A stretch of 64,000 nt of DNA from NCBI GenBank assembly GCA_963402885.1, contig OY727102.1, positions 17,608,001 through 17,672,000 on the forward strand, written 5' to 3'. The notes beneath the pieces are model-generated. The model did no database searches. It worked only from the letters and a program-made list of their open reading frames with translations, and was not told where the DNA came from. Positions within the stretch are counted from its first letter, which is position 1. Every line of letters begins with the position of its first letter. The position numbers and the translations under genes are program-made. Source of the DNA: Antedon bifida (lineage: Eukaryota; Echinodermata; Crinoidea; Comatulida; Antedonidae). This document shows positions 1 through 64,000 of this stretch, piece after piece.

Positions 1-319
1 CTAATCATTTACTAACTAATGAAGTGTCTCGTGATGTGACTAAAGAGTCTTTAATAATAATAATTCAACTTTTATTAATTTCTATCAATGGTAAAAAATA
101 CAATTTAAAAAATGGTAATATATAATTAAACAATACCATTAATAGAGGATCTTGCAAGAAGATATTTTTTTGTTACGCAAGACCCATAAACGAAAAGAAA
201 GTAAGGGATTTGTATATAATTATATATATATATAAAAGAAAATAAGGTCATGACAAAAACAGTTTAAAGGTCTCGTTTGAATACAACGATAATAAATGAT
301 GATTTTTTTTTTCTTGCAG

Positions 320-1685
320 TCGAGCATTTGAAAATTTTAAACAACAACAACAACAATCTGGTTACTATGGAGCCAGTCAATATGCTCAGTCTCAGTACAA
401 TGGGCCTTGGAACCAACAATGGCCGCAGCAAGCTGGAGGAGACTATAGCCAGTATTATAAAAACCAGGGAGGAACTGATGAGTGGTCTGCGGCAAATTAT
501 GAACAATATTATACATACCAATCTGAAAATGATACAACAGATGTGAGTATTTTGAATTATACTTATTTATATTGTTTTATATTTTGTATCCAATCTGCAG
601 ACAGTACTGTTTCGATCTTATTAGATTGCATCAGTGCAGATCAGGTTTCAAAATGATACATACTGCAATATATAGCCTAAATGGGTCAAACTTAAAGCCT
701 TGTCTACACTATTATCAAACTTTATGTGATAACAAAATGTGATGTGCCCATATATGGACATGATGATGTTATATCACTACTATATTTGGGAATTTCACAC
801 GTTTTTGTCAAACAAGTTTGATAGTGTAGACAGAGCTTTAAGCAAAAGATTAATATAGCCAGCAACATGTATAAATTAAAGGTATAGATTAAAGTATTAT
901 TTATTATGATATTTTATCTATTTTAGGATGGCACAAAAGAACATTCCACTGAAGAATATGCTATAGATGATGATGAATTTGAAATGGGTAAGTTGGTCAT
1001 AAGAATTATCAGTATAAATTGTATTTCATTTTTTCTTATTTCATTTTATTTCATACACATCCTAACAGCAAGCACAAACTCGCCAATTACAGGATGGATA
1101 AACCATTTTATAATTGATCATGCCTATAAATAAAGGGAGTGGAGTTGAAAAAGTTGTGAGTTACAACCCTGGCACTAGGTCAGGATTGAACACTGTGATT
1201 GGAAGTCAAGCACGTTAACCACCAAGCTACAGCTCCACTACAGTATTTTCTTGACTCAAGCTTTGTCTACACTATCAAACTAGTTTGACAAAAAAAGTGT
1301 GATTTGCTCAAATATGGTAGTGATACGACATCATCATATCCATATATGGGAACATCACATTTTGTTGTTACATACAGTTTGGTAGTGTAGACATGGCTTT
1401 ACATGATAACATAATGATAAAATAGTAAAAATATTAAATTAACTTAAAATCTTCTAAAAAGAAATGTTTAAAAAAAAAGAGGAATACACACACCTTTAAA
1501 ACTAGATTTATGGACAATAATAATCTTTCTATTATACCTCCTTTGTAGAACATGGACAAGAACCAACGGATATGAGTGTTATAGATGCAGACATTATGCA
1601 AAAGTATCGTGGTGAATTTTATGAAGCTATGCAGAAGTCAAGGTGGATGCCTGTGGATACATATACATATGTTTTATCAAAATAG
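320..1685 (+). CDS. TRNAU1AP: tRNA selenocysteine 1-associated protein 1 (SECp43), C-terminal exons; 5' part lies outside the window
   Basis: Three coding exons are visible: 320-542, 927-987 and 1549-1685, each bounded by AG/GT and joining in one frame (phases 0 and 1) to a TAG stop at 1683. They encode about 139 residues. The first is a Tyr/Gln/Gly-rich segment with repeated YSQYY- and QQ-type stretches. The second is acidic (DDDEFEMG). The third reads through an ADIMQKYRGEFYEAMQKSRW block ending in a short tail. The last block resembles the human TRNAU1AP C-terminus ([20 protein letters not shown]), and human TRNAU1AP also has a Tyr/Gln-rich linker before it. In the known family, two RRM domains bind tRNA-Sec and assist selenoprotein synthesis; those domains would be left of this window. 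The introns carry two MITE copies and a SINE relic. The gene converges on PARPBP. Identification rests on the tail and linker only, so it is good but not absolute. Confidence 0.82.
693..841. mobile_element. MITE family 1, copy 1
   Basis: Foldback element with terminal inverted repeats close to TAAAGCTCTGTCTACACTAT (left end mutated to AAAGCCTTG). It lies in a TRNAU1AP intron. The outer TA on both sides suggests a TA target-site duplication, as in Tc1/mariner-type elements. Confidence 0.85.
1065..1245 (-). mobile_element. tRNA-derived SINE relic
   Basis: On the minus strand a tRNA-like head is visible, with an A-box-like GTAGCTTGGTGGTTAACG and a B-box-like GTTCAATCC spaced as in a tRNA, followed by an unrelated body. 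Stems are too decayed for a functional tRNA. It lies in a TRNAU1AP intron. Confidence 0.5.
1258..1401. mobile_element. MITE family 1, copy 2
   Basis: Full-length foldback copy with the internal GATGTGCCC-type arms. It lies in the last TRNAU1AP intron, about 150 bases before the final exon. Confidence 0.85.
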
Positions 1686-2203
1686 TACATTTATGAACAT
1701 TTTGGGAGTGACATGATGCCAGCTGGGCAAGGACTCTGCATAAAAATGGCCGCTGTATATCTGAAGAATGTTATTTAGTACAGTGTATTTAAAACAACAT
1801 ATTGTATTGTTTTTATAAACTCGATTGTCAATAGCAATACAATTAATTTCTGAGAAAAATTCGTCAATGTTCGCCTGACAGGTGTAGTTATGCGTGAATG
1901 GCTTGCCTGATTGGCCATATTTGGTGGCCCCAGGCCTCTCAACATTATGGTGAATCAATTCTTGTGCTGTGTGTGGCTGTGTTGAGAGGTGAACATCTAG
2001 TTGTTTTATGAGACATCATACACTATGGCTAGTTATATTCCTTTCAGTGGAAAATATTACTTGACAACAAAAAGTATTTTAGCAGGTTGTTTTCAAGTGG
2101 TTTTTTTTATAAGAAATTAAATTGGCTTTTTTAAGCCAACAGAACAGCATATATTGTGTATTCATGTTTTTTTTCATTATAAATGCATTTCAGTTCATAT
2201 GAA

Positions 2204-2209
2204 AATAAA
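2204..2209 (+). terminator. Candidate poly(A) signal AATAAA for TRNAU1AP
   Basis: This AATAAA hexamer lies about 520 bases after the TRNAU1AP stop. It would give a normal-length 3' UTR. No transcript evidence is available, so it is only a candidate. Confidence 0.35.
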
Positions 2210-3433
2210 TAGACAAGATCAAATTAATTTTGCTGAATATCCCCCGGTCTATAAAAAGTTCACTAGCTTGTTGATAAGGCCGGGAAAATACAAACGTTCT
2301 TGTCAGTAGTATTCTTCTATCTACAGATTTTAATTAATTATTTAACTCTAAGGTTGAAAGGTCATAAGTATGTGGTAGCCAGCTAGTCCGAAACCATGCT
2401 AGGCCTACACTTTTACATTAACAAAGAGATCAGATTGTATTTTTTTACATTTTATTAAATTAACAAATAATACATTTACAATGTACAGTACTGGCAGGTA
2501 TTGGTTTTACTTGGTAAAAATATTTAATATAATAATAATTGCTAAAGTATAAAATTGCACAGACATACCCTGTTAAAATAATGAAAACAATCTGCATTTA
2601 TACATAAAAATACACCATGTATTGTACATGATATTATTGACAAAAATATATACAGCAAATGTTAATAAATTCTAAAAATGAACTCAAGTTTAACAGGAAT
2701 TTGTTTACATTAGAATAATACACAACTTAAATAGCAATTAGCTGATTTACTCATAATAGTGCACTAATAAATAGTATATGAAACCAGCACTAATTCTAAA
2801 GATAATTGAAAGTGCATTGCATATTTATTTCTGAGTTTAATAAAACTCTACATTAACACCATCACCATTACATCATCAATATTATAAACATAAATAAGTT
2901 TCAATCATAATTTATAAACAATACATAAATGGGGATTTAACTAAATATAGTCTAATGTCAAATGACTTGATAAATATTCCATTTGTAAAAACTTCCCTAA
3001 CACAAATTATGTTTATTCCACGAGAACTGTATGACTTGGATTATGATGATCCGGATGGGAAACATCTAATAGTTTAGACTTTTTTTTTTACAAAAGGGAA
3101 CTTAGATAACAATTTCACTACTGTATTAGGAAATTTCCACACACAAGAGAGTCTACATCAATAAAATTAAACATGTGGGCTGCAAAACAAATATGCACAG
3201 AAAAGGGGAAAATGACATTAAATGAATTTTCCAGAGCCGACTTCCACATTTTATGATATCAATAAATCTGTATTTGTTTTATTATTACATAACAGTGGGC
3301 ATTGACCTGTTAAAATTGACTTGATGACGGGGTAATAATTTGTATGTTTAAATAATAAGCTCTCTGTTCTATTTATTTAAGATAACTTCATAATATAATT
3401 TTGTTTATTGTTTCAAGTAGATTTGCTTATTCT

Positions 3434-3586
3434 AAAGCTCTGTCTACACTATCAAAGTTTATGTGACAAATATGTGATGTGCCCATATATGGACATGATG
3501 ATGTCATATCTACCATATTTTGGCATATCACAACCATATTTGGGCACATCACACTTTTTTTGTCAAACTAGTCAGACAGAGCTTAA
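3434..3586. mobile_element. MITE family 1, copy 3, right end deleted
   Basis: The left end is intact. The right terminal repeat has lost its inner half (CTAGTCAGACAGAGCTTA). It lies 45 bases downstream of the PARPBP stop, probably within its 3' UTR. Confidence 0.8.
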
Positions 3587-3630
3587 TATATTATTCATAA
3601 AAGGTTAATACCATGAAAGTGAAAAGTATT

Positions 3631-6600
3631 TTAAGCTCTAAAAAAAGTACTAAGTGTCTTTTGGCCTTTAATTTGTGGTATCGTTTTCTTATTATTTTTC
3701 TTCTTTGGTTTCTCACTTTTTGGTTTCTCACTCTTTGCTTTCTTCATTACATTCTGTTCATTTATTTCTCTAAAAGGTTGCCTTTTCGACTTTCCCCTCC
3801 CCTTCGGTGTTTCGCCAACTGTGACGCCATTGGACGAATCGTTACATGATTGAGTACCAATAACCGTATCGTTTTGATTTTTATCATTGCATAGTAATAT
3901 TTCTTTAATTCTATCCTGTCCATTATTTTTTGGAGTATTATCGTCAGATGCCCATATCGTGTTCTTCCAGCTCTTTCTTGGAGTGGCTTGCGTACATTCA
4001 TTGTTAATAGCTCGCAAGTATTCTTCATTCACGCACTGGTCTTTTTGAAGATCTTTAGGATCGGCCCACATCATACAAGAACGATAACCCATTCTATTCA
4101 AGTGCACCTACAAAAAGTAAACAAAACATTTATGTATAGTCATATTAAACAACTAGATTGTCAATTCCAACACAATCGCAGCTCTAAGAGAGAGCCAAAG
4201 TGCAGAGGGGTCATCGAGTAATGCTGCATCAATTGTCCTGAAGGAAAGAGTGTTGAATATATACAGTAACTCCTTTTACATGCCAGTGATAAAAACCTGT
4301 GGCCGTATTCACCAATCACACTTAAGTGAGATATTTCCCTTAAATATTAAGTATTTCACTTAACTTAATAAATATTTAAGTATTTCCCTTAAATTGTATT
4401 CACTTAGATAGGAGATTTTTCTTAATTGTAAGTGTCTCTTTTAGCCTTTTAAGTGTGATTGGTGAATACGGCCACTGGAACATGTCAGTATAAACTACCT
4501 TTTGTTCATCTTCTTTCTGAAGTAGTCTTTCTACTAGGGATTGGTTTTCGGGTGAATCTGGACTTGCAATGGCTGGTGATCTATAAAGTAATTAAACATA
4601 AGAAAAATGTTAGTTATCTACCTATATAAAAAAATTATAAAAATGAGTAGAGCTGTAGTTTGGTGCATGCATGTAAAGTATATCGAATTTGGCCTAATTC
4701 ATACAATTTTGTTGCCATTATATAGTGTACACAAAATGAAATTAGGTTTAGGAAAGGATAGGAAAACTGGTGTGTGGGGGAAGGGGGAGACACCCCTAAA
4801 ATACAAACTTAATGCATATGGTGGTCCACCTACCTGAACATTGAGAGAAGGGAGGGCAATCTGACTGGTGTTCCCTGACTTGCCATTCCATCGCACAATA
4901 CATCGACACAACTTGCAACTTTGCTAGCCTCCTGATCCAGCAGTCTATTCAACAGTTTGATAGTCTTTGCTCCAGCCATACTACCACCATTTCCAACACT
5001 CTGGAATAAAATAATTTAAACATAAGATTGGGGGAAACGGTAAATGGGATTTTGGTCTGCAGTGGACCGGAAGAAGGGCTAATAGACCATATATTGTACA
5101 CTTGGCCAGATTGATTTTTGGCCGATATTTAGTGAGCTAACATAAATCTTAACTTGTTTGTGAAGGATCCTAACCAAATATTTTATTGAATTGACTTGCA
5201 ACATGACATATTATTGGTTGAGTAGAAAATATTCCAGATATGTTCATGGCAACCAGAAGGGAAAAGATCGAGAGGCAGACCTAAAGTTTGGTTCCCACTA
5301 GGACGGAACGCCAGGACGTAAGCGCAACGCAAGCGAGTTGACCAATGTTCGGGTTAAGCCATCAATTGTGATTGGTCAAATTACTTACGGGAGAGATGGA
5401 TGGAGAGAATATGTTATGCCACTAGGATACAATAGGCGAGGTAATACAATCAAATGCAGTTAAATATTATTTTGTAAAGACCTGCTTAAAAACATTTATA
5501 GCACAAACCTTTTGAGGAGTTGCCAAGCTATCTCCGCTACTTAGCTTCCCTACGGATAACTTCAAATAGCGTACAACTCGTTCAATAATCTCCTTGTTAA
5601 AACCAACTTGTTTCGCCTTCAGGAAAGTTGTTTTAATTTGATTGATCAAACGCAACAATGCTGAACTATTTTTAGAAAAAAAAAAACAGTTTCATAAATT
5701 AAACAAAATGAGATAATAAAGTACTAATTAATTTTAATATTTAATAATTTTATATTGTTTTGATGGAAATAAAGATTGATAAAGCTCTATCTACACTATC
5801 AAACTAGTTTGACAACAAAAATGTGATGTGGCTAAATATGGTAGTGATATGCTCAAACATGGTAGTGATATGACATCATCATGTCCATATTTGGGCACAT
5901 CATATTTTGTTGTCACATAAAGTTTGATAGTGTAGACAGAGCTTTAGAATTTACCTCGGATTCAACTCTTCTTCTATGATGACTTGCAGTTTTTGGATAA
6001 GGCTGACAAATTCACTTAAGCCTTTTACGTATTGCGCAATCTGGCATGATTGGTCTGCGGAGTAGCTCTTGCTTCCTATTCGTATCTTCATTACAAATGA
6101 GGTTGCTGTCTGCAATTGAATATTTAAGAAAATAATTGTCATATCAGGAAAATTCACAATTTATTTCATTAAAATGAGTTCATTTTAATTTAAAACATTT
6201 GTCAAAAGGAAATAAAAGTGTTATTATACAGTATGTACTGTAAATATTGAATATTACTATTATTTTTTACCTGACACATAGGCATATTCTTTTGACGAGC
6301 TTCTCGTTTGAGGGCGGTAAAAGCCGCATGATCTAAATCTCGTTCGGGTACGTTGAAACATCTGGCTAAAGCAAGTTCATCACGTGTATTAACGACCAAT
6401 GTCAGATAAGACAGAAAAACGCGTTTGAAATAAATCTGAAAAGGTTAAGAAAATATTTAAATAAACTAAAAAAATGTTTACTTTGCATATTAAATAGGTC
6501 ATGTAATTGTATACATTTTGTTTTCTTCTAATATTCTATAATCGTTTTTCAAATATGAATCAAATATATTTCCTAATTTCTCTAATGAATATTGTATTCT

Positions 6601-9600
6601 TGACCGATACTTAATATCATGATTTTTTAGATTTTTCTATCTATTAAAAGGTACTGCATTCTATAAATTTACAATATTTTGTGCTTATGATATGACTCTC
6701 CCCCCATGACTGAACTACTTTTCATTGTATTTATAAACAAATTTGTTTAACATTATGTCATTGTGTACAGTATATCATGTATGTTATAATTTTGTGGAAA
6801 TAAATTGAACTTGAAATATCAGGTCTGACTTGTATCTTGGAAAAATTTACAATACAGTATATGGGTGGATTTACTGTATATTATGTAGGGTGGGCTTATC
6901 CATAACCCATACATTATTATTATACAAATTTATTTAAACTCACTTCTGTTGTAGATAAACGGCGACCACTAGATGTCGATTTATAAATGTTTGGTGTTGC
7001 GCAACATTTTGATACGGACTTGGTGAGCAATTCCTCACAAGAGGGCAGTATCGTTTCTTCAGTACTGATCTCGATGTTTTCCGTCACCAATGACGATGTG
7101 CTGATGGGGGTTTCAACTGTTAATTGTGAATAATGTCCAGATGTATTATTACACAACAGGGATAAAAATGATGCCTGAAAATAAGAAAAAAACACACAAA
7201 CGAATGAAACAGATGTCTATTAATACTTATAGTGTATATAATTATACACTGTTTTTTATTTAGGAACTATTCAAACCTTTTTGGATATCCCTTTTTTTTC
7301 TTATTGTACATTGTTTATACTATTTAAGTTGTTTTTTGTTGTGTGTTGTTAATCAATCATAGTGCATTGCAAATAGTATTATATCCATTCCTATCTACAG
7401 TGTAACTAAACAGCAAAAACAATAAAGCTCTGTCTGTGTCTACACTCTAAAACTATCACATCACATAAAGTTTGAGAGTGAAGACAGAGCTTTACACAGT
7501 AAGTCCTAGAATGAAAAAATAGAACATGATGTTTAACAAAATTATTATGATTTAAATTTTTATAATTGCACTCAATGTATGTGGTGTAATAATGATAAAA
7601 AAAACTAAAAACTATACACCTAAGCCCTGAAAACGATATTACTTGGCTCATTATTTCTTATTATATTTTGTTTACTGCAGGCATTTTGTCTTTATCTTTA
7701 AAATAATAATCTATTGTTAGTTAAGATATATAATTTTAGTAATCAGATTATTTCTGCCCACCATTTACTGGCTTTATGCATCGTGGTATGATCATCACAT
7801 GCACAAACCATGTGTACCATTCCTAACAAACAAAATTAAATACTAACAACCGGAAAATTAAGTGTGTCCCATTTGATTTATGAGTAAGAGGATACCCACT
7901 GTATTGTGTTATTTTAAATAAATTTATCATATTTTTATGTTGCTGTTTGATAGTGTAGTGTAGTAAGCATGGGTACTAATCACCTGTTGTAGTTCCTGGT
8001 TCTAAAATCAATCAAAATATTTGAGGAGAATGCATTCATTGGTTATTTATAAACCGACAGTCTGCAGTTATTTTAAGTTAAATTTATTATTATTAACTGT
8101 ACATCATTGATAAGATTAGTGACTACATACCGAAGTGATTACCGTATATATTGAATATATTTGTTTATTGTGGGGTGTTTATTCGAGGGGAAGGGGGTGT
8201 TTATTCGAGGGGGAGGGGGTGTTTATTCGAGGGGGAGTATGGGTGTAATATGGTAACAAGTATAATCAAATAAATACCCCCTAGATATGAAAAAATACAA
8301 CACAATTAATATTGATAAAAAGTACAGTAAAATTGGTAAATTGTTGTAGATCATGTCGATCAATCAATGAATTCTACTACAGATAGAAATGTGACTGTAT
8401 TGTACATATAATCAAATATACACCCTAGATATGAACAACAACACTATTAATATCGAGAAGTGATAAAGTACAGTAAAAATTGTATCAAAACACTTGGTAA
8501 ATTGTTGATCATGTCGATCAATGAATGAATTCTATTACATAGAAATGTGTTGTAAATGTAATGTGGAGGGGCGTTTATTCGAGAAAATAATTAAAGGCGC
8601 CGGGGCGTTTATTCGAGTGGGAGCTTATTCAAAATGATGTTCTATGGGGAGGGAGAGCATTTATTCAAAGCCGTTTTTTTTTTTTTAATAAATACCGTAA
8701 TTAAATTAATTGGGTTTTTCTTCTCATTAAATTGTTCAATCAATAAATGTTTTTTTACTATCATAATTCAATTGAAGATGATATCTTAAAACAGGCAGAA
8801 TGATAATCAGACCTAGTTGTTGTTTGGTCATAGTTGCTTGGTCCTATTAATTACACTTTCAATTTGGTTTTTAACAGGAACTGATGATAGTGACAACATA
8901 CATACTTATAACATCGGATCAACATTAACAATAGACCTAAATAATTAAACATCAAAATCATCTTCCTGTCAATGTGAATGCGATACTACTGCCGTGTCCT
9001 GATAACTTTAAGGCATTATTATTATCCAAAACAAAAGCATCCTAAATTCTAAAAAAATGTAATGAAATTGAAAAGTATCTTAAATTTGAAAACCATGTGA
9101 TGTGCACTTAAATATCATGCACATAAAAAAATAATATTAATAATCCAGAAATAAAAAGAAAATTAGAAAAAGTAAAAATATTTAAATTTGGATCTTTGAC
9201 AAGATTGAGAACTTTAAACATGTGATGGGCATTCAAATACCATGCACATAAAAAAAACACAATTAATTTTTTTTTTTAAATGAATTATTAGGTCAATTTT
9301 TAAATAAATTATATATAGAAACTGATTAACCTTGAAATTGTGTCAACATTGATAATCTTGAAATCCGTGATCATTTATATATCATGCACATAAAAAACTA
9401 TTAATACTTGATTAAAAAATAAAACATTTAAAATACATTCATTATTGAAAAAAATTGTCAACATTGAGAAATTTGAAACATGTGATGAACATTTAAATAC
9501 CATAAATAAAAAAAAAGCAATTGACTACGAAAAAATAACAAAACTTGGTTCGTTAAACATTTTCAAAACTGTAATTCTCAATGTTTTGTTTTAGTAAGAA

Positions 9601-11126
9601 TTCAAAACTGTATTTTTCATTAAAAAAATACAGAAACTAAGGTTTTATATCATGCTGTTCTATAATTTATAGTTAGATACCATGGATCTTGGTTTCTTTT
9701 CTTACTGTACAAAATAGTACATAATAAGTAGAAACTGTGTGTAAAAAGGCAATGTTTATACAAAAGAATGATTGTGTTTATTTATAATTACAAATTGCCT
9801 GAATTGTATCTGTACAAAATTAAAAAATTCGAATTACTGTACTTTATTCTTTATTTCAAGCCAACAGTGTAAAACACCAATAACAGGTTAAAAATAAAAT
9901 AACTATAAAATATAAGCCAATATAAATATATACAAAAATGTAAAGATTATTTAAATAATTTCATTAATAATACAATTAAGAGAAATTACAGTTAAAGATA
10001 TCTAAAGAATTATTTTTTAAAAGACATGAATTGTACAATGACGAGAGTCTACAGAAAATACCATTTTTACAAACATTGACACGAGAATATTGAATACTGT
10101 ACAATGGGTTAAAGTTAAAAGAAGTTGAAAATTAGAAATCAAATTTAACAACCAATTATTGAACTATCTTTAATAAACTCACCTCTATAATATTCCTGGG
10201 ACGCTGAAGAATTAAATATTTCGATTTACTCCAGAATTTTGCAGTTTCTTCTGATTTAGTATTTAAAAACTCACACTTGACTCTGCAGAATGCTGCTGCA
10301 AGATCAACACTGTTACAACTGTTCAGAAATTCACGATAGAATCTTGAGATTTCATTATACTCATTTGTGGACGTTTTTGAATCAGATACGGAATCAGAGG
10401 TTGTCGCTATCCCTTCTATTGCATCTTGGTTTAAATGGTCTGCTGTTCCGAGAACTTCGCTAGTGGCTACATCATACAACTCATACTTCTGTATATAAAA
10501 GATGCACAATAAGTAATTTCTTTGTATTATTTTGAGTTAAGTTAAGTTTCAATGTATGTTACTGTAGTGCTCAGGTCTTTACTCACAATGTATTGAAAAA
10601 CAACGCTTTATTTAAATGTGTATTTTGTGTGAATAAAGAAAGATCTATTAGTTTTAGTAACTAATTTCCAATAAAATATTTACATTTTTAGTTGGAATGG
10701 TACCGTAATGGTAATAATTTTGTTCATACTATACTGTATTACAAAGATTTTTTCTGGGAGTCAAAGGTCAAACATAAACAACATAGCATTAGACTGCTGT
10801 GTGCACACACTAGTATAACAACTGTTTTGGACACTATATCTTGATGAGAACAATGTTTTTCCATCTACTGTGTTACTTTTTGACTTCCCATACCCCCATA
10901 CATGATTTGAAATCAGTCTTTCAAGGGTTTGATAGTGTAGACAGAGCTTAATTGTTGTTTGTTTAAAATCTACCTCTCTGTTATAATCGGCCATACAAAG
11001 CTGAGTGGCTAATAACTGGTCTTCCTCACTGTAGATTGTCTGCCGTTCATTCTTATGAAGCCGCAGCAGTCTGTAAATATGGATCAAATAATGCGACAAA
11101 CTCTCAAACGTCTCCGCCGCAATCAT
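3631..11126 (-). CDS. PARPBP: PCNA-interacting partner PARI, nine exons, complete
   Basis: Exons on the minus strand are 11126-10974, 10488-10183, 7174-6944, 6435-6271, 6109-5955, 5665-5509, 5000-4834, 4580-4499 and 4107-3631. All have GT/AG borders and join in frame to about 630 residues (human 579). Matches to human PARI: the N-terminal start spacing and a QLLATQLCMADYN block (human MLLALQLSMAENN); YNEISRFYREFLN; an FLSYLTLVVNTRDELALAR segment; VKGLSEFVSLIQKL (human VKGLSNFINFIDKL); and LSMFRSP. The C-terminus is Lys-rich and ends GQKTLSTFF, a canonical PIP box (human GQAKLTQFF). PARI is a UvrD-like protein that binds SUMO-PCNA and RAD51 and restrains homologous recombination at forks, in the nucleus. 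The Met at 11126 is chosen because it reproduces the human start spacing; an in-frame upstream ATG and an acceptor-like CTCTCCAG leave a 5' exon possible. Several introns hold MITEs. Confidence 0.92.
4299..4474. mobile_element. MITE family 3 (one copy), PARPBP intron 8
   Basis: Ends GTGGCCGTATTCACCAATCA and its exact reverse complement, continuing inward to give a terminal inverted repeat of about 27 bases. The interior is built from TTAAGT/ACTTAA-rich direct and inverted repeats. The right end is about 23 bases from the 5' splice site of exon 8. Confidence 0.85.
5283..5391. mobile_element. MITE family 2, truncated copy
   Basis: Begins as TAAAGTTTGGTTCCCACTAG, runs through the GAGTTGACCAAT arm and the TTGTGATTGGTCAA arm, and then breaks off before the right terminal repeat. 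It lies in PARPBP intron 6. Confidence 0.7.
5780..5946. mobile_element. MITE family 1, copy 4, abutting a PARPBP splice donor
   Basis: Full-length copy with both terminal repeats. On the PARPBP (minus) strand the 5' splice site of exon 5 is at 5954, so the element begins two bases after the donor hexamer GTAAAT. Confidence 0.9.
6770..6822 (+). mobile_element. Probable LINE 3' tail
   Basis: Ends GGAAATAAATTGAACTTGAA. This resembles the AATAAAGTTGAATTGAAT-like 3' ends found elsewhere in the window. It is short, so confidence is low. It lies in PARPBP intron 3. Confidence 0.35.
7423..7494. mobile_element. MITE family 1, copy 5, internally deleted
   Basis: Only the two terminal repeats and a few internal bases remain (about 72 bases). 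It lies in PARPBP intron 2, about 250 bases before exon 3. Confidence 0.75.
8165..8680. repeat. GTTTATTCGAGGGG minisatellite with an internal tandem duplication
   Basis: GGGTGTTTATTCGAGGGG-type units occur three times at 8175-8236 and again in changed form at 8570-8660. Between them, about 145 bases containing CCCTAGATATGAA, AAAGTACAGTAAAA and GATCATGTCGATCAAT are present twice in tandem (about 8262-8405 and 8406-8550). It lies in PARPBP intron 2. Confidence 0.75.
9085..9520. repeat. Degenerate tandem repeat, period about 125-140 bases
   Basis: The motif ACATGTGATG-(N)-CATGCACATAAAAAA recurs at about 9097, 9218, 9365 and 9478 with similar flanking AT-rich spacers. This indicates four old tandem copies within PARPBP intron 2. 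Confidence 0.65.
10920..10951. mobile_element. MITE family 1, solo right end
   Basis: Only the GGTTTGATAGTGTAGACAG-AGCTTAA end is present. It begins 22 bases inside PARPBP intron 1 from the exon 1 donor. Confidence 0.6.
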
Positions 11127-11324
11127 GTTTTCGGTCTTCTCAAATTCTCCTATCACTATTAACCCTGGAGAGAGAAACATTATATTTAAAAAGATATTCT
11201 ATAGAATTTGAGTCAGAAAAAGCTCAAAGCAAAAAACATGTGGTTATGATTTTAAATTACTGTATACAAAAGTAGACCCAAATATTTGGAAGACAGCATA
11301 TACTGTGAGAGTATTACTATTAAA

Positions 11325-11446
11325 TGATTGGAACGCACTTCCAAATGAAATTGTAAATGCCAAGTCAGTCATCAATATCTTTATTTCAGTCTGAGCTGAA
11401 TAGAATAAACTGGTACAGCCCGTATGTATCATCGATGCCAAGATGA
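11325..11446 (+). pseudogene. LINE reverse transcriptase C-terminal relic
   Basis: The frame reads DWNALPNEIVNAKSVINIF. After one frameshift it continues FQSELNRINWYSPYVSSMPR to a stop. The W-N-x-LP-x-x-(I/V)-V-x-A-KSV-x-x-F pattern is the usual end of CR1/L2-type non-LTR retrotransposon ORF2. No larger element is attached. Confidence 0.65.
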
Positions 11447-12503
11447 TAAATGATTAAAGAGGGACAAACGAACATAGACCTCTCTAATCTCGAAAATCAC
11501 GAGGCCAAGCTAAATTTTTTTTTTTCATTTTGTAGTTGTATTTATATTCTTGAAAGGAAAATACCTTTGTCGATCTTGTTCAAAATTGCTTGAACAATGA
11601 AACAAGGCGTTGTTGATTCATCATTCTTTAGGATATAGACAGATTGTTCCATAATAAAATGGATATGTAATAATATAGATAGGCCTATGGATTGATTATT
11701 AATCTCAGCCTCAACTCAGTCAGGACAGGAAAGCTTAAAATTCCTGAAAAATAAAAGTGAAGGAAAGATCATAGATGCAATGCAATACATATACGGCATA
11801 AATAGTAATAAATAAGCAAAGCATGGGTGTTAAAATAAGAGACTGAATATGCCTAAATAACCTACAATAGTAGCTAATACGAATTATTTTTTTTTTTTTG
11901 GGCCCAAACGACCCGAGTACAAACAAAACCTTCTCCAATCAGGCCAGGCACTAGCCTAACGAAGCGCCGTGAAACTTAGGCCTAACTAGGTTAAGCCTAA
12001 GCCTAAAAAAACAGAATGTGCCACTGTCTTAGAAGTATAATATAGTTTGTATCAAACAAAGTATTATAACTCATATTGGCTAACTTTCTACAAAACTACA
12101 ACTTCAAATTTACGTGAAAAATACAGTTTTTAACAGCAGTGTGTTTGACGACAATAATCATCGACAGACTTTTTCAAAAGTTTGAATTTTAAATTCAAAA
12201 TGAATAATGTTGCCAGAGTGTGATTGGTATTTGTTCCAATTTCTATTGTCTGTTTTAATTTTCCTCTTGAGGATATAAAGGGCTTTTATAGCAAATGAAA
12301 TGTAACGCTGAAGAACTAAAGATTAATTAATTATTTGTGTATTATGTGTTAATTAAATGCTATTTAAAACCATGTGGAATAAGTAGTGAAACAATCGGGG
12401 TGTGAAAAACAAGCGGAACTCAAACAATTAACTTGTGACTAGATCTAGGCCTATGCCCGCCTATATGAAGAGAAACACAAGACAATGGCTTTGTTACATT
12501 CAA

Positions 12504-12610
12504 TTCAATTCAACTTTATTTAACCACAGAGGCCTACAAAAAATACAAATATACAATTTCAACAATATTTTTATAATATTGTACAGTATATAAATATGTA
12601 TTTCAAAGTT
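12504..12610 (-). mobile_element. LINE 3' end fragment
   Basis: The plus strand reads CAATTCAATTCAACTTTATT followed by TAACCACAGAGGCC. Reversed, this gives an AATAAAGTTGAATTGAATTG tail typical of non-LTR elements. Related copies lie at 13783 and 56267. Confidence 0.5.
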
Positions 12611-13333
12611 TTAATAACGTTTATGTTCAAATGATTTTAGGGTCGTAGACGAGTCGGAATGTTAACACCAATGTTCTTATATCTCAAAATAAATAAATAC
12701 AAATTAAAATGCAACTATTGGCCACATAAATGAATAGTTACAGTAAGTTTAAATGAAATACTTTAGGCAAGGCAAGAATACGGTATCATATCTTGGTCCA
12801 TGCTATGTGTGTATTATAGCCTTTCAAATTCACTTAGACCTATACAACTATCCCAAACCCTATGATCTCTCTATGCTACCAGCCAGTTGCTACGATTGTC
12901 CCCCTTGAATTGTAGGCCTATGTATGTAAACTGCAAATATTTCTGGTTCTGAGTCTTTAACAGTTTATCTCTAATATTATCATATAGGCCTACTTTCTGT
13001 AGTTCCATTGATATTTCTACAACTTAATCACGTTATTAAACGCACGAGGCTTTAATCAACGTTTTACTTTTACCAATTCGGCCGGTTCCGGGACTTCAAC
13101 ACATGAGAGCCCTAAAAAAACATTTGAGTAACATCATTGTGTTTCATCCCTGCGTTAAGTATTTATTGCATAACTATAGTTTTATTATTTCTTATCGTAT
13201 GGGCATTCTTAAGTTTATTAAAATAGTCATAGTCCTTTTGTAAATAACTGTTTATGTGTAATTTGTAACATTGCGAACGTAATACCTTTATTCAACGCTA
13301 ATTTTGAAATAAATTTAACTTTATAATTCAACG

Positions 13334-13551
13334 TTAAGCGTGGTTCCCACCTAGCGACGCAACGTAACGCAACACTACGACGTATTGACGCAAAGTGCTG
13401 TATTGCGTAATCACAAGTGGAACCGACGACGCAACAGTACTGCAAACATCGCAGGTTTGATTTTACCCAGGTGGGGGAAAACACAGTTATTGGAAGGGCA
13501 TTACGTTAAGTATGTTGCGTTACGTTGCGTCGCTAGTGGGAACCAAGCTTA
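13334..13551. mobile_element. MITE family 2, long variant
   Basis: Ends TTAAGCGTGGTTCCCACCTAG and CGCTAGTGGGAACCAAGCTTAA (inverted). The interior (GTATTGCGTAATCACAAGTG, CATCGCAGGTTTGATT) is shared with the copy at 18828-19033 but not with the shorter family members. Confidence 0.8.
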
Positions 13552-13782
13552 AAAGAAACGTTGCTAACTATTGGGTATGTAACATCTTTGCATCCAAACC
13601 CCAGCTTACGTTGAATAGAGTTGAAAAGTGTCACTCTCACAAACTCATCATAGTACTCTAGTACACTGGACCCTCTGTCTTTGACTGAGGGGGCTATGGC
13701 TATCTAGGCATGGCCCGATTATATTCATTGATATAGGCCTACCAACGAAGGGAAACTAAAGACAATTTGGCTATGTTTAATT

Positions 13783-13890
13783 TAATTCAATTCAACTGTA
13801 TTTAACCACGGAGGCCCAGAAAACACATGGTTTTTCTTCCCTGGGTACAAACGAAAAATACAAATACAATTTCAACAATGTTTTTAAAAG
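13783..13890 (-). mobile_element. LINE 3' end fragment
   Basis: Same AATTCAATTCAACT-tail and TTTAACCACGGAGGCC as at 12504, then a segment shared over about 70 bases. It is a second independent 3' truncation product. Confidence 0.5.
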
Positions 13891-14217
13891 TTTTAATAAA
13901 GTTTAGTATTTAGAGGAGGCTACAGTATAAAGAATTAATAATAATAGTTGTTATTATTCCTAATATGGCCAATTGTGCACCAACGAGGCGTATTCGATTT
14001 AATCAACGGTTAATTAACATTCGGGGATCCAGGACACAAAACCACATGATGGTCAATGCATGACCATGTCCTGTCCTTTTTCTCCAATAAAACCAATTGA
14101 TTTTTTTATGAATATCATTTGTAGTGTTACATCATGGGTCGACGTATTCCAGCTGCCTAAAAATGTGTGGCCTATATATTATAGTTTGTTTGACATATCG
14201 TGTTTTGGACACTCTTA

Positions 14218-14385
14218 CAGCTCTATCTATACTACCAAACTGTATGTGACAAAACAATGTGATGTGCCCATATATGCACACGACGCACGTATCACTACCA
14301 TTTATTATTTTGGTATATCGCTATCATATTTGGGAACATCACACTGTTTTGTCACATACAATTTGATAGTGTAGACAGAGCTTAA
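14218..14385. mobile_element. MITE family 1, copy 7
   Basis: Full-length copy with terminal ACAGCTCTATCTATACTACC and AGTGTAGACAGAGCTTAA. The interior carries the usual inverted arms. Confidence 0.85.
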
Positions 14386-14458
14386 GTTTAAACTTAGAAT
14401 TATTATACTTAACTGTTTCTGTGTAATTGTAACAGGTCTAGATTTATTGTTATTTTGG

Positions 14459-14480
14459 TTGATTGATTGATTGATTGATT
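14459..14480. repeat. (GATT)n microsatellite
   Basis: About five GATT units in a row. Confidence 0.8.
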
Positions 14481-14834
14481 CAGCTTTAATTCGAAGTTTT
14501 AAAGAACATTGATAAACGAACGTATAGGGCTAACAATACGTTAAACGTTTATTTCACCATAGAGGAATTTCGCTGATTCAACCAAGGAATTGTAAACACC
14601 TCCAAGAACCGTTCGTTCATTTTGTAAAAAATGTGAACTGGAATTTTGGAACAGCCGTAATATTTAAAGCTATCAAATTAATTGAATTAATTGATAACTA
14701 CTTTTTAATTTTCATAGAACGAAGCGTCAACCTAGATGGAATTACTTTTAAAGCTATCTGCAGCCATATCTTTGGAGGATCGAAATAAACCTAATAGACG
14801 TACCAAACTCTTCAAAACAGTGCTTCAGATGGCA

Positions 14835-14896
14835 TGACGTTTAGATATTGACGTTTAGATATCGACGTTTAGATATCAACGTTTGGATATCGACGT
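14835..14896. repeat. 14-base tandem repeat GACGTTTAGATATC
   Basis: Four consecutive units with one or two substitutions, each containing the near-palindromic GATATC. Confidence 0.85.
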
Positions 14897-15593
14897 CCAA
14901 ACAGAACTCAACTTCCATCACTAAACATCATTACAATTACTGTGTATGACATTGATTTTGAACTTGTGTACGGTAACACAATATAAGGTAAAAATGCTGG
15001 AATTTTATCTAACCCCAATCCGAAATAAATTATTATAATAATAAAAACATAATGAAGAAATAATGACAACGGTGTAGTAAAGATGTAAAAATAGTTTATA
15101 TTTAAATAATCAATTGTGACCATATTATGTAATTCATCATAATTTGTATACTGTTTTTTTTAATTAATTAACTGGGTAAAACTATAGAAACAATCCATCA
15201 ACCGTTTAACCAGGTTTTGATAGGAAATAAATAAACAAAACTCAACACGTGACTCGAGGGAATATTATGATAATCACAATAAAAACATGTAATTTAGTAT
15301 AAATAATTGCCTTATCTGATTATTAGGGAAAGGTAGGTTATAACTGGATTTTGACCATTTCTCGGTGACGTATTTATAAATTCCAACACTTCCCTCATAC
15401 TTTTCTTTGCTGTTAATTTATTAATTAATGGGTGCATTATAATTGTTATTGTTATTAAGGGGCTATCCATACATCCCACTCAGGATATGTTTAGCATTTT
15501 AATGCAATCACGGATAGAACTGAGAATACTATTGGATATTTAGAAGTTGGTCTATAATTAGATATTAGGAAATTTATTTTCGATCAAGTGCTT

Positions 15594-15599
15594 TATAAG
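15594..15599 (+). promoter_or_regulatory. Candidate TATA box of IL-17 gene A
   Basis: TATAAG in CTTTATAAGACC, about 113 bases before the proposed start codon. That is compatible with a short 5' UTR. No transcript evidence. Confidence 0.35.
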
Positions 15600-15706
15600 A
15601 CCCATGGTAAATTAGCATCCATCATAATTCAGTTTGAGAACTTTGTAAGTTGTCGATAAAACTCAAGAAAAATTGTAAGATATTTTTACTAACACAGACT
15701 TAGACA

Positions 15707-16737
15707 ATGGCGAATTACTTGGTATGTTTTATTATTGTTATTATTTATAAAAAGTGAAGAAAATAATACTAAGTGTTGACATTTTCATAACCGTCAAAAG
15801 AGTATCTAACTAAAATGTATATATTTTAGTAAATTTGAAAAAACAAATAATTTTTAATAATGTAGTATGAATTTTATACTCTCCTTGGTTATGTATTTCG
15901 TTTCAGAACAAGCCTACCTGTTTTTGTTTGGGTTTTTTTACGTGTTTGTTTTATGTTTTATCCAGTTTTGTCTTGTATATGTGGTGAATTAAAAAAGTGG
16001 GTGAACAAAAAAAGAAAACTAACATAGGCCTAACAATATTTTTATTCCGTTTTTCTGGTTTTTTCACCATTGAACCCGAACTCACTGCTATTGTTTTTGT
16101 GAAGACAATACGGAGGATTGGGGTGGATTAGGTCCGAGGGCCTCACAAGTTACAATAACTGCTACCTTTTGAAATTATGCTGGATTTGGTTTTGTGAATG
16201 CGTTAACCTTCCACTTTGTTTAATGTTTCCCGTTGTATGTTTACTTTTCAGATGTACTTAATTGGATGTTGCTGTTTATTAATGAATGCTGTATCGATAC
16301 CAATAAACCAAAACAATAACAATATAGACGAACACAAACAGTTACGAAAGGATCGCAGTGCAAATGCTTTATTATTTGCCGCGAACAGGACATCTATTAA
16401 CAATTTACCCTTATTTGCACCTGTAAGTGGGTCGTCACCCGCCCCCTCCTGCCCAAGATCTTCGACTCCTGATGTGGGTAGCAGTATTGACGATGCTGCT
16501 GTGTGTCCCTGGTACAGCGTATTAAACATCGATGACAACCGAATACCACGAGTTCTATCAGAGAAAAACAGTAGCTGCACAACTTGTATTGGTCAGGGGG
16601 GTACATGCGAAGCAATCAAGTATAACGTGCCTGTTTTTAAACGAGTAAACAGTATGGACACTCAGGATAAGTACTATTATCAACAGACCTTTGAGGAAAT
16701 AGTTGTTGGGTTCGCCTGTGCAAGATCACGTAGTTAA
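15707..16737 (+). CDS. IL17: Interleukin-17-like cytokine A (divergent, knot disulfide altered)
   Basis: Two exons, 15707-15721 (MANYL, donor GTATGT) and 16252-16737 (acceptor TTTTCAG), joined in phase 0 to give about 166 residues. The joined N-terminus MANYLMYLIGCCCLLMNAVS is a good signal peptide. The IL-17 signature is clear: VCPWYSVLNIDDNRIPRVL, then SSCTTCIGQ, a KYNVP strand, and a C-terminal GFACARSRS. Compared with paralogs C to F, the first knot cysteine (ARC in D-F) is replaced, and at the C-terminal C-x-C one Cys aligns with Phe. A single disulfide therefore seems to be missing as a pair. An N-x-T sequon (NRT) lies in the propeptide region. It is expected to be a secreted, dimeric cytokine acting through IL-17 receptors. 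A family 2 MITE follows 19 bases after the stop. The exact exon 1 is inferred from frame and splice signals. Confidence 0.88.
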
Positions 16738-16755
16738 GACGTTAGGCTGCCTGTA

Positions 16756-16895
16756 TAAAGCTTGGTATCTATACTTCGCAAGTAGTTTGACCAATCACGT
16801 ATGATCATCCGAACTGCCGCTTGTGATTGGTCAAATCACTTGAAACGTTGTACGCCTACACACGTTGCGTTGCGTCTAATAGGGGATTAAGCTTT
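16756..16895. mobile_element. MITE family 2, just downstream of gene A
   Basis: TAAAGCTTGGTATC... to ...GGGGATTAAGCTTTA with the central TTGACCAATCAC / TTGTGATTGGTCAA arms. It starts 19 bases after the gene A stop, so it probably lies within its 3' UTR. Confidence 0.8.
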
Positions 16896-16939
16896 ACACA
16901 CCTTTAGTATTTAATATTTATTTTAGTGCACAATTACAA

Positions 16940-16945
16940 TAAATT
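16940..16945 (+). terminator. Candidate poly(A) signal of IL-17 gene A
   Basis: AATAAA in TTACAATAAATTG, about 200 bases after the stop codon. Confidence 0.35.
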
Positions 16946-16947
16946 GT

Positions 16948-17139
16948 TCATAGTTTTATATTATTTATTAGATAATTTATTCTTTTTACTGGGATAGCCT
17001 CAAAAGACTGTTCTTTCAGAGGGCCTAACACACCATTCTGGTGTCCCATTATGCCGTACATCGGCTTTACCTCCGATCTACGGATACAACCCATGCCTCT
17101 CACATGTTCCTTCACATCATGCCATACCGCTATCGTCAT
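16948..17139 (-). other. Unidentified protein-like open frame
   Basis: A 63-codon open frame containing WHDVKEHVRGMGCIRRSEVK and GHQNGVLGPLKEQSFE. Its composition is less AT-biased than random local frames, so it may be a relic of a transposon or of an exon. I do not recognise it. It lies downstream of gene A on the opposite strand, with no obvious splice partners. Confidence 0.2.
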
Positions 17140-17822
17140 AATTTACAGTTAGGGAGTTTTGTTTAAATTTGTACTTAACATTAATGTTTTGTGTGTGAAA
17201 ACAAAAATGAAGAAATTTACCGAGTGTGCTGTGTAAAATGTAGCCTAATTTAAGGCTTGTAAACCATGCATTTATTGTTAACAAAAGTATTTAAAGTTAC
17301 ACGTATAATCTGTGTTTTAATTGAATCTACTAGGACTATATAATATTGTTACTTCTTATAAGTTGAACGTGAAGTTTATTACAGTATAATATATCTATTG
17401 TGAATATAAAAATGTTAGTTTAAAGCACTCTGTAGAAAGTAGTATTATTTGCAATATGTGTTATTTATTATTTATTATGAGACATATATTTAATTATTTA
17501 AATAGGCTATTTTATTTATAATGGGGTCTTGGTGTATACATTATATAAAAAGATCTCAAATAAAAAAAAACACAAATTACGTCATTTGTATCAAATAACG
17601 TGATAATATCATGTAAGCATTTTTGTGCTGCTTTAATAATGTAGAATAGTATAATTAATGTGTAATTTAGTATTTATAATGCGAAATATGTAATTGTTAC
17701 TTATAGGACATACTTTAAAAAGTCAATATTTATTGTGCATACAAAGTATGATAGATATTCATAATAAAAAGTTTTGTGACAAAATGTTATGTTCTGAGCT
17801 TCTTCATTCTAATACTTAATAA

Positions 17823-18141
17823 TATATTGTCCCCCTGAAAAATAATTTTAAATATTCCATTTTAATGTAACATAATAGTTATCCACTTTGACCAAAAATT
17901 GGATCGAAAAAAAATGTATTTATCTGAAAAAATGTAATTTAAAGCAAAAAATGGTCAAATTGGCTGCCAGCCAATGGATTTTTGGTTGAATTTTACCATT
18001 TATTTTTTGTCAAGTGAAAACATGATTTTTTTCGGTTTTTTTTCTATTGAAGTGATTAACTTGATTAAAACTACAAAATAACATATTCAAAGTCTGATTT
18101 AACTAATCTTCATTTTTCATGTTTTTGGGGGACAATCTTTA
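17823..18141. mobile_element. MITE family 4, copy 1
   Basis: Begins ATATTGTCCCCCTGAAAAA and ends GTTTTTGGGGGACAATCTTT, an imperfect inverted pair. The interior (CCAAAAATTGGATCG, AAGTCTGATTTAACTAATC) is repeated in reverse orientation at 38527-38830. It ends next to the family 2 copy at 18143. Confidence 0.75.
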
Positions 18142-18142
18142 G

Positions 18143-18305
18143 GCTTCGTTTTCACTTGGACTCAACTCAACGAAAAAGGTGCAACGCAAGTAATTGGCCA
18201 ATTACGACGCGCGCGATGAGTCATCCGAACTGTCGCTTGTGATTAGTCGACTCACTTGCGTTGAGCTTACCTTGTTGCGTTGCGTCCAATCGGAACCAAG
18301 CTTTG
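18143..18305. mobile_element. MITE family 2 copy
   Basis: GGCTTCGTTTTCACTTGGAC to CCAATCGGAACCAAGCTTTG with GCAACGCAAGT and GTCGCTTGTGATTAGTCGAC arms. Confidence 0.75.
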
Positions 18306-18443
18306 TGTCGGTCACGTTATATACTTAAGGACGATGATACGCGCAAAGCAATATATGTCTATAACAAGAAACATATCATTTAAAGAGTGGAAATTTTGAG
18401 AATTCAATAAAAAGAAATACGGACATATATTAAGCAGTAGGTA

Positions 18444-18752
18444 TTATTGGCATTGTTTACCCACATGACGAACTGTTAGTTCCGGACAGTTCCGGACCGT
18501 GTTTAGAAAGATTTTTCCGGAGGTACAACCCACTGTATTTACAAGTTGTGCTGCTTGGCATGTGACAGCGTATATCCTCTTATACGGATGTTTTGAAAGT
18601 ACGGGCTGAACCCAATCACGTTGTGTGAATACCTTATTAAAACGTTTATAACTGATTACTCGATAAGGTTCTTTTTCAAACGAATGGAAATGAATAACAC
18701 AGGGGAAAAGAATAGAGTTTATACACTGAGCCTTGTCATCATTCACGCTCAA
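18444..18752 (-). other. Unidentified 102-codon open frame, possibly a transposon relic
   Basis: An uninterrupted frame with protein-like composition, including CVIHFHSFEKEPYRVISYK and RDWVQPVLSKHPYKRIYAV. No family is recognised. No convincing start context or splice partners are visible. Immediate neighbours are MITEs. It could be a decayed transposase or recombinase exon, or chance. Confidence 0.25.
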
Positions 18753-18827
18753 TCGTGTACCATCATAATTTTAGGATTTGCATAGGCCTTAAATGAGCAA
18801 AGGCATTGTAATGCCTGGTTCCCACTA

Positions 18828-19033
18828 TAAAGCGTGGTTCCCATTAGAACGCAACGTATTGACGCAAAGTGTTGTATTGCGTAATCACAAGTGGGAACCG
18901 ACGACGCAATAGTGCTGCAAACATCGCAGGTTTGATTTCACGCAGGAGGGGGCAAACACAATTATTAGAAGGGCATTTGCTTACGTTGCGTAGATTGCGT
19001 TACGTTGCGTCGCTAGTGGGAACCACGCTTTAG
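18828..19033. mobile_element. MITE family 2, long variant, second copy
   Basis: Same interior as 13334-13551 (GTATTGCGTAATCACAAGTG, CATCGCAGGTTTGATT). Terminal repeats TAAAGCGTGGTTCCC and GGGAACCACGCTTTA are almost perfect. Confidence 0.85.
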
Positions 19034-19078
19034 GACGTACGTAAGCGCACTGCCAATAATTTGAAAAATCACGACGTA

Positions 19079-19195
19079 CACTTATCAAACTTTATGTGAC
19101 AAAAAATGTGATGGACACGATGACGTCATATCACTACCAAATTTGGGCACATCACACTTTTTGTCAAACTAGTTTGATAGTGTAGACAGAGCTTT
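19079..19195. mobile_element. MITE family 1, copy 8, left end truncated
   Basis: Starts inside the left terminal repeat (CTTATCAAACTTTATGTGAC). The right end is intact. Confidence 0.8.
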
Positions 19196-19327
19196 ACAAA
19201 GACTAGCTTATTCCAGTTTATACTACCAAAGAAATTATATATTATTTGATACTACAAAAAAGGTTTATGCTAGAGCATTATTGTTTCCGATAAAGAATAT
19301 TTCAAATTATCTAATGTCATGAAATCG

Positions 19328-19470
19328 TAAAGCTCTGTCTACACTATCAAACTAGTTTGACAAACAAAAAATATGATGTGCCCAAATATGGTACTGATAT
19401 GACGTCATCGTGTCCATTACGGGAACATCACTTTTCACATAAAGTTTTGATAGTGTAGACAGACCTTTAG
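19328..19470. mobile_element. MITE family 1, copy 9
   Basis: TAAAGCTCTGTCTACACTAT at the left; GATAGTGTAGACAGACCTTTA at the right. The internal centre contains TGACGTCA. Confidence 0.85.
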
Positions 19471-20255
19471 TCTCAAAACACATACAATTAGGATTTATTT
19501 CTTATCATGTGAAGAAGATTTGGAACAAGGAATAAGTGAACTTAAATCAATTGTTAGTTATTATTGTGGTTTCATAGAAATTATAAACAATATGAATTTT
19601 ATAAAATAAATTGCACGAACTGATAATGGTTTTACTCGAGAGTGGAAAACTTTTAAGTCACCGCTAGAGGGCGAACTTGGATAAAACAGAGACATCAATA
19701 TTCCAATTGCTATGTTCTTGTTAATTTTGTTTCATTCCAAACTTGAATTAATCTAGAAAATAATACTTGTTGTTGGTCAAATTTGGAATTGTGATGTAAA
19801 AATAATGATGTATTTACCAGAAGTCCACGTCAGTGCGCGTCTATGTGACGTCAAACGCGCGACAACAACCTACAGGATAAACCTGCTAATATTTAGTTTT
19901 ATCTGTAGCGTTTAATTTTATTGTTTTAAGATAAGAAGCTACTTCCTCCATTTGAAGTAATTAATATTACTAATAAAACAAATATTTAGGTCTACCTCTA
20001 GAACATCATATTAACACACATGTGTATGATTGTATATTTTAAAAATAATATGACGACGTTCTATTTATGTACGTTTGTCAAAGCATTTAAAAGCAGAAAA
20101 CCTCATAATTACGGTATATCAGTTAATTTACTAATTCTATCGACAAATAGCTTGGTTTATACGCTGCTACATACAGTAGATAGCTTTACATTTTCGTGGA
20201 GAAAGCAAAAATTCCTGCTATACACATCAGTTGGTTAATTTGTCGAAATAGCGCA

Positions 20256-21245
20256 ATGGTAAATGTTATATTTGTTTCATATTCTTTTGTAGACTAGAAT
20301 CACAAAGTTTTAATTCTGGCATAACTTTTATGTAGGCATACTGTGGCAGAATTCATCCATTGAATTCATTTTAGCGCCCATATTAAACCTATAGAAATCA
20401 GTTCGCACTCATTTTCATATCTTCCATGTACTTAGGTGATCCTTGCATCACATGTACACATCTCCCTCTTGAGCTATTTCTTGAAATACCGTAAATAAAG
20501 ACACTAGTATACACGAATTATACTTGATATAAATATTTAAAAATATTTATTTTATTTGTTTGGTATTCAGAAATTTCAGACAATAATCTTCGTATTGGTG
20601 ACATTGAAGAACATAATATCGCCATCTGTTGGCCACATTTCTGATCAGACGCCTGCGAATGGTCACCATGACGTAAACCATCACGATCCAAACCACACCC
20701 ATCATAACCACCACCACCGGCACCATCGTCACCGGCACCAGAAACAACATTCAACAACCCGACAACCGCTGACTGATCAAATTGCAGTATCTGATGTTGT
20801 GCACGAGAATGTAACGGCAAACGAACATGAAATACAAAATAATACTGTTAAAACGGTTCACCAATACTTCTACCGTGAGAGGCAACCAGAGCAGGTTCCG
20901 AGAAAACCTCTGTTCACACCACCACTTCGACCTCCTATAGAAGAGATTGGAGCACCAGATGTTTACACTCCGCTTAACTTGGGTACGATGTGTCCACACG
21001 TACATGTGACGTACACTGATACGCGTTCAATTCCGACCTCATTCGAACAAGCCGAGCTTCTTCTTTCGCATAATAACTGTATACATCCACACACAAATAA
21101 ACGGATTCCTGACCAGTTTTGCCTTCCAGTTAAATACAATGTACCTTACCTGTCAGACACAGGCAATGGTTCGCATGATATTGCTGAGTATGAACAGAAA
21201 TATAGAATGATGATTACGTCATTTGTTTGTCGGCGTCCGTCGTGA
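20256..21245 (+). CDS. IL17: Interleukin-17-like cytokine B, histidine-rich and divergent
   Basis: The main exon is 20571-21245 (acceptor TATTCAG). I propose exon 1 as just the start codon, 20256-20258, followed by GTAAAT, giving MKFQTIIFVLVTLKN as a signal peptide and about 225 residues. After it come a 29-residue stretch with 15 His, a basic/proline-rich spacer, and an IL-17-like domain: MCPHVHVTYTDTRSIPTSF, NNCIHPHT, PVKYNVPYL, and a C-terminal SFVCRRPS. KYNVP is shared with gene A. As in A, the first knot Cys and the first Cys of C-x-C are absent. RIP is RSIP here. Several N-x-T/S sequons are present (NVT, NNT, NHT, NGS). Same strand as A and C. The domain is weaker than in the other copies, and exon 1 is inferred; an alternative acceptor (AATTTCAG) lies nine bases later. 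Confidence 0.75.
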
Positions 21246-21610
21246 TCGTCGTGCAAACACGTTGTTTGTAGGGGACACCTTCGAGACTCAACTGAGTATC
21301 CACTTAAATGTCCCTGGAAGAGGAGTTAATTAGTAGGCCTACATGTTAAAACATATTTCCCTTCGTAGGCCTATAACTGTTATATTGTCTATGAGGGGTG
21401 TCTCTAACCGGGGATTAGCCGTGGTGATCTCGTTCGTTCGGTGTGTTCCCTTGAAAGGGGGTGTCCCGAAGAACATGCATTTGTATTGTTTGTTTATAAT
21501 AATTATAATGTACAGTATAACGTTAATAGAGTGTGATAAGTATTAAAAAATGTATAAATAATAATACTAATTAAAATATAATAACTCTTTAATATTTAAA
21601 TTCAAAACTT

Positions 21611-21616
21611 AATAAA
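21611..21616 (+). terminator. Candidate poly(A) signal of IL-17 gene B
   Basis: AATAAA in CTTAATAAAGTGTG, about 365 bases after the stop. Confidence 0.3.
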
Positions 21617-21785
21617 GTGTGAGGAATAAGGTGTGAGGGGAGGAAGAGGAGGCGGAGTGGGTCTATTGTTAATCACTTTGTATAAATTTATAATTTGTTG
21701 ATCTATACATGGCCTCCATGATCTATAAGAAAATAAATAAGTCTATATAAAATATTGGTGCGTTTCGCAAACTCTCTCTGTTATT

Positions 21786-22050
21786 TTTTTTTCAATGTAA
21801 TCTTTACATTAGAAGATTGTTCAAATCATGTAAATAAAACATTTTCTTTTTGTGCTTACGCCACCTGTATTCGATTTCGTAAATTTTATGTTTGCCGCCC
21901 TCAATTTTAAAAGAAATTGAATTTATATTTTCATCGCAGGTGTACGAAACGGTTGTTGTTATGCAATGGTTGTGCAGGTGTAGTGGGAAAGATGGTATGT
22001 TTCGCGGTCAACACGCCACACTGTTAAATTTTGATTTTGTTAATCAATGT
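21786..22050. repeat. Segmental repeat, copy 1
   Basis: Contains TTAGAAGATTGTTCAAATCA, GTGCTTACGCCACCTGTATT and CGCGGTCAACACGCCACACTG. Copies 2 and 3 lie at 22768-23200 and 23627-24150. Confidence 0.8.
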
Positions 22051-22767
22051 TGCTACATTGGTAGCGAAATGTCCGATTCATAAAGATATTGTATTGTAAT
22101 ATAAGTTATGAATAAACGTTTATGGTAGGTGGTGTGTATGGCCGCACCGTCCCAGAATAAACATCTTTTAAACAGATAGTTTGTCTCCGATGGTTTTTGT
22201 ATGGGGTTAATGGAGAGTGAAATAAGATCAAATATAGAACACTTGCAAAGATGCCGATTTCTAGACCAATATCTCCACCGCCGGGCTAGGCCTTAGGCAT
22301 ATAAGAAGTCGAGTTTTTAAAGTAGAAAACCTCACCTAAAACTTTGAAGTCGCATCTGGATAGTTGAAATTTTAACATTATCATAATTATCATAGGTGAC
22401 TATGTATAGTAATAAGTATAAGTATAAGTGCAATTCTGGGCTCTATTTTCATTATTAGCTCTGCCCCAACCATGGTGGGCTAGTACTGGAGACTTAATAT
22501 TTGATTTCATATTTCAATGAATAGGTGCACTTTCCGGGGACAAGCTCTATTGTCCTGGTGAGTCGTATATAGTTTGTTTCATATAATTTCAAATCATGTA
22601 AAGTGCCATTTTTTTTCGAGCGCGAACCTATGCAGCTAGCTCTATTTTTCAAAATTGTCTTTGCTCAGCCCCAAGCATGGTGGGGTACTGAAGATTCGTA
22701 TACATGTTGTTTGAAAAAATAATAGATGTCGTTTTCGGGGACCTTGCAGCTCTATTTTAAACATTTT

Positions 22768-23200
22768 GGTATGCCGTGGTTGTTATGCAAATGAGTTTGT
22801 GCAGGTGTATTATTGGGAAGATGGTATGTTAGTCATTCGCGGTCAACACGCCACACTGTTAAATTTTGATGTTCTTAATCTTTACATTAGAAGATTGTTC
22901 AAATCATGTAAATAAAACCTTTTCCGGGCGGGAACCTAGAAGCTCCCCTCTTTTAGTTTGCAAAAGTAATCTCGAAAAGAACTCCATGTGGAAAAGAAGC
23001 CCACCCAAGAGTACTAAAAATGAAGGAGCACATGGGCTTCTTTTCGAAGTTTTATGGCAGTCTATTTAATGAAAAATAATACAATGCAACTGTGTTTCTG
23101 ATTTCAATAAAGTCCACTTATTTAGGCCTTACATTTACAACCCTCAAAATATCTCACTTTCGAAAGCAATATTTATTTTCAATTCCAAAAAAAAAAATAA
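22768..23200. repeat. Segmental repeat, copy 2
   Basis: Shares GTGCAGGTGTATTATTGGGA through TCAAATCATGTAAATAAAAC with copies 1 and 3. It also shares a following part with copy 3 that has a 13-base inverted pair (GAAAAGAAGCCCA / TGGGCTTCTTTTC) around a loop of about 37 bases. Confidence 0.8.
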
Positions 23201-23204
23201 TAAT

Positions 23205-23272
23205 ATCCGTAGAGGTTCGAACCCAATGCTGAGAGCACTCAAACCTGAGCATTAACCGTTACGCCACAAAGT
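23205..23272 (-). repeat. tRNA-like relic
   Basis: On the minus strand GGTTAATGCTCAGG and a B box GGGTTCGAACC are spaced as in a tRNA. The stems are not closed, so it is a relic and not a functional tRNA. Confidence 0.4.
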
Positions 23273-23377
23273 AGTACATGACTGAACAGCTGATAATAGT
23301 CTATTTATACGTGTATTACCTAATTCATCATTAGGTCATAGGCCTAAATATCATATTAACCTTGTTAAAACCAAAAT

Positions 23378-23625
23378 AACCAGTTAGCTCAGGTGACTGA
23401 GCGTCGTGTTGACAACACGTACGTCGTGGGTTCGATTCCCACGCTTTTCGGTGGAATAGAGCTAAAGGTATGCGACAACTGTGTTTGGGGTTCACAGAAT
23501 TATACGTCCACTTTCCACCACACATCGTAAGAAGGCACTAGCAATGCATCTGTTGATGATGTGGTGGGAACGACCCCAAGGCTGTGGCAGGGCATTAGTA
23601 CTGAGGCAGGGAGAGCACATTTTTT
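23378..23625 (+). mobile_element. tRNA-Val-derived SINE
   Basis: 23378-23449 looks like a tRNA: A box TAGCTCAGGTGACTGAGC, an anticodon loop TTGACAA (GAC, Val), and a perfect T arm GTGGG-TTCGATT-CCCAC. The acceptor stem is mostly unpaired and no intact 3' end is present, and about 175 bases of unrelated body follow up to a T-rich tail. I call it a SINE head and not a working tRNA gene. Confidence 0.6.
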
Positions 23626-23626
23626 T

Positions 23627-24150
23627 TGTGCTTACGCCACCTGTATTCGATCTCGTAAATTTTATGTTTGCCGCCCTCAATTTTTAAAAGAAATTGAATT
23701 TATATTTACATCGCAGGTGTACGAAACGGTTTGGTATGCCGTGCGTTGTTATGCAAATGAGTTTGTGCAGGTGTATTATTGGGAAGATGGTATGTCAGTC
23801 ATTCGCGGTCAACATGCCACCCACTGTTAAATTTTGATGTTGTTAATCTTTATATTAGAAGATTGTTCAAATCATGTAAATAAAACATTTTCCGTCTCCC
23901 CTCTTTAATTTTGCAAAAGTAATCTCGAAAATAACTCCATGTGGAAAAGAAGCCCACCCAAGAATACTAAAAATGAAGGAGCACATGGGCTTCTTTTCGA
24001 GGTTTTATGGCAGTCTATTTAATGGAAAATAATGCCATGCAACTTTGTTTCTGATTTTTAAAAAGATCCACTTGTTTAGGCCTGACATTTACAACCCTCA
24101 AAATATCTCACTTTCGAAAACAATATTTATTTTCAATTCCAAAAAAAAAA
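23627..24150. repeat. Segmental repeat, copy 3
   Basis: The most complete copy: GTGCTTACGCCACCTGTATT, then ACGAAACGGTTTGGTATGCC, then the hairpin portion with AGAAGCCCACCCAAGAATAC, ending in an A run. It lies about 950 bases from copy 2 in the same orientation. Confidence 0.8.
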
Positions 24151-25138
24151 AAATATTGTGTACGGAACTGTTTGGTATGCCGTGCGTTGTTATACAATGG
24201 TCACCGAAGAGAGTCGATTGAGGCAAAAACGAACCGATGGAGGAAACTATCCTACGGAAAAAAATCGCCGACGGGCTTGGCTTATGAAGTCCGTGTTTGT
24301 TTAGTTCCGCATTTACACTACACTCAGACAGCAACCGGCCTACGCCTCTGCAAACGAGTAAAAATAGAGTAAAACATACAATAAAAAGAAACACAAAAAT
24401 TCGCCCTCTTATTATTTTAACAAATTATCATTGAAATAGAAATAATAATTGTATATACTTCCTATTTAGTTAGTATAAGCCATACCCGACTAGTTTAATA
24501 TTTTGACATGGTGTATAAAAAATGAATTGCCCGGAGGCCTACTCCTTGCTAGAACGAATTAAAACATGGGCATAAAGATCAGATTTTCTCAGCAAACTCT
24601 CTTCTCTTCCTGTCATTTCACAATTAAGGCGTTGTCGGGTAAAATGTTGAAAATAGTATAGACCAATCAAAAAGACCGACGTGGAGGTTCCTCCATGGTA
24701 CGACAAATCGCCGTCATTAAGTGACTACAAATTAAGTATGACAATTAGAAGGCCCATCAGTTACGCCATAATGCTTATTCGCATTAAAAAGAACCAAATA
24801 ATTATATAGCAATACGACTTAAAATAAATAAACATCCCCTTAAAACGTTTCTTTTAATTACTTTGCGACCAGGATATTTCCTGCCAAATGAAATAACATC
24901 TGGTTGTAGGCCAACGGTAGTATTTATAATTATTATTTACTTCGAATTAAACCCCGACAAAAATAACCGCATCCTTAAGATTGTGGGTTGATGTGGATTA
25001 TACATTGATGAAAGAATACTACAATAAGAGTAGCAATCCATGGGGAGGTAAAAATAAAAAACGTCTACTTAGGCCTATAACTCTTCTTATTTTTACCTCC
25101 ATGGTAAAACCGAACAGCGATGATATAAGTTAAAACAA

Positions 25139-25190
25139 AGTTACTCAAACCACCGGGAGTCGAACCGGACTACTTTTGCCATGACATTGA
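25139..25190 (-). repeat. tRNA-like B-box relic
   Basis: Minus strand CCGGTTCGACTCCCGG is a strong T-arm/B-box. The rest of a tRNA is not recognisable. Confidence 0.3.
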
Positions 25191-26492
25191 TCTAAAAAAA
25201 GTATTACACTTAAACTTTCTCTCCATAATTTCAAAAGATTGATTATCGTTCTGTTTTAGAAATTTAAAAAAATGTGAAATTCCATATTTTATATTATATT
25301 AGCTTATTATATTATGAATCCAAATGTCATTATGTTTAATTAATGTGGTATTTTAAATAATGTTGTATTGAGGAGAGGATCTTGTCGACCCGGTCCCCCT
25401 TTAAATTTTGGAAATTGTAAAATAGCATTGTTAAGTTCAGCACAACTTTTTACAAATTGTTTTGACCCTCGCACTCTTTGAGATAGTTTATTGAATCTGC
25501 AAGAATATATAAAGATATATATTTGATTATCCATGCACTGGTACAAAGTTTAAGTTTGAACAATAACACAAACTGTTTATTTACACACATTTCAAGCAAC
25601 CCCTTTCATATAATGGTCGCGTCCAGAAGAGGATGTAATAACAATAGATTATTATTATTACGAGAAGAGAATTCCCCTTTCATTCCCCCGTTTAACTGAT
25701 CTGCGTTACATGAACCATTCACTAACCAAATCAATTGCCTTGTTATGTGCAGTGTGCCCGGGTTAAGGTATGTATCTTTATCATTTTTACTATTTCGTTA
25801 GGCTAAACATTAAGGCCTTAGTGTTCAGTTTATTTGATTGAGTTTGAGACGAATACTTCAGTACTCAGTTGAGTTGTAGGCCTTTAATATGAAAATTGTT
25901 GTTCTCAATATTATGCTCGGCTTACGAATTTGTTCACAAGCTTTTCTCAAGTGCTGAATTTGAGCAAAACATTTAGATTCTGATTGTAACTGGATTTTGG
26001 TCAGGAAATGTACATGCCATTTCCCTGGTCAAAAACCGGTTACATCGCTGGTGAGATTGGACGCATATACAGTGATCTGGTCATCGCATGTATTTGTTGT
26101 ATACAGTACTAGAGTGGTATTGTATGGAAAGAAACGGACCTGTGTTGGGGGGTAAGGGTTGGGAGTGCTCTCTGTTTATGGAGATGCCTAGACTTATAAT
26201 ACATCCCCAGCCACTATGGATTAAGGAAAGTAGTAATTGTGTCCGTTGTGTTTCTTATTTTCTGTTTAATCTATAGCTTTACATATGAATAGGTGGTGAG
26301 TGAGTATAGGTAATGTAGGCCTACTTGAACTTTTCTGGACCACGTTCACTTCTATTCAATGGGTCTGCTTATTCTTCACTAATTATTATTATTAATTTAA
26401 TAATACATAAAGACCACTCAATAACAATGGTAATAAAAGTAATAGTTGTATGGTGATTATATTCGGTCGGATTAATTCCTTTAATATCGCTC

Positions 26493-26646
26493 TTAAGGTC
26501 TGTCTGCACTATCAAACTTTATGTGACAAAATAAATGTGATGTGCCCCTATATGGACATGATGATGTCATATCACTATCATATTTGGGCATATCACTACT
26601 ATATTTGGGCACATCACACTTTTTTGATAGTGTAGACAGAGCTTTA
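26493..26646. mobile_element. MITE family 1, copy 10
   Basis: TAAGGTCTGTCTGCACTATC to TGATAGTGTAGACAGAGCTTTA. The right inner part is shortened by about 12 bases. Confidence 0.85.
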
Positions 26647-27028
26647 AATGTGAATAGCAGGAATATTTAAACTGAGACACCCCACTTGTAACTCTGTTGA
26701 TACATCAACATCTTTATCCAGTGTTGAACCTTCACCAAGAAACGTAATGGTACCCACATCAAGTAGTTTACTTGTGTTGAAATAATTGATTGAAATTTCT
26801 TCTTTTTTCTTTCTTTTTCTTTCTTTATTTGTTCCTTCACACTTTATTCAACATTTCAAAAAAGAAAATAAATATAAAGAACATAAGCAGAACAACTTGG
26901 TGGTTTTGGTTTCGTTTTGTGAATGTAATGAAAGAAAGATGTTTGTGGTGACTCAGAACAAGGAAGAAAATGTTTTAACGATCGAAACTGGAACAGGCTA
27001 TTTAATATAAATACAGCAAATAATATTT

Positions 27029-27184
27029 ATAGCTCTGTTTACACTCAAAATCGTTTGCCAAAAAAGTGTGATGTGCCCAAATATGGTAGTGATATGCCCA
27101 AATACTAATGACATCATCAAGTCCATATATGGGCACATCACATTTTGTTGTAACATAAAGTTTGATAGTGTAGACAAGGTTTTA
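27029..27184. mobile_element. MITE family 1, copy 11
   Basis: TATAGCTCTGTTTACACTC at the left; TTGATAGTGTAGACAAGGTT at the right, both mutated. The interior is typical. Confidence 0.8.
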
Positions 27185-27350
27185 CGCGATAATCGGGATT
27201 AAGGAAAACATTTTTACGGGTTCTTTTTTTCTGACTTAGTTTCTTCCATAATAACAACACCTCCCTGTGCTCATGAATCGCAACACAAGAAAGTACCGGT
27301 AAATAAATAAAATAAAAATGGTTACATTTAAAAAGAAGCAATGACATGTT

Positions 27351-27460
27351 TCTTGATGATGATAATGATGATGATGATGATGGTGATGATGATGGTGATA
27401 ATGATGATGACGCGGTTGATGAGGATGATAAGACAATACTCATGATGATGATGATGATAT
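27351..27460. repeat. (GAT)n microsatellite
   Basis: Imperfect run of GAT/GGT/GAA triplets. On the minus strand it opens His/Ser-rich frames that I regard as non-coding. Confidence 0.85.
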
Positions 27461-27922
27461 GGTACTGTTACGATGAATGATCAGACAATGATAATGATGA
27501 TACTCTGTTATGAATGGTGAAGACGTTATTTATAATAATATAACAATAAAAATAATAACGAAAATGATAAGACAGTACACATTACGAAACAGACTGTTAC
27601 CGTAGAAATGGTCAACTGTACTATATTTTATCAGCTGTTATTAGGCCTATATATCGTAATTTCTTAGTGACGTATCTTCCATGAAAATGACTTCATGGCA
27701 AAACTATTAAAATATATTATTAAAACTTTCCGTCGATACGATATATTGTCACCGTGACATTGTGATAATTTTAGTTGTAGCTATGTTTCTAAATGTTTCA
27801 TCATTTCAAAAGAGATAAGTATAGCGTTGTGTAATACAGGCATCTGTACACACACAATAGATGATTCATTCTATATTATATAATCGATCATTCCTTAATA
27901 TAGCCCTGTTCCGTATTGAACC

Positions 27923-27929
27923 CTATATA
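27923..27929 (+). promoter_or_regulatory. TATA box of IL-17 gene C
   Basis: CCCTATATAAGC, a near-ideal TATA context. It would start transcription near 27955. A 5' UTR exon could end at about 28022 (AATTAAG|GTATTA) and join the coding exon at 28331. Confidence 0.5.
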
Positions 27930-28330
27930 AGCTCATGCTAGGATCTTTATACCACTTTTGAATTAAGACTTGGTACAATATCAAACAGTGTCTGCTCTAT
28001 TATTAATGTTTAGCAAATTAAGGTATTATTTTAATCTATATCTGACGAAAATAGAACCCGGAAGTAGTGTAGAATAAATATGTTGATATTATTTTAACCC
28101 CGTGTGTTGTGTTTAACATTACAACACGGTCTCCAATGATTGTATAAAAATAATAATGTATTTCCTTATTGTAAATCGCTCTCTCATTATGTGCATATAA
28201 GGAATTATTGCTCACGACTACTATATACTACAATTGTTAATATTTGTGATATTATTATTTGATGTCGATAACTATAATACCATTTTAGGTTAAATTTGTT
28301 AATCATAATATGTTTCGTTTTGTCTTTCAG

Positions 28331-28816
28331 ATGAAGTTACTCTCCATATGTGTTGTTCTTGGCCTGGTTTGCAACGCAATTGCAGGACCGTATAGTTTTA
28401 CCAATACTATACTGGAAACGAAATTCCGAGACCTCGAATGCAAAGAACCGTTGGAACAAACTCTTTATTCCCAGCTGGCTGAAGTGTTACGATTTGATCC
28501 AATCGACGACGGAATCAGCACGTATGCCTCCGATAAAGAAGAATGTCCAACAGATGCTACCACACTGTGCCCGTATCGTATGGAAAACATCGACGATCCG
28601 GATCGGATCCCATCAAGGGTGTCCGTAGCCAGGTGCATGTGTGACGAATGCCAGACTAAACGCGATTCCACTGCAGCTCTTTTGTCGTGTAAACCGATAT
28701 TGCGTATCACTACCGTGCTACGAAAGACAGGCAAATGTGAATCCGGGTTCTACACATATAAACCCGTTGATGAAATTATACCTGTGGCTTGTACTTGTTC
28801 CAGGCCTTCGAACTGA
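28331..28816 (+). CDS. IL17: Interleukin-17-like cytokine C (canonical)
   Basis: A single coding exon begins directly after an acceptor (GTCTTTCAG) with ATG and gives 161 residues. The signal peptide is MKLLSICVVLGLVCNAIAG. A pre-domain with Cys (LECKE) and an EECP motif is followed by the IL-17 core: LCPYRMENIDDPDRIPSRV, ARCMCDEC, LLSCKP and a final IPVACTCSRPS with the complete C-x-C. It is the least derived member here and aligns with animal IL-17 along the whole core. As in genes A and B, an intron lies just before the second part of the signal peptide; here exon 1 seems to be 5' UTR only, with a TATA box at 27923. Predicted to be a secreted homodimeric cytokine signalling through IL-17R/SEFIR proteins. 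An upstream in-frame ATG at 28310 lies in the intron and is not used. Confidence 0.94.
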   Translation: MKLLSICVVLGLVCNAIAGPYSFTNTILETKFRDLECKEPLEQTLYSQLAEVLRFDPIDDGISTYASDKEECPTDATTLCPYRMENIDDPDRIPSRVSVARCMCDECQTKRDSTAALLSCKPILRITTVLRKTGKCESGFYTYKPVDEIIPVACTCSRPSN

Positions 28817-29098
28817 ACGTTTTTTATGTTTAGCAGACGATCCACTGACAATCAGAGGAGAAGAAAGAAACAATGTCTTCCACACCACCAGGGGTGTTTT
28901 TTTCTTTGATGCATTTTAAGAAAATACATTAACCTGAATCAGTACATCATACAGCAAAGTCAATTCAACCCAGCGTAGGGGTAACGACACACCTCTTGTT
29001 TTATAGGCTGATTTATAAACTTTAAAAGGACATATGCCTATCTGCTAACATTTTATGCCAGTTCTTCATAAACATTCCAATATTTAATTATGTTATTA

Positions 29099-29104
29099 AA
29101 ATAA
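29099..29104 (+). terminator. Candidate poly(A) signal of IL-17 gene C
   Basis: AATAAA in TTAAAATAAATTTA, about 285 bases after the stop. Confidence 0.3.
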
Positions 29105-30001
29105 ATTTATTATAAATATTGTTAAAGATGTATTAATCATCATCATGTGTAAAACATGGAGGTATACAAATTTGTGTAAAGGAAGAGCAACAAATGTTCA
29201 ATTTCGTATAGTTTAAAATGTGGAATAATCTACCAAGATTCCCAGTTCTGTACTTCACAAACGTGAATTAATGTATTTAGGCCTATTTTGTCCTATTCAG
29301 TGTGGCGGTGTGCTTCATGATGAGATGGGTAAAAACCCTGAGCTCTCTCACCTGCTAAAATGCCCCCTGTCTTCAACCTGTTATGTATATCATTATAAAA
29401 TATGAATGTTTCCATTTAATACCAACTCGTCTGGGGCGGAGGGAAATGGTGTGTGGGTGGATATTATGAGTTTTGATTAGCACAAACTTATCTAACAATT
29501 AGCTTTCTTAACAAACCTTGCGTACGTACGTAATAAATGTTATTATGATATTTTTCAGTTTGTATACATTTTCTTTATATTTTATATTTATGTATGAAAT
29601 AAATGATTGATAACATGAGCTAATGTTTCTTAAAATACAGAAAATAAGTTTGGAATTTCGTTGAAAGATTATTTCTTGTGTGTTTGTATCGATAATAATA
29701 AGTTGTATCGAATCGAGTAGCCTATATGGTTGCTCTTTCACTTTTGTTAGTAGATGTAGCCAATAGTAAAACATACACTTGACGACCCCTTTACCAACCG
29801 ATTCTCGGTACTGTAGGTCTATCTTCCGAAGCATCATAGGAATATTTGGTAAGACAACATCACATGTATATTCGTAACTAACCCTTAACCTTACATGATA
29901 CAGGCACCACATGTGATATAAATGAGATGCTGCATTATCAATTATTCCTTATGCTTCGGAAATAGATGTGTGAGTGGAGGAAGCTTGCAATTTTTTTTTC
30001 T

Positions 30002-30297
30002 AGAGCCAGTGGGTGCAATTTTTACAATACTGAACGGCAGTAAATGTAATACTAATGATAGATGTAAGTCTAATACTAGGCCTACAAGTTGTTCTTGTCT
30101 GTATACCCCCTGGACAACTAACCCCAGACAACTACCCAATAACTACTTATTACATGTTTGTACAGAGCCAGTGAGTGCATTTTGTTCAAAACTGAACGGC
30201 ATATCGCAATGCTGATAATAGAAGTATACGGTATACTAGGCCTACAAGTTGTTCTTGTCTGTATACCCCCTAGAAAACTAACCCCAGACAACTACCA
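30002..30297. repeat. Direct duplication of about 135 bases, period about 162
   Basis: AGAGCCAGTG..., CTGAACGGCA and TACTAGGCCTACAAGTTGTT followed by ACCCCAGACAACTACC occur at 30002-30139 and again at 30164-30297. Confidence 0.8.
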
Positions 30298-31097
30298 CCC
30301 CAACAAATATATAGCCTAATACCAAGGGCGGATCCAGGATAAAACGGAGGAGTGGTAGCCTGATATGAAATTAGTAATCTGTCAAAAATAGATACCAAAA
30401 AGTACTTCATAATTTCATTTTAGTCAAAACGCCCAAAGTTCAACCCTCCGTGTTGTAATACCTTCCATGAACCTAAAATTGGGTAAGAATTGAATGACAC
30501 GTGTCAATCAGAATTATATCGCATAGTAGGACATACGTCTTATCGTCATGTAGGCCTATTGCACGAATATCTCTGAAACTGGTTTCAATCTACATCGAAA
30601 TGTGTTTTGTAATCGTCACAGTTCCTGTTATAGTAAGTGATTCATTATTTGTTATATTTAAGGGCTATAAAACTTATCCTATTTGATAATTATTACCATT
30701 TAATCGGTAGGCTTATTATCGCTAGGCCAAGGGACCAGCTTGTTGTCAAAACAAGGGTGACAACTGTTTATCTGACTGGTTGCTTTGAAATAGCAGTAAG
30801 TGATCACTAAAATCTTCGAATCAGCCAATCACCGCTTAGCGTCATTGTGCTACGCAACCATTGTTTTTGGGATTTTATGATCACGTGCAGGACGTTTTGC
30901 AGAGCTTATGGTTCCAAAAACAAAATCTTTCTCATTACAAACCTTCTATTTTACAAACGGTACACATTGTCGTGCAAAATGTCACTTGTAAAGATAGTTT
31001 ACGTTAACAATACAATTAGTTTAATTGAAATAAAAGAATTATATTTGAATACTTGAAATATTAATAGGGTTTTCCTCTTAACTTCTCATTTACGACC

Positions 31098-31210
31098 TAA
31101 AGCTCTTTCTACACTATCAAACTTTATGTGAAAAAACATTTAATGTGCCCATACATAGACATGATGATGTCATATCACTACCATATTTGGGCATATCACT
31201 ACCATATCTG
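31098..31210. mobile_element. MITE family 1, copy 12, right end missing
   Basis: TAAAGCTCTTTCTACACTAT and the interior are present. The element stops at CACTACCATATCTGG. Confidence 0.8.
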
Positions 31211-31879
31211 GACCGTTTGTGCATAATACTTATGACGATTACAATCTCAGGAAACCAGGAGGTTTGTATGATAGAGACCCTAGATTACTTAAAAAAATAT
31301 TATTGAAAAATTGGTTTTCAAAATAATAATTCAAGTTTAACAGTACAAATCGCTATTAGGCTACAAAAGACCAATCCTTCCGTATTCTACCATAAATGAA
31401 TACATTGTAATGTCTAGAAAATTCAAAATCATAATTGATTCTCAGTGAATGTTTCGACCGAAAATTATAGTCAAAATTTCAGAGAAACTGGTTATTTAGG
31501 GCTATTCATAACCATGCATGATGAATTAAGTATCACCTGTTCAGATAAGTTACTTCTTTTACCTAAAGAGGGTCAAACCATCTTAAGAGCATCCTCTACC
31601 GAAATGAAAGTTAATATTGACTATAAGCAACAAGCATTTAGAATATCATATTCAACTTTTATCTCAATTTAAAATAAAATTTAAATTTAAAAATGCAAGT
31701 ACAATCGAAATTAATGTACTTTTTAGATGTGACATTAACTAAAATATGTTTGTCTCCCTCAACTGACTGCAGGAGCGAAATCTAATGACGATTTTAATAA
31801 CTTTTCGATTTTATGACGCGATATAATAATACTGCTGCTTCTGCTGCGCAGGCTAAAAAATAATAGCCGCGCTGTCGTT

Positions 31880-32440
31880 CAGTCAATCGTCAAATATTCA
31901 GCCGGTCAATCAGTCAATTTATATTCAGTCGGTCAGTCAGTTAACATTCAGTCGGTCAGTCAGTTAATTTATATTCAGTCGGTCAGTCAGTTAATTTATA
32001 TTCAGTCGGTCAGTCAGTTAATTTATATTCAGTCGGTCAGTCAGTTTATTTATATTCAGTCGGTCAGTCAGTTAATTTATATTCAGTCGGTCAGTCAGGC
32101 TATTGATATTCAGTCAGTCATTTGATATTCAGTCGGTCAGTCGTTTGATATTCAGTCGGTCAGTCAGTCATTTGATATTTAGTCTGTCAGTCAGGCATTA
32201 ATGTATCAGTCGGTCAGCCTTCAGTTAATATTCAGTCGGTCTGTCAGGGATTTGATATTCAGTCGGTCAGTCATTTGATATTCAGTCGGTCAGTCAGTTA
32301 ATATTCAGTCGGTCATTCAGGTAATATTCAGTCTGTCAGTCAGGTAATATTCAGTCTGTCAGTCACTTAATATTTAGTCGGTCAGTCAGTTAATATCCAG
32401 ACGGTCAGTCAGCTAATATTCAGTCGGTCAGTCAGTTAAA
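31880..32440. repeat. Tandem array, unit ATTCAGTCGGTCAGTCAGTT
   Basis: About 560 bases of 22-27-base units built from CAGTCGGTCAGTCAG plus a short AT spacer (TTAATTTAT or TTAAT). The left half is the most uniform. Unit-length differences come from the AT spacer. There are no unique spacers, so it is not a CRISPR. Confidence 0.9.
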
Positions 32441-32492
32441 TAAAGGAACTTTAATGTTAACGTTGTTTTATGTTTCCTGTTCTGTTTCATCA

Positions 32493-32605
32493 AACGTATA
32501 GGCCTACACGTTATATCGTATAACGTATAGGCCTACACGTTATATCGTATAACGTATAGGCCTACACGTTATATCGTATAACGTATAGGCCTACACGTTA
32601 TATCG
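32493..32605. repeat. 29-base array containing the TAGGCCTA palindrome
   Basis: Four near-identical units of AACGTATAGGCCTACACGTT followed by ATATCGTAT. Each unit has dyad symmetry centred on TAGGCCTA, flanked by AACGT/ACGTT. Confidence 0.9.
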
Positions 32606-33418
32606 TTTTGTTGATGGTCTTTTCATCTTTTGGTCTTTTATTATGTTTCTGTATAGTATGTATCGATTTGATCTGATAACAAATTCATTGGAGTTATATT
32701 GTACCTCATTTCAAAGTTCTATTTTATGATGATTTCCGGGTTGTTTTTTTGGTCTCGTGTCATTTTATATTGATACTGTATATATCTATCATTCAGATTA
32801 ATTGTTCTATTTAATCATGCGATACAGAGGCTTTATTTTTGTTAAAAATGCTTTTTCCCGCAACTGAAGTCTGCACGTGGTAGTGTGACGTGCGGCTAAT
32901 TTTGTCAAGCCCTGAGTGAGGAAGTTTATAGAAAGCTTATTCTGGTGTATGTTGTATTTTCCCAAACGTGAAAATACGAACGGGGATGTTTACAGCAATT
33001 ATTTTAAAGTTTATTCTAGGTCTTTTTGATAACATAGTTAGGCCTAACAGTGGTGTATATAGAGGAAACACTTGAAGTGAAGTGCTTAATCAGCAGCTTC
33101 TACCAACTACAAAACAAACAAAACCATAATTATTATTATAAAATTATTTGAATATAATAAAAGACATAAAGAAATCAGTAAAAATATTAAACTATGACAA
33201 TTTTAAAAAATGTACATAATACAAAAAATGTTTGTTTATTTCATAAAACCTCCAGGAGAAGCAGTCTAATATATATAATCAATGTATAAACATTATTTAA
33301 AATGGCAATAATAATCTGTAAATGCTATCATCGTTATTAAATAATACAAATTACACACATTGAGGCAAAGCTTTATGATATTGTATTTGTTCATCACAGG
33401 AATGAATAATTGACCGTC

Positions 33419-33589
33419 TAAAGCTCTATCTACATTATCAAACTTGTGTTGTCACAAAACAATGGGATGTGCCTGTATATGGACACGATGATGTCATATC
33501 ACTACCATATTTAAGCATACACCTACCATATTTGGGAATATCACTTTTTTTGTCAAACTAGGTTGATAGTGTAGACAGACAGAGCTTAA
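33419..33589. mobile_element. MITE family 1, copy 13
   Basis: TAAAGCTCTATCTACATTATC to GATAGTGTAGACAGACAGAG with a duplicated ACAG at the right end. Confidence 0.85.
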
Positions 33590-34974
33590 GAGGGCTGAGA
33601 TTGACAGGCAATTGACCAATCAACATTAATCAAATAAACAAACGAAGACCAATCAAAATTAGAGGTGAAATAAATGATTGTCAGAATATAGACTTATATT
33701 TGATGTATATTTAAATTATAGGCCTTGTAATATTCAAAAGTAACATTTCAATATAATATAATGAGTGCCCGTCATGTTATCCTGCTTAGAATTTCTTAAT
33801 TTTCACTCGACATGCACACGTAGTCGAGTGGCGCGTCGGGAAAATCAAATAAAGACAAGTTATATAACTCTGTATTGAAACGCCGAATAACGATGCAAAA
33901 TATCTAGGCAACAAGGGATGAACACAGGATTAGGCTTTAGGATTCAGCGATCCGTATCCATTGTGACCTACTGAGCAACAATTCTGGGTTTTTTCCTTGA
34001 CGAATAACACACCGTAATATTTTTTTGTAATGGAAAATAACTATACCATTGAACCTGCCATTAATTTAATCAAACGGTTTCCACTACTTTCCGTGACAGC
34101 ATTGAACAAAGCGCGACAGAAATGATACAGTTATTCATATTTTATACTTAAAATAATACGACATATGTTATCAATATTTAATACTTTACATAACAGTATG
34201 CATTATGATTAGATAACATAATAGGCCTAATTGAAAATACTATCTTAATTTCTTAATGTATTGCTTGAACATAGGCTTATTATAATAGTCATGAGAATAT
34301 TTTTATTTTTATCCATTTTTTTTTTGTAAATTGTAAAATAACCTGCGGTTTGTTGCGAACATGGAAAATACTATGCACTAAATTATTATCTGACCACAGG
34401 AAAATACGTTGTGGTCAGACTGAATGAATAGAAACTTACATACCGGTATATTTGTGTGACGTAATGTATTGGCTAATTAAAAAACCCAAGAACTAGGATT
34501 TGAATATTAAATTTCACACAAGGGACTCCCAATCAAATAATTTGAAATCAAATAAGAAAATGAAATCATTATATTATCGTGATGATGTCTTCGAATGGAA
34601 AATAACCACCACCACTCATGTATAGTGATTTTTAGTCGCGACTCTACAGCTCACTATGTCGGTCGGTTGGTCGGTCGGTAAACACTAACTCAAATGTGTG
34701 CACGCGACTGCAGACATGGCCTTGTTATTTATTGTTTGCTTATGTTTCTGCTTTCCTGGCAGTTTCCACTGATGGAGTATCTTTTTCCATGACATCATTG
34801 GCAACGAGCAACACACAATAGTTATTGTTATTGATTAGATGCATTTACTCACAGTGTAGAAATTATATATTAAGCCTATTATATTCAGACATGACATGCC
34901 ATTACATCCATAAAACAGAATTAAATTGTAATACTTAATCACTATATTATAGTCTTACACGTGCATGCACCCAG

Positions 34975-34991
34975 CCCCCCCCCCCCCCCCC
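34975..34991. repeat. Poly(C) run of 17
   Basis: A single uninterrupted C tract. This is the kind of site where assembly length can be unreliable. Confidence 0.9.
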
Positions 34992-36134
34992 TTACCTTCC
35001 ACATGATACAGCCACAACCTGTGATACACATGCGATGCTGTATTAAGGAATTTGGCTATTACTGGACACACACTATTTGGGGAGATACCTTACTTAATCG
35101 AGTGATTCTCTTTGCTTCACCCGTCAGGCCTATAACATTATAACAAAAAACAAATTTTATACACTTCAATTATTATTATTTTTTAATGAAATAGATTTAT
35201 CAATTTGAAATTAGTGATTGTGGTTGATGGGAGCTTAACATCTGCAATGACCTGGACGACCGAGAAATTCACGTCATATCAATGTGCGCATGCGCGAACA
35301 TTTTTCACTGGATTACAGTGTACTCTACACAATTGTGGCGGATTAATTTGAGACGACCAATGAGCGTCAGGCAAATCGAAAGATCGCTATTAATATGCTA
35401 TATGCTTCTATAGCTATTAATAGTGTAAACAAAAAATCTATAGGCCTATTTTAGAAATGAAAACAAAGTATGAAAATACAAAATAGACAATTGTTTTGCA
35501 TCACGTGATGATGCATAGATGACTAATAACGTGAAATATTAAATTGAATCGAATTCAAATGGCCTTAATGAAGTTAGATGCAGAGTAGATCACATTACTT
35601 GTCTACTTGTTTACTTGTAAGCCATCATAGTCGTATGAATAGAGGGAAATTGAGGCGAAGCATAATTGCTTATAAGCCCCTCGTGGTTATCATGTCATAT
35701 TATACAAACGGTGTGAACTTTAATAGATGGTTTACCCAAGCCTCATTTAGCCTATTTTTAAACAAATTTAAAGAACTAGCTGAAACAACCTAGCCTGAAA
35801 GACCATTCCACAAAAGTACAACTCTAAACGAAAAAGAATTCCTTCTCAAGTTTAATGCTCACTCATTAATCCAATGTTAAATTTATGAATATAATATTAT
35901 ACAAAATCACATGATTTAATCTGTCGTCATATAAATTAGAATACTTGCTCTACCACCCAACCGAAAGAGTGGCTTGTTATGTGTTACTTTGCCAATATTG
36001 CGGTTGTATTGCAGTTTGCAGACAATCAACTTACATTAAAGTATCCTTATTCTATTTTGTTTATTCTCTACACAGTAGATAGAACAGAACAGTTTGCAGT
36101 TTTAATAAAATTATTCACTTCTGTAAAAAAAAAA

Positions 36135-36352
36135 TTATTTCACTTAGACAAAGAAACGGTTAATTTTAACCAAAAACCATTGTCTGATAGACAATTTAAG
36201 TATTTTTTGCTTCAAATTACATTTTTTCGGGCAAATCATTTTTTTTTTTCGATCCAGTTTTCGTCAAAGTGAATAACTATTATGTGACATTAATATGGCA
36301 TATTCAACAAAAAATTAGAAAAAAAAAATTAGGGTGACAATATATCTTTAAG
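36135..36352. mobile_element. MITE family 4, partial copy
   Basis: TTTTCGATCCAGTTTTCGTC, ACTATTATGTGACATTAATA and TTAGGGTGACAATATATC match the right half of the copy at 38527-38830 in the same orientation. The left part is missing. It lies 200 bases downstream of gene D. Confidence 0.7.
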
Positions 36353-36549
36353 TAAAACACTAAGCCAAAACGATAAAGTAAAACAACCCGAAATAACTAG
36401 GTATTTCCACGATAGGCCTAATATATTTAAATACAGTGTAATATTTCATGAAGGTCATCAGCAATTACTATTTACAGAACTCATTAAATATAAACACTCA
36501 TGATTTCAGGCTTCGGGGTTTTTTTCTGTTAGAAAGAAAGACAAAAGTC

Positions 36550-37505
36550 TTAACTTAATTGTTTCAAGTCACCGTCATCTGGTCTATTTGGTTGTGGTCT
36601 TACAGTTCGCTGGCACACACACGCTACTGGAATCTTTTCAGTGTATTGTTCATACTTAAACACATCACCTTCACATCCAACCATTCTCATTGCTGTCATT
36701 GAATACATTACTTCTTTGCACTGCAATGCTGACGTCTGCTTGTTGGTAAAAGGATCAATACATGTTGTACATGATGGTCGGCATCTTGCTTTCATGATTC
36801 TGGCTGGGATACGATCAGATTGATAGTCTTCGTAGTAATCAAAGGGACACAGACCAGACTCAGATAGACTGTAATCAGCTGCAAAGAAATATGATTATGA
36901 AATATGAACATGGTAATTACTTGATGTTTTACCGGAACTAACTAAGTTTTTTTTCCTACACTATTCAACAGTGAGGTATTTCATAGATTCCGGATATTTA
37001 AAATACTCAATTATACCATAAGTATTTCTATTTGAAACATTATCTTGGGTAATGTAAAGCTCTGTCTACTCTATCAAACTAGTTTAACAAAAAAAAGTGT
37101 GATGTGCCCAAATATGGTAATGATATGCCTAAATATGGTAGTGTTATAACATCATCATGTCCATATATGGGCACATCACATTTTGTTTGTCACATAAAAT
37201 TTGATAGTGTAGACAGAGCTTTACATATACTTACTTGGTACCCGATTGTATGGGCATTCCTTATCAAGAATTGCATGTTCTGTGTTGCCAGATTCATCGA
37301 GTAACAGACTAGTATCAAATGCATGGACAGCAACAATAGTTGTTTGTGGATAGTAAAGCGTTCGTTCTATTGAAGATGTATTCGAACAAGTACTGTAGGG
37401 TCCGTCAGTGGAAGAGGTTTTGCTTAGCCTGGACGATAGAGGGTTACCGCTCACCGTCACGTCGTAGAATACGAGAGCACATAATAGCAACTTCAAAATA
37501 CGCAT
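36550..37505 (-). CDS. IL17: Interleukin-17-like cytokine D
   Basis: Exons 37505-37235 and 36878-36550 (minus) join in phase 1 to give 199 residues. The signal peptide is MRILKLLLCALVFYDVTVSG, followed by NPLSSRLSK. The pre-domain has YSTCSNTSS and VHAFDTSLL. KECPYN precedes the intron. Exon 2 holds the core: GLCPFDYYEDYQSDRIPARI, ARCRPSCTTCIDPFT, ALQCKEV, VGCEG and PVACVCQRT with an intact C-x-C, plus a short Pro/Asp tail. It is a tandem paralog of E: the first 55 or so residues of exon 2 are identical while exon 1 is much more diverged. A family 1 MITE fills part of the intron and starts ten bases from the donor. Upstream, GAGATTTCCC at 37587-37596 (GGGAAATCTC on the gene strand) resembles a kB site and is conserved in E. 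Secreted cytokine by homology. Confidence 0.94.
37055..37223. mobile_element. MITE family 1, copy 14, in the gene D intron
   Basis: Full-length copy, TAAAGCTCTGTCTACTCTAT to TGATAGTGTAGACAGAGCTTTA. The rest of this intron aligns with the intron of gene E, which lacks the element, so the insertion is younger than the D/E duplication. Confidence 0.9.
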
Positions 37506-37586
37506 GCCTCCTCTATGTCTTTTACCAGTTAATGAAATAAAAATAATTTGTTTGAATATTATGATAAAATAAGTGTCTATTTCTGA

Positions 37587-37596
37587 GAGATTTCCC
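37587..37596 (-). promoter_or_regulatory. kB-like element upstream of gene D
   Basis: GGGAAATCTC on the gene strand, one or two changes from the NF-kB consensus GGGRNNYYCC, about 80 bases above the start codon. The matching place in gene E has GGGAAACCTC (41253-41262). Confidence 0.35.
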
Positions 37597-38249
37597 TCAG
37601 ACTATTATTAGCATTAGTAAATTAGGTAATATGTATTAAAAGAACAGTTGATTGGATTGAAATCGATTACCTGAAGTTTAATTCAGAGGTCATGATGAGT
37701 CCCACGTGGTCCACTCATGGATGGACATTCTGGTCCAATATGAAGCCAAGTTTGAAAACATTCTAAAAACAAACTGTGCTGCATTGTACACATGCACAAG
37801 TATTGTATTCTAATATTAATATCTCCAATTTGCAAGTCGTCGTGTACCAAAGATACACCTGAGAAATGAGAGTGTGTTTATTGCATTAGTTTCAGTAAAC
37901 GGAAAAATTGGAAGGATGCTAGTCCGGTGGGCATTAAACAATAATGCGTCCGGTGGATGATAGCAATGTAAGAGCAAGATATAGCAGGTGAAGTAACTAT
38001 ATAAAGGCCTTGAAAAGCTGAAGAAGGATGGCATAAAAGTTACAAGACAGACTTTTATCTTTGCCCTCAAATGAGATCTAAAAATCAAAGCGATTGAGTT
38101 CGCTGTTGGAGTCCCCCGGATCTAGCATGTGTGATTATTGTTTGTTTTGTAAAATCCGGAATAAATTGAATTAAATTGGTGGAAATGTAATGCCATATTT
38201 CTCTTCAATCAATCATTCGGTTTGATACATTTTAAAGAAAAATAATAAT

Positions 38250-38364
38250 TTAAGTGAGTTGACCAATCACAAGGGACTGGTTCCGGTGATCGTGTCGTGA
38301 TTGGTCAATTGCTTGGCGCGATTATTACGACTTTGAGTTGCTGCAGCCAAGTGGGAACGAAGGT
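38250..38364. mobile_element. MITE family 2, decayed copy
   Basis: GAGTTGACCAATCACAAGGG and GTCGTGATTGGTCAATTGC arms and a right end CAAGTGGGAACGAAGGTTTA are recognisable. The left terminal repeat is gone. Confidence 0.6.
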
Positions 38365-38526
38365 TTATAATCATTGTATTCACATTATTCAATTCTACTC
38401 AAGCAGTCGTGTTCGTTAATGTAAACAGATGTTTAGGCGTTGCAATACTGTGAACTTCTCCGTGGTCATTTTCAAAAAACAAAAAAGCATTGTTATTTAC
38501 GGTAGATAGTTATTTAAAAAGTAAAT

Positions 38527-38830
38527 CATTTAAGATGCATTGTCCCCCAAAAACATGAACAATGAAGATTAATCAAATCAGACTTTGAATATGCCATTTT
38601 TCTAGTTAATCACTTCCGTAGAAAAAAAACTCCGAAAAAATAATGTTTTCACTTATAAAACGACAAAATAAACGGATAAATTAAACCAAAAACACATTGG
38701 CTATCAGTTTTTTAAGGTTAATAGTTTTTTTCCGATCCAATTTTTGGTCAAACTGAATAACTATTATGTGACATTAAAATGGCATATTAAAAAAAAAATA
38801 TTTTTTCAGGGTGACAATACATCTTTAAAA
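38527..38830. mobile_element. MITE family 4, copy 3 (inverted relative to copy 1)
   Basis: ATTGTCCCCCAAAAACATGA at the left, CAGGGTGACAATACATCTTT at the right. The interior is the reverse complement of 17823-18141. Confidence 0.8.
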
Positions 38831-40209
38831 AAAAGAAACAACTTCAATAGTATTGATTCATACGATGATAAATTATTTATTTGAAGCAAAAATTATAAAA
38901 GTATAATTGTTCTACATGCAATGTTTAAGATAATCGTGAATGATAATCATAATAAACTAACACTACAACAATAGACGATCATATGCAAGCTTAGTATAAG
39001 CAAATAACAATAGAAACAAATAGAATATTTGAATTCAATGCATTTTCAAGAGGCTTATAAAATATTTAAAAATAGGCCTATCCGGAAATTACAACTGAAT
39101 CTATAGTGTTTTTTTTTATTCTTTCAAGGTAAAAACAGTAATCATAAACAACCTAAATACGTTTTATGTTCATATTGACATTTACAATAATTGTTTCAAA
39201 CTTGTATCATACAGTTTGTTACTTTCTAAGTAGTGGTAAACAAAATAGAAAATAAGCTGTAATCATTGCCGATCTGCATAAAATTAAAAAATTCTAAAGC
39301 AAAATCATAAAATATACAAAAGCATTAATAAATACGAGCCATTAACTTTCTTATCAACTGTAACAGTCTCATTGATAGCATTAGATAATTAAATGTCCTA
39401 ATTATAAAATCTCGTTTTGTAATTTAGCAGTTATATAATATATACAGTATAGTTAATTATAGCATCTTTATTTTTTTGGATTCAAATACGAATAATTATT
39501 ATTATTTTCTATAAAAATCACTTTTAGTTATGTCTAAGTGGAATACAATATACATTCTTTTAGTTATGTCTTAAGAGGAATACAACATATATTATAATTA
39601 ATAATCGTAGGCCTAATATAAATATAATCAAAACAGTACATTATTATAATGCTGTAATGTATGCCTATACAGGCTAAGTTAGATATCATATTTTTTTCTT
39701 TAGATTGGAACTTATGTCACGTGACGAGCTCCACAATGTATTCTCTACACAGTAGATACATATAAATTTTCTGTTAACAACAGTGAGTTTATCCAAGATT
39801 ATGATACATGTGTTAAAACCACATGTATTCTGTGTTACTTAAAAAGCTTCCGCTTCATTTAAACTCATTAATAATAAATTAGCACAAACATTGTATAGCC
39901 AATAATTAATATGTTTGTGTTTGATAATATAATAATATAAAAGGCACGTTGAAGTTCTATAACGAACGATTCTTGAGCAATTACAAAATAATAGAAATTT
40001 ATATATATATATATATATATTATATTTTATATACATTGCCAATATTGCACGAAAGTCAGTAACCCAATTTGAGTCTACACAATGCAGCTACATTATGTAA
40101 TATATCATCTCTATCTATACAATAATTTAATAAATATTATAAATACTAAATAATTTCAAGGCTTCAACTTTTGTCCCGTCTGAAAGGACACTTACAAGAC
40201 GTTTTGTAT

Positions 40210-41098
40210 CTACAGTGGTGGCAGACCACTATCATCTGGTCTAGGTGCTTGTGGTCTTACAGTTCGCTGGCACACACATGCTACTGGAAACTCTTCAGTG
40301 TATTGTTCATACTTAAACACATCACCTTCACATCCAACCTTTTTCATTACCGTCATTGTGTACGTTACTTCTTTGCACTGCAATGCCGACGTCTGCTTGT
40401 TGGTAAAAGGATCAATGCATGTTGTACATGATGGCCGGCATCTTGCTTTCATGATTCTGGCTGGGATACGATCAGATTGATAGTCTTCGTAGTAATCAAA
40501 GGGACACAGACCAGACTCAGATAGACTGTAATCAGCTGTAAAAAAAGACAATATCAAAATAAGAATATGTTACCTTATTCACGATTATTTAACCGGAACC
40601 AATTCAGTTCCCTGCACTTTACTTGAACAGTGAATTATTTTAAAGATTCTAGAGATACCCAAAGTACACTATTTACTCTATCTGGTTCGTAATGTATAGA
40701 TAAGCTATCTCCATGGATACATTGTTTTGGAATTTAACCGTACAATTAAAATTATCTAATTTTATAGTTCCATGGTTTAGGTAGTATAATGTAAAATAAA
40801 ACTTACTGGGTGCCTGATTGTATGGGCATTCCCTATTCGGAATGTTACTCTGTGTGTTGTAGTCACCGGGCAGCAACAAACTAACATCAAACGCATGTAC
40901 AGGAATAATAGTTGTTTGTGGATAGTACATTGTTCGCTCCAGTGAGGTAGTATTCGAACAAGTACTGTAAGGTCCGTCTTGATTCGCAGTCGAAGAAATT
41001 GATCGTCTTAGTCTAGATGATAACGGGTTACCGCTCACCATTACCATGTCGAATACCGAAGTACAAAATACCAGCTTGAGAATATCCATTGAATTCAT
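40210..41098 (-). CDS. IL17: Interleukin-17-like cytokine E
   Basis: Exons 41098-40807 and 40535-40210 (minus) join in phase 1 to give 205 residues. The first ATG is at 41098 and yields MNSMDILKLVFCTSVFDMVM as signal peptide, ending VSG|NP. The mature part begins NPLSSRLRR; RLRR fits a furin site. Pre-domain YSTCSNTTS and VHAFDVSLL, then RECPYN. The exon 2 core GLCPFDYYEDYQSDRIPARI, ARCRPSCTTCIDPFT and PVACVCQRT is nearly the same as in D; early differences are silent, later ones change residues (M to T, A to V, RM to KK, KI to EF). The C-terminal tail differs (SGLPPL). A minus-strand TATAAA is at 41239-41234, and an acceptor-like TGTACAG just above the first ATG suggests a 5' UTR intron. Secreted cytokine by homology. 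Confidence 0.94.
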
Positions 41099-41233
41099 AT
41101 TGCCTCTATGCCTATTCACTGTACAGTTAAATAAATAAAAAATAATGTTTGTAATTATAGCTCAGGACTAGAATTGTTATACCAAGTCTGTCTGTGAGTG
41201 CTGTTTGAATGAATATCTGAAGACCGCTTCTAA

Positions 41234-41239
41234 TTTATA
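41234..41239 (-). promoter_or_regulatory. Candidate TATA box of IL-17 gene E
   Basis: TATAAA on the gene strand, about 135 bases above the start codon. GGGAAACCTC (kB-like, 41262-41253) lies 15 bases further upstream. Confidence 0.45.
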
Positions 41240-41252
41240 ACAATTACACAAC

Positions 41253-41262
41253 GAGGTTTCCC
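41253..41262 (-). promoter_or_regulatory. kB-like element upstream of gene E
   Basis: GGGAAACCTC on the gene strand, one base from GGGRNNYYCC. The position relative to the gene matches the element of gene D. Confidence 0.35.
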
Positions 41263-42037
41263 TAAAACTATTTTTAGAATTTACCTTACACCAATGAGAT
41301 CATCTGTATTATTTTTTTCCATTTGTTTCCTTGTTTGTGTGTTTAACATGCACAATATAATATTTTTATATAAGGATATAAACAGCGCCCTCAATATATT
41401 ATACAAAATCAGGAACTAAAGAATAAATTGGATTCAAGAAAATAAAAAGAAAGTGATGTTTACCTAAAAGGGACTTTTTTGTTTAAGGGATTTTTATTGT
41501 TCTTTACGTTTTAGATCATTTGTATAGCAGACTGAATGCTAATACATTACATAATATTATATTATTATAATTATCATAATACATTATGTACCGTATCATT
41601 ATTAGTTAGGAAGCACAGCACGTGATGAATTCTCCAAGGAGGCCGGTTTTTCTTTTCAATTAAATTCTTAAAATTTACTTTACTACCATTTAAAAAAACT
41701 TTGAATACAGTCTTGTGAATGAATATATATTATGTCGTGTTAATAATTAAAATTGTACTGACATCGTTATTAATGGGACACCTTCGGTACCCAACAAAGT
41801 GTCCCTTTAAAGGAATTGTCCCCTTAAGAGGAGGTGAGGTTGAGGCTGAGGTTTATATATTAGTTGTATCCTCGTTTCTTTTACAGGAAAGTGCCCCTTA
41901 ACATTTCCTGAATTGGAGTATCCCATAATAGGAGTGTTTCCTAAAATAGACAGTTTTACTGTATTTGTGAAAAATTCAATAATCTATTTATCATGTATTA
42001 TTTTTAGTATCAAATTAAACTTGCAGTTTTTTTTATC

Positions 42038-42662
42038 AAGTAGTAGTAGTGGTAGTAGTACGGGTAGTGGTTGTGGTGGCGGTGGTGGTTTGGAAGTTAT
42101 AGTGGTAGTGGCAGTGGAAGTATTACGGTAGTGGTAGTGGTATTGGTATTGGTAATGGTGGTGATGGTTTAGGTGGTGGCAGTGTTAGTAGTAGTGGTAT
42201 TGGTTGTGGTGGTGGTGATGGTTTAGGTATTGGTGGTGGCATTGGTAGTAGTAGTGGTAGTAGTGGTATGGTAGTGGTGGTGGTGATATTGGTAGTGGTG
42301 GTATTGGTAGTGGTGGTGGTGATGGTTTAGGTGGTGGTGGCAGTGGTAGTAGTAGTGGAATTGGTAGTGGTGGTGGTGATATTGGTAGTGGTGATGATTT
42401 TTTGTGGTGGTGGTGGTGGCAGTGGTAGTAGTAGTAGTAGTAGTAGTGGTGGTATTAATAGTAGTGATGATTTTTTGTGGTGGTGGTGGTGGCAGTGGTA
42501 GTAGTAGCAGTAGTAGTGGTGGTATTGGTAGTGGTGGTGGTGATGGTTTAGGTGGTGTTGGTTGCAGTGGTAGTAGTAGTAGTAGTGGAATTGGTAGTGC
42601 TGGTGGTAATATTGGTAGTGGTGATGATTTTTGTGGTGGTGGTGGCAGTGGTAGTAATAGTA
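42038..42662. repeat. GGT/AGT trinucleotide array
   Basis: About 620 bases of GGT, AGT and GAT triplets with higher-order units such as GGTGATGGTTTAGGTGGTGG and GATGATTTTTTGTGGTGG. It opens long Gly/Ser (+) and His/Thr or Pro/Leu (-) frames that I treat as artefacts of the repeat. Confidence 0.9.
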
Positions 42663-43208
42663 GTTTAAAATATTGGTGGTTTGTTTTGTTCATCCCACCA
42701 TTATTCATCAATTTCAAACCTAAACTTATTTTCATATATTATAATTATTCTAACATTCATATAGTAAAAATTGTTATAGAAAACAATTTATAATATATTT
42801 AAACAGAGTAATATTTTATTTATAGAAATAAATGTATTTATACAATAATGCAGGTTTCTTGAAAATCAAAAATTAACACTTTTGCTTTTTTATGCAATCT
42901 TTTTAGATTGATATAGCTATAAAATGCAGATTTAGTAATGAATAACATTTCTTTCTATTTTGACTATAGAAGTGTTTTGTATATTTCTTATGAAATTGTT
43001 AATATTATAAGAAAAAAATGTTTGAAGTTAGCCGAAAACTGGGTTCCACTCACTTAATCCGATTAATTCCATTATGCAAAATTCTATTTATATCTTCTTT
43101 AAATAAAAGCAAAGTCTTTATTCAGGCCTTTTGAGTTATTTTTAAAGTAATAAACTGTTTTCGGTTCTTACACCCACACTTATTCTGTTTTGACATTGGA
43201 AGACAAAA

Positions 43209-43219
43209 GGGAATTTCCC
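43209..43219. promoter_or_regulatory. Perfect kB palindrome GGGAATTTCCC
   Basis: An exact 11-base match to the palindromic NF-kB/Rel consensus. It lies 2.1 kb upstream of gene E. A TGACGTCA occurs 214 bases further on (43433-43440). Confidence 0.4.
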
Positions 43220-43552
43220 TTCGTGAGAGTCAAAGTTCAATCGGAAACGTCTACGCATGAATGCCATAAAAGGCTACACAGCTTAGTTACTTATGAATAT
43301 CTGTGCTAATTTTGACATTGACTTCTGACTTTGACTTATTATTAACAGGTTAAACTAAACTAATATGATATTTGTTTATACATACATGTATATTAACAAA
43401 AATCCTGTTTTCCATGTTTTAAGTAATGTTGATGACGTCAAATTATAGTTTTATTTATACAATTAACCATAGATAGCCTAAAATGAATATATAGCATATG
43501 ACAATATGATGGATGCTGGTCAAAAGTCAACGATTTCACAGGACCTTCATAT

Positions 43553-44890
43553 ACCTTATTTTTATAAGGTCGAGCACACTGTAGTCTATAAGAACACACT
43601 CTTTATAAGAGCATATTTATTATAAGAACACACTATAAAAACATAAGAACACAGACTTTAGAATTAGGAACTCACTTTTAAGAACACACTTTATATATAC
43701 TCTTATATAAGAACGCATGTTATAAGACCCTAGTACTTCTTATAATGATATTAATTTATAGGAATACACACTTATATAAGAACACACTCTTTTTATAAGA
43801 ACACATTTTATAAGAATATATATTTATATAAGGACAAACTTTATAATATAATAATTGTTTAATGTACATTTTATAAGAACACGTCACCTTATAAGAATAT
43901 ACTATAAGCAGTTACATATATATATATATATATATATTATTGTAGGAACATACTATAAAGAACATAGACTTTAGAATTAAGAAGCCACTTTTAAGAATAC
44001 ACTTTATATATACTCTTATATAAGAACGTACGTTATAAGACCCTATTTTTTATAATAACATGACTTTATAAGAATACACTTTATAAGAACACATTATATT
44101 TATAAGAACACATCTTATAAGAATATACATTTATATAAGGACAAACTTTATAATATAATAATTGTTTAATTTACCTTTTATAAGAACACACTATTTTTTA
44201 TAACAACAAACCTTATAAGAACATACTTTATATAAAATATACTCTATATACGAACCCACGTTATAAGAACCTACTTTTTATAAAAACATACTTTAGGCTA
44301 TAAGAATACATCTTATAAAAGAATAAACATTTATATAAGGACAAACTGTATAATAATAATAATTTTTTAATATAAATTTTATAAGAAAACATTCTTTTTA
44401 TAAGAACATACCATATAAGAATATACTTAAAGAATAGTTATATGAACACACTTTATAATAAGAATTTATAAGAACATAAATTATAATTTTATAAACACAC
44501 ATTATAAACAATTAGCAATCATTTACAAGGAAATACTTTGTGTATAGGCTATTATATAAGAACACACTTTAATAAGAAAACATTTTGTGAAAGCATACTT
44601 TAATAAGAATATATAATATAAGAACACTTTTTATAAGAACATACTTAAAAAGAATATGTAATATAAGAACAAATTTTATAAGAACATACTTAATAAGAAT
44701 ATGTAATATAAGAATAGTTTTTATAAGAACATACTTAATAAGAATATATAATATAAGAACACATTTTATAAGATCATACTTAATTAGAATATATAATATA
44801 AGAACAATTTTTATAAGAAAATACGTAATAAGAATGTATAATATAAGAACAATTTATATAAGAACATACTTATATATATTAAATAAATAT
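43553..44890. repeat. TTATAAGAACACACTT minisatellite, about 1.3 kb
   Basis: More than 60 degenerate units of the type (T)TATAAGAACAYACTT. Higher-order copying is visible: the block with GACTTTAGAATTA through TATATACTCTTATATAAGAA occurs near 43650 and again near 43968. The right half uses a longer unit with CTTAATAAGAATATATAATA. Confidence 0.9.
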
Positions 44891-45785
44891 ATTTAAAAAC
44901 TCAACAGACTTTATAAGGAGGACATACTGACATTTTGAAAATCAGTACTAATACGTTACTGAAATTGCAATCCGGTCATCAAAAAAAAAAGATTAAATAA
45001 GGTAATATAAAATAAATAAAGTTCATTTCTAAACTGACCTTATAACCCCATAGAGAGGATCTAAAAATAACCAATGAGTAAAACATTAAAAAGACCCATA
45101 TATAATAAAAGAAACAAACCGGACAAGACACACCCGTTTTACGTCAGTAGCTCGTTTTGCCACCATTTCCAATTAGCGACAAAGGATGCTAATAAATCTT
45201 TGTTTTGTGTTGAAGCCTCTGTTTTCGCAATTTAAAAACGGGATCCTAAAAATTAAACTATAGAAATATATATGAAACATACACATACATGCATGGGGTT
45301 GTATCAAAATGACCGTAATTGTTGGTCTCCTGGTAAGATTTTAAACTACATTTCGTTTGGGGTGGGGTGGAATGGGACTGTTGTTGGGCTCGGGTTGGGA
45401 TTGCGTTTTTGGCGGGCTTTGTACTTGGAAGGTTTTACTCTGTTGAGGCGGGTATTTATTTTAGTTATATATAAAATACGTTTATTATTACATTTAGTTG
45501 AAGTAATTCGATATGAGATTTTATACGTTGTAAATACATGTTAGCTATATAAAGTTAGTTTAGTATGCTTTCACATATATTTAACTTAAAAACAGTTGAA
45601 TGAAAAATGTCGTGTAGTTATAAATGTTATGTTTTTCTTGCAATCAAAAAGTTTGATCTTGGTTTTGCAGGATAGACCTAACACACATTTAACTGAACTT
45701 AGAGAGAACCACGTCAGCCAATCATAACAACTAAGTCATTTCCTAAATCGAAGGATGATGGTACGCTATTTCGTCATTAAATCTA

Positions 45786-45931
45786 AAGATTTGTTCCCAC
45801 TAGGACGCAACACAAGGACGTAAACGAAACGCAATCGTGTTGACCAATGACAAGCGACAGTTTGAATAATCCATCGCTTGTGATTGGTCAACTCACTTAC
45901 GTTGCGTTACGTCCTTGTGTTGCGTCTCTAA
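45786..45931. mobile_element. MITE family 2, tandem cluster copy 1
   Basis: AAAGATTTGTTCCCACTAGG to GTTGCGTCTCTAAAGC with full arms around CAGTTTGAATAATCCATCGC. Confidence 0.85.
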
Positions 45932-46112
45932 AGCTTGGTTCCCACTAGAACGTAACGCAAGGACGTAAACGCAACGCAAGCGTTTTAACCAATGACAAGC
46001 GAAGTTATAGACAGTTAGCAATCACAAGCGAATAAGCCATCGCTTGTGATTGGTCAATTCACTTGTGTTGCGTTACGTCCTTGTGTTGCGTCGCTAGTGG
46101 GAACCACGCTTA
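45931..46112. mobile_element. MITE family 2, tandem cluster copy 2
   Basis: TAAAGCTTGGTTCCCACTAG to CTAGTGGGAACCACGCTTA. It shares its left end with the right end of the previous copy. Confidence 0.85.
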
Positions 46113-46162
46113 ATGGGAACCAAGCATTAATGAAACGTGTATTTGCTAAGCTCGAGTAAATG

Positions 46163-46250
46163 AAGCTTAGTCCCCATGTAGGACGCAAAGACGTAGCAAC
46201 GGAAATTATTTTACCAATCACAAACAATGGGTTATTCGAAGTATTGCTTA
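46163..46250. mobile_element. MITE family 2, tandem cluster copy 3, truncated
   Basis: GAAGCTTAGTCCCCATGTAG and the TTTTACCAATCACAAACAAT arm are present. The right half is replaced by the next copy. Confidence 0.7.
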
Positions 46251-46402
46251 AGCTTGGTTCCCACTAGACGCAAAGCAAGGACGTTAACTCAATCGAGTTG
46301 ACCAATCACAGGCGACAGTTGGATTAACCATCGCATGTGATTGGCTATTCGCTTGGATTGCGGCTTACGTCCTTGCGTTCCGTCCCATTGGGAACCAAGC
46401 TT
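46251..46402. mobile_element. MITE family 2, tandem cluster copy 4
   Basis: TAAGCTTGGTTCCCACTAGA to CCATTGGGAACCAAGCTTTC, complete. Confidence 0.85.
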
Positions 46403-46559
46403 TCCGTCTTTATACATTGTAAAATAAATACAATAATACTGAAGTCATAGTAATACATAACACAAATAATGTAATTATAAATAATGTTTAATAGCTCGAT
46501 GACATTTTATATATATAAAAAAAATAAGTTAGATAAGGCTACATTTTGACTTATACCTC

Positions 46560-46625
46560 ATAGTACTCTCACTTGCACTTAGAAAGGGCTGTAGTGTTGC
46601 CCCGAAAGCTCTGCAATTTATTTCT
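46560..46625. mobile_element. Possible Penelope-like element terminal relic
   Basis: CACTTGCACTTAGAAAGGGC followed by GTAGTGTTGCCCCGAAAGCT. The same block occurs at 50680-50725 with an intact CTGATGA. See that entry. Confidence 0.25.
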
Positions 46626-47344
46626 GGTTAAATTATTAATTAAAATAGATAATACAAAATAATTTTATATCTAAATCTAAAAGGTAACTTTATGATAGAA
46701 TGATGAAAAATTATCATTATACGTATTAATACAGGGGATTAATATAATCCGAAACTTTAATACTTTAAAGTTTAATAAGTGTATTAGAAACACCACAGTT
46801 TTAGGTATATATTTTTTGGTATAGCATAACCAATTTAATCTGTTAAATTAAATACTAATTAATACAATGATCGGTTTAACTATACTTTCTATAAAAAAAA
46901 TAGACAAAAAATGTGGATGTTACTTTTAACTTATTTATAAAAACACATTTGGATTATTATAATCCGACTTTGTTGTTTAATATTAAATCTTCATTAATAA
47001 AGATTATAAATCTATAATATACAATCTAATAAATATATTCACTTTTGTGACGTTACAGTAGGCATAATAAATATAACATATTAAATATGTATAACATATA
47101 AATAAATAATGGCTCACTATAGTGTAAGCGTGTATTAATATCCATACTTAATATAAGTAGTATATTAATTAACAATATTTTATTAAATATTATATTGTTG
47201 ATTCTTAAATCGAATAATGAATTATTATTATTATATATAATAAGTGAAATTGAGTATTGCAACACAATCTATCAATGTATCTGTATACAGAATGAATACG
47301 CTGATATTATTTTTCTTTCCCATGGGCCTATTGCAGAATACTTG

Positions 47345-47968
47345 TTAATTTTCTCTGCCTTGATAATTGATTGACCCTGTGTTTGTATTCACACGTCTGC
47401 TACACATACACGCAACTTGGACCTCTTCGGTGTACTCTTTATAATGGAACGCGTTACTATCACAACTGACGCGTTTCAACGCAGTAAACGTGTACGTAAC
47501 GGGCTGGCATCGTAACGTAGAAGAAGCGGCATTTGTGAACGGATCGATACACGTACTGCACGGCAAGCACCTAGCCTTCGTTATTGTAGCTGGAATACGA
47601 TCTTTTTTATATTCAGTGTAAAATTCGAATGGACATAATCCTGCGTCTTGAATGCTGGATGACGATGGTGATTGACCATACGGGCAAGATTGCGTCGTAG
47701 TTGCGTTCGAGTGATTTGAACTTACGTCATTTGCAAGTAGGGTATAATCAAATGCGTGAAGACGGAGAATGTCCGTATTTGGATAAAAGTTGATTGACTG
47801 CGCATCAGAAGATACATTGTGACAAGTTGTGGATGCGTTTGCATTGTACATAGAGTTATTGCTGTCTGCACGTTTTGAACGCAGTGGATTTGCATATGAA
47901 GATGTGAAGTACAACAGCATTATACAGGTAGTTATGCTAATTATAGTTGCTCCTGATTTTCCGTGCAT
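47345..47968 (-). CDS. IL17: Interleukin-17-like cytokine F, single coding exon
   Basis: One uninterrupted coding exon of 207 residues from the ATG at 47968; an acceptor-like ATTTACACAG lies just above it. The signal peptide ends near LLYFTSSYA, followed by NPLRSKR (furin-type RSKR), matching NPLSSR of D and E. The propeptide region carries five N-x-S/T sequons (NNS, NAS, NVS, NHS, NAT). The pre-domain STTCHNVSS and LHAFDYTLL, then SCPYGQ, align with D and E. Core: GLCPFEFYTEYKKDRIPATI, ARCLPCSTCIDPFT, LRCQPV, VSCDSN and QVACMCSRR with an intact C-x-C. D and E have a phase-1 intron between the ECPYN and LCPF motifs; F has none, and codes SSSSIQDAG across that place. Expected to be secreted and heavily N-glycosylated. 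Nothing broken is visible. Confidence 0.94.
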   Translation of the reverse strand: MHGKSGATIISITTCIMLLYFTSSYANPLRSKRADSNNSMYNANASTTCHNVSSDAQSINFYPNTDILRLHAFDYTLLANDVSSNHSNATTTQSCPYGQSPSSSSIQDAGLCPFEFYTEYKKDRIPATITKARCLPCSTCIDPFTNAASSTLRCQPVTYTFTALKRVSCDSNAFHYKEYTEEVQVACMCSRRVNTNTGSINYQGREN

Positions 47969-48522
47969 CTTTCTGTGTAAATATAAGAACAAAGTTTATA
48001 AGACAACGGTATTTTTAAAAAAGATGCTCTACATTATACGGATATGAATAGGCCCATTCTCATTCATCCAGGTAAACGTCGCTGTTAAAGTCCAGTGGAT
48101 TAGATTGATATCTTTCTAAAATTCTCTAGGCCTACATAAATACTTTAAAATATATTAAAAGACAAATAGCCTAATTTATTTATTAAACGTTGGTAAATTG
48201 TATGCTAGTCTTTATACACATGTTTGATTTTGCATGCGTTCACACGAAGTTATCAAAATGACCGGAATTGTACTTCTGGGACGGTTTTATACTGTATCTG
48301 AAATTATCCGTCGTCTTAAATTCGACATGGCGACCAAAATATGCGTCTCCAGCTGGGACGGGTATCTTTCAATTCAATTATTCAATCATATCTTTTGAGA
48401 TTTTTCATATTTACATGAAAGACATGAACAATCAATTGAACGAATAATGCGAGTTTATACGTTCCGATGTTATTGCATGTACAACCGATTGTATAGCATT
48501 GCACACGATACGGAGAACTACA

Positions 48523-48576
48523 TCCAACGGTCAACTGTGCCGATAGAAAAACGGTCAACTGTGCCGATAGAAAAAC
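48523..48576. repeat. 26-base direct repeat (two copies)
   Basis: AACGGTCAACTGTGCCGATA followed by GAAAA occurs twice, head to tail. Confidence 0.85.
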
Positions 48577-49904
48577 GTTACAATAGTAATAAATAATAAA
48601 TTACACGCATGGTTTACCGTATACAAGCAGTTTATATTTCTGTTTGGTGGCAAAATCGAAATAAAAACTCGAAATAGTCAAATAATTTAGTATTTTACTG
48701 AAATAGAATGTTCCCGGGACTTTTTTCCCAACACAATTCCAGCCTTGGGGGAGAAAATTTCTCTGATCTCATGACATTCGGTTATTGTCCTAAACCTTTC
48801 ACGATGTTTTGTACAAATATCAAGGGATTGTGACGTTTGCAAGCGGATTTTAAGAGAAATATCCGGGTTTTATCCCATATGTTTGGAACGCAAACATAAC
48901 CACAAACTGAACCCGAAAAGAATAACGTTTTACAACAAAAATGTTTGTAAAGGGATTAAAGACGAATAAAAAATACAAATACATTTTTAAAAAGTAGGCC
49001 TAATTTCATAACAGATGTTTGTAATTTTGGCAATTCCTATTTTATCTGGGTTTTTTTCACTGGTCATATTTAAAAAAAATTAAAATGTTGAAATTTGAGG
49101 GTTTATATACGAAGCATCAACATAGATATGAATAAAAATAATCATTTCAATTTATTGGCACCTTTGTGTACTACAAATAAACACAGTATACCATACATTT
49201 AATTTTGGCATTTTAGATATTTTTTTAATTCGTTATTCGGTATTTTAAATGTTGCAATAGTTCGTTTAGGCCTACTTGTCAATGAAGACAATGTTTTAAA
49301 GTTCCTTTACATTTTTGACGAATAAAGCACTATTTCTATATCTTAGTTGGAATATATCTGTATCATTGAAAGTGTATACATTTCCTCCATGATAAATATA
49401 TGGCTAAAGCAATATAGGATGAACGGAGAGAGCGAATGGATGACATGAGAGACAACATAGGAAGTATTCCAAAAAGATTAAAACTTACCTTTTGTCTAAA
49501 GTATTGGTTGTCGTTAACAGTTTCTATCTCCGTTCCTATGAGACAATTGGTATTTAATGTTGTGTTCCTTACTGACGTTCTTAGATTGTTGGATTGTCTT
49601 ATCTCTGGGCACTTGGGTTTATATATACTTTAGAGTTAAAAATAGAATGGTATTGAATTTAAAATGGGAATATCTTTAAGGAAAAAGCTCCGTAACGGAA
49701 AGATTTGAAATTGTATATTGGATTATATTAGGAAGTGGATTCAACCGCAAGCGAACGTTATTTTTTAATTCACACCAGTTGGTGCTGGCCGTCATAAATA
49801 ATGTTGTTATTGCAAAATAAATTAATTATGCATAAAAAAATAGAGACCGACTGAAAAAAATGAATGGACATCACATCATTGTAGCTTCTCTCTCATTATG
49901 GTTT

Positions 49905-50440
49905 AATGGTTTTACATTTACATAGCGCAAAATACAAATATAAAAGTCTCTATGCGCTGTTTAGCACAAAAAAAAGAAAAAAAAAAAAGATGATGATGAA
50001 AATTAACCAGTCAATCCTAATAAACCGAACAAAGACAACAGAAAAAAGTCCGTTTCAGTAACTTGTCAAGACAAGCTAGCTATTTATTCACAAGTGTCAT
50101 AATAATGTGAGCATCTGACTATCCTGCCTAACAAACAATAAAATGAAAAAAAATGTATAAGAAAAAAATAATGAATTCACACAGAACGATACAAGTGAGT
50201 CTTCAAGTGAGCTTTGAAGATCGAAACGGAGGGAGACTCACGAATCACCAAAGGCAAAGAGTTCCACAATTTTGGAGTAGCGACCACAAAAGATCGCTCC
50301 CCATATGACTTCAACCTACTCCGTGGATAGTCAAGAGTGGTTGAGTGAGACGTTGAGACGAGTACAGGTGGCCGAGCGAAACTTGATTCAATCTGAAATA
50401 TACGTTGGTGACAAATGATGGATGAATTTGTTTGTATCAT
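49905..50440 (-). mobile_element. LINE 3' fragment with reverse transcriptase C-terminus and 3' UTR
   Basis: The 87-codon frame at 50440-50177 includes RLKSYGERSFVVATPKLWNS followed by LPLVIRESPSVSIFKAHLKT. This is the standard C-terminal motif of L2/CR1-like ORF2 (YG-x-RSF-x-x-x-x-P-x-LWNSLP). Downstream on the same strand is a 3' UTR ending in TTGCGCTATGTAAATGTAAA, also typical. The 5' truncation is usual for LINE copies. The frame is intact but clearly only a tail. Confidence 0.75.
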
Positions 50441-50679
50441 TTATTTTATCCATAATCTATTAATTTGCATAAATTGATTAACCATCACCCCGGAACCCAA
50501 TTTGTCAGTGACAAAAAACGATAAGGTACATGCAACGGGGTGAGGATGGGGGTTGCAACATACAAATTACACCTCCACATCAATCCAGCAAGAACTCCGT
50601 AGTTAATAGCACCTAATCACAAAATCTTCATCCATTATTCGGATCATGATAAAAACAAATATCAACAATAATATTACTT

Positions 50680-50725
50680 GCACTGATGAAGTGTTAGTGT
50701 TGCCCGAAAGCTCTGCAATTTTTTC
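50680..50725 (+). mobile_element. Possible Penelope-like element relic with hammerhead-like core
   Basis: CTGATGAAGTGTTAGTGTTG-CCCGAAAGCTC contains the two conserved hammerhead core boxes, CTGATGA and CGAAA, with 16 bases between them. Penelope-like elements are known to carry such ribozymes. The stem between the boxes is not well paired here, so it is a decayed copy at best. Confidence 0.3.
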
Positions 50726-51036
50726 TGCCTGTTTTTCTTTATCGTTTTGCTTATTTTATTTTGTATCTCCATTGAGATCCTTCCACCCCCAAAGTATTGT
50801 AATTTTAACTTTTGGATTGTCATAGTAATCTTTAACAATATCGTGTTCATCTGCAGCCCATTCTCATACGGTGTCATGTCCAACAAAAAACTGTGACATG
50901 ACTGTCAGAAGACATAGTAACTGAAAGAATAGTAAGAAAGGTTGTAGTCAGCAGACAAGGAACTGCAGGTGCTGTTTATAGTTATTAGACATTGTACGAG
51001 AATCGGGTATAATCTGGGCCTTTGTGGATAAATAAT

Positions 51037-51428
51037 GTTGAATTTGTCATCATCATCATCAGTTTCATCATCATCATCAGTGTCATCGCCATCATGCATC
51101 ATCATAATCATCATCATCATCACAAATCATCATCACAAATCATCATCAACAGTGTCATCGCCATCATGCATCATCACAAATCATCATCACAAATTATCAT
51201 CACAAATTATCATCACAAATTATCATCACAGATTATCATCCGTGTCATCATCATCATCATCATCAGTGTCATCATTATCCTCATCATCATATCATCATCT
51301 CGAATCATCATCACAAATCATCAGTGTCATCACAATCAGTGTAATCATTATCCTTATCATCATTATCATCATCATCACAAATCATCATCATCATCATCAT
51401 CACATCAACCTCACCATCGTCATTATTC
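51037..51428. repeat. (TCA)n / ATCATCACAAATT array
   Basis: About 390 bases of TCA triplets with a higher-order 15-base unit ATCATCACAAATTATC. It opens Ser- and His/Ile-rich frames that are not genes. Confidence 0.9.
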
Positions 51429-52902
51429 AATGTATCACTATACTCACGCAATGTTTTAGACTTCTGCATTTTGCTTTTTTTGTCTTTTATCTTCGTCATA
51501 GTTTTTTACAATAACAAGGGTATGCAGATTAGAATTTTTGTAATTGTTACCATCGATTAAAAAACACTGTGCATAAAAATTCCCTTTGAATGGTTTTACA
51601 GAGTATTTCCAACTGTGTTCCTTCAGCGTGGGTAGATTTTCAGCTTAGAAAACCACAAGGAAATCATTTCTAGCATAACATTTTGAAAACAGGAACGTGT
51701 TGGCGTGTGCCTAATCGAGGATGGTTCCTATAGGAACAACAAACACTGATCCTCATGTTTTGACTTGCGCTAAATTTATGATAATAATCATAATAATAAT
51801 AATAATTTTACAATGAAGATGGAAGATGATTGTGCTCCACAAACGTATACAAAATCTTTTTCTACAATATTATTTTTCTTGAACTTGCACTGCTGTAAGT
51901 TTGGACTAGATTAGCAAATAATTTAATTCTCAAACGGGTTGGTCATAGTTAACCCCCCAACCCCCCTCACCCCCTACCCCATCCTCCTCAGTTTACGAAT
52001 GATTACATCCAAACCAATACGGATGCCATTTTAAATACAAAGGCAATTATTCCACTTACAACACTCAAGAGTTATTCAGAGTGTTTACTTAAGGGTTAAG
52101 TTGCTTATTTAGTTGTTGGATTGGTTGATAGAAATATCATACTGAACTACAATAATATCTATAATAATATATATGTGAGTAATGATTGTTCGCATGACAT
52201 GAGATGACAACCAATACAATAGAACGGTTGGTTGATTGGTATTTATAGGGTTGAGTAAATATTATGCGTTTAAATTTGTGCGGCCGATTTTTTTAAAAAT
52301 CGGCCGTAAGCGATACTAACCTACTAAAGGACGTGATCGCATTAAAAAAAAATATTGTAGGCTTACAGTATATTGTTATTGTTTTTTTTTAAATTTATTA
52401 TTTTAAATTTGTTTTCTTCATTACTCATAAAAAAAAAGTGACATTATTCTAAATCATTTTATTTAAAATTTCACATTTAAACATAGAATTCCCCTAAAAA
52501 AGAAATTGTATTATTATCTTTACTAAATAGTTTAAATTAATAACTTGTGATTCTTAATTTACTCGAAGAATCCATAAGTACGCACATTTCCGTTATTTAA
52601 GTTATTTGACACAGAGGGGACTAATTTTAAAAATAATGTCACTAAAATTATCCCTATTGTTTCCTCTTTCCTTTTCTAGGTACCTGTGTTTTTATATATT
52701 TGTTAAAAATATGCACTGTCATTCGTAAACCCGAATTTGTAATAAGTTGAATTATGCCCACGCATTTAAAAGAACATCAGCTTTCAATATAAAACCAAAG
52801 AGTAACTTTAACTGGAGAGAGTGATCACATAATATGACGTCACACACACTATAGATTATTATAAAACATGATCGTTCGAATGATTTTCTGAAAATTATAG
52901 AG

Positions 52903-53049
52903 TAAAGCTCTGTCTGCACTATCAAACTAGTTTAACAAAAGAAGTGTGATGTGCCCAAATATGGTAGTGATATGACATCATTATGTCCATATATGGACAC
53001 ATCATTTTTTTTTTGTCACATAAAGTTTGATAGTGTAGACAGAGCTTAA
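52903..53049. mobile_element. MITE family 1, copy 15
   Basis: TAAAGCTCTGTCTGCACTAT to TGATAGTGTAGACAGAGCTTA. Confidence 0.85.
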
Positions 53050-54365
53050 TAGTAATCGATACTAAAATGTAGTGATAGATGGGTCCGAAACCTTTCTTCT
53101 TCAAACAAATTGAATTTTTTTGTGTCTGAAACATGCCTTAATATAGGTATTATTTTTTTAATTTTACCCTGATCTGCCTCTTATATAAATGATTGATTGA
53201 TTTTACAACCCTTCTGATTGTTGGCCAGTCGTGTATCCCCTGTAAATATGATTGCATAACAATATGACATTTACCTTTAATAAAATTTGAAAGTTTTGTT
53301 TAATTTTGTAAAATACTATCATGAGGTTGTTAAGATAGAGAAAATTGTTAGTTACAATAGTAACAACATTCAGCAAAAAATGAAAAGTTTGTTCATGAGA
53401 TATTCCATGATATTGTGATTTCGTGTTTTAAACCGAATTGTTTGATTTATATTAACGAAACCAATTTTACTATATATATATATTAATATATATTAGTAAT
53501 ATCAATATTGTATACACAGTTAATTTAAATATTTATTAGGCCTATAGTAATATAAAGGAAATAGTAAAAAGTAAATCTCAAATTATCAAAAACAGTCAAA
53601 ATTACTCAGTTTGCATGGGGTGACACTTTTCCGGGAGATCCCCATTAATATTGTTGAATATTGTTCTCAATCTAAGTATCTACTTCAATATAATGTATTA
53701 ACTATAACGTATACGCTACTGTATAATAGATAGAACACAATCGAAACTCTAATAAACAAATAAGCATCTAATTACGCTTTAGATGCAATCACGCTTTATG
53801 ACAATAAATTATTATTTGTTTGACAAGATGTTTCAGTGTGAACACTTGTTAAATAAAGTCTTGAATGTAAGGTGCACTCAAAAAGTTAATTCATAAGATG
53901 ACATAATTTTTACAATTTGAAACTTTAATATGACAAGGTTGTAACAATCACGAGGTTTGTGTCAATTGTCTTTACAACCGAAATACACATAAAGAATACC
54001 GCTTAAGTACCAATATAAGGAAATATTGTTATCAATGAATATATATATATATATATATTCACACCTTTCTTTCTATAGATATCTTTTTATAGAAATAATA
54101 TTCTGAATTAAATTTTCATTTTGGGCCAGCATTATGATTATTGCGCTTATACCGTATGCCACATGTAGCATGTGACCAATTACATTGATCATAGACCTAT
54201 TGACTTCCACACTTTCTAGTACGCTATCGCATCTCGACTCATATAATAGAACAGCTCAAATGTACATACATATGCTTCACATCAAACAGCAGTAATAGCA
54301 GAAACATTGTAATTATGTTTAGTACTCCAAAAGTTGCCGGGAGCATGGCAGAATTCTTTTAAAAC

Positions 54366-54750
54366 TAATTTCTCGTGTAGGGTGATATAAAATTCACTTT
54401 ATTATTTTATTTATTTATATATTTTATTTCGAAACCCAAATCAACAGAAAAAAAACAAAATTTGCCAATAACCGGGTTAACATACAACAACAGAACGGAT
54501 ACAAATATAAAGAACAAAAGCCTAAATAATAATATTAAAAATATTACTAATTTAACAATTTCTCATGTAGGGTGATATAGAATTCACTTTTCCGTCATTT
54601 TATTTTTTATTTATATATATATTTTTATTTCGAAACTCGAAAAAAAAATAAATTGCCAATAACAGGGTTAACATACAACAACAGAACGGATACAAATACA
54701 AAGAACATATGCCTAAATAATAATATTGATAATATTACTAATTAAAAAAT
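54366..54750. repeat. Direct duplication of about 190 bases
   Basis: ATTTCTCGTGTAGGGTGATA through GGTTAACATACAACAACAGA and CCTAAATAATAATATT is present twice head to tail (54366-54555, 54556-54750) with about 90% identity by eye. Confidence 0.85.
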
Positions 54751-54870
54751 AAAATTACGCCCAAATATGGTCAATAGTCTATGACGTTTTAATATTGCAC
54801 AGTTTCTTTTGCATTCAAACAAAGTAATAAATTGTCAGTTTGTCCACAGAGAGTGTTTACCTTCCGATAA

Positions 54871-54892
54871 GGGAATTTCCCTAATGACGTCA
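54871..54892. promoter_or_regulatory. Composite kB / CRE palindromes
   Basis: GGGAATTTCCC at 54871-54881 is followed after three bases by TGACGTCA at 54885-54892. Both are exact palindromic consensus sites (NF-kB/Rel; CREB/ATF). No gene is visible within several kb. Confidence 0.4.
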
Positions 54893-55140
54893 TTGTCGAT
54901 TGCGTTGTTTTGTGTACTACATGTGTTTTATCCACATTGTAATCTGTGATAATGAAACTTCATTAGACACATACATCATACGTACAGGAAGCTAATTGAA
55001 ACAGTAATACGAGTAATATGAAACAAATTAAAACATTAATTAATGCTTGTTGAAACTTAAATTCATATTTAGATTGTCCATCGGATATTATGAAATACAT
55101 TTTTAAGTTACAATCACCGAAACACTCTTTCATTTCAAAA

Positions 55141-55299
55141 TGCTATGTCTAGATCATCGAACTTTATGTGACAAAAATGATGTGCCCATATATGGATATG
55201 ATGATGTCATATCACTACCATATTTAACCATATATTTAGACACATCAGTCATCACACTTTTTTCTGTCAAACGAGTTTGATAGTGTAGACAGATCTTTG
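55141..55299. mobile_element. MITE family 1, copy 16
   Basis: The left end is decayed (TGCTATGTCTAGATCATCGA). The right end is GATAGTGTAGACAGATCTTT. The interior is typical. Confidence 0.8.
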
Positions 55300-55661
55300 T
55301 ATTCAACAGATACACAACTGTTTTCTTAATCATAATAATGGTATATGGATCGGTCTAAGCTTGTTCGGAGTGTGAAAATGAGTGGGGAGGGGTGATAGCC
55401 TATCACATATTCTTGTTTATTTTTAAATGGATCTCTTGTATGAATTTTACCTAAACGGACGTAAACAAAATAAAGTACTGGCACATGAGTCATCTCAATA
55501 TACGTATGTTAACTCTTGGCTATGTTTGGCTAGGACCCACAACCCACATGAATTAAATGTGGCAACATAGCCTCTTTTATTAAAACGAAAACCAGCGAAG
55601 ATAGATGATAATTATAAGAATATTGTTTTTCTTCTACACTGAGCAAAGTGTTCATCTTAAC

Positions 55662-55806
55662 TAAAGCTCCGTCTACACTATCAAACGTTATGTGATAATG
55701 TGATGTGCCCATATGATGTCATATCACTACCATATTTGGGAATATCACTACCATATTTGGGCACATCACACTTTTTGTCAAACTTTGATAGTGTAGATAG
55801 AGCTTA
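55662..55806. mobile_element. MITE family 1, copy 17
   Basis: TAAAGCTCCGTCTACACTAT to TGATAGTGTAGATAGAGCTTA. Confidence 0.85.
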
Positions 55807-56266
55807 ATATCGGTACGTTATGATAACCATTTATATATCATCCTAAAATAAAAATAAAATTTTCACAATTCCAGTTTAATGACATCATGAATATAAGAAC
55901 AATAAAATTGTTGTTTCGTTAAATCGTATCGATTTTGGTAATGAACATCCTGAAAGATGAGTACGTATTCGCGGAACTTTTTTTTTTCGTCGGCTTGATA
56001 AAAAGTTTTTTCGTAGCTCCATTTTTAGAATATTTATCTGCTGCATTTGTGGTTTATATTGGTATGTTTACACGCCCTGTAAAAAGCAAAGGTCGACGAA
56101 GAAACATTTTTGCATGCATGACATTAACAGCATAACATTGAACTTTCGTTATTACTGATACCACCCATGTGCTTCATTGATATTGTACTGAAGTTATACT
56201 CGATTCATACGTACAAAAGAAATGTAGCAAAATGGAAAATGTATCTCCCAAGAAAATATTGCTGAG

Positions 56267-56375
56267 TTATTCAATTCAACTTTATTAAACCACGACAGAA
56301 GCCCAGACAAATGCATTGTTGTTTATTCCATGGGGCCGTGCACAAATAAAATGTCAACAATGTATTAACAATATT
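56267..56375 (-). mobile_element. LINE 3' end fragment
   Basis: ATTCAATTCAACTTTATTAA then ACCACGACAGAAGCCCAGAC, related to 12504 and 13783. Confidence 0.5.
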
Positions 56376-57229
56376 ATGTGTAGGCCTAGTATATAAATAT
56401 ACAATAATAAGTGATGGTCGTAGACAAATGAATGTCAAAATCTATTGTTCCATTCAAGTGCACTTATAATATGCAAGGTTACGTTTATTTATGTTCAAGT
56501 GTTGGTAAAAGCAGAGCAGCTTTTGAGTGGCTATGACGTCACTGTACATGGGGGTATCCCTCGATGCCCCATCATTTGTTGACATGCTAGTTTGTCACCA
56601 TAACTCTGTAATGTATTGTACACAATTTTAGTTAGGTGAACCCTATACATAATAATATACGGTTTACCCAGTGAAGATATGGTTTATATAAATAAATACT
56701 GAAACAGATAAGAGGCAATTTAGGTGGTGCAACCGAATTTAATTTAAGGATGCTGTTGATTGGTGAGTCATCATGATTTATAAAGGGTGTGTTGTATTCA
56801 TATATAGTAAATGACTATATTTCGGAAAATAAAAACAAAGCTAAACCAGGCGCGAACTAGAATCACCAGGCTCCGCGTAAAAACCAGATAAGTTACAGTA
56901 TTATATTGGTGACGGAGTTTTTTTTTGTGGTGAACAGTTCCAATGTTTTCTCCTTTTCCACATCCGTTTTCTCGATATGCAACACGCTTTTTTTATCGGC
57001 ACTATAAAGAGCTCCACTGCGTCTGACGTAGGTTTGTTTAACCAAATGGAACATGGGAAATACACATTGTATCAGCTTGCGATTTTACCCTAAAAATATG
57101 GATTTATTATTATTAATATTCTGTGGTCATATCCTATTGGAAATATCATATTCCCTACATTTTATTTCTACATATGTCTATTCATACACAAATAAAAAAA
57201 CACGCAACAGTTAACGGCTGTCGCTTGTT

Positions 57230-57428
57230 AAGCTTGGTTTCCACTAGGACGCAACACAAGGACGTAGACGCAATGCAAGGACGTAGACGCAATGCAAGGA
57301 CGTAGACGTAACGCAAGTGAGTTAACCAATCACAAGCGACAGTTCGAATAATCCATCGCCTGTGATTGGTCCAATCTCTTACGTTGCGTTACGCCGTTGT
57401 GTTGGGTCTGTAGTAGGAAACAAGCATT
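57230..57428. mobile_element. MITE family 2 with an internal 18-base tandem
   Basis: TAAGCTTGGTTTCCACTAGG at the left; GTAGTAGGAAACAAGCATTA at the right. CAAGGACGTAGACGCAATG is repeated in tandem in the left arm, so the hairpin is asymmetric. Confidence 0.8.
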
Positions 57429-57854
57429 ACAGTCACTTGCATTGGGACGTAGGCTCAGTGTGAATGTGGCTCAAACACGTAGTGACAATGCTGTCGCTTG
57501 TCAATCGCTTTGTGTCGTCATCAGGTGACTACGCATACACAGTCTGAGCGTAGCTTAAAGCTACGTGTGCAATCATTTGCGATGAACACCATGCTAAGAA
57601 CGTAGCACGCTAAAGAGCTGTCGCGTATTATTTTTTTTTGCATTGACACCAATATGCTTGGTATGTAAACGCAACTTAACGAAAGGGCCTTGTCGCGTGT
57701 TTACAATCGCTTACGTCAGGGAACGCAAGGCTTGTGTCCCGTGTTAGTACATACTTGCGCTATGGACACCATGCTCAATGTGAACCGTAAATTACGACGA
57801 CTATCGTGTGTTATATTATTACTTGAGTTAGAGGACACGTAGAAAGACATCGAT

Positions 57855-58004
57855 TAAGCTTGGTTCCCACTAGGACGCAACGCAAGGACGTATAGACGCA
57901 ACGCAAGCGAGTTGACCAATCACACGCGACTGTTCGAAAAATCGATCTCTTGTGATTGGTCAAATCATGTTGCGTTACGTCCTAGTGGGAACCACCAAGC
58001 TTTA
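57855..58004. mobile_element. MITE family 2 copy
   Basis: TTAAGCTTGGTTCCCACTAG to TAGTGGGAACCACCAAGCTTTA with full arms. Confidence 0.85.
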
Positions 58005-59854
58005 CAGTGTGTTCGAGCGCGGGAGAGTAAATTCACACTTGCCTGGTTTTGAGGCACATACAATGTTTTGCGTAATGGATGTGAAAAGGTTATTTTTCGG
58101 TTGTTGTGTTACACAACATGGTACGATACACAGAAGCCCAACCACAGAAGATACTCATATATCGTATGATAAGTATTGTTATTATTTTAGTGCATCCCCC
58201 TGTTCTAATTTGAACTGCATTCGTCTGCTGAGTCATCAGTGTGTAGTGTGGTGTGTATTATAAATGAATCAGAAAATCCAGAAAGTTATTTTGTGGATTT
58301 TCATATCAAATCCTGTTTGAGTCTAAGATAGGCCATATAGTTTATTAACGTATTGATTGTATAGTAAATAATAATAGCCAGATTACGCAGTGAATACCCG
58401 ACTAATATAGACCTTTTGTAACTAGGCTTAAGATACCATTTGCAGTACAATTTGGTCAGGATTAAATACATTTTTTTGGGCCAGCCTATTCTGAACATTA
58501 TGACTATGGATTAAATTTAAAACCGCGTGCATGCAATCATCTAAATAGACAAAAATAGAAATTGTTAGTGATTGTAAATCGAACTAATTAGTAATAAGCA
58601 TAATTATGATTTTCAGGACTCGTTATATTTTTCGTTCCGCTTTTATTTCATTTTCGACCAAATTATTGTCGAATGCGTTCGGTTGTTTCCAAGAAAACAG
58701 CAGTCAAAAGTTTGAAAGAATCCGTGTATTTTTTTCAAAAAAAAAATAAAATGAAAAAAACAAAACCACAAAAAAAACTTAAATAGACCTATTCAACAAT
58801 TGGAAGGAAAATGTCATAGTTTAAACTATACGAAAAACAACATTACGGAAACGAAATTACAGTATCGTGGGAAATCGCTGTTCTCACAGAACGCCATTCT
58901 CGTTTCAATTATTTTTCGGTTCCCCTCAATGCGAACGGCTTGGCCTTGCAAAGTTTAGGATCGAATACAGGAAAATGCTACAAAGGCTTGCGACTATTTA
59001 GGCTTACGTGATGGGTCACATAGGCCTATATTTTGTCTTGTATTTTAGTGGCGGAAAGCGAGCATGAGAGGAGGAGCATAGGGCAGCGAGGGAGAGGGGG
59101 AAGGTGCGGTTGGGAAGATAATGGTATAATACTATAAATTGCCAGTTATCTGCTACAGTGAATACCACCCTATGGTTACATGGTTACACGTTATTGTTAA
59201 TTAGTCTACCCTTCCGAATTACAATAAATGAAAACATCGTCGGGCAGTGCAGTCAGACACATCCGAGATATGTTGTCGTTTACTTACGGGTCTAAAGGTT
59301 GTTTGTAATCATAAAAATACATTTTAATTAACTATATAAATATTGTTCAAGGTTGAAGTAGGCCTATAACGTCCGAAAATGAAGTTTTTACTCTAAAACG
59401 TAGGCCTATTTAAGATGACATTTTAGCTGATGTTACATGCGCTAAGTTGATTACATTATCTGAGGCCTAACTAATGTATATCATGAAACAATACATGCAA
59501 ATTAAGCGTTGAAATTAAACCGATCACGGACGGTTTTTCAGGCAGGCTAACAGACTATGTAGGTCACGGTCGATTTGACCCGGATTCTTGCGTGAAGGAT
59601 GTGTTACTAACAATAAATAGAGGGCGATATTCCAATAAAGTCCATCACTTTATTTATATTTGAGTATTGTCGTTGAATTGTATTTGCATATTATCGAAAG
59701 CTTCCATATCAAATCAAACAACTGCTAGTATAGTAGCAATTACTAATATTTAATCTGACTAATAATAGATAGGTCTATTTTTGTACCGAACCTTTACTGA
59801 TTGCTGAAGAGATAAGTGTATCTCTTGTAGGCCTACTACAGCAGTTACAACTAC

Positions 59855-59900
59855 TGGTGATATGTGACACGTCACTCGGGTTCGAATCCCTTAATGATGA
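59855..59900 (+). repeat. tRNA-like B-box relic
   Basis: CTCGGGTTCGAATCCCTTAA contains a consensus B box. No other tRNA part is convincing. Confidence 0.25.
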
Positions 59901-60539
59901 TTTATACTTGAAAAATCACCAACAAAACGAATGCAACCAGGCTAGAACAATAGGATGGGTTATTGAAATGTAAATTATAGAAATGAACGATCATTTGTCG
60001 CAGAATTTTCTGTCGTTCGATTATTAGATATTACATCATTTCGTATGTATATTTTATATGCAAATAGAAATAAATGGAAATAATTTTCCACTGATGAATG
60101 AATGAACAAACAAGATTGGCTCTGGCTAATTCTGTAATACTAGTTAGTATGTAGTATGTATAATAAAGTGTAAACAACATTCTTTTAATATACATAATCT
60201 ATAGAATGATCGCTTAGAAGATAATGTGAGGGCGCTCTTGAAAAGTACCAGACAACTGTACTTTGCAGGCGCGCAACATTTATCCATTTATAGTGTGTGA
60301 CGCGTTACATAAAAGGCTGTTATAGTCACTTGGACACCATTGTAATCCGCCAGAAAGTTCCTTTTAAAGTCATCAACGCCACAGGCTAACAATAACATCC
60401 GTAATCATAATTTTGCATCTTAAAAATATTTATTTCTTATAACTTAAGTGAATAGGTCATAGTCCTTATGAATTAATACAAGCACGTATATATTAAGCAT
60501 GTGTATCTATATATCTATCTTATATAAGTCATTATATGA

Positions 60540-61090
60540 CATCATATACTTAATTTCATTCTGGAATGTCTTGTCACCATTGTATTATTATACCACTTAT
60601 ATACATATTTAAGCAAATGTATTAATATACCTTCTCTAACTAATATTCTTTGATAGCATCATTTTACTATTAATATACAATATTATACTTAATGTCATTT
60701 TAGAATATCCGTGTAACCATTATTATCAGACAACTTCAATAGTAATCCTATGTATGTTATGTATTGACATACCTATCTAACTAATATTAGTTCTTTGGTA
60801 TTTGAGTAGGCCTAGTACTTCGTACTAATATACATCATTAATGTAGAATACAATATCTTTGTCACGATTGTATTAAAATACCACTTCAATAATCGTATTT
60901 GAAATAATTTATGCAAATTCATTAGCATAATTAATAGTAATATTATTTTGCATCATATTTATAATTTCTTTGAATGTCCATTATTACCATTCCACTTCTA
61001 AAATCTTTAAAATATTTAAAAAAATATTATTAACATACCTATCTAACCAATATAATATTTAATGTAGCATTATTTAGTGTTTGTTTGACA
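60540..61090. repeat. Degenerate tandem repeat, period about 140 bases, at least four units
   Basis: Landmarks (C/T)AT-x-x-x-GAAT(G/A)TC, ACCATTGTATTATTATACCA and ACATACCTATCTAACTAATA recur at about 60558, 60697, 60845 and 60970 with substitutions and small indels. Confidence 0.65.
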
Positions 61091-61917
61091 AAAGAATACA
61101 ATTAAATCAAATAACGTTTGAATTATTAATTACATACTATCATTTGAATTTGCATAAATGTAATTTACATAATTTACAATAATAATAATATTAATTATTT
61201 ACGTTTATTACACACCTGCTGAGGAAATCCTTGATATTTGAACCGTTCATTATTTTGCACTATTGAACGATGAACGGTACTATTGACCATTCAGCTTCAA
61301 TTTTCTGCAACGCGAGGTTTGTGAAAAATCACTTTTTACCCCGCGTCCAAAATTGCAACGCTACTTTTGAAAGGCCTTGGTTCCCAGACCAGATGGATAT
61401 TGAATACAGTTGGTGTGTTATAATAAAAACATAATGTTTTATTTTCTTTGATTGAGAGAATATTTTATTCGGCAATTTAAACCCATGAAATATTCTCACC
61501 ATTCAACATTCATTATTTTTATGCTAAAAAAACAGAAAACTGTTTTACATTGTTTCCTTTTTTGGAAACTGTTTTGATACAAAACAACTTTTACAATATC
61601 TAGAACAGGTTTATATACTGTTGTTGGTGGCGCTGTTGTTTTAATTTTTGAAGATGCTTCATTATAAAATAAGAACAATTTATTACTTATGCACATTGTT
61701 AAAACCACATTTAACAAAAGTTAAAGTACAGTAAATAAACCATGAACTAGAGTCTTGTTATACGTACGTTACTAACAGATTTTCAAAATCTCAGTTTTTT
61801 TTTTATATTTCAAATTGAAATAATCCTTATAATAATAATCATAATAATTAATAAATAAATATATATGTATATATAATTTTTAACATAAAGATTGAGAAAT
61901 AGCAATAATGTTGAAAT

Positions 61918-61942
61918 AATCTTTATAATAATATAATAATTG

Positions 61943-61976
<34 letters not shown>
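61918..61976. repeat. (AT)n microsatellite and short flanking duplication
   Basis: An AT dinucleotide run. The surrounding block TTGAAATAATC(C/T)TTATAATA and ATTTGAGAAATAGC(A/G)ATA occurs twice (about 61814-61908 and 61911-62010). Confidence 0.8.
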
Positions 61977-61980
<4 letters not shown>

Positions 61981-62760
61981 AACGTAAAATTTGAGAAATA
62001 GCGATACTGTTGGGATATAATACAATGACAGATAAGACTTAAGGAACAAGCAAAGTAAGAAACGATAAAATTAAAGGAGTAACATTAATAAACCCCGTAA
62101 TCAAATAAGCACCATTGCGTTATTATTGGTTATCGGCCTGGTTAGTTTAGGAAACACTCAATTTATCATAATCATAATGTAACATTATGTTATATTATCC
62201 CAATGCTTTTCATAAAAAATGTAAAAATGTTATGAAATGTATAATACCATTCCAATGAATTAATATCACATTTGTAATTTTAGTAGGAAAAATAATCCTT
62301 AAAATTTTTTTTTTAAAGTTAAAATTGAATGTAGTATATATTTTCAAGGTGATATGTATATAATATAGATTATAATATAGATTATAATAAATATAATTTA
62401 TAAATAATAATTAATTTTGAACGGTTTCATCAATATTGCATAACATTAGATTGGTCAGCTGCTGGCATAAACACATCTGGCCAATTAACTACCTAAAGCC
62501 ATACTAAATTATCATCGAGTTGGTCAAAAATTAAAAAGTGACAATTATAAGCGAAAGGGTTAAACCCAAACATATGAATTTAAGATATTCACGGTTGAAA
62601 GCCCATTGCATCTTAAATGTAAAAACTATAATAAATTTCATATAGTAAAATAACGTTGGTGGTGTCTGAAGCTGCTAAAACTTAAACTAACTTAAAATGG
62701 AATTACTTTATTTAAACATAAAATAAATTAATATACTTATTATGATTCGACATTATTTGA

Positions 62761-63709
62761 TCAACAATGTGAGTTTTTGCATCTTTTCCATGTCTTGCCG
62801 TTGTTTGCGACACACTGGCAGCCGACTGATACGTTTTCTTTGCGCATTTCAAACCATGAAAGGCTTTCGTCAATCCTGTCAGCATAAAATAACATACGCA
62901 CCTCATGATAGATTTCTTGACACCTTCCTGGACATCCATGTATCACACATTGGTCGCATTCACAAACCACGTTGTCAACTAACATCGGAATACGTTGTTC
63001 GTTTTTTAAACTGACTATCGTTGACTTGCAGTTCCGTTTTTCTTGTTCGAATCCTTCTTTGGTTTGTTTGAAGATTTGAACGTCAGCTGAAAATACACAA
63101 AACCGATATATATATATATATATTATAGTTTTTTGATCATTATATTTTTATTGTGTGTTTTTTCTCTCTGCGTCAGTGAATAACGTTATCAAAACTAAGA
63201 TGGCCTATTCAAGGTTTGATTTTATTCATCTTATCGTTCCTGTTAGGTAAATCAACGACGTAGCAGAGCGAGTTGGCCAATCACAAGCGGCAGTTCGAAT
63301 AATCCATCGCCTGTGATTGGTCAAACTACTTGCGTTGTGCTTACGTCCTTGCTTTTAGTTCTAATATAGGAATTAAACTTCATATGTTAAACGTTAGAAA
63401 TACTTACAACATTTTCTATATTTAGACGTGGTATTTGTAGTACGTTGTGTGTCACTATTGTTCGGTGGTTGGTAACTAATAACATAATCATTTAGGTGTC
63501 TCGTTGAATTGGCTAAGATAACAGTACTCATTGTAAATATAATCATTAAAATAGTGGCAGTCTGAAATTTAAAGAAAAATGTAATTTTTAATGTTTTCTA
63601 GGCCTACATATTTTGCTTTATTAAGTTTTATTAACAGCACCAAACTACCCAACTACGTCACTGCCACGTTCACAATTTGGTAGGCATAATTACTATAATA
63701 TACAAACAT
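62761..63709 (-). CDS. IL17: Interleukin-17-like cytokine G
   Basis: Two exons are clear on the minus strand: 63561-63408 and 63086-62761, joined in phase 1 (T|CT), together 159 residues. A strong acceptor (AATTTCAG) before 63561 implies another upstream exon; I propose 63709-63704 (Met-Phe, donor GTATAT), giving MFTATILMIIFTMSTVILA as signal peptide. If that is wrong, the start is the Met at 63546. The core reads CKSTIVSLKNEQRIPMLV, VVCECDQC, GCPGRC and VGCQCVAN with an intact C-x-C, plus a C-terminal tail with two further Cys (RCKNSHC). The CP(W/F/Y) motif is reduced to CKS. The intron is at the same phase and begins exon 2 with CTGA, as in D and E. It holds a family 2 MITE. A kB site and a TGACGTCA lie upstream. 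Confidence 0.82.
63246..63382. mobile_element. MITE family 2, in the gene G intron, ends decayed
   Basis: GAGTTGGCCAATCACAAGCG and CTGTGATTGGTCAAACTACT arms with AATAATCCATCGC between them. The outer terminal repeats are poor. Confidence 0.7.
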
Positions 63710-63839
63710 GTCTTCTTTCGTATTTGTGAACGTTTTTAAATGTATTAAAAAGATAACGCACACGTGGTCCTTTGAATCTTTTGTACTAATTACATTGATT
63801 GGACATGCACTTGTGTTCGCTGTCAGAAAGTACAAACTA

Positions 63840-63881
63840 GGGAATTCCCCTTTTACTTTACGCGACAATTGACTGACGTCA
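63840..63881 (-). promoter_or_regulatory. kB site and CRE upstream of gene G
   Basis: GGGAATTCCC at 63840-63849 and TGACGTCA at 63874-63881, both exact consensus palindromes, about 130-170 bases above the proposed gene G start. This places them in the likely promoter. The transcription start itself is not defined. Confidence 0.5.
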
Positions 63882-64000
63882 CAATAACTTTACTACAGTG
63901 ACTTTCTGAAGTCCAATTAACGTATATTGTCAATATTTTGCAACCATTTTTGTGACATTATTATAAATTACAATGGCTGCACTAAAATGTATTCTGTAGA

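Follow-up and report, generated by a model that had tools for sequence, protein, structure and literature searches.

At least eight probable IL-17 cytokine genes in tandem in the crinoid Antedon bifida

How does a set of cytokine genes come to stand side by side in one region, and is near-identity between two neighbours a sign that they separated recently? The question is raised by a 64,000-nucleotide stretch of Antedon bifida DNA (the window), for which an earlier note had claimed seven secreted proteins of IL-17 type, three encoded on the plus strand and then four on the minus strand. All seven genes were found in this arrangement at 15707–63709, A, B and C followed by D, E, F and G (Table 1), and all seven predicted gene models are open through to the stop.

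Extent of the cluster and family membership

Seven is the correct count for the window but not for the cluster, which passes position 63709: an eighth IL-17 gene, H, is located at C15:17675585–17676305, 3.6 kb beyond the window end, giving at least eight genes in a 52.6 kb span, counted from window position 15707 up to the first base known for H. The tandem arrays of echinoderms are recognised by several neighbouring IL-17 genes, and here there are eight. A ninth gene, K, lies on a different chromosome. Genome searches with the single proteins C, G and K found zero additional IL-17 genes, nine being a lower bound given these three queries, and a scan with our own profile across the window, 20 kb downstream and 10 kb upstream (2429 frames including the K locus) found zero further IL-17 exons.

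Table 1 Features of the window (gene models are predictions).
Feature	Position	Strand	Description
IL-17 gene A	15707..16737	+	Predicted mini exon 1 15707–15721 (MANYL), exon 2 16252–16737; 166 aa; PF06083 4.9e-9
IL-17 gene B	20256..21245	+	Candidate exon 1 20256–20258 (M only, weak), exon 2 20571–21245; 225 aa; PF06083 0.022
IL-17 gene C	28331..28816	+	One coding exon; 161 aa; six knot cysteines; PF06083 3.1e-14
IL-17 gene D	36550..37505	-	Predicted exon 1 37505–37235, phase-1 intron, core exon 36878–36550; 199 aa; PF06083 1.1e-15
MITE-like element	37055..37223		169 bp, short terminal inverted repeats, within D intron
IL-17 gene E	40210..41098	-	Predicted exon 1 41098–40807, phase-1 intron, core exon 40535–40210; 205 aa; PF06083 6.5e-16
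IL-17 gene F	47345..47968	-	Single coding exon; 207 aa; six knot cysteines; PF06083 3.8e-16
IL-17 gene G	62761..63709	-	Predicted mini exon 63709–63704 (MF), exon 2 63561–63408, phase-1 intron, core exon 63086–62761; 161 aa; PF06083 6.4e-6
Palindromic NF-kappaB-like site	63840..63850		131 bp upstream of G ATG

The genes share elements of their anatomy. In A, B and G the predicted first exon is tiny, and D, E, G and H each have a predicted phase-1 intron immediately 5′ of the core. The coding exon of C sits directly 3′ of a splice-acceptor-like CAG and its start is putative. The earlier note had called the proteins secreted, and N-terminal hydrophobic leaders are present in all nine models (10-residue Kyte-Doolittle 2.0 to 3.2, a measure of hydrophobicity only; the H model is without its start exon). 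E and F also carry motifs, RLRR and RSKR respectively, which we take to be furin-like. The very unequal divergence was likewise borne out, core proteins ranging from 88% identity (D/E) down to 12% (B/G), with B, which has a His-rich N-terminal region and four cysteines in total, the most divergent gene. A tree of the nine cores had long branches and support for none of its six inner branches, and was left out of our reasoning.

Core exons were scanned with the Pfam IL-17 profile PF06083, the check proposed in the earlier note, and the curated cut-off of 24 bits was exceeded by eight of the nine genes (A, C, D, E, F, G, H and K), hence by six of the seven in the window, whilst B fell under it at 15.6 bits. 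The outcome that the note had named as refuting its claim, no match for most of the seven, was thus not observed. Our own profile, built from the eight cluster cores with B among them and K left out, recovered its eight members at 6.3e-29 or better in the 2429 frames; B is recovered here as a part of the profile. K, from outside the profile, was matched at 2.8e-7, the next match was at 0.42 and the best in a reversed-sequence control was 0.53, which argues that the IL-17 cores are not chance resemblances. Against the PDB, 25 of the 27 sequences listed for the core profile were IL-25, IL-17A and IL-17F (6.6e-8 to 3.7e-5), the remaining two being the related hormone PTTH (0.004) and a RIFIN (0.35). 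Nothing useful came from querying the PDB with F or B alone, or from an NCBIfam scan.

A fold was predicted for gene B only. The AlphaFold model reached a pLDDT of 86.1 with a seven-row alignment of the neighbouring genes, vs. 44.6 from the single sequence, and in a Foldseek search the 50 matches listed of 344 were all IL-17A, IL-17F, IL-17AF or IL-25 entries (TM to query 0.69–0.75, with modest E-values of 3e-4 to 2e-3 among these), IL-17A/F chains being top-ranked in the PDB. By its predicted fold B is a member of the IL-17 family, although the good model relied on aligned sequences from the neighbouring genes. Likeness of the crinoid proteins to human IL-17A/F and IL-25 is seen in this fold and in the core-profile matches, whereas B shares only 13–18% identity with the human proteins, which have Ser where the crinoid cores have Cys10 and Cys52. 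To our knowledge IL17A and IL17F are the only adjacent IL-17 genes in the human genome.

Two cysteine frameworks and the published arrays

All four chordate-conserved knot cysteines are present in six of the nine genes (C, D, E, F, G and K). The cores of A, B and H have neither Cys32 nor Cys85 (F core numbering), but keep Cys38 and Cys87, and since the two absent residues are both cysteines of one canonical disulfide, with the pairing we assume from human structures, two predicted structural classes stand side by side in the cluster. It may be asked whether the reduced genes are instead a sign that the cluster is partly decayed, or that it serves a non-immune role such as developmental signalling, as PTTH does, with only some of the genes acting as cytokines. 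The two missing cysteines in A, B and H, the barely alignable sequence of B and the match of the core profile to PTTH all lean in this direction, as does the fact that IL-17 of C. elegans acts in neurons. We nevertheless consider it unlikely: the frames are open and the N-terminal leaders retained, and A, B and H have lost both presumed disulfide partners jointly, and all three carry Phe in place of the second, a pattern hardly expected from random decay.

The cluster has much in common with that of the sea urchin, where eight SpIL17-1 genes and SpIL17-10a stand in tandem in 59.8 kb (Buckley et al. 2017, PMC5457136). In the account given there, SpIL17 genes comprise between one and three exons, the first coding exon being tiny in SpIL17-1 (Met and Glu) and in SpIL17-4 (five residues, or just Met); the subfamilies share a cysteine framework at ~33% identity, and there are two receptors. 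Tandem arrangement, tiny first exons (predicted here), a shared cysteine framework and few receptors are points of likeness. The crinoid differs in that the sea urchin has 35 IL-17 genes on nine scaffolds, against a minimum of nine found here, eight of which are clustered together; in that its near-identical pair, D and E, is near-identical in one exon only; and in the cysteine loss of A, B and H, as SpIL17 subfamilies 3 and 9 have lost both C-terminal cysteines (PMC5457136). Mussel, scallop, octopus and a hemichordate also have IL-17 genes repeated in tandem, whether these are one isoform or several (Saco et al. 2021, PMC8353272), resembling the crinoid genes in this repetition, in a CPW-type motif and in cysteine counts. 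Most mussel isoforms described there have six to eight cysteines and two have four conserved, the latter reported as able to form the two bonds found in chordates (PMC8353272). In A, B and H, by contrast, it is the extra invertebrate pair that is retained, and one of the chordate-conserved pairs is gone.

Near-identity in one exon of D and E

The earlier note had read the cluster as a mixture of old and young duplications. The unequal divergence stands, but D and E do not hold as its young pair, because their near-identity is confined to exon 2 whilst exon 1 and the intron look old. The core exons share 91.7% DNA identity and a synonymous divergence (dS) of 0.18, compared with 0.82 in exon 1, a contrast at synonymous sites that is significant by Fisher's test (P=3.4e-5). 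The longest identical run was matched in none of 10,000 column permutations, and the intron shares 65% identity once the MITE-like insert is excluded. Relatives of this element occur elsewhere in the window. The near-identical core exon thus adjoins a strongly diverged exon 1 and intron. High identity at neutral sites that gives way to divergence in the adjoining homologous sequence fits exon-limited gene conversion, and we propose the core exon as a conversion tract.

Were D and E a young tandem duplicate, with an exon 1 that simply evolves fast under positive or relaxed selection, the 91.7% DNA and 88% protein identity of the cores would follow; however, exon 1 is strongly diverged at its synonymous sites and the intron is diverged too, neither of which selection on the protein would produce, and we regard recent duplication as highly improbable. 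Constraint on exon 2, for example by an RNA structure or regulatory element, is the remaining rival to conversion, and it would account for the edges of the identical tract coinciding with exon boundaries, where conversion at random need not stop. Yet the F core is saturated at synonymous sites vs. D and E (pS 0.84 and 0.83), which implies that such sites in the core exon are free to change, and makes constraint distinctly unlikely. Under the conversion we prefer, D and E would be an old pair in which the core exon was homogenised whilst the N-terminal part diverged.

Receptors, regulation and significance

Four exons encoding SEFIR, the receptor-side domain, were found in the same genome, one on C14, one on C8 and two on C16, and PDB queries with two of the four both matched IL-17RA/RB. 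Searched with patterns that we take to represent kB, AP-1 and C/EBP sites, the IL-17 loci held 13 places with a kB-like site in 83.9 kb vs. three in 99.6 kb of control DNA, a ~5-fold density (P=0.004, post hoc, kB being one among the four motifs that were counted); just one of the sites is promoter-proximal, and the upstream stretches of the IL-17 genes held zero AP-1 or C/EBP patterns.

Taken in full, including a function argued from homology, the locus is very probably a crinoid cluster in which no fewer than eight IL-17 cytokine genes stand in tandem, having arisen through repeated local duplication. Each gene would encode a secreted cystine-knot dimer, the dimers would bind SEFIR receptors, and signalling from these would drive defence genes in epithelia or coelomocytes, a role reported for two IL-17 subfamilies of the sea urchin, with some cluster genes perhaps switched on via NF-kappaB sites. 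A broader reading, which we hold to be possible but doubtful, is of an old, largely undispersed echinoderm cluster with both six-cysteine and reduced (A, B, H) knots, in which exon-limited conversion would keep the receptor-binding cores of certain neighbours uniform as the N-terminal parts, including the furin-like sites, diverge, and the kB sites would serve the cluster jointly. Within that reading, the reduced knot would have dropped the disulfide that chordates kept and kept the one that chordates dropped.

The earlier note rightly took IL-17 expansion in marine invertebrates as known, and the clusters themselves are published too, in sea urchin, mussel, scallop, octopus and hemichordate (PMC5457136, PMC8353272). 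The echinoderm IL-17 surveys we considered cover echinoids and asteroids, plus a sea-cucumber study, and the table passages of PMC8353272 list no crinoid or ophiuroid IL-17. The kind of array is known, since mixed-subfamily arrays are reported from a hemichordate as well as from sea urchins and molluscs, and the crinoid lineage appears new. The mitochondrial contig of the assembly also points to a crinoid: AAA stands at Asn positions and AGA at Ser positions of its genes, which speaks against a lophotrochozoan or an ascidian, and although the inverted nad1/nad2 suggested a brittle star, the T-rich composition and the location of nad4L make a crinoid the more probable source. Among living echinoderms, crinoids are sister to all the rest, and with this compact cluster as an outgroup one can ask which of the IL-17 subfamilies are old. 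D and E are a clean example of a cytokine whose signalling core and N-terminal part would be under different evolutionary regimes, and the cluster as a whole presents IL-17 genes on an early echinoderm branch diverging from, and seemingly in part being copied over, one another.

Content of the IL-17 cluster

Stop-to-stop frames searched with Pfam placed PF06083 above its curated cut-off in six of the seven window genes (A to C on the plus strand, D to G on the minus strand), in agreement with the IL-17 identity proposed in the earlier note, whilst gene B fell below it at 15.6 bits vs. a cut-off of 24. All seven predicted models, read on both strands, run through to a stop, with GT-AG introns in A, D, E and G and a weak one in B; the coding parts of C and F require no intron. 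The window spans C15:17608001-17672000. A genome-wide PF06083 search (315.6 Mb, 27 contigs) returned seven places, A, C, D, E, F and two genes outside the window, H and K; it did not recover B and G, and therefore undercounts. The known IL-17 genes number nine, eight of them inside 52.6 kb, and the seven-gene cluster first described is kept in its members and corrected in its count, H being the eighth.

A profile of the eight cluster cores (the IL-17 domain parts) recovers B, but B is itself among the profile sequences. AlphaFold gave pLDDT 44.6 for B alone and 86.1 with a seven-row alignment of window cores. A Foldseek search of the PDB with the B model gave 344 matches at E ≤10, ten of them at ≤0.001, and the 50 matches listed of the 344 were all IL-17A, IL-17F, IL-17AF or IL-25 entries (TM to query 0.69–0.75, identity 13–18%, E 3.1e-4 to 2e-3). 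The modelled evidence for an IL-17 fold in B is strong but not fully independent, because the alignment may itself have steered the model towards that fold. Ahead of its core B carries a long histidine-rich stretch (20658-20750), unusual in a cytokine, which could bind metal.

A tiny coding first exon is predicted in A (MANYL) and G (MF), and less surely in B (M); sea urchin SpIL17-1 genes are described as starting with a Met-Glu exon, whilst in SpIL17-4 the first exon encodes five residues or a lone Met (PMC5457136). In the predicted models a phase-1 intron directly ahead of the core is common to D, E, G and H and absent from A, B, C and F, and K has a phase-2 intron within the core. Furin-like motifs follow soon after the leader in E (RLRR) and F (RSKR), with none at that place in D.

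Knot cysteines and the history of D and E

Cysteines 10, 38, 52 and 87 (F core numbering) are invariant across the eight aligned cluster cores and all present in K. Cys32 and Cys85 are both kept in C, D, E, F, G and K and both missing in A, B and H, each of which has Phe at position 85; A has an additional core cysteine (35) outside the six knot positions, B and H have four cysteines each in total. From human structures we take 32–85 and 38–87 to be the two chordate disulfides, and in a profile alignment the 10–52 pair falls where the human sequences have two serines. Since 32–85 would be a chordate disulfide and 10–52 replaces serines, A, B and H appear, from their sequences, to retain the extra invertebrate pair and to drop one chordate pair. 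Cysteines at the positions of two vertebrate serines are described for sea urchin IL-17, where the loss differs, subfamilies 3 and 9 lacking two C-terminal cysteines (PMC5457136); mussel isoforms 18 and 21 differ again, being described with four cysteines and both chordate bonds (PMC8353272). Were each site lost independently in three of nine genes, the same three would be hit at both sites with a probability of 1 in 84; shared ancestry of A, B and H would also account for the joint loss.

D and E had been read as a young pair for their near-identity, a history which we correct here. Exon 2 shares 91.7% identity (dS 0.18, dN 0.06), with two synonymous and no replacement changes in its first 45 codons, whereas exon 1 shares 73.8% (dS 0.82, dN 0.28); the intron shares 56.3%, or 64.9% without a 169-bp MITE-like insert in D. 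Synonymous change differs between the exons (P=3.4e-5, Fisher), and the longest identical run, 103 columns, was reached in 0 of 10000 column permutations, the former test weighing more because column permutation ignores selection. The edges of identity coincide with exon borders. General constraint could also keep exon 2 alike, but the synonymous sites of the F and D cores are saturated (pS 0.84), which makes it unlikely. The best reading is that D and E would be an old duplication with later conversion of the core exon.

Surroundings, receptors and mitochondrial contig

Features in and around the cluster and on other contigs
Feature	Location	Strand	Remark
MITE-like family	37055-37223		short terminal inverted repeats; inside D intron
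MITE-like family	26495-26625, 31132-31227, 33456-33551		short terminal inverted repeats
MITE-like family	52946-53052, 55169-55264, 55681-55776		further copies across cluster
Second repeat family	63254-63363, 45782-46096, 57226-57412, 57893-57967		imperfect palindrome with CCAATCACAAGC
Second repeat family	16780-16890		found by eye
Minisatellite and triplet-type arrays	44555-44914, 42110-42690, 31845-32460, 51032-51460		intergenic
Neighbour gene	3634-7216	-	several exons; one with weak UvrD helicase match (1e-4, below cut-off)
Locus L003	5689-9514		immediately upstream of window; WD40 exon on -, RRM exons on +
IL-17 gene H	3.6 kb after window end		genome-wide PF06083 search
IL-17 gene K	C10		genome-wide PF06083 search
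SEFIR exons, C16	L010 4132-4953; L011 4153-4974		32 kb apart

The second repeat family lies in G intron 2, between genes and directly behind A, and the arrays yield long spurious open frames. The neighbour gene has a PCNA-binding-like motif at its C-terminus and is, we presume, possibly PARI/PARPBP. One RRM exon upstream of the window is over the Pfam cut-off and one under; these WD40/RRM neighbours are useful for synteny.

For the NF-kappaB-like pattern GGGRNNYYCC, one of four motifs and counted post hoc, the window holds 16 strand matches, where 100 dinucleotide shuffles gave a mean of 2.0 and a maximum of 10. IL-17 loci totalling 83.9 kb have 13 distinct places (eight in the window, three in L001, two in L004) vs. 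three in 99.6 kb of control (P=0.004, post hoc), the controls being ten loci, one (L002) directly behind the cluster and four carrying SEFIR exons; the eight in the 64 kb window alone give P=0.025 (post hoc). The sole site in promoter position is at 63840, 131 bp ahead of G's ATG, with others ~0.6 to 1 kb ahead of D, E and K and none in the 1 kb upstream of A, B, C and F. The sites do not look like repeat copies.

On the receptor side, the genome has four SEFIR exons: a single one on each of C14 and C8, and a pair on C16. When queried against the PDB, the C14 exon and one of the C16 pair match IL-17RA and IL-17RB, the other two being assigned by Pfam only. The C16 exons differ by eye at three of 273 residues, probably a recent receptor duplication alongside an old ligand cluster.

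The mitochondrial contig (15,844 bp), compared by eye with the proteins of other animals, has AAA at Asn, AGA/AGG at Ser and ATA at Ile places, which is the echinoderm code. By eye, the cox1 strand runs cox1, cox2, atp6, cox3, nad3, nad4, nad4L, nad5, nad6 (on the opposite strand) and cob; nad1 and nad2 are inverted. Its composition (T 46.7%, A 26.4%, C 11.4%, G 15.4%) is close to that given for the crinoid Florometra (T 44.9, A 26.9, C 12, G 16.1) in a paper whose references include one titled for a unique rearrangement of nad4L among crinoids (PMC7748595), and another paper mentions a GT-rich coding strand in crinoids (PMC3121625). Nine long contigs sum to about 262 Mb, which is compatible with the eleven chromosomes of crinoids. 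A crinoid source is therefore likely.

Relation to known IL-17 arrays

Sea urchin IL-17 genes are described as mostly in tandem arrays, with two subfamilies induced by bacteria in the larval gut epithelium (PMC5457136), and tandem arrays, whether of one isoform or of several, are reported in mussel, scallop, octopus, sea urchin and a hemichordate (PMC8353272). No paper describing crinoid IL-17 appeared among the titles and abstract openings of the listed echinoderm, brittle-star, sea-star and crinoid literature, which covers few subscription papers, and the main text of a brittle star genome paper has no IL-17 or interleukin term (PMC11959729). The Antedon cluster is real and well preserved and of a kind already known, in a lineage for which such genes seem to have no earlier description, and by analogy with its family it may serve an immune function.
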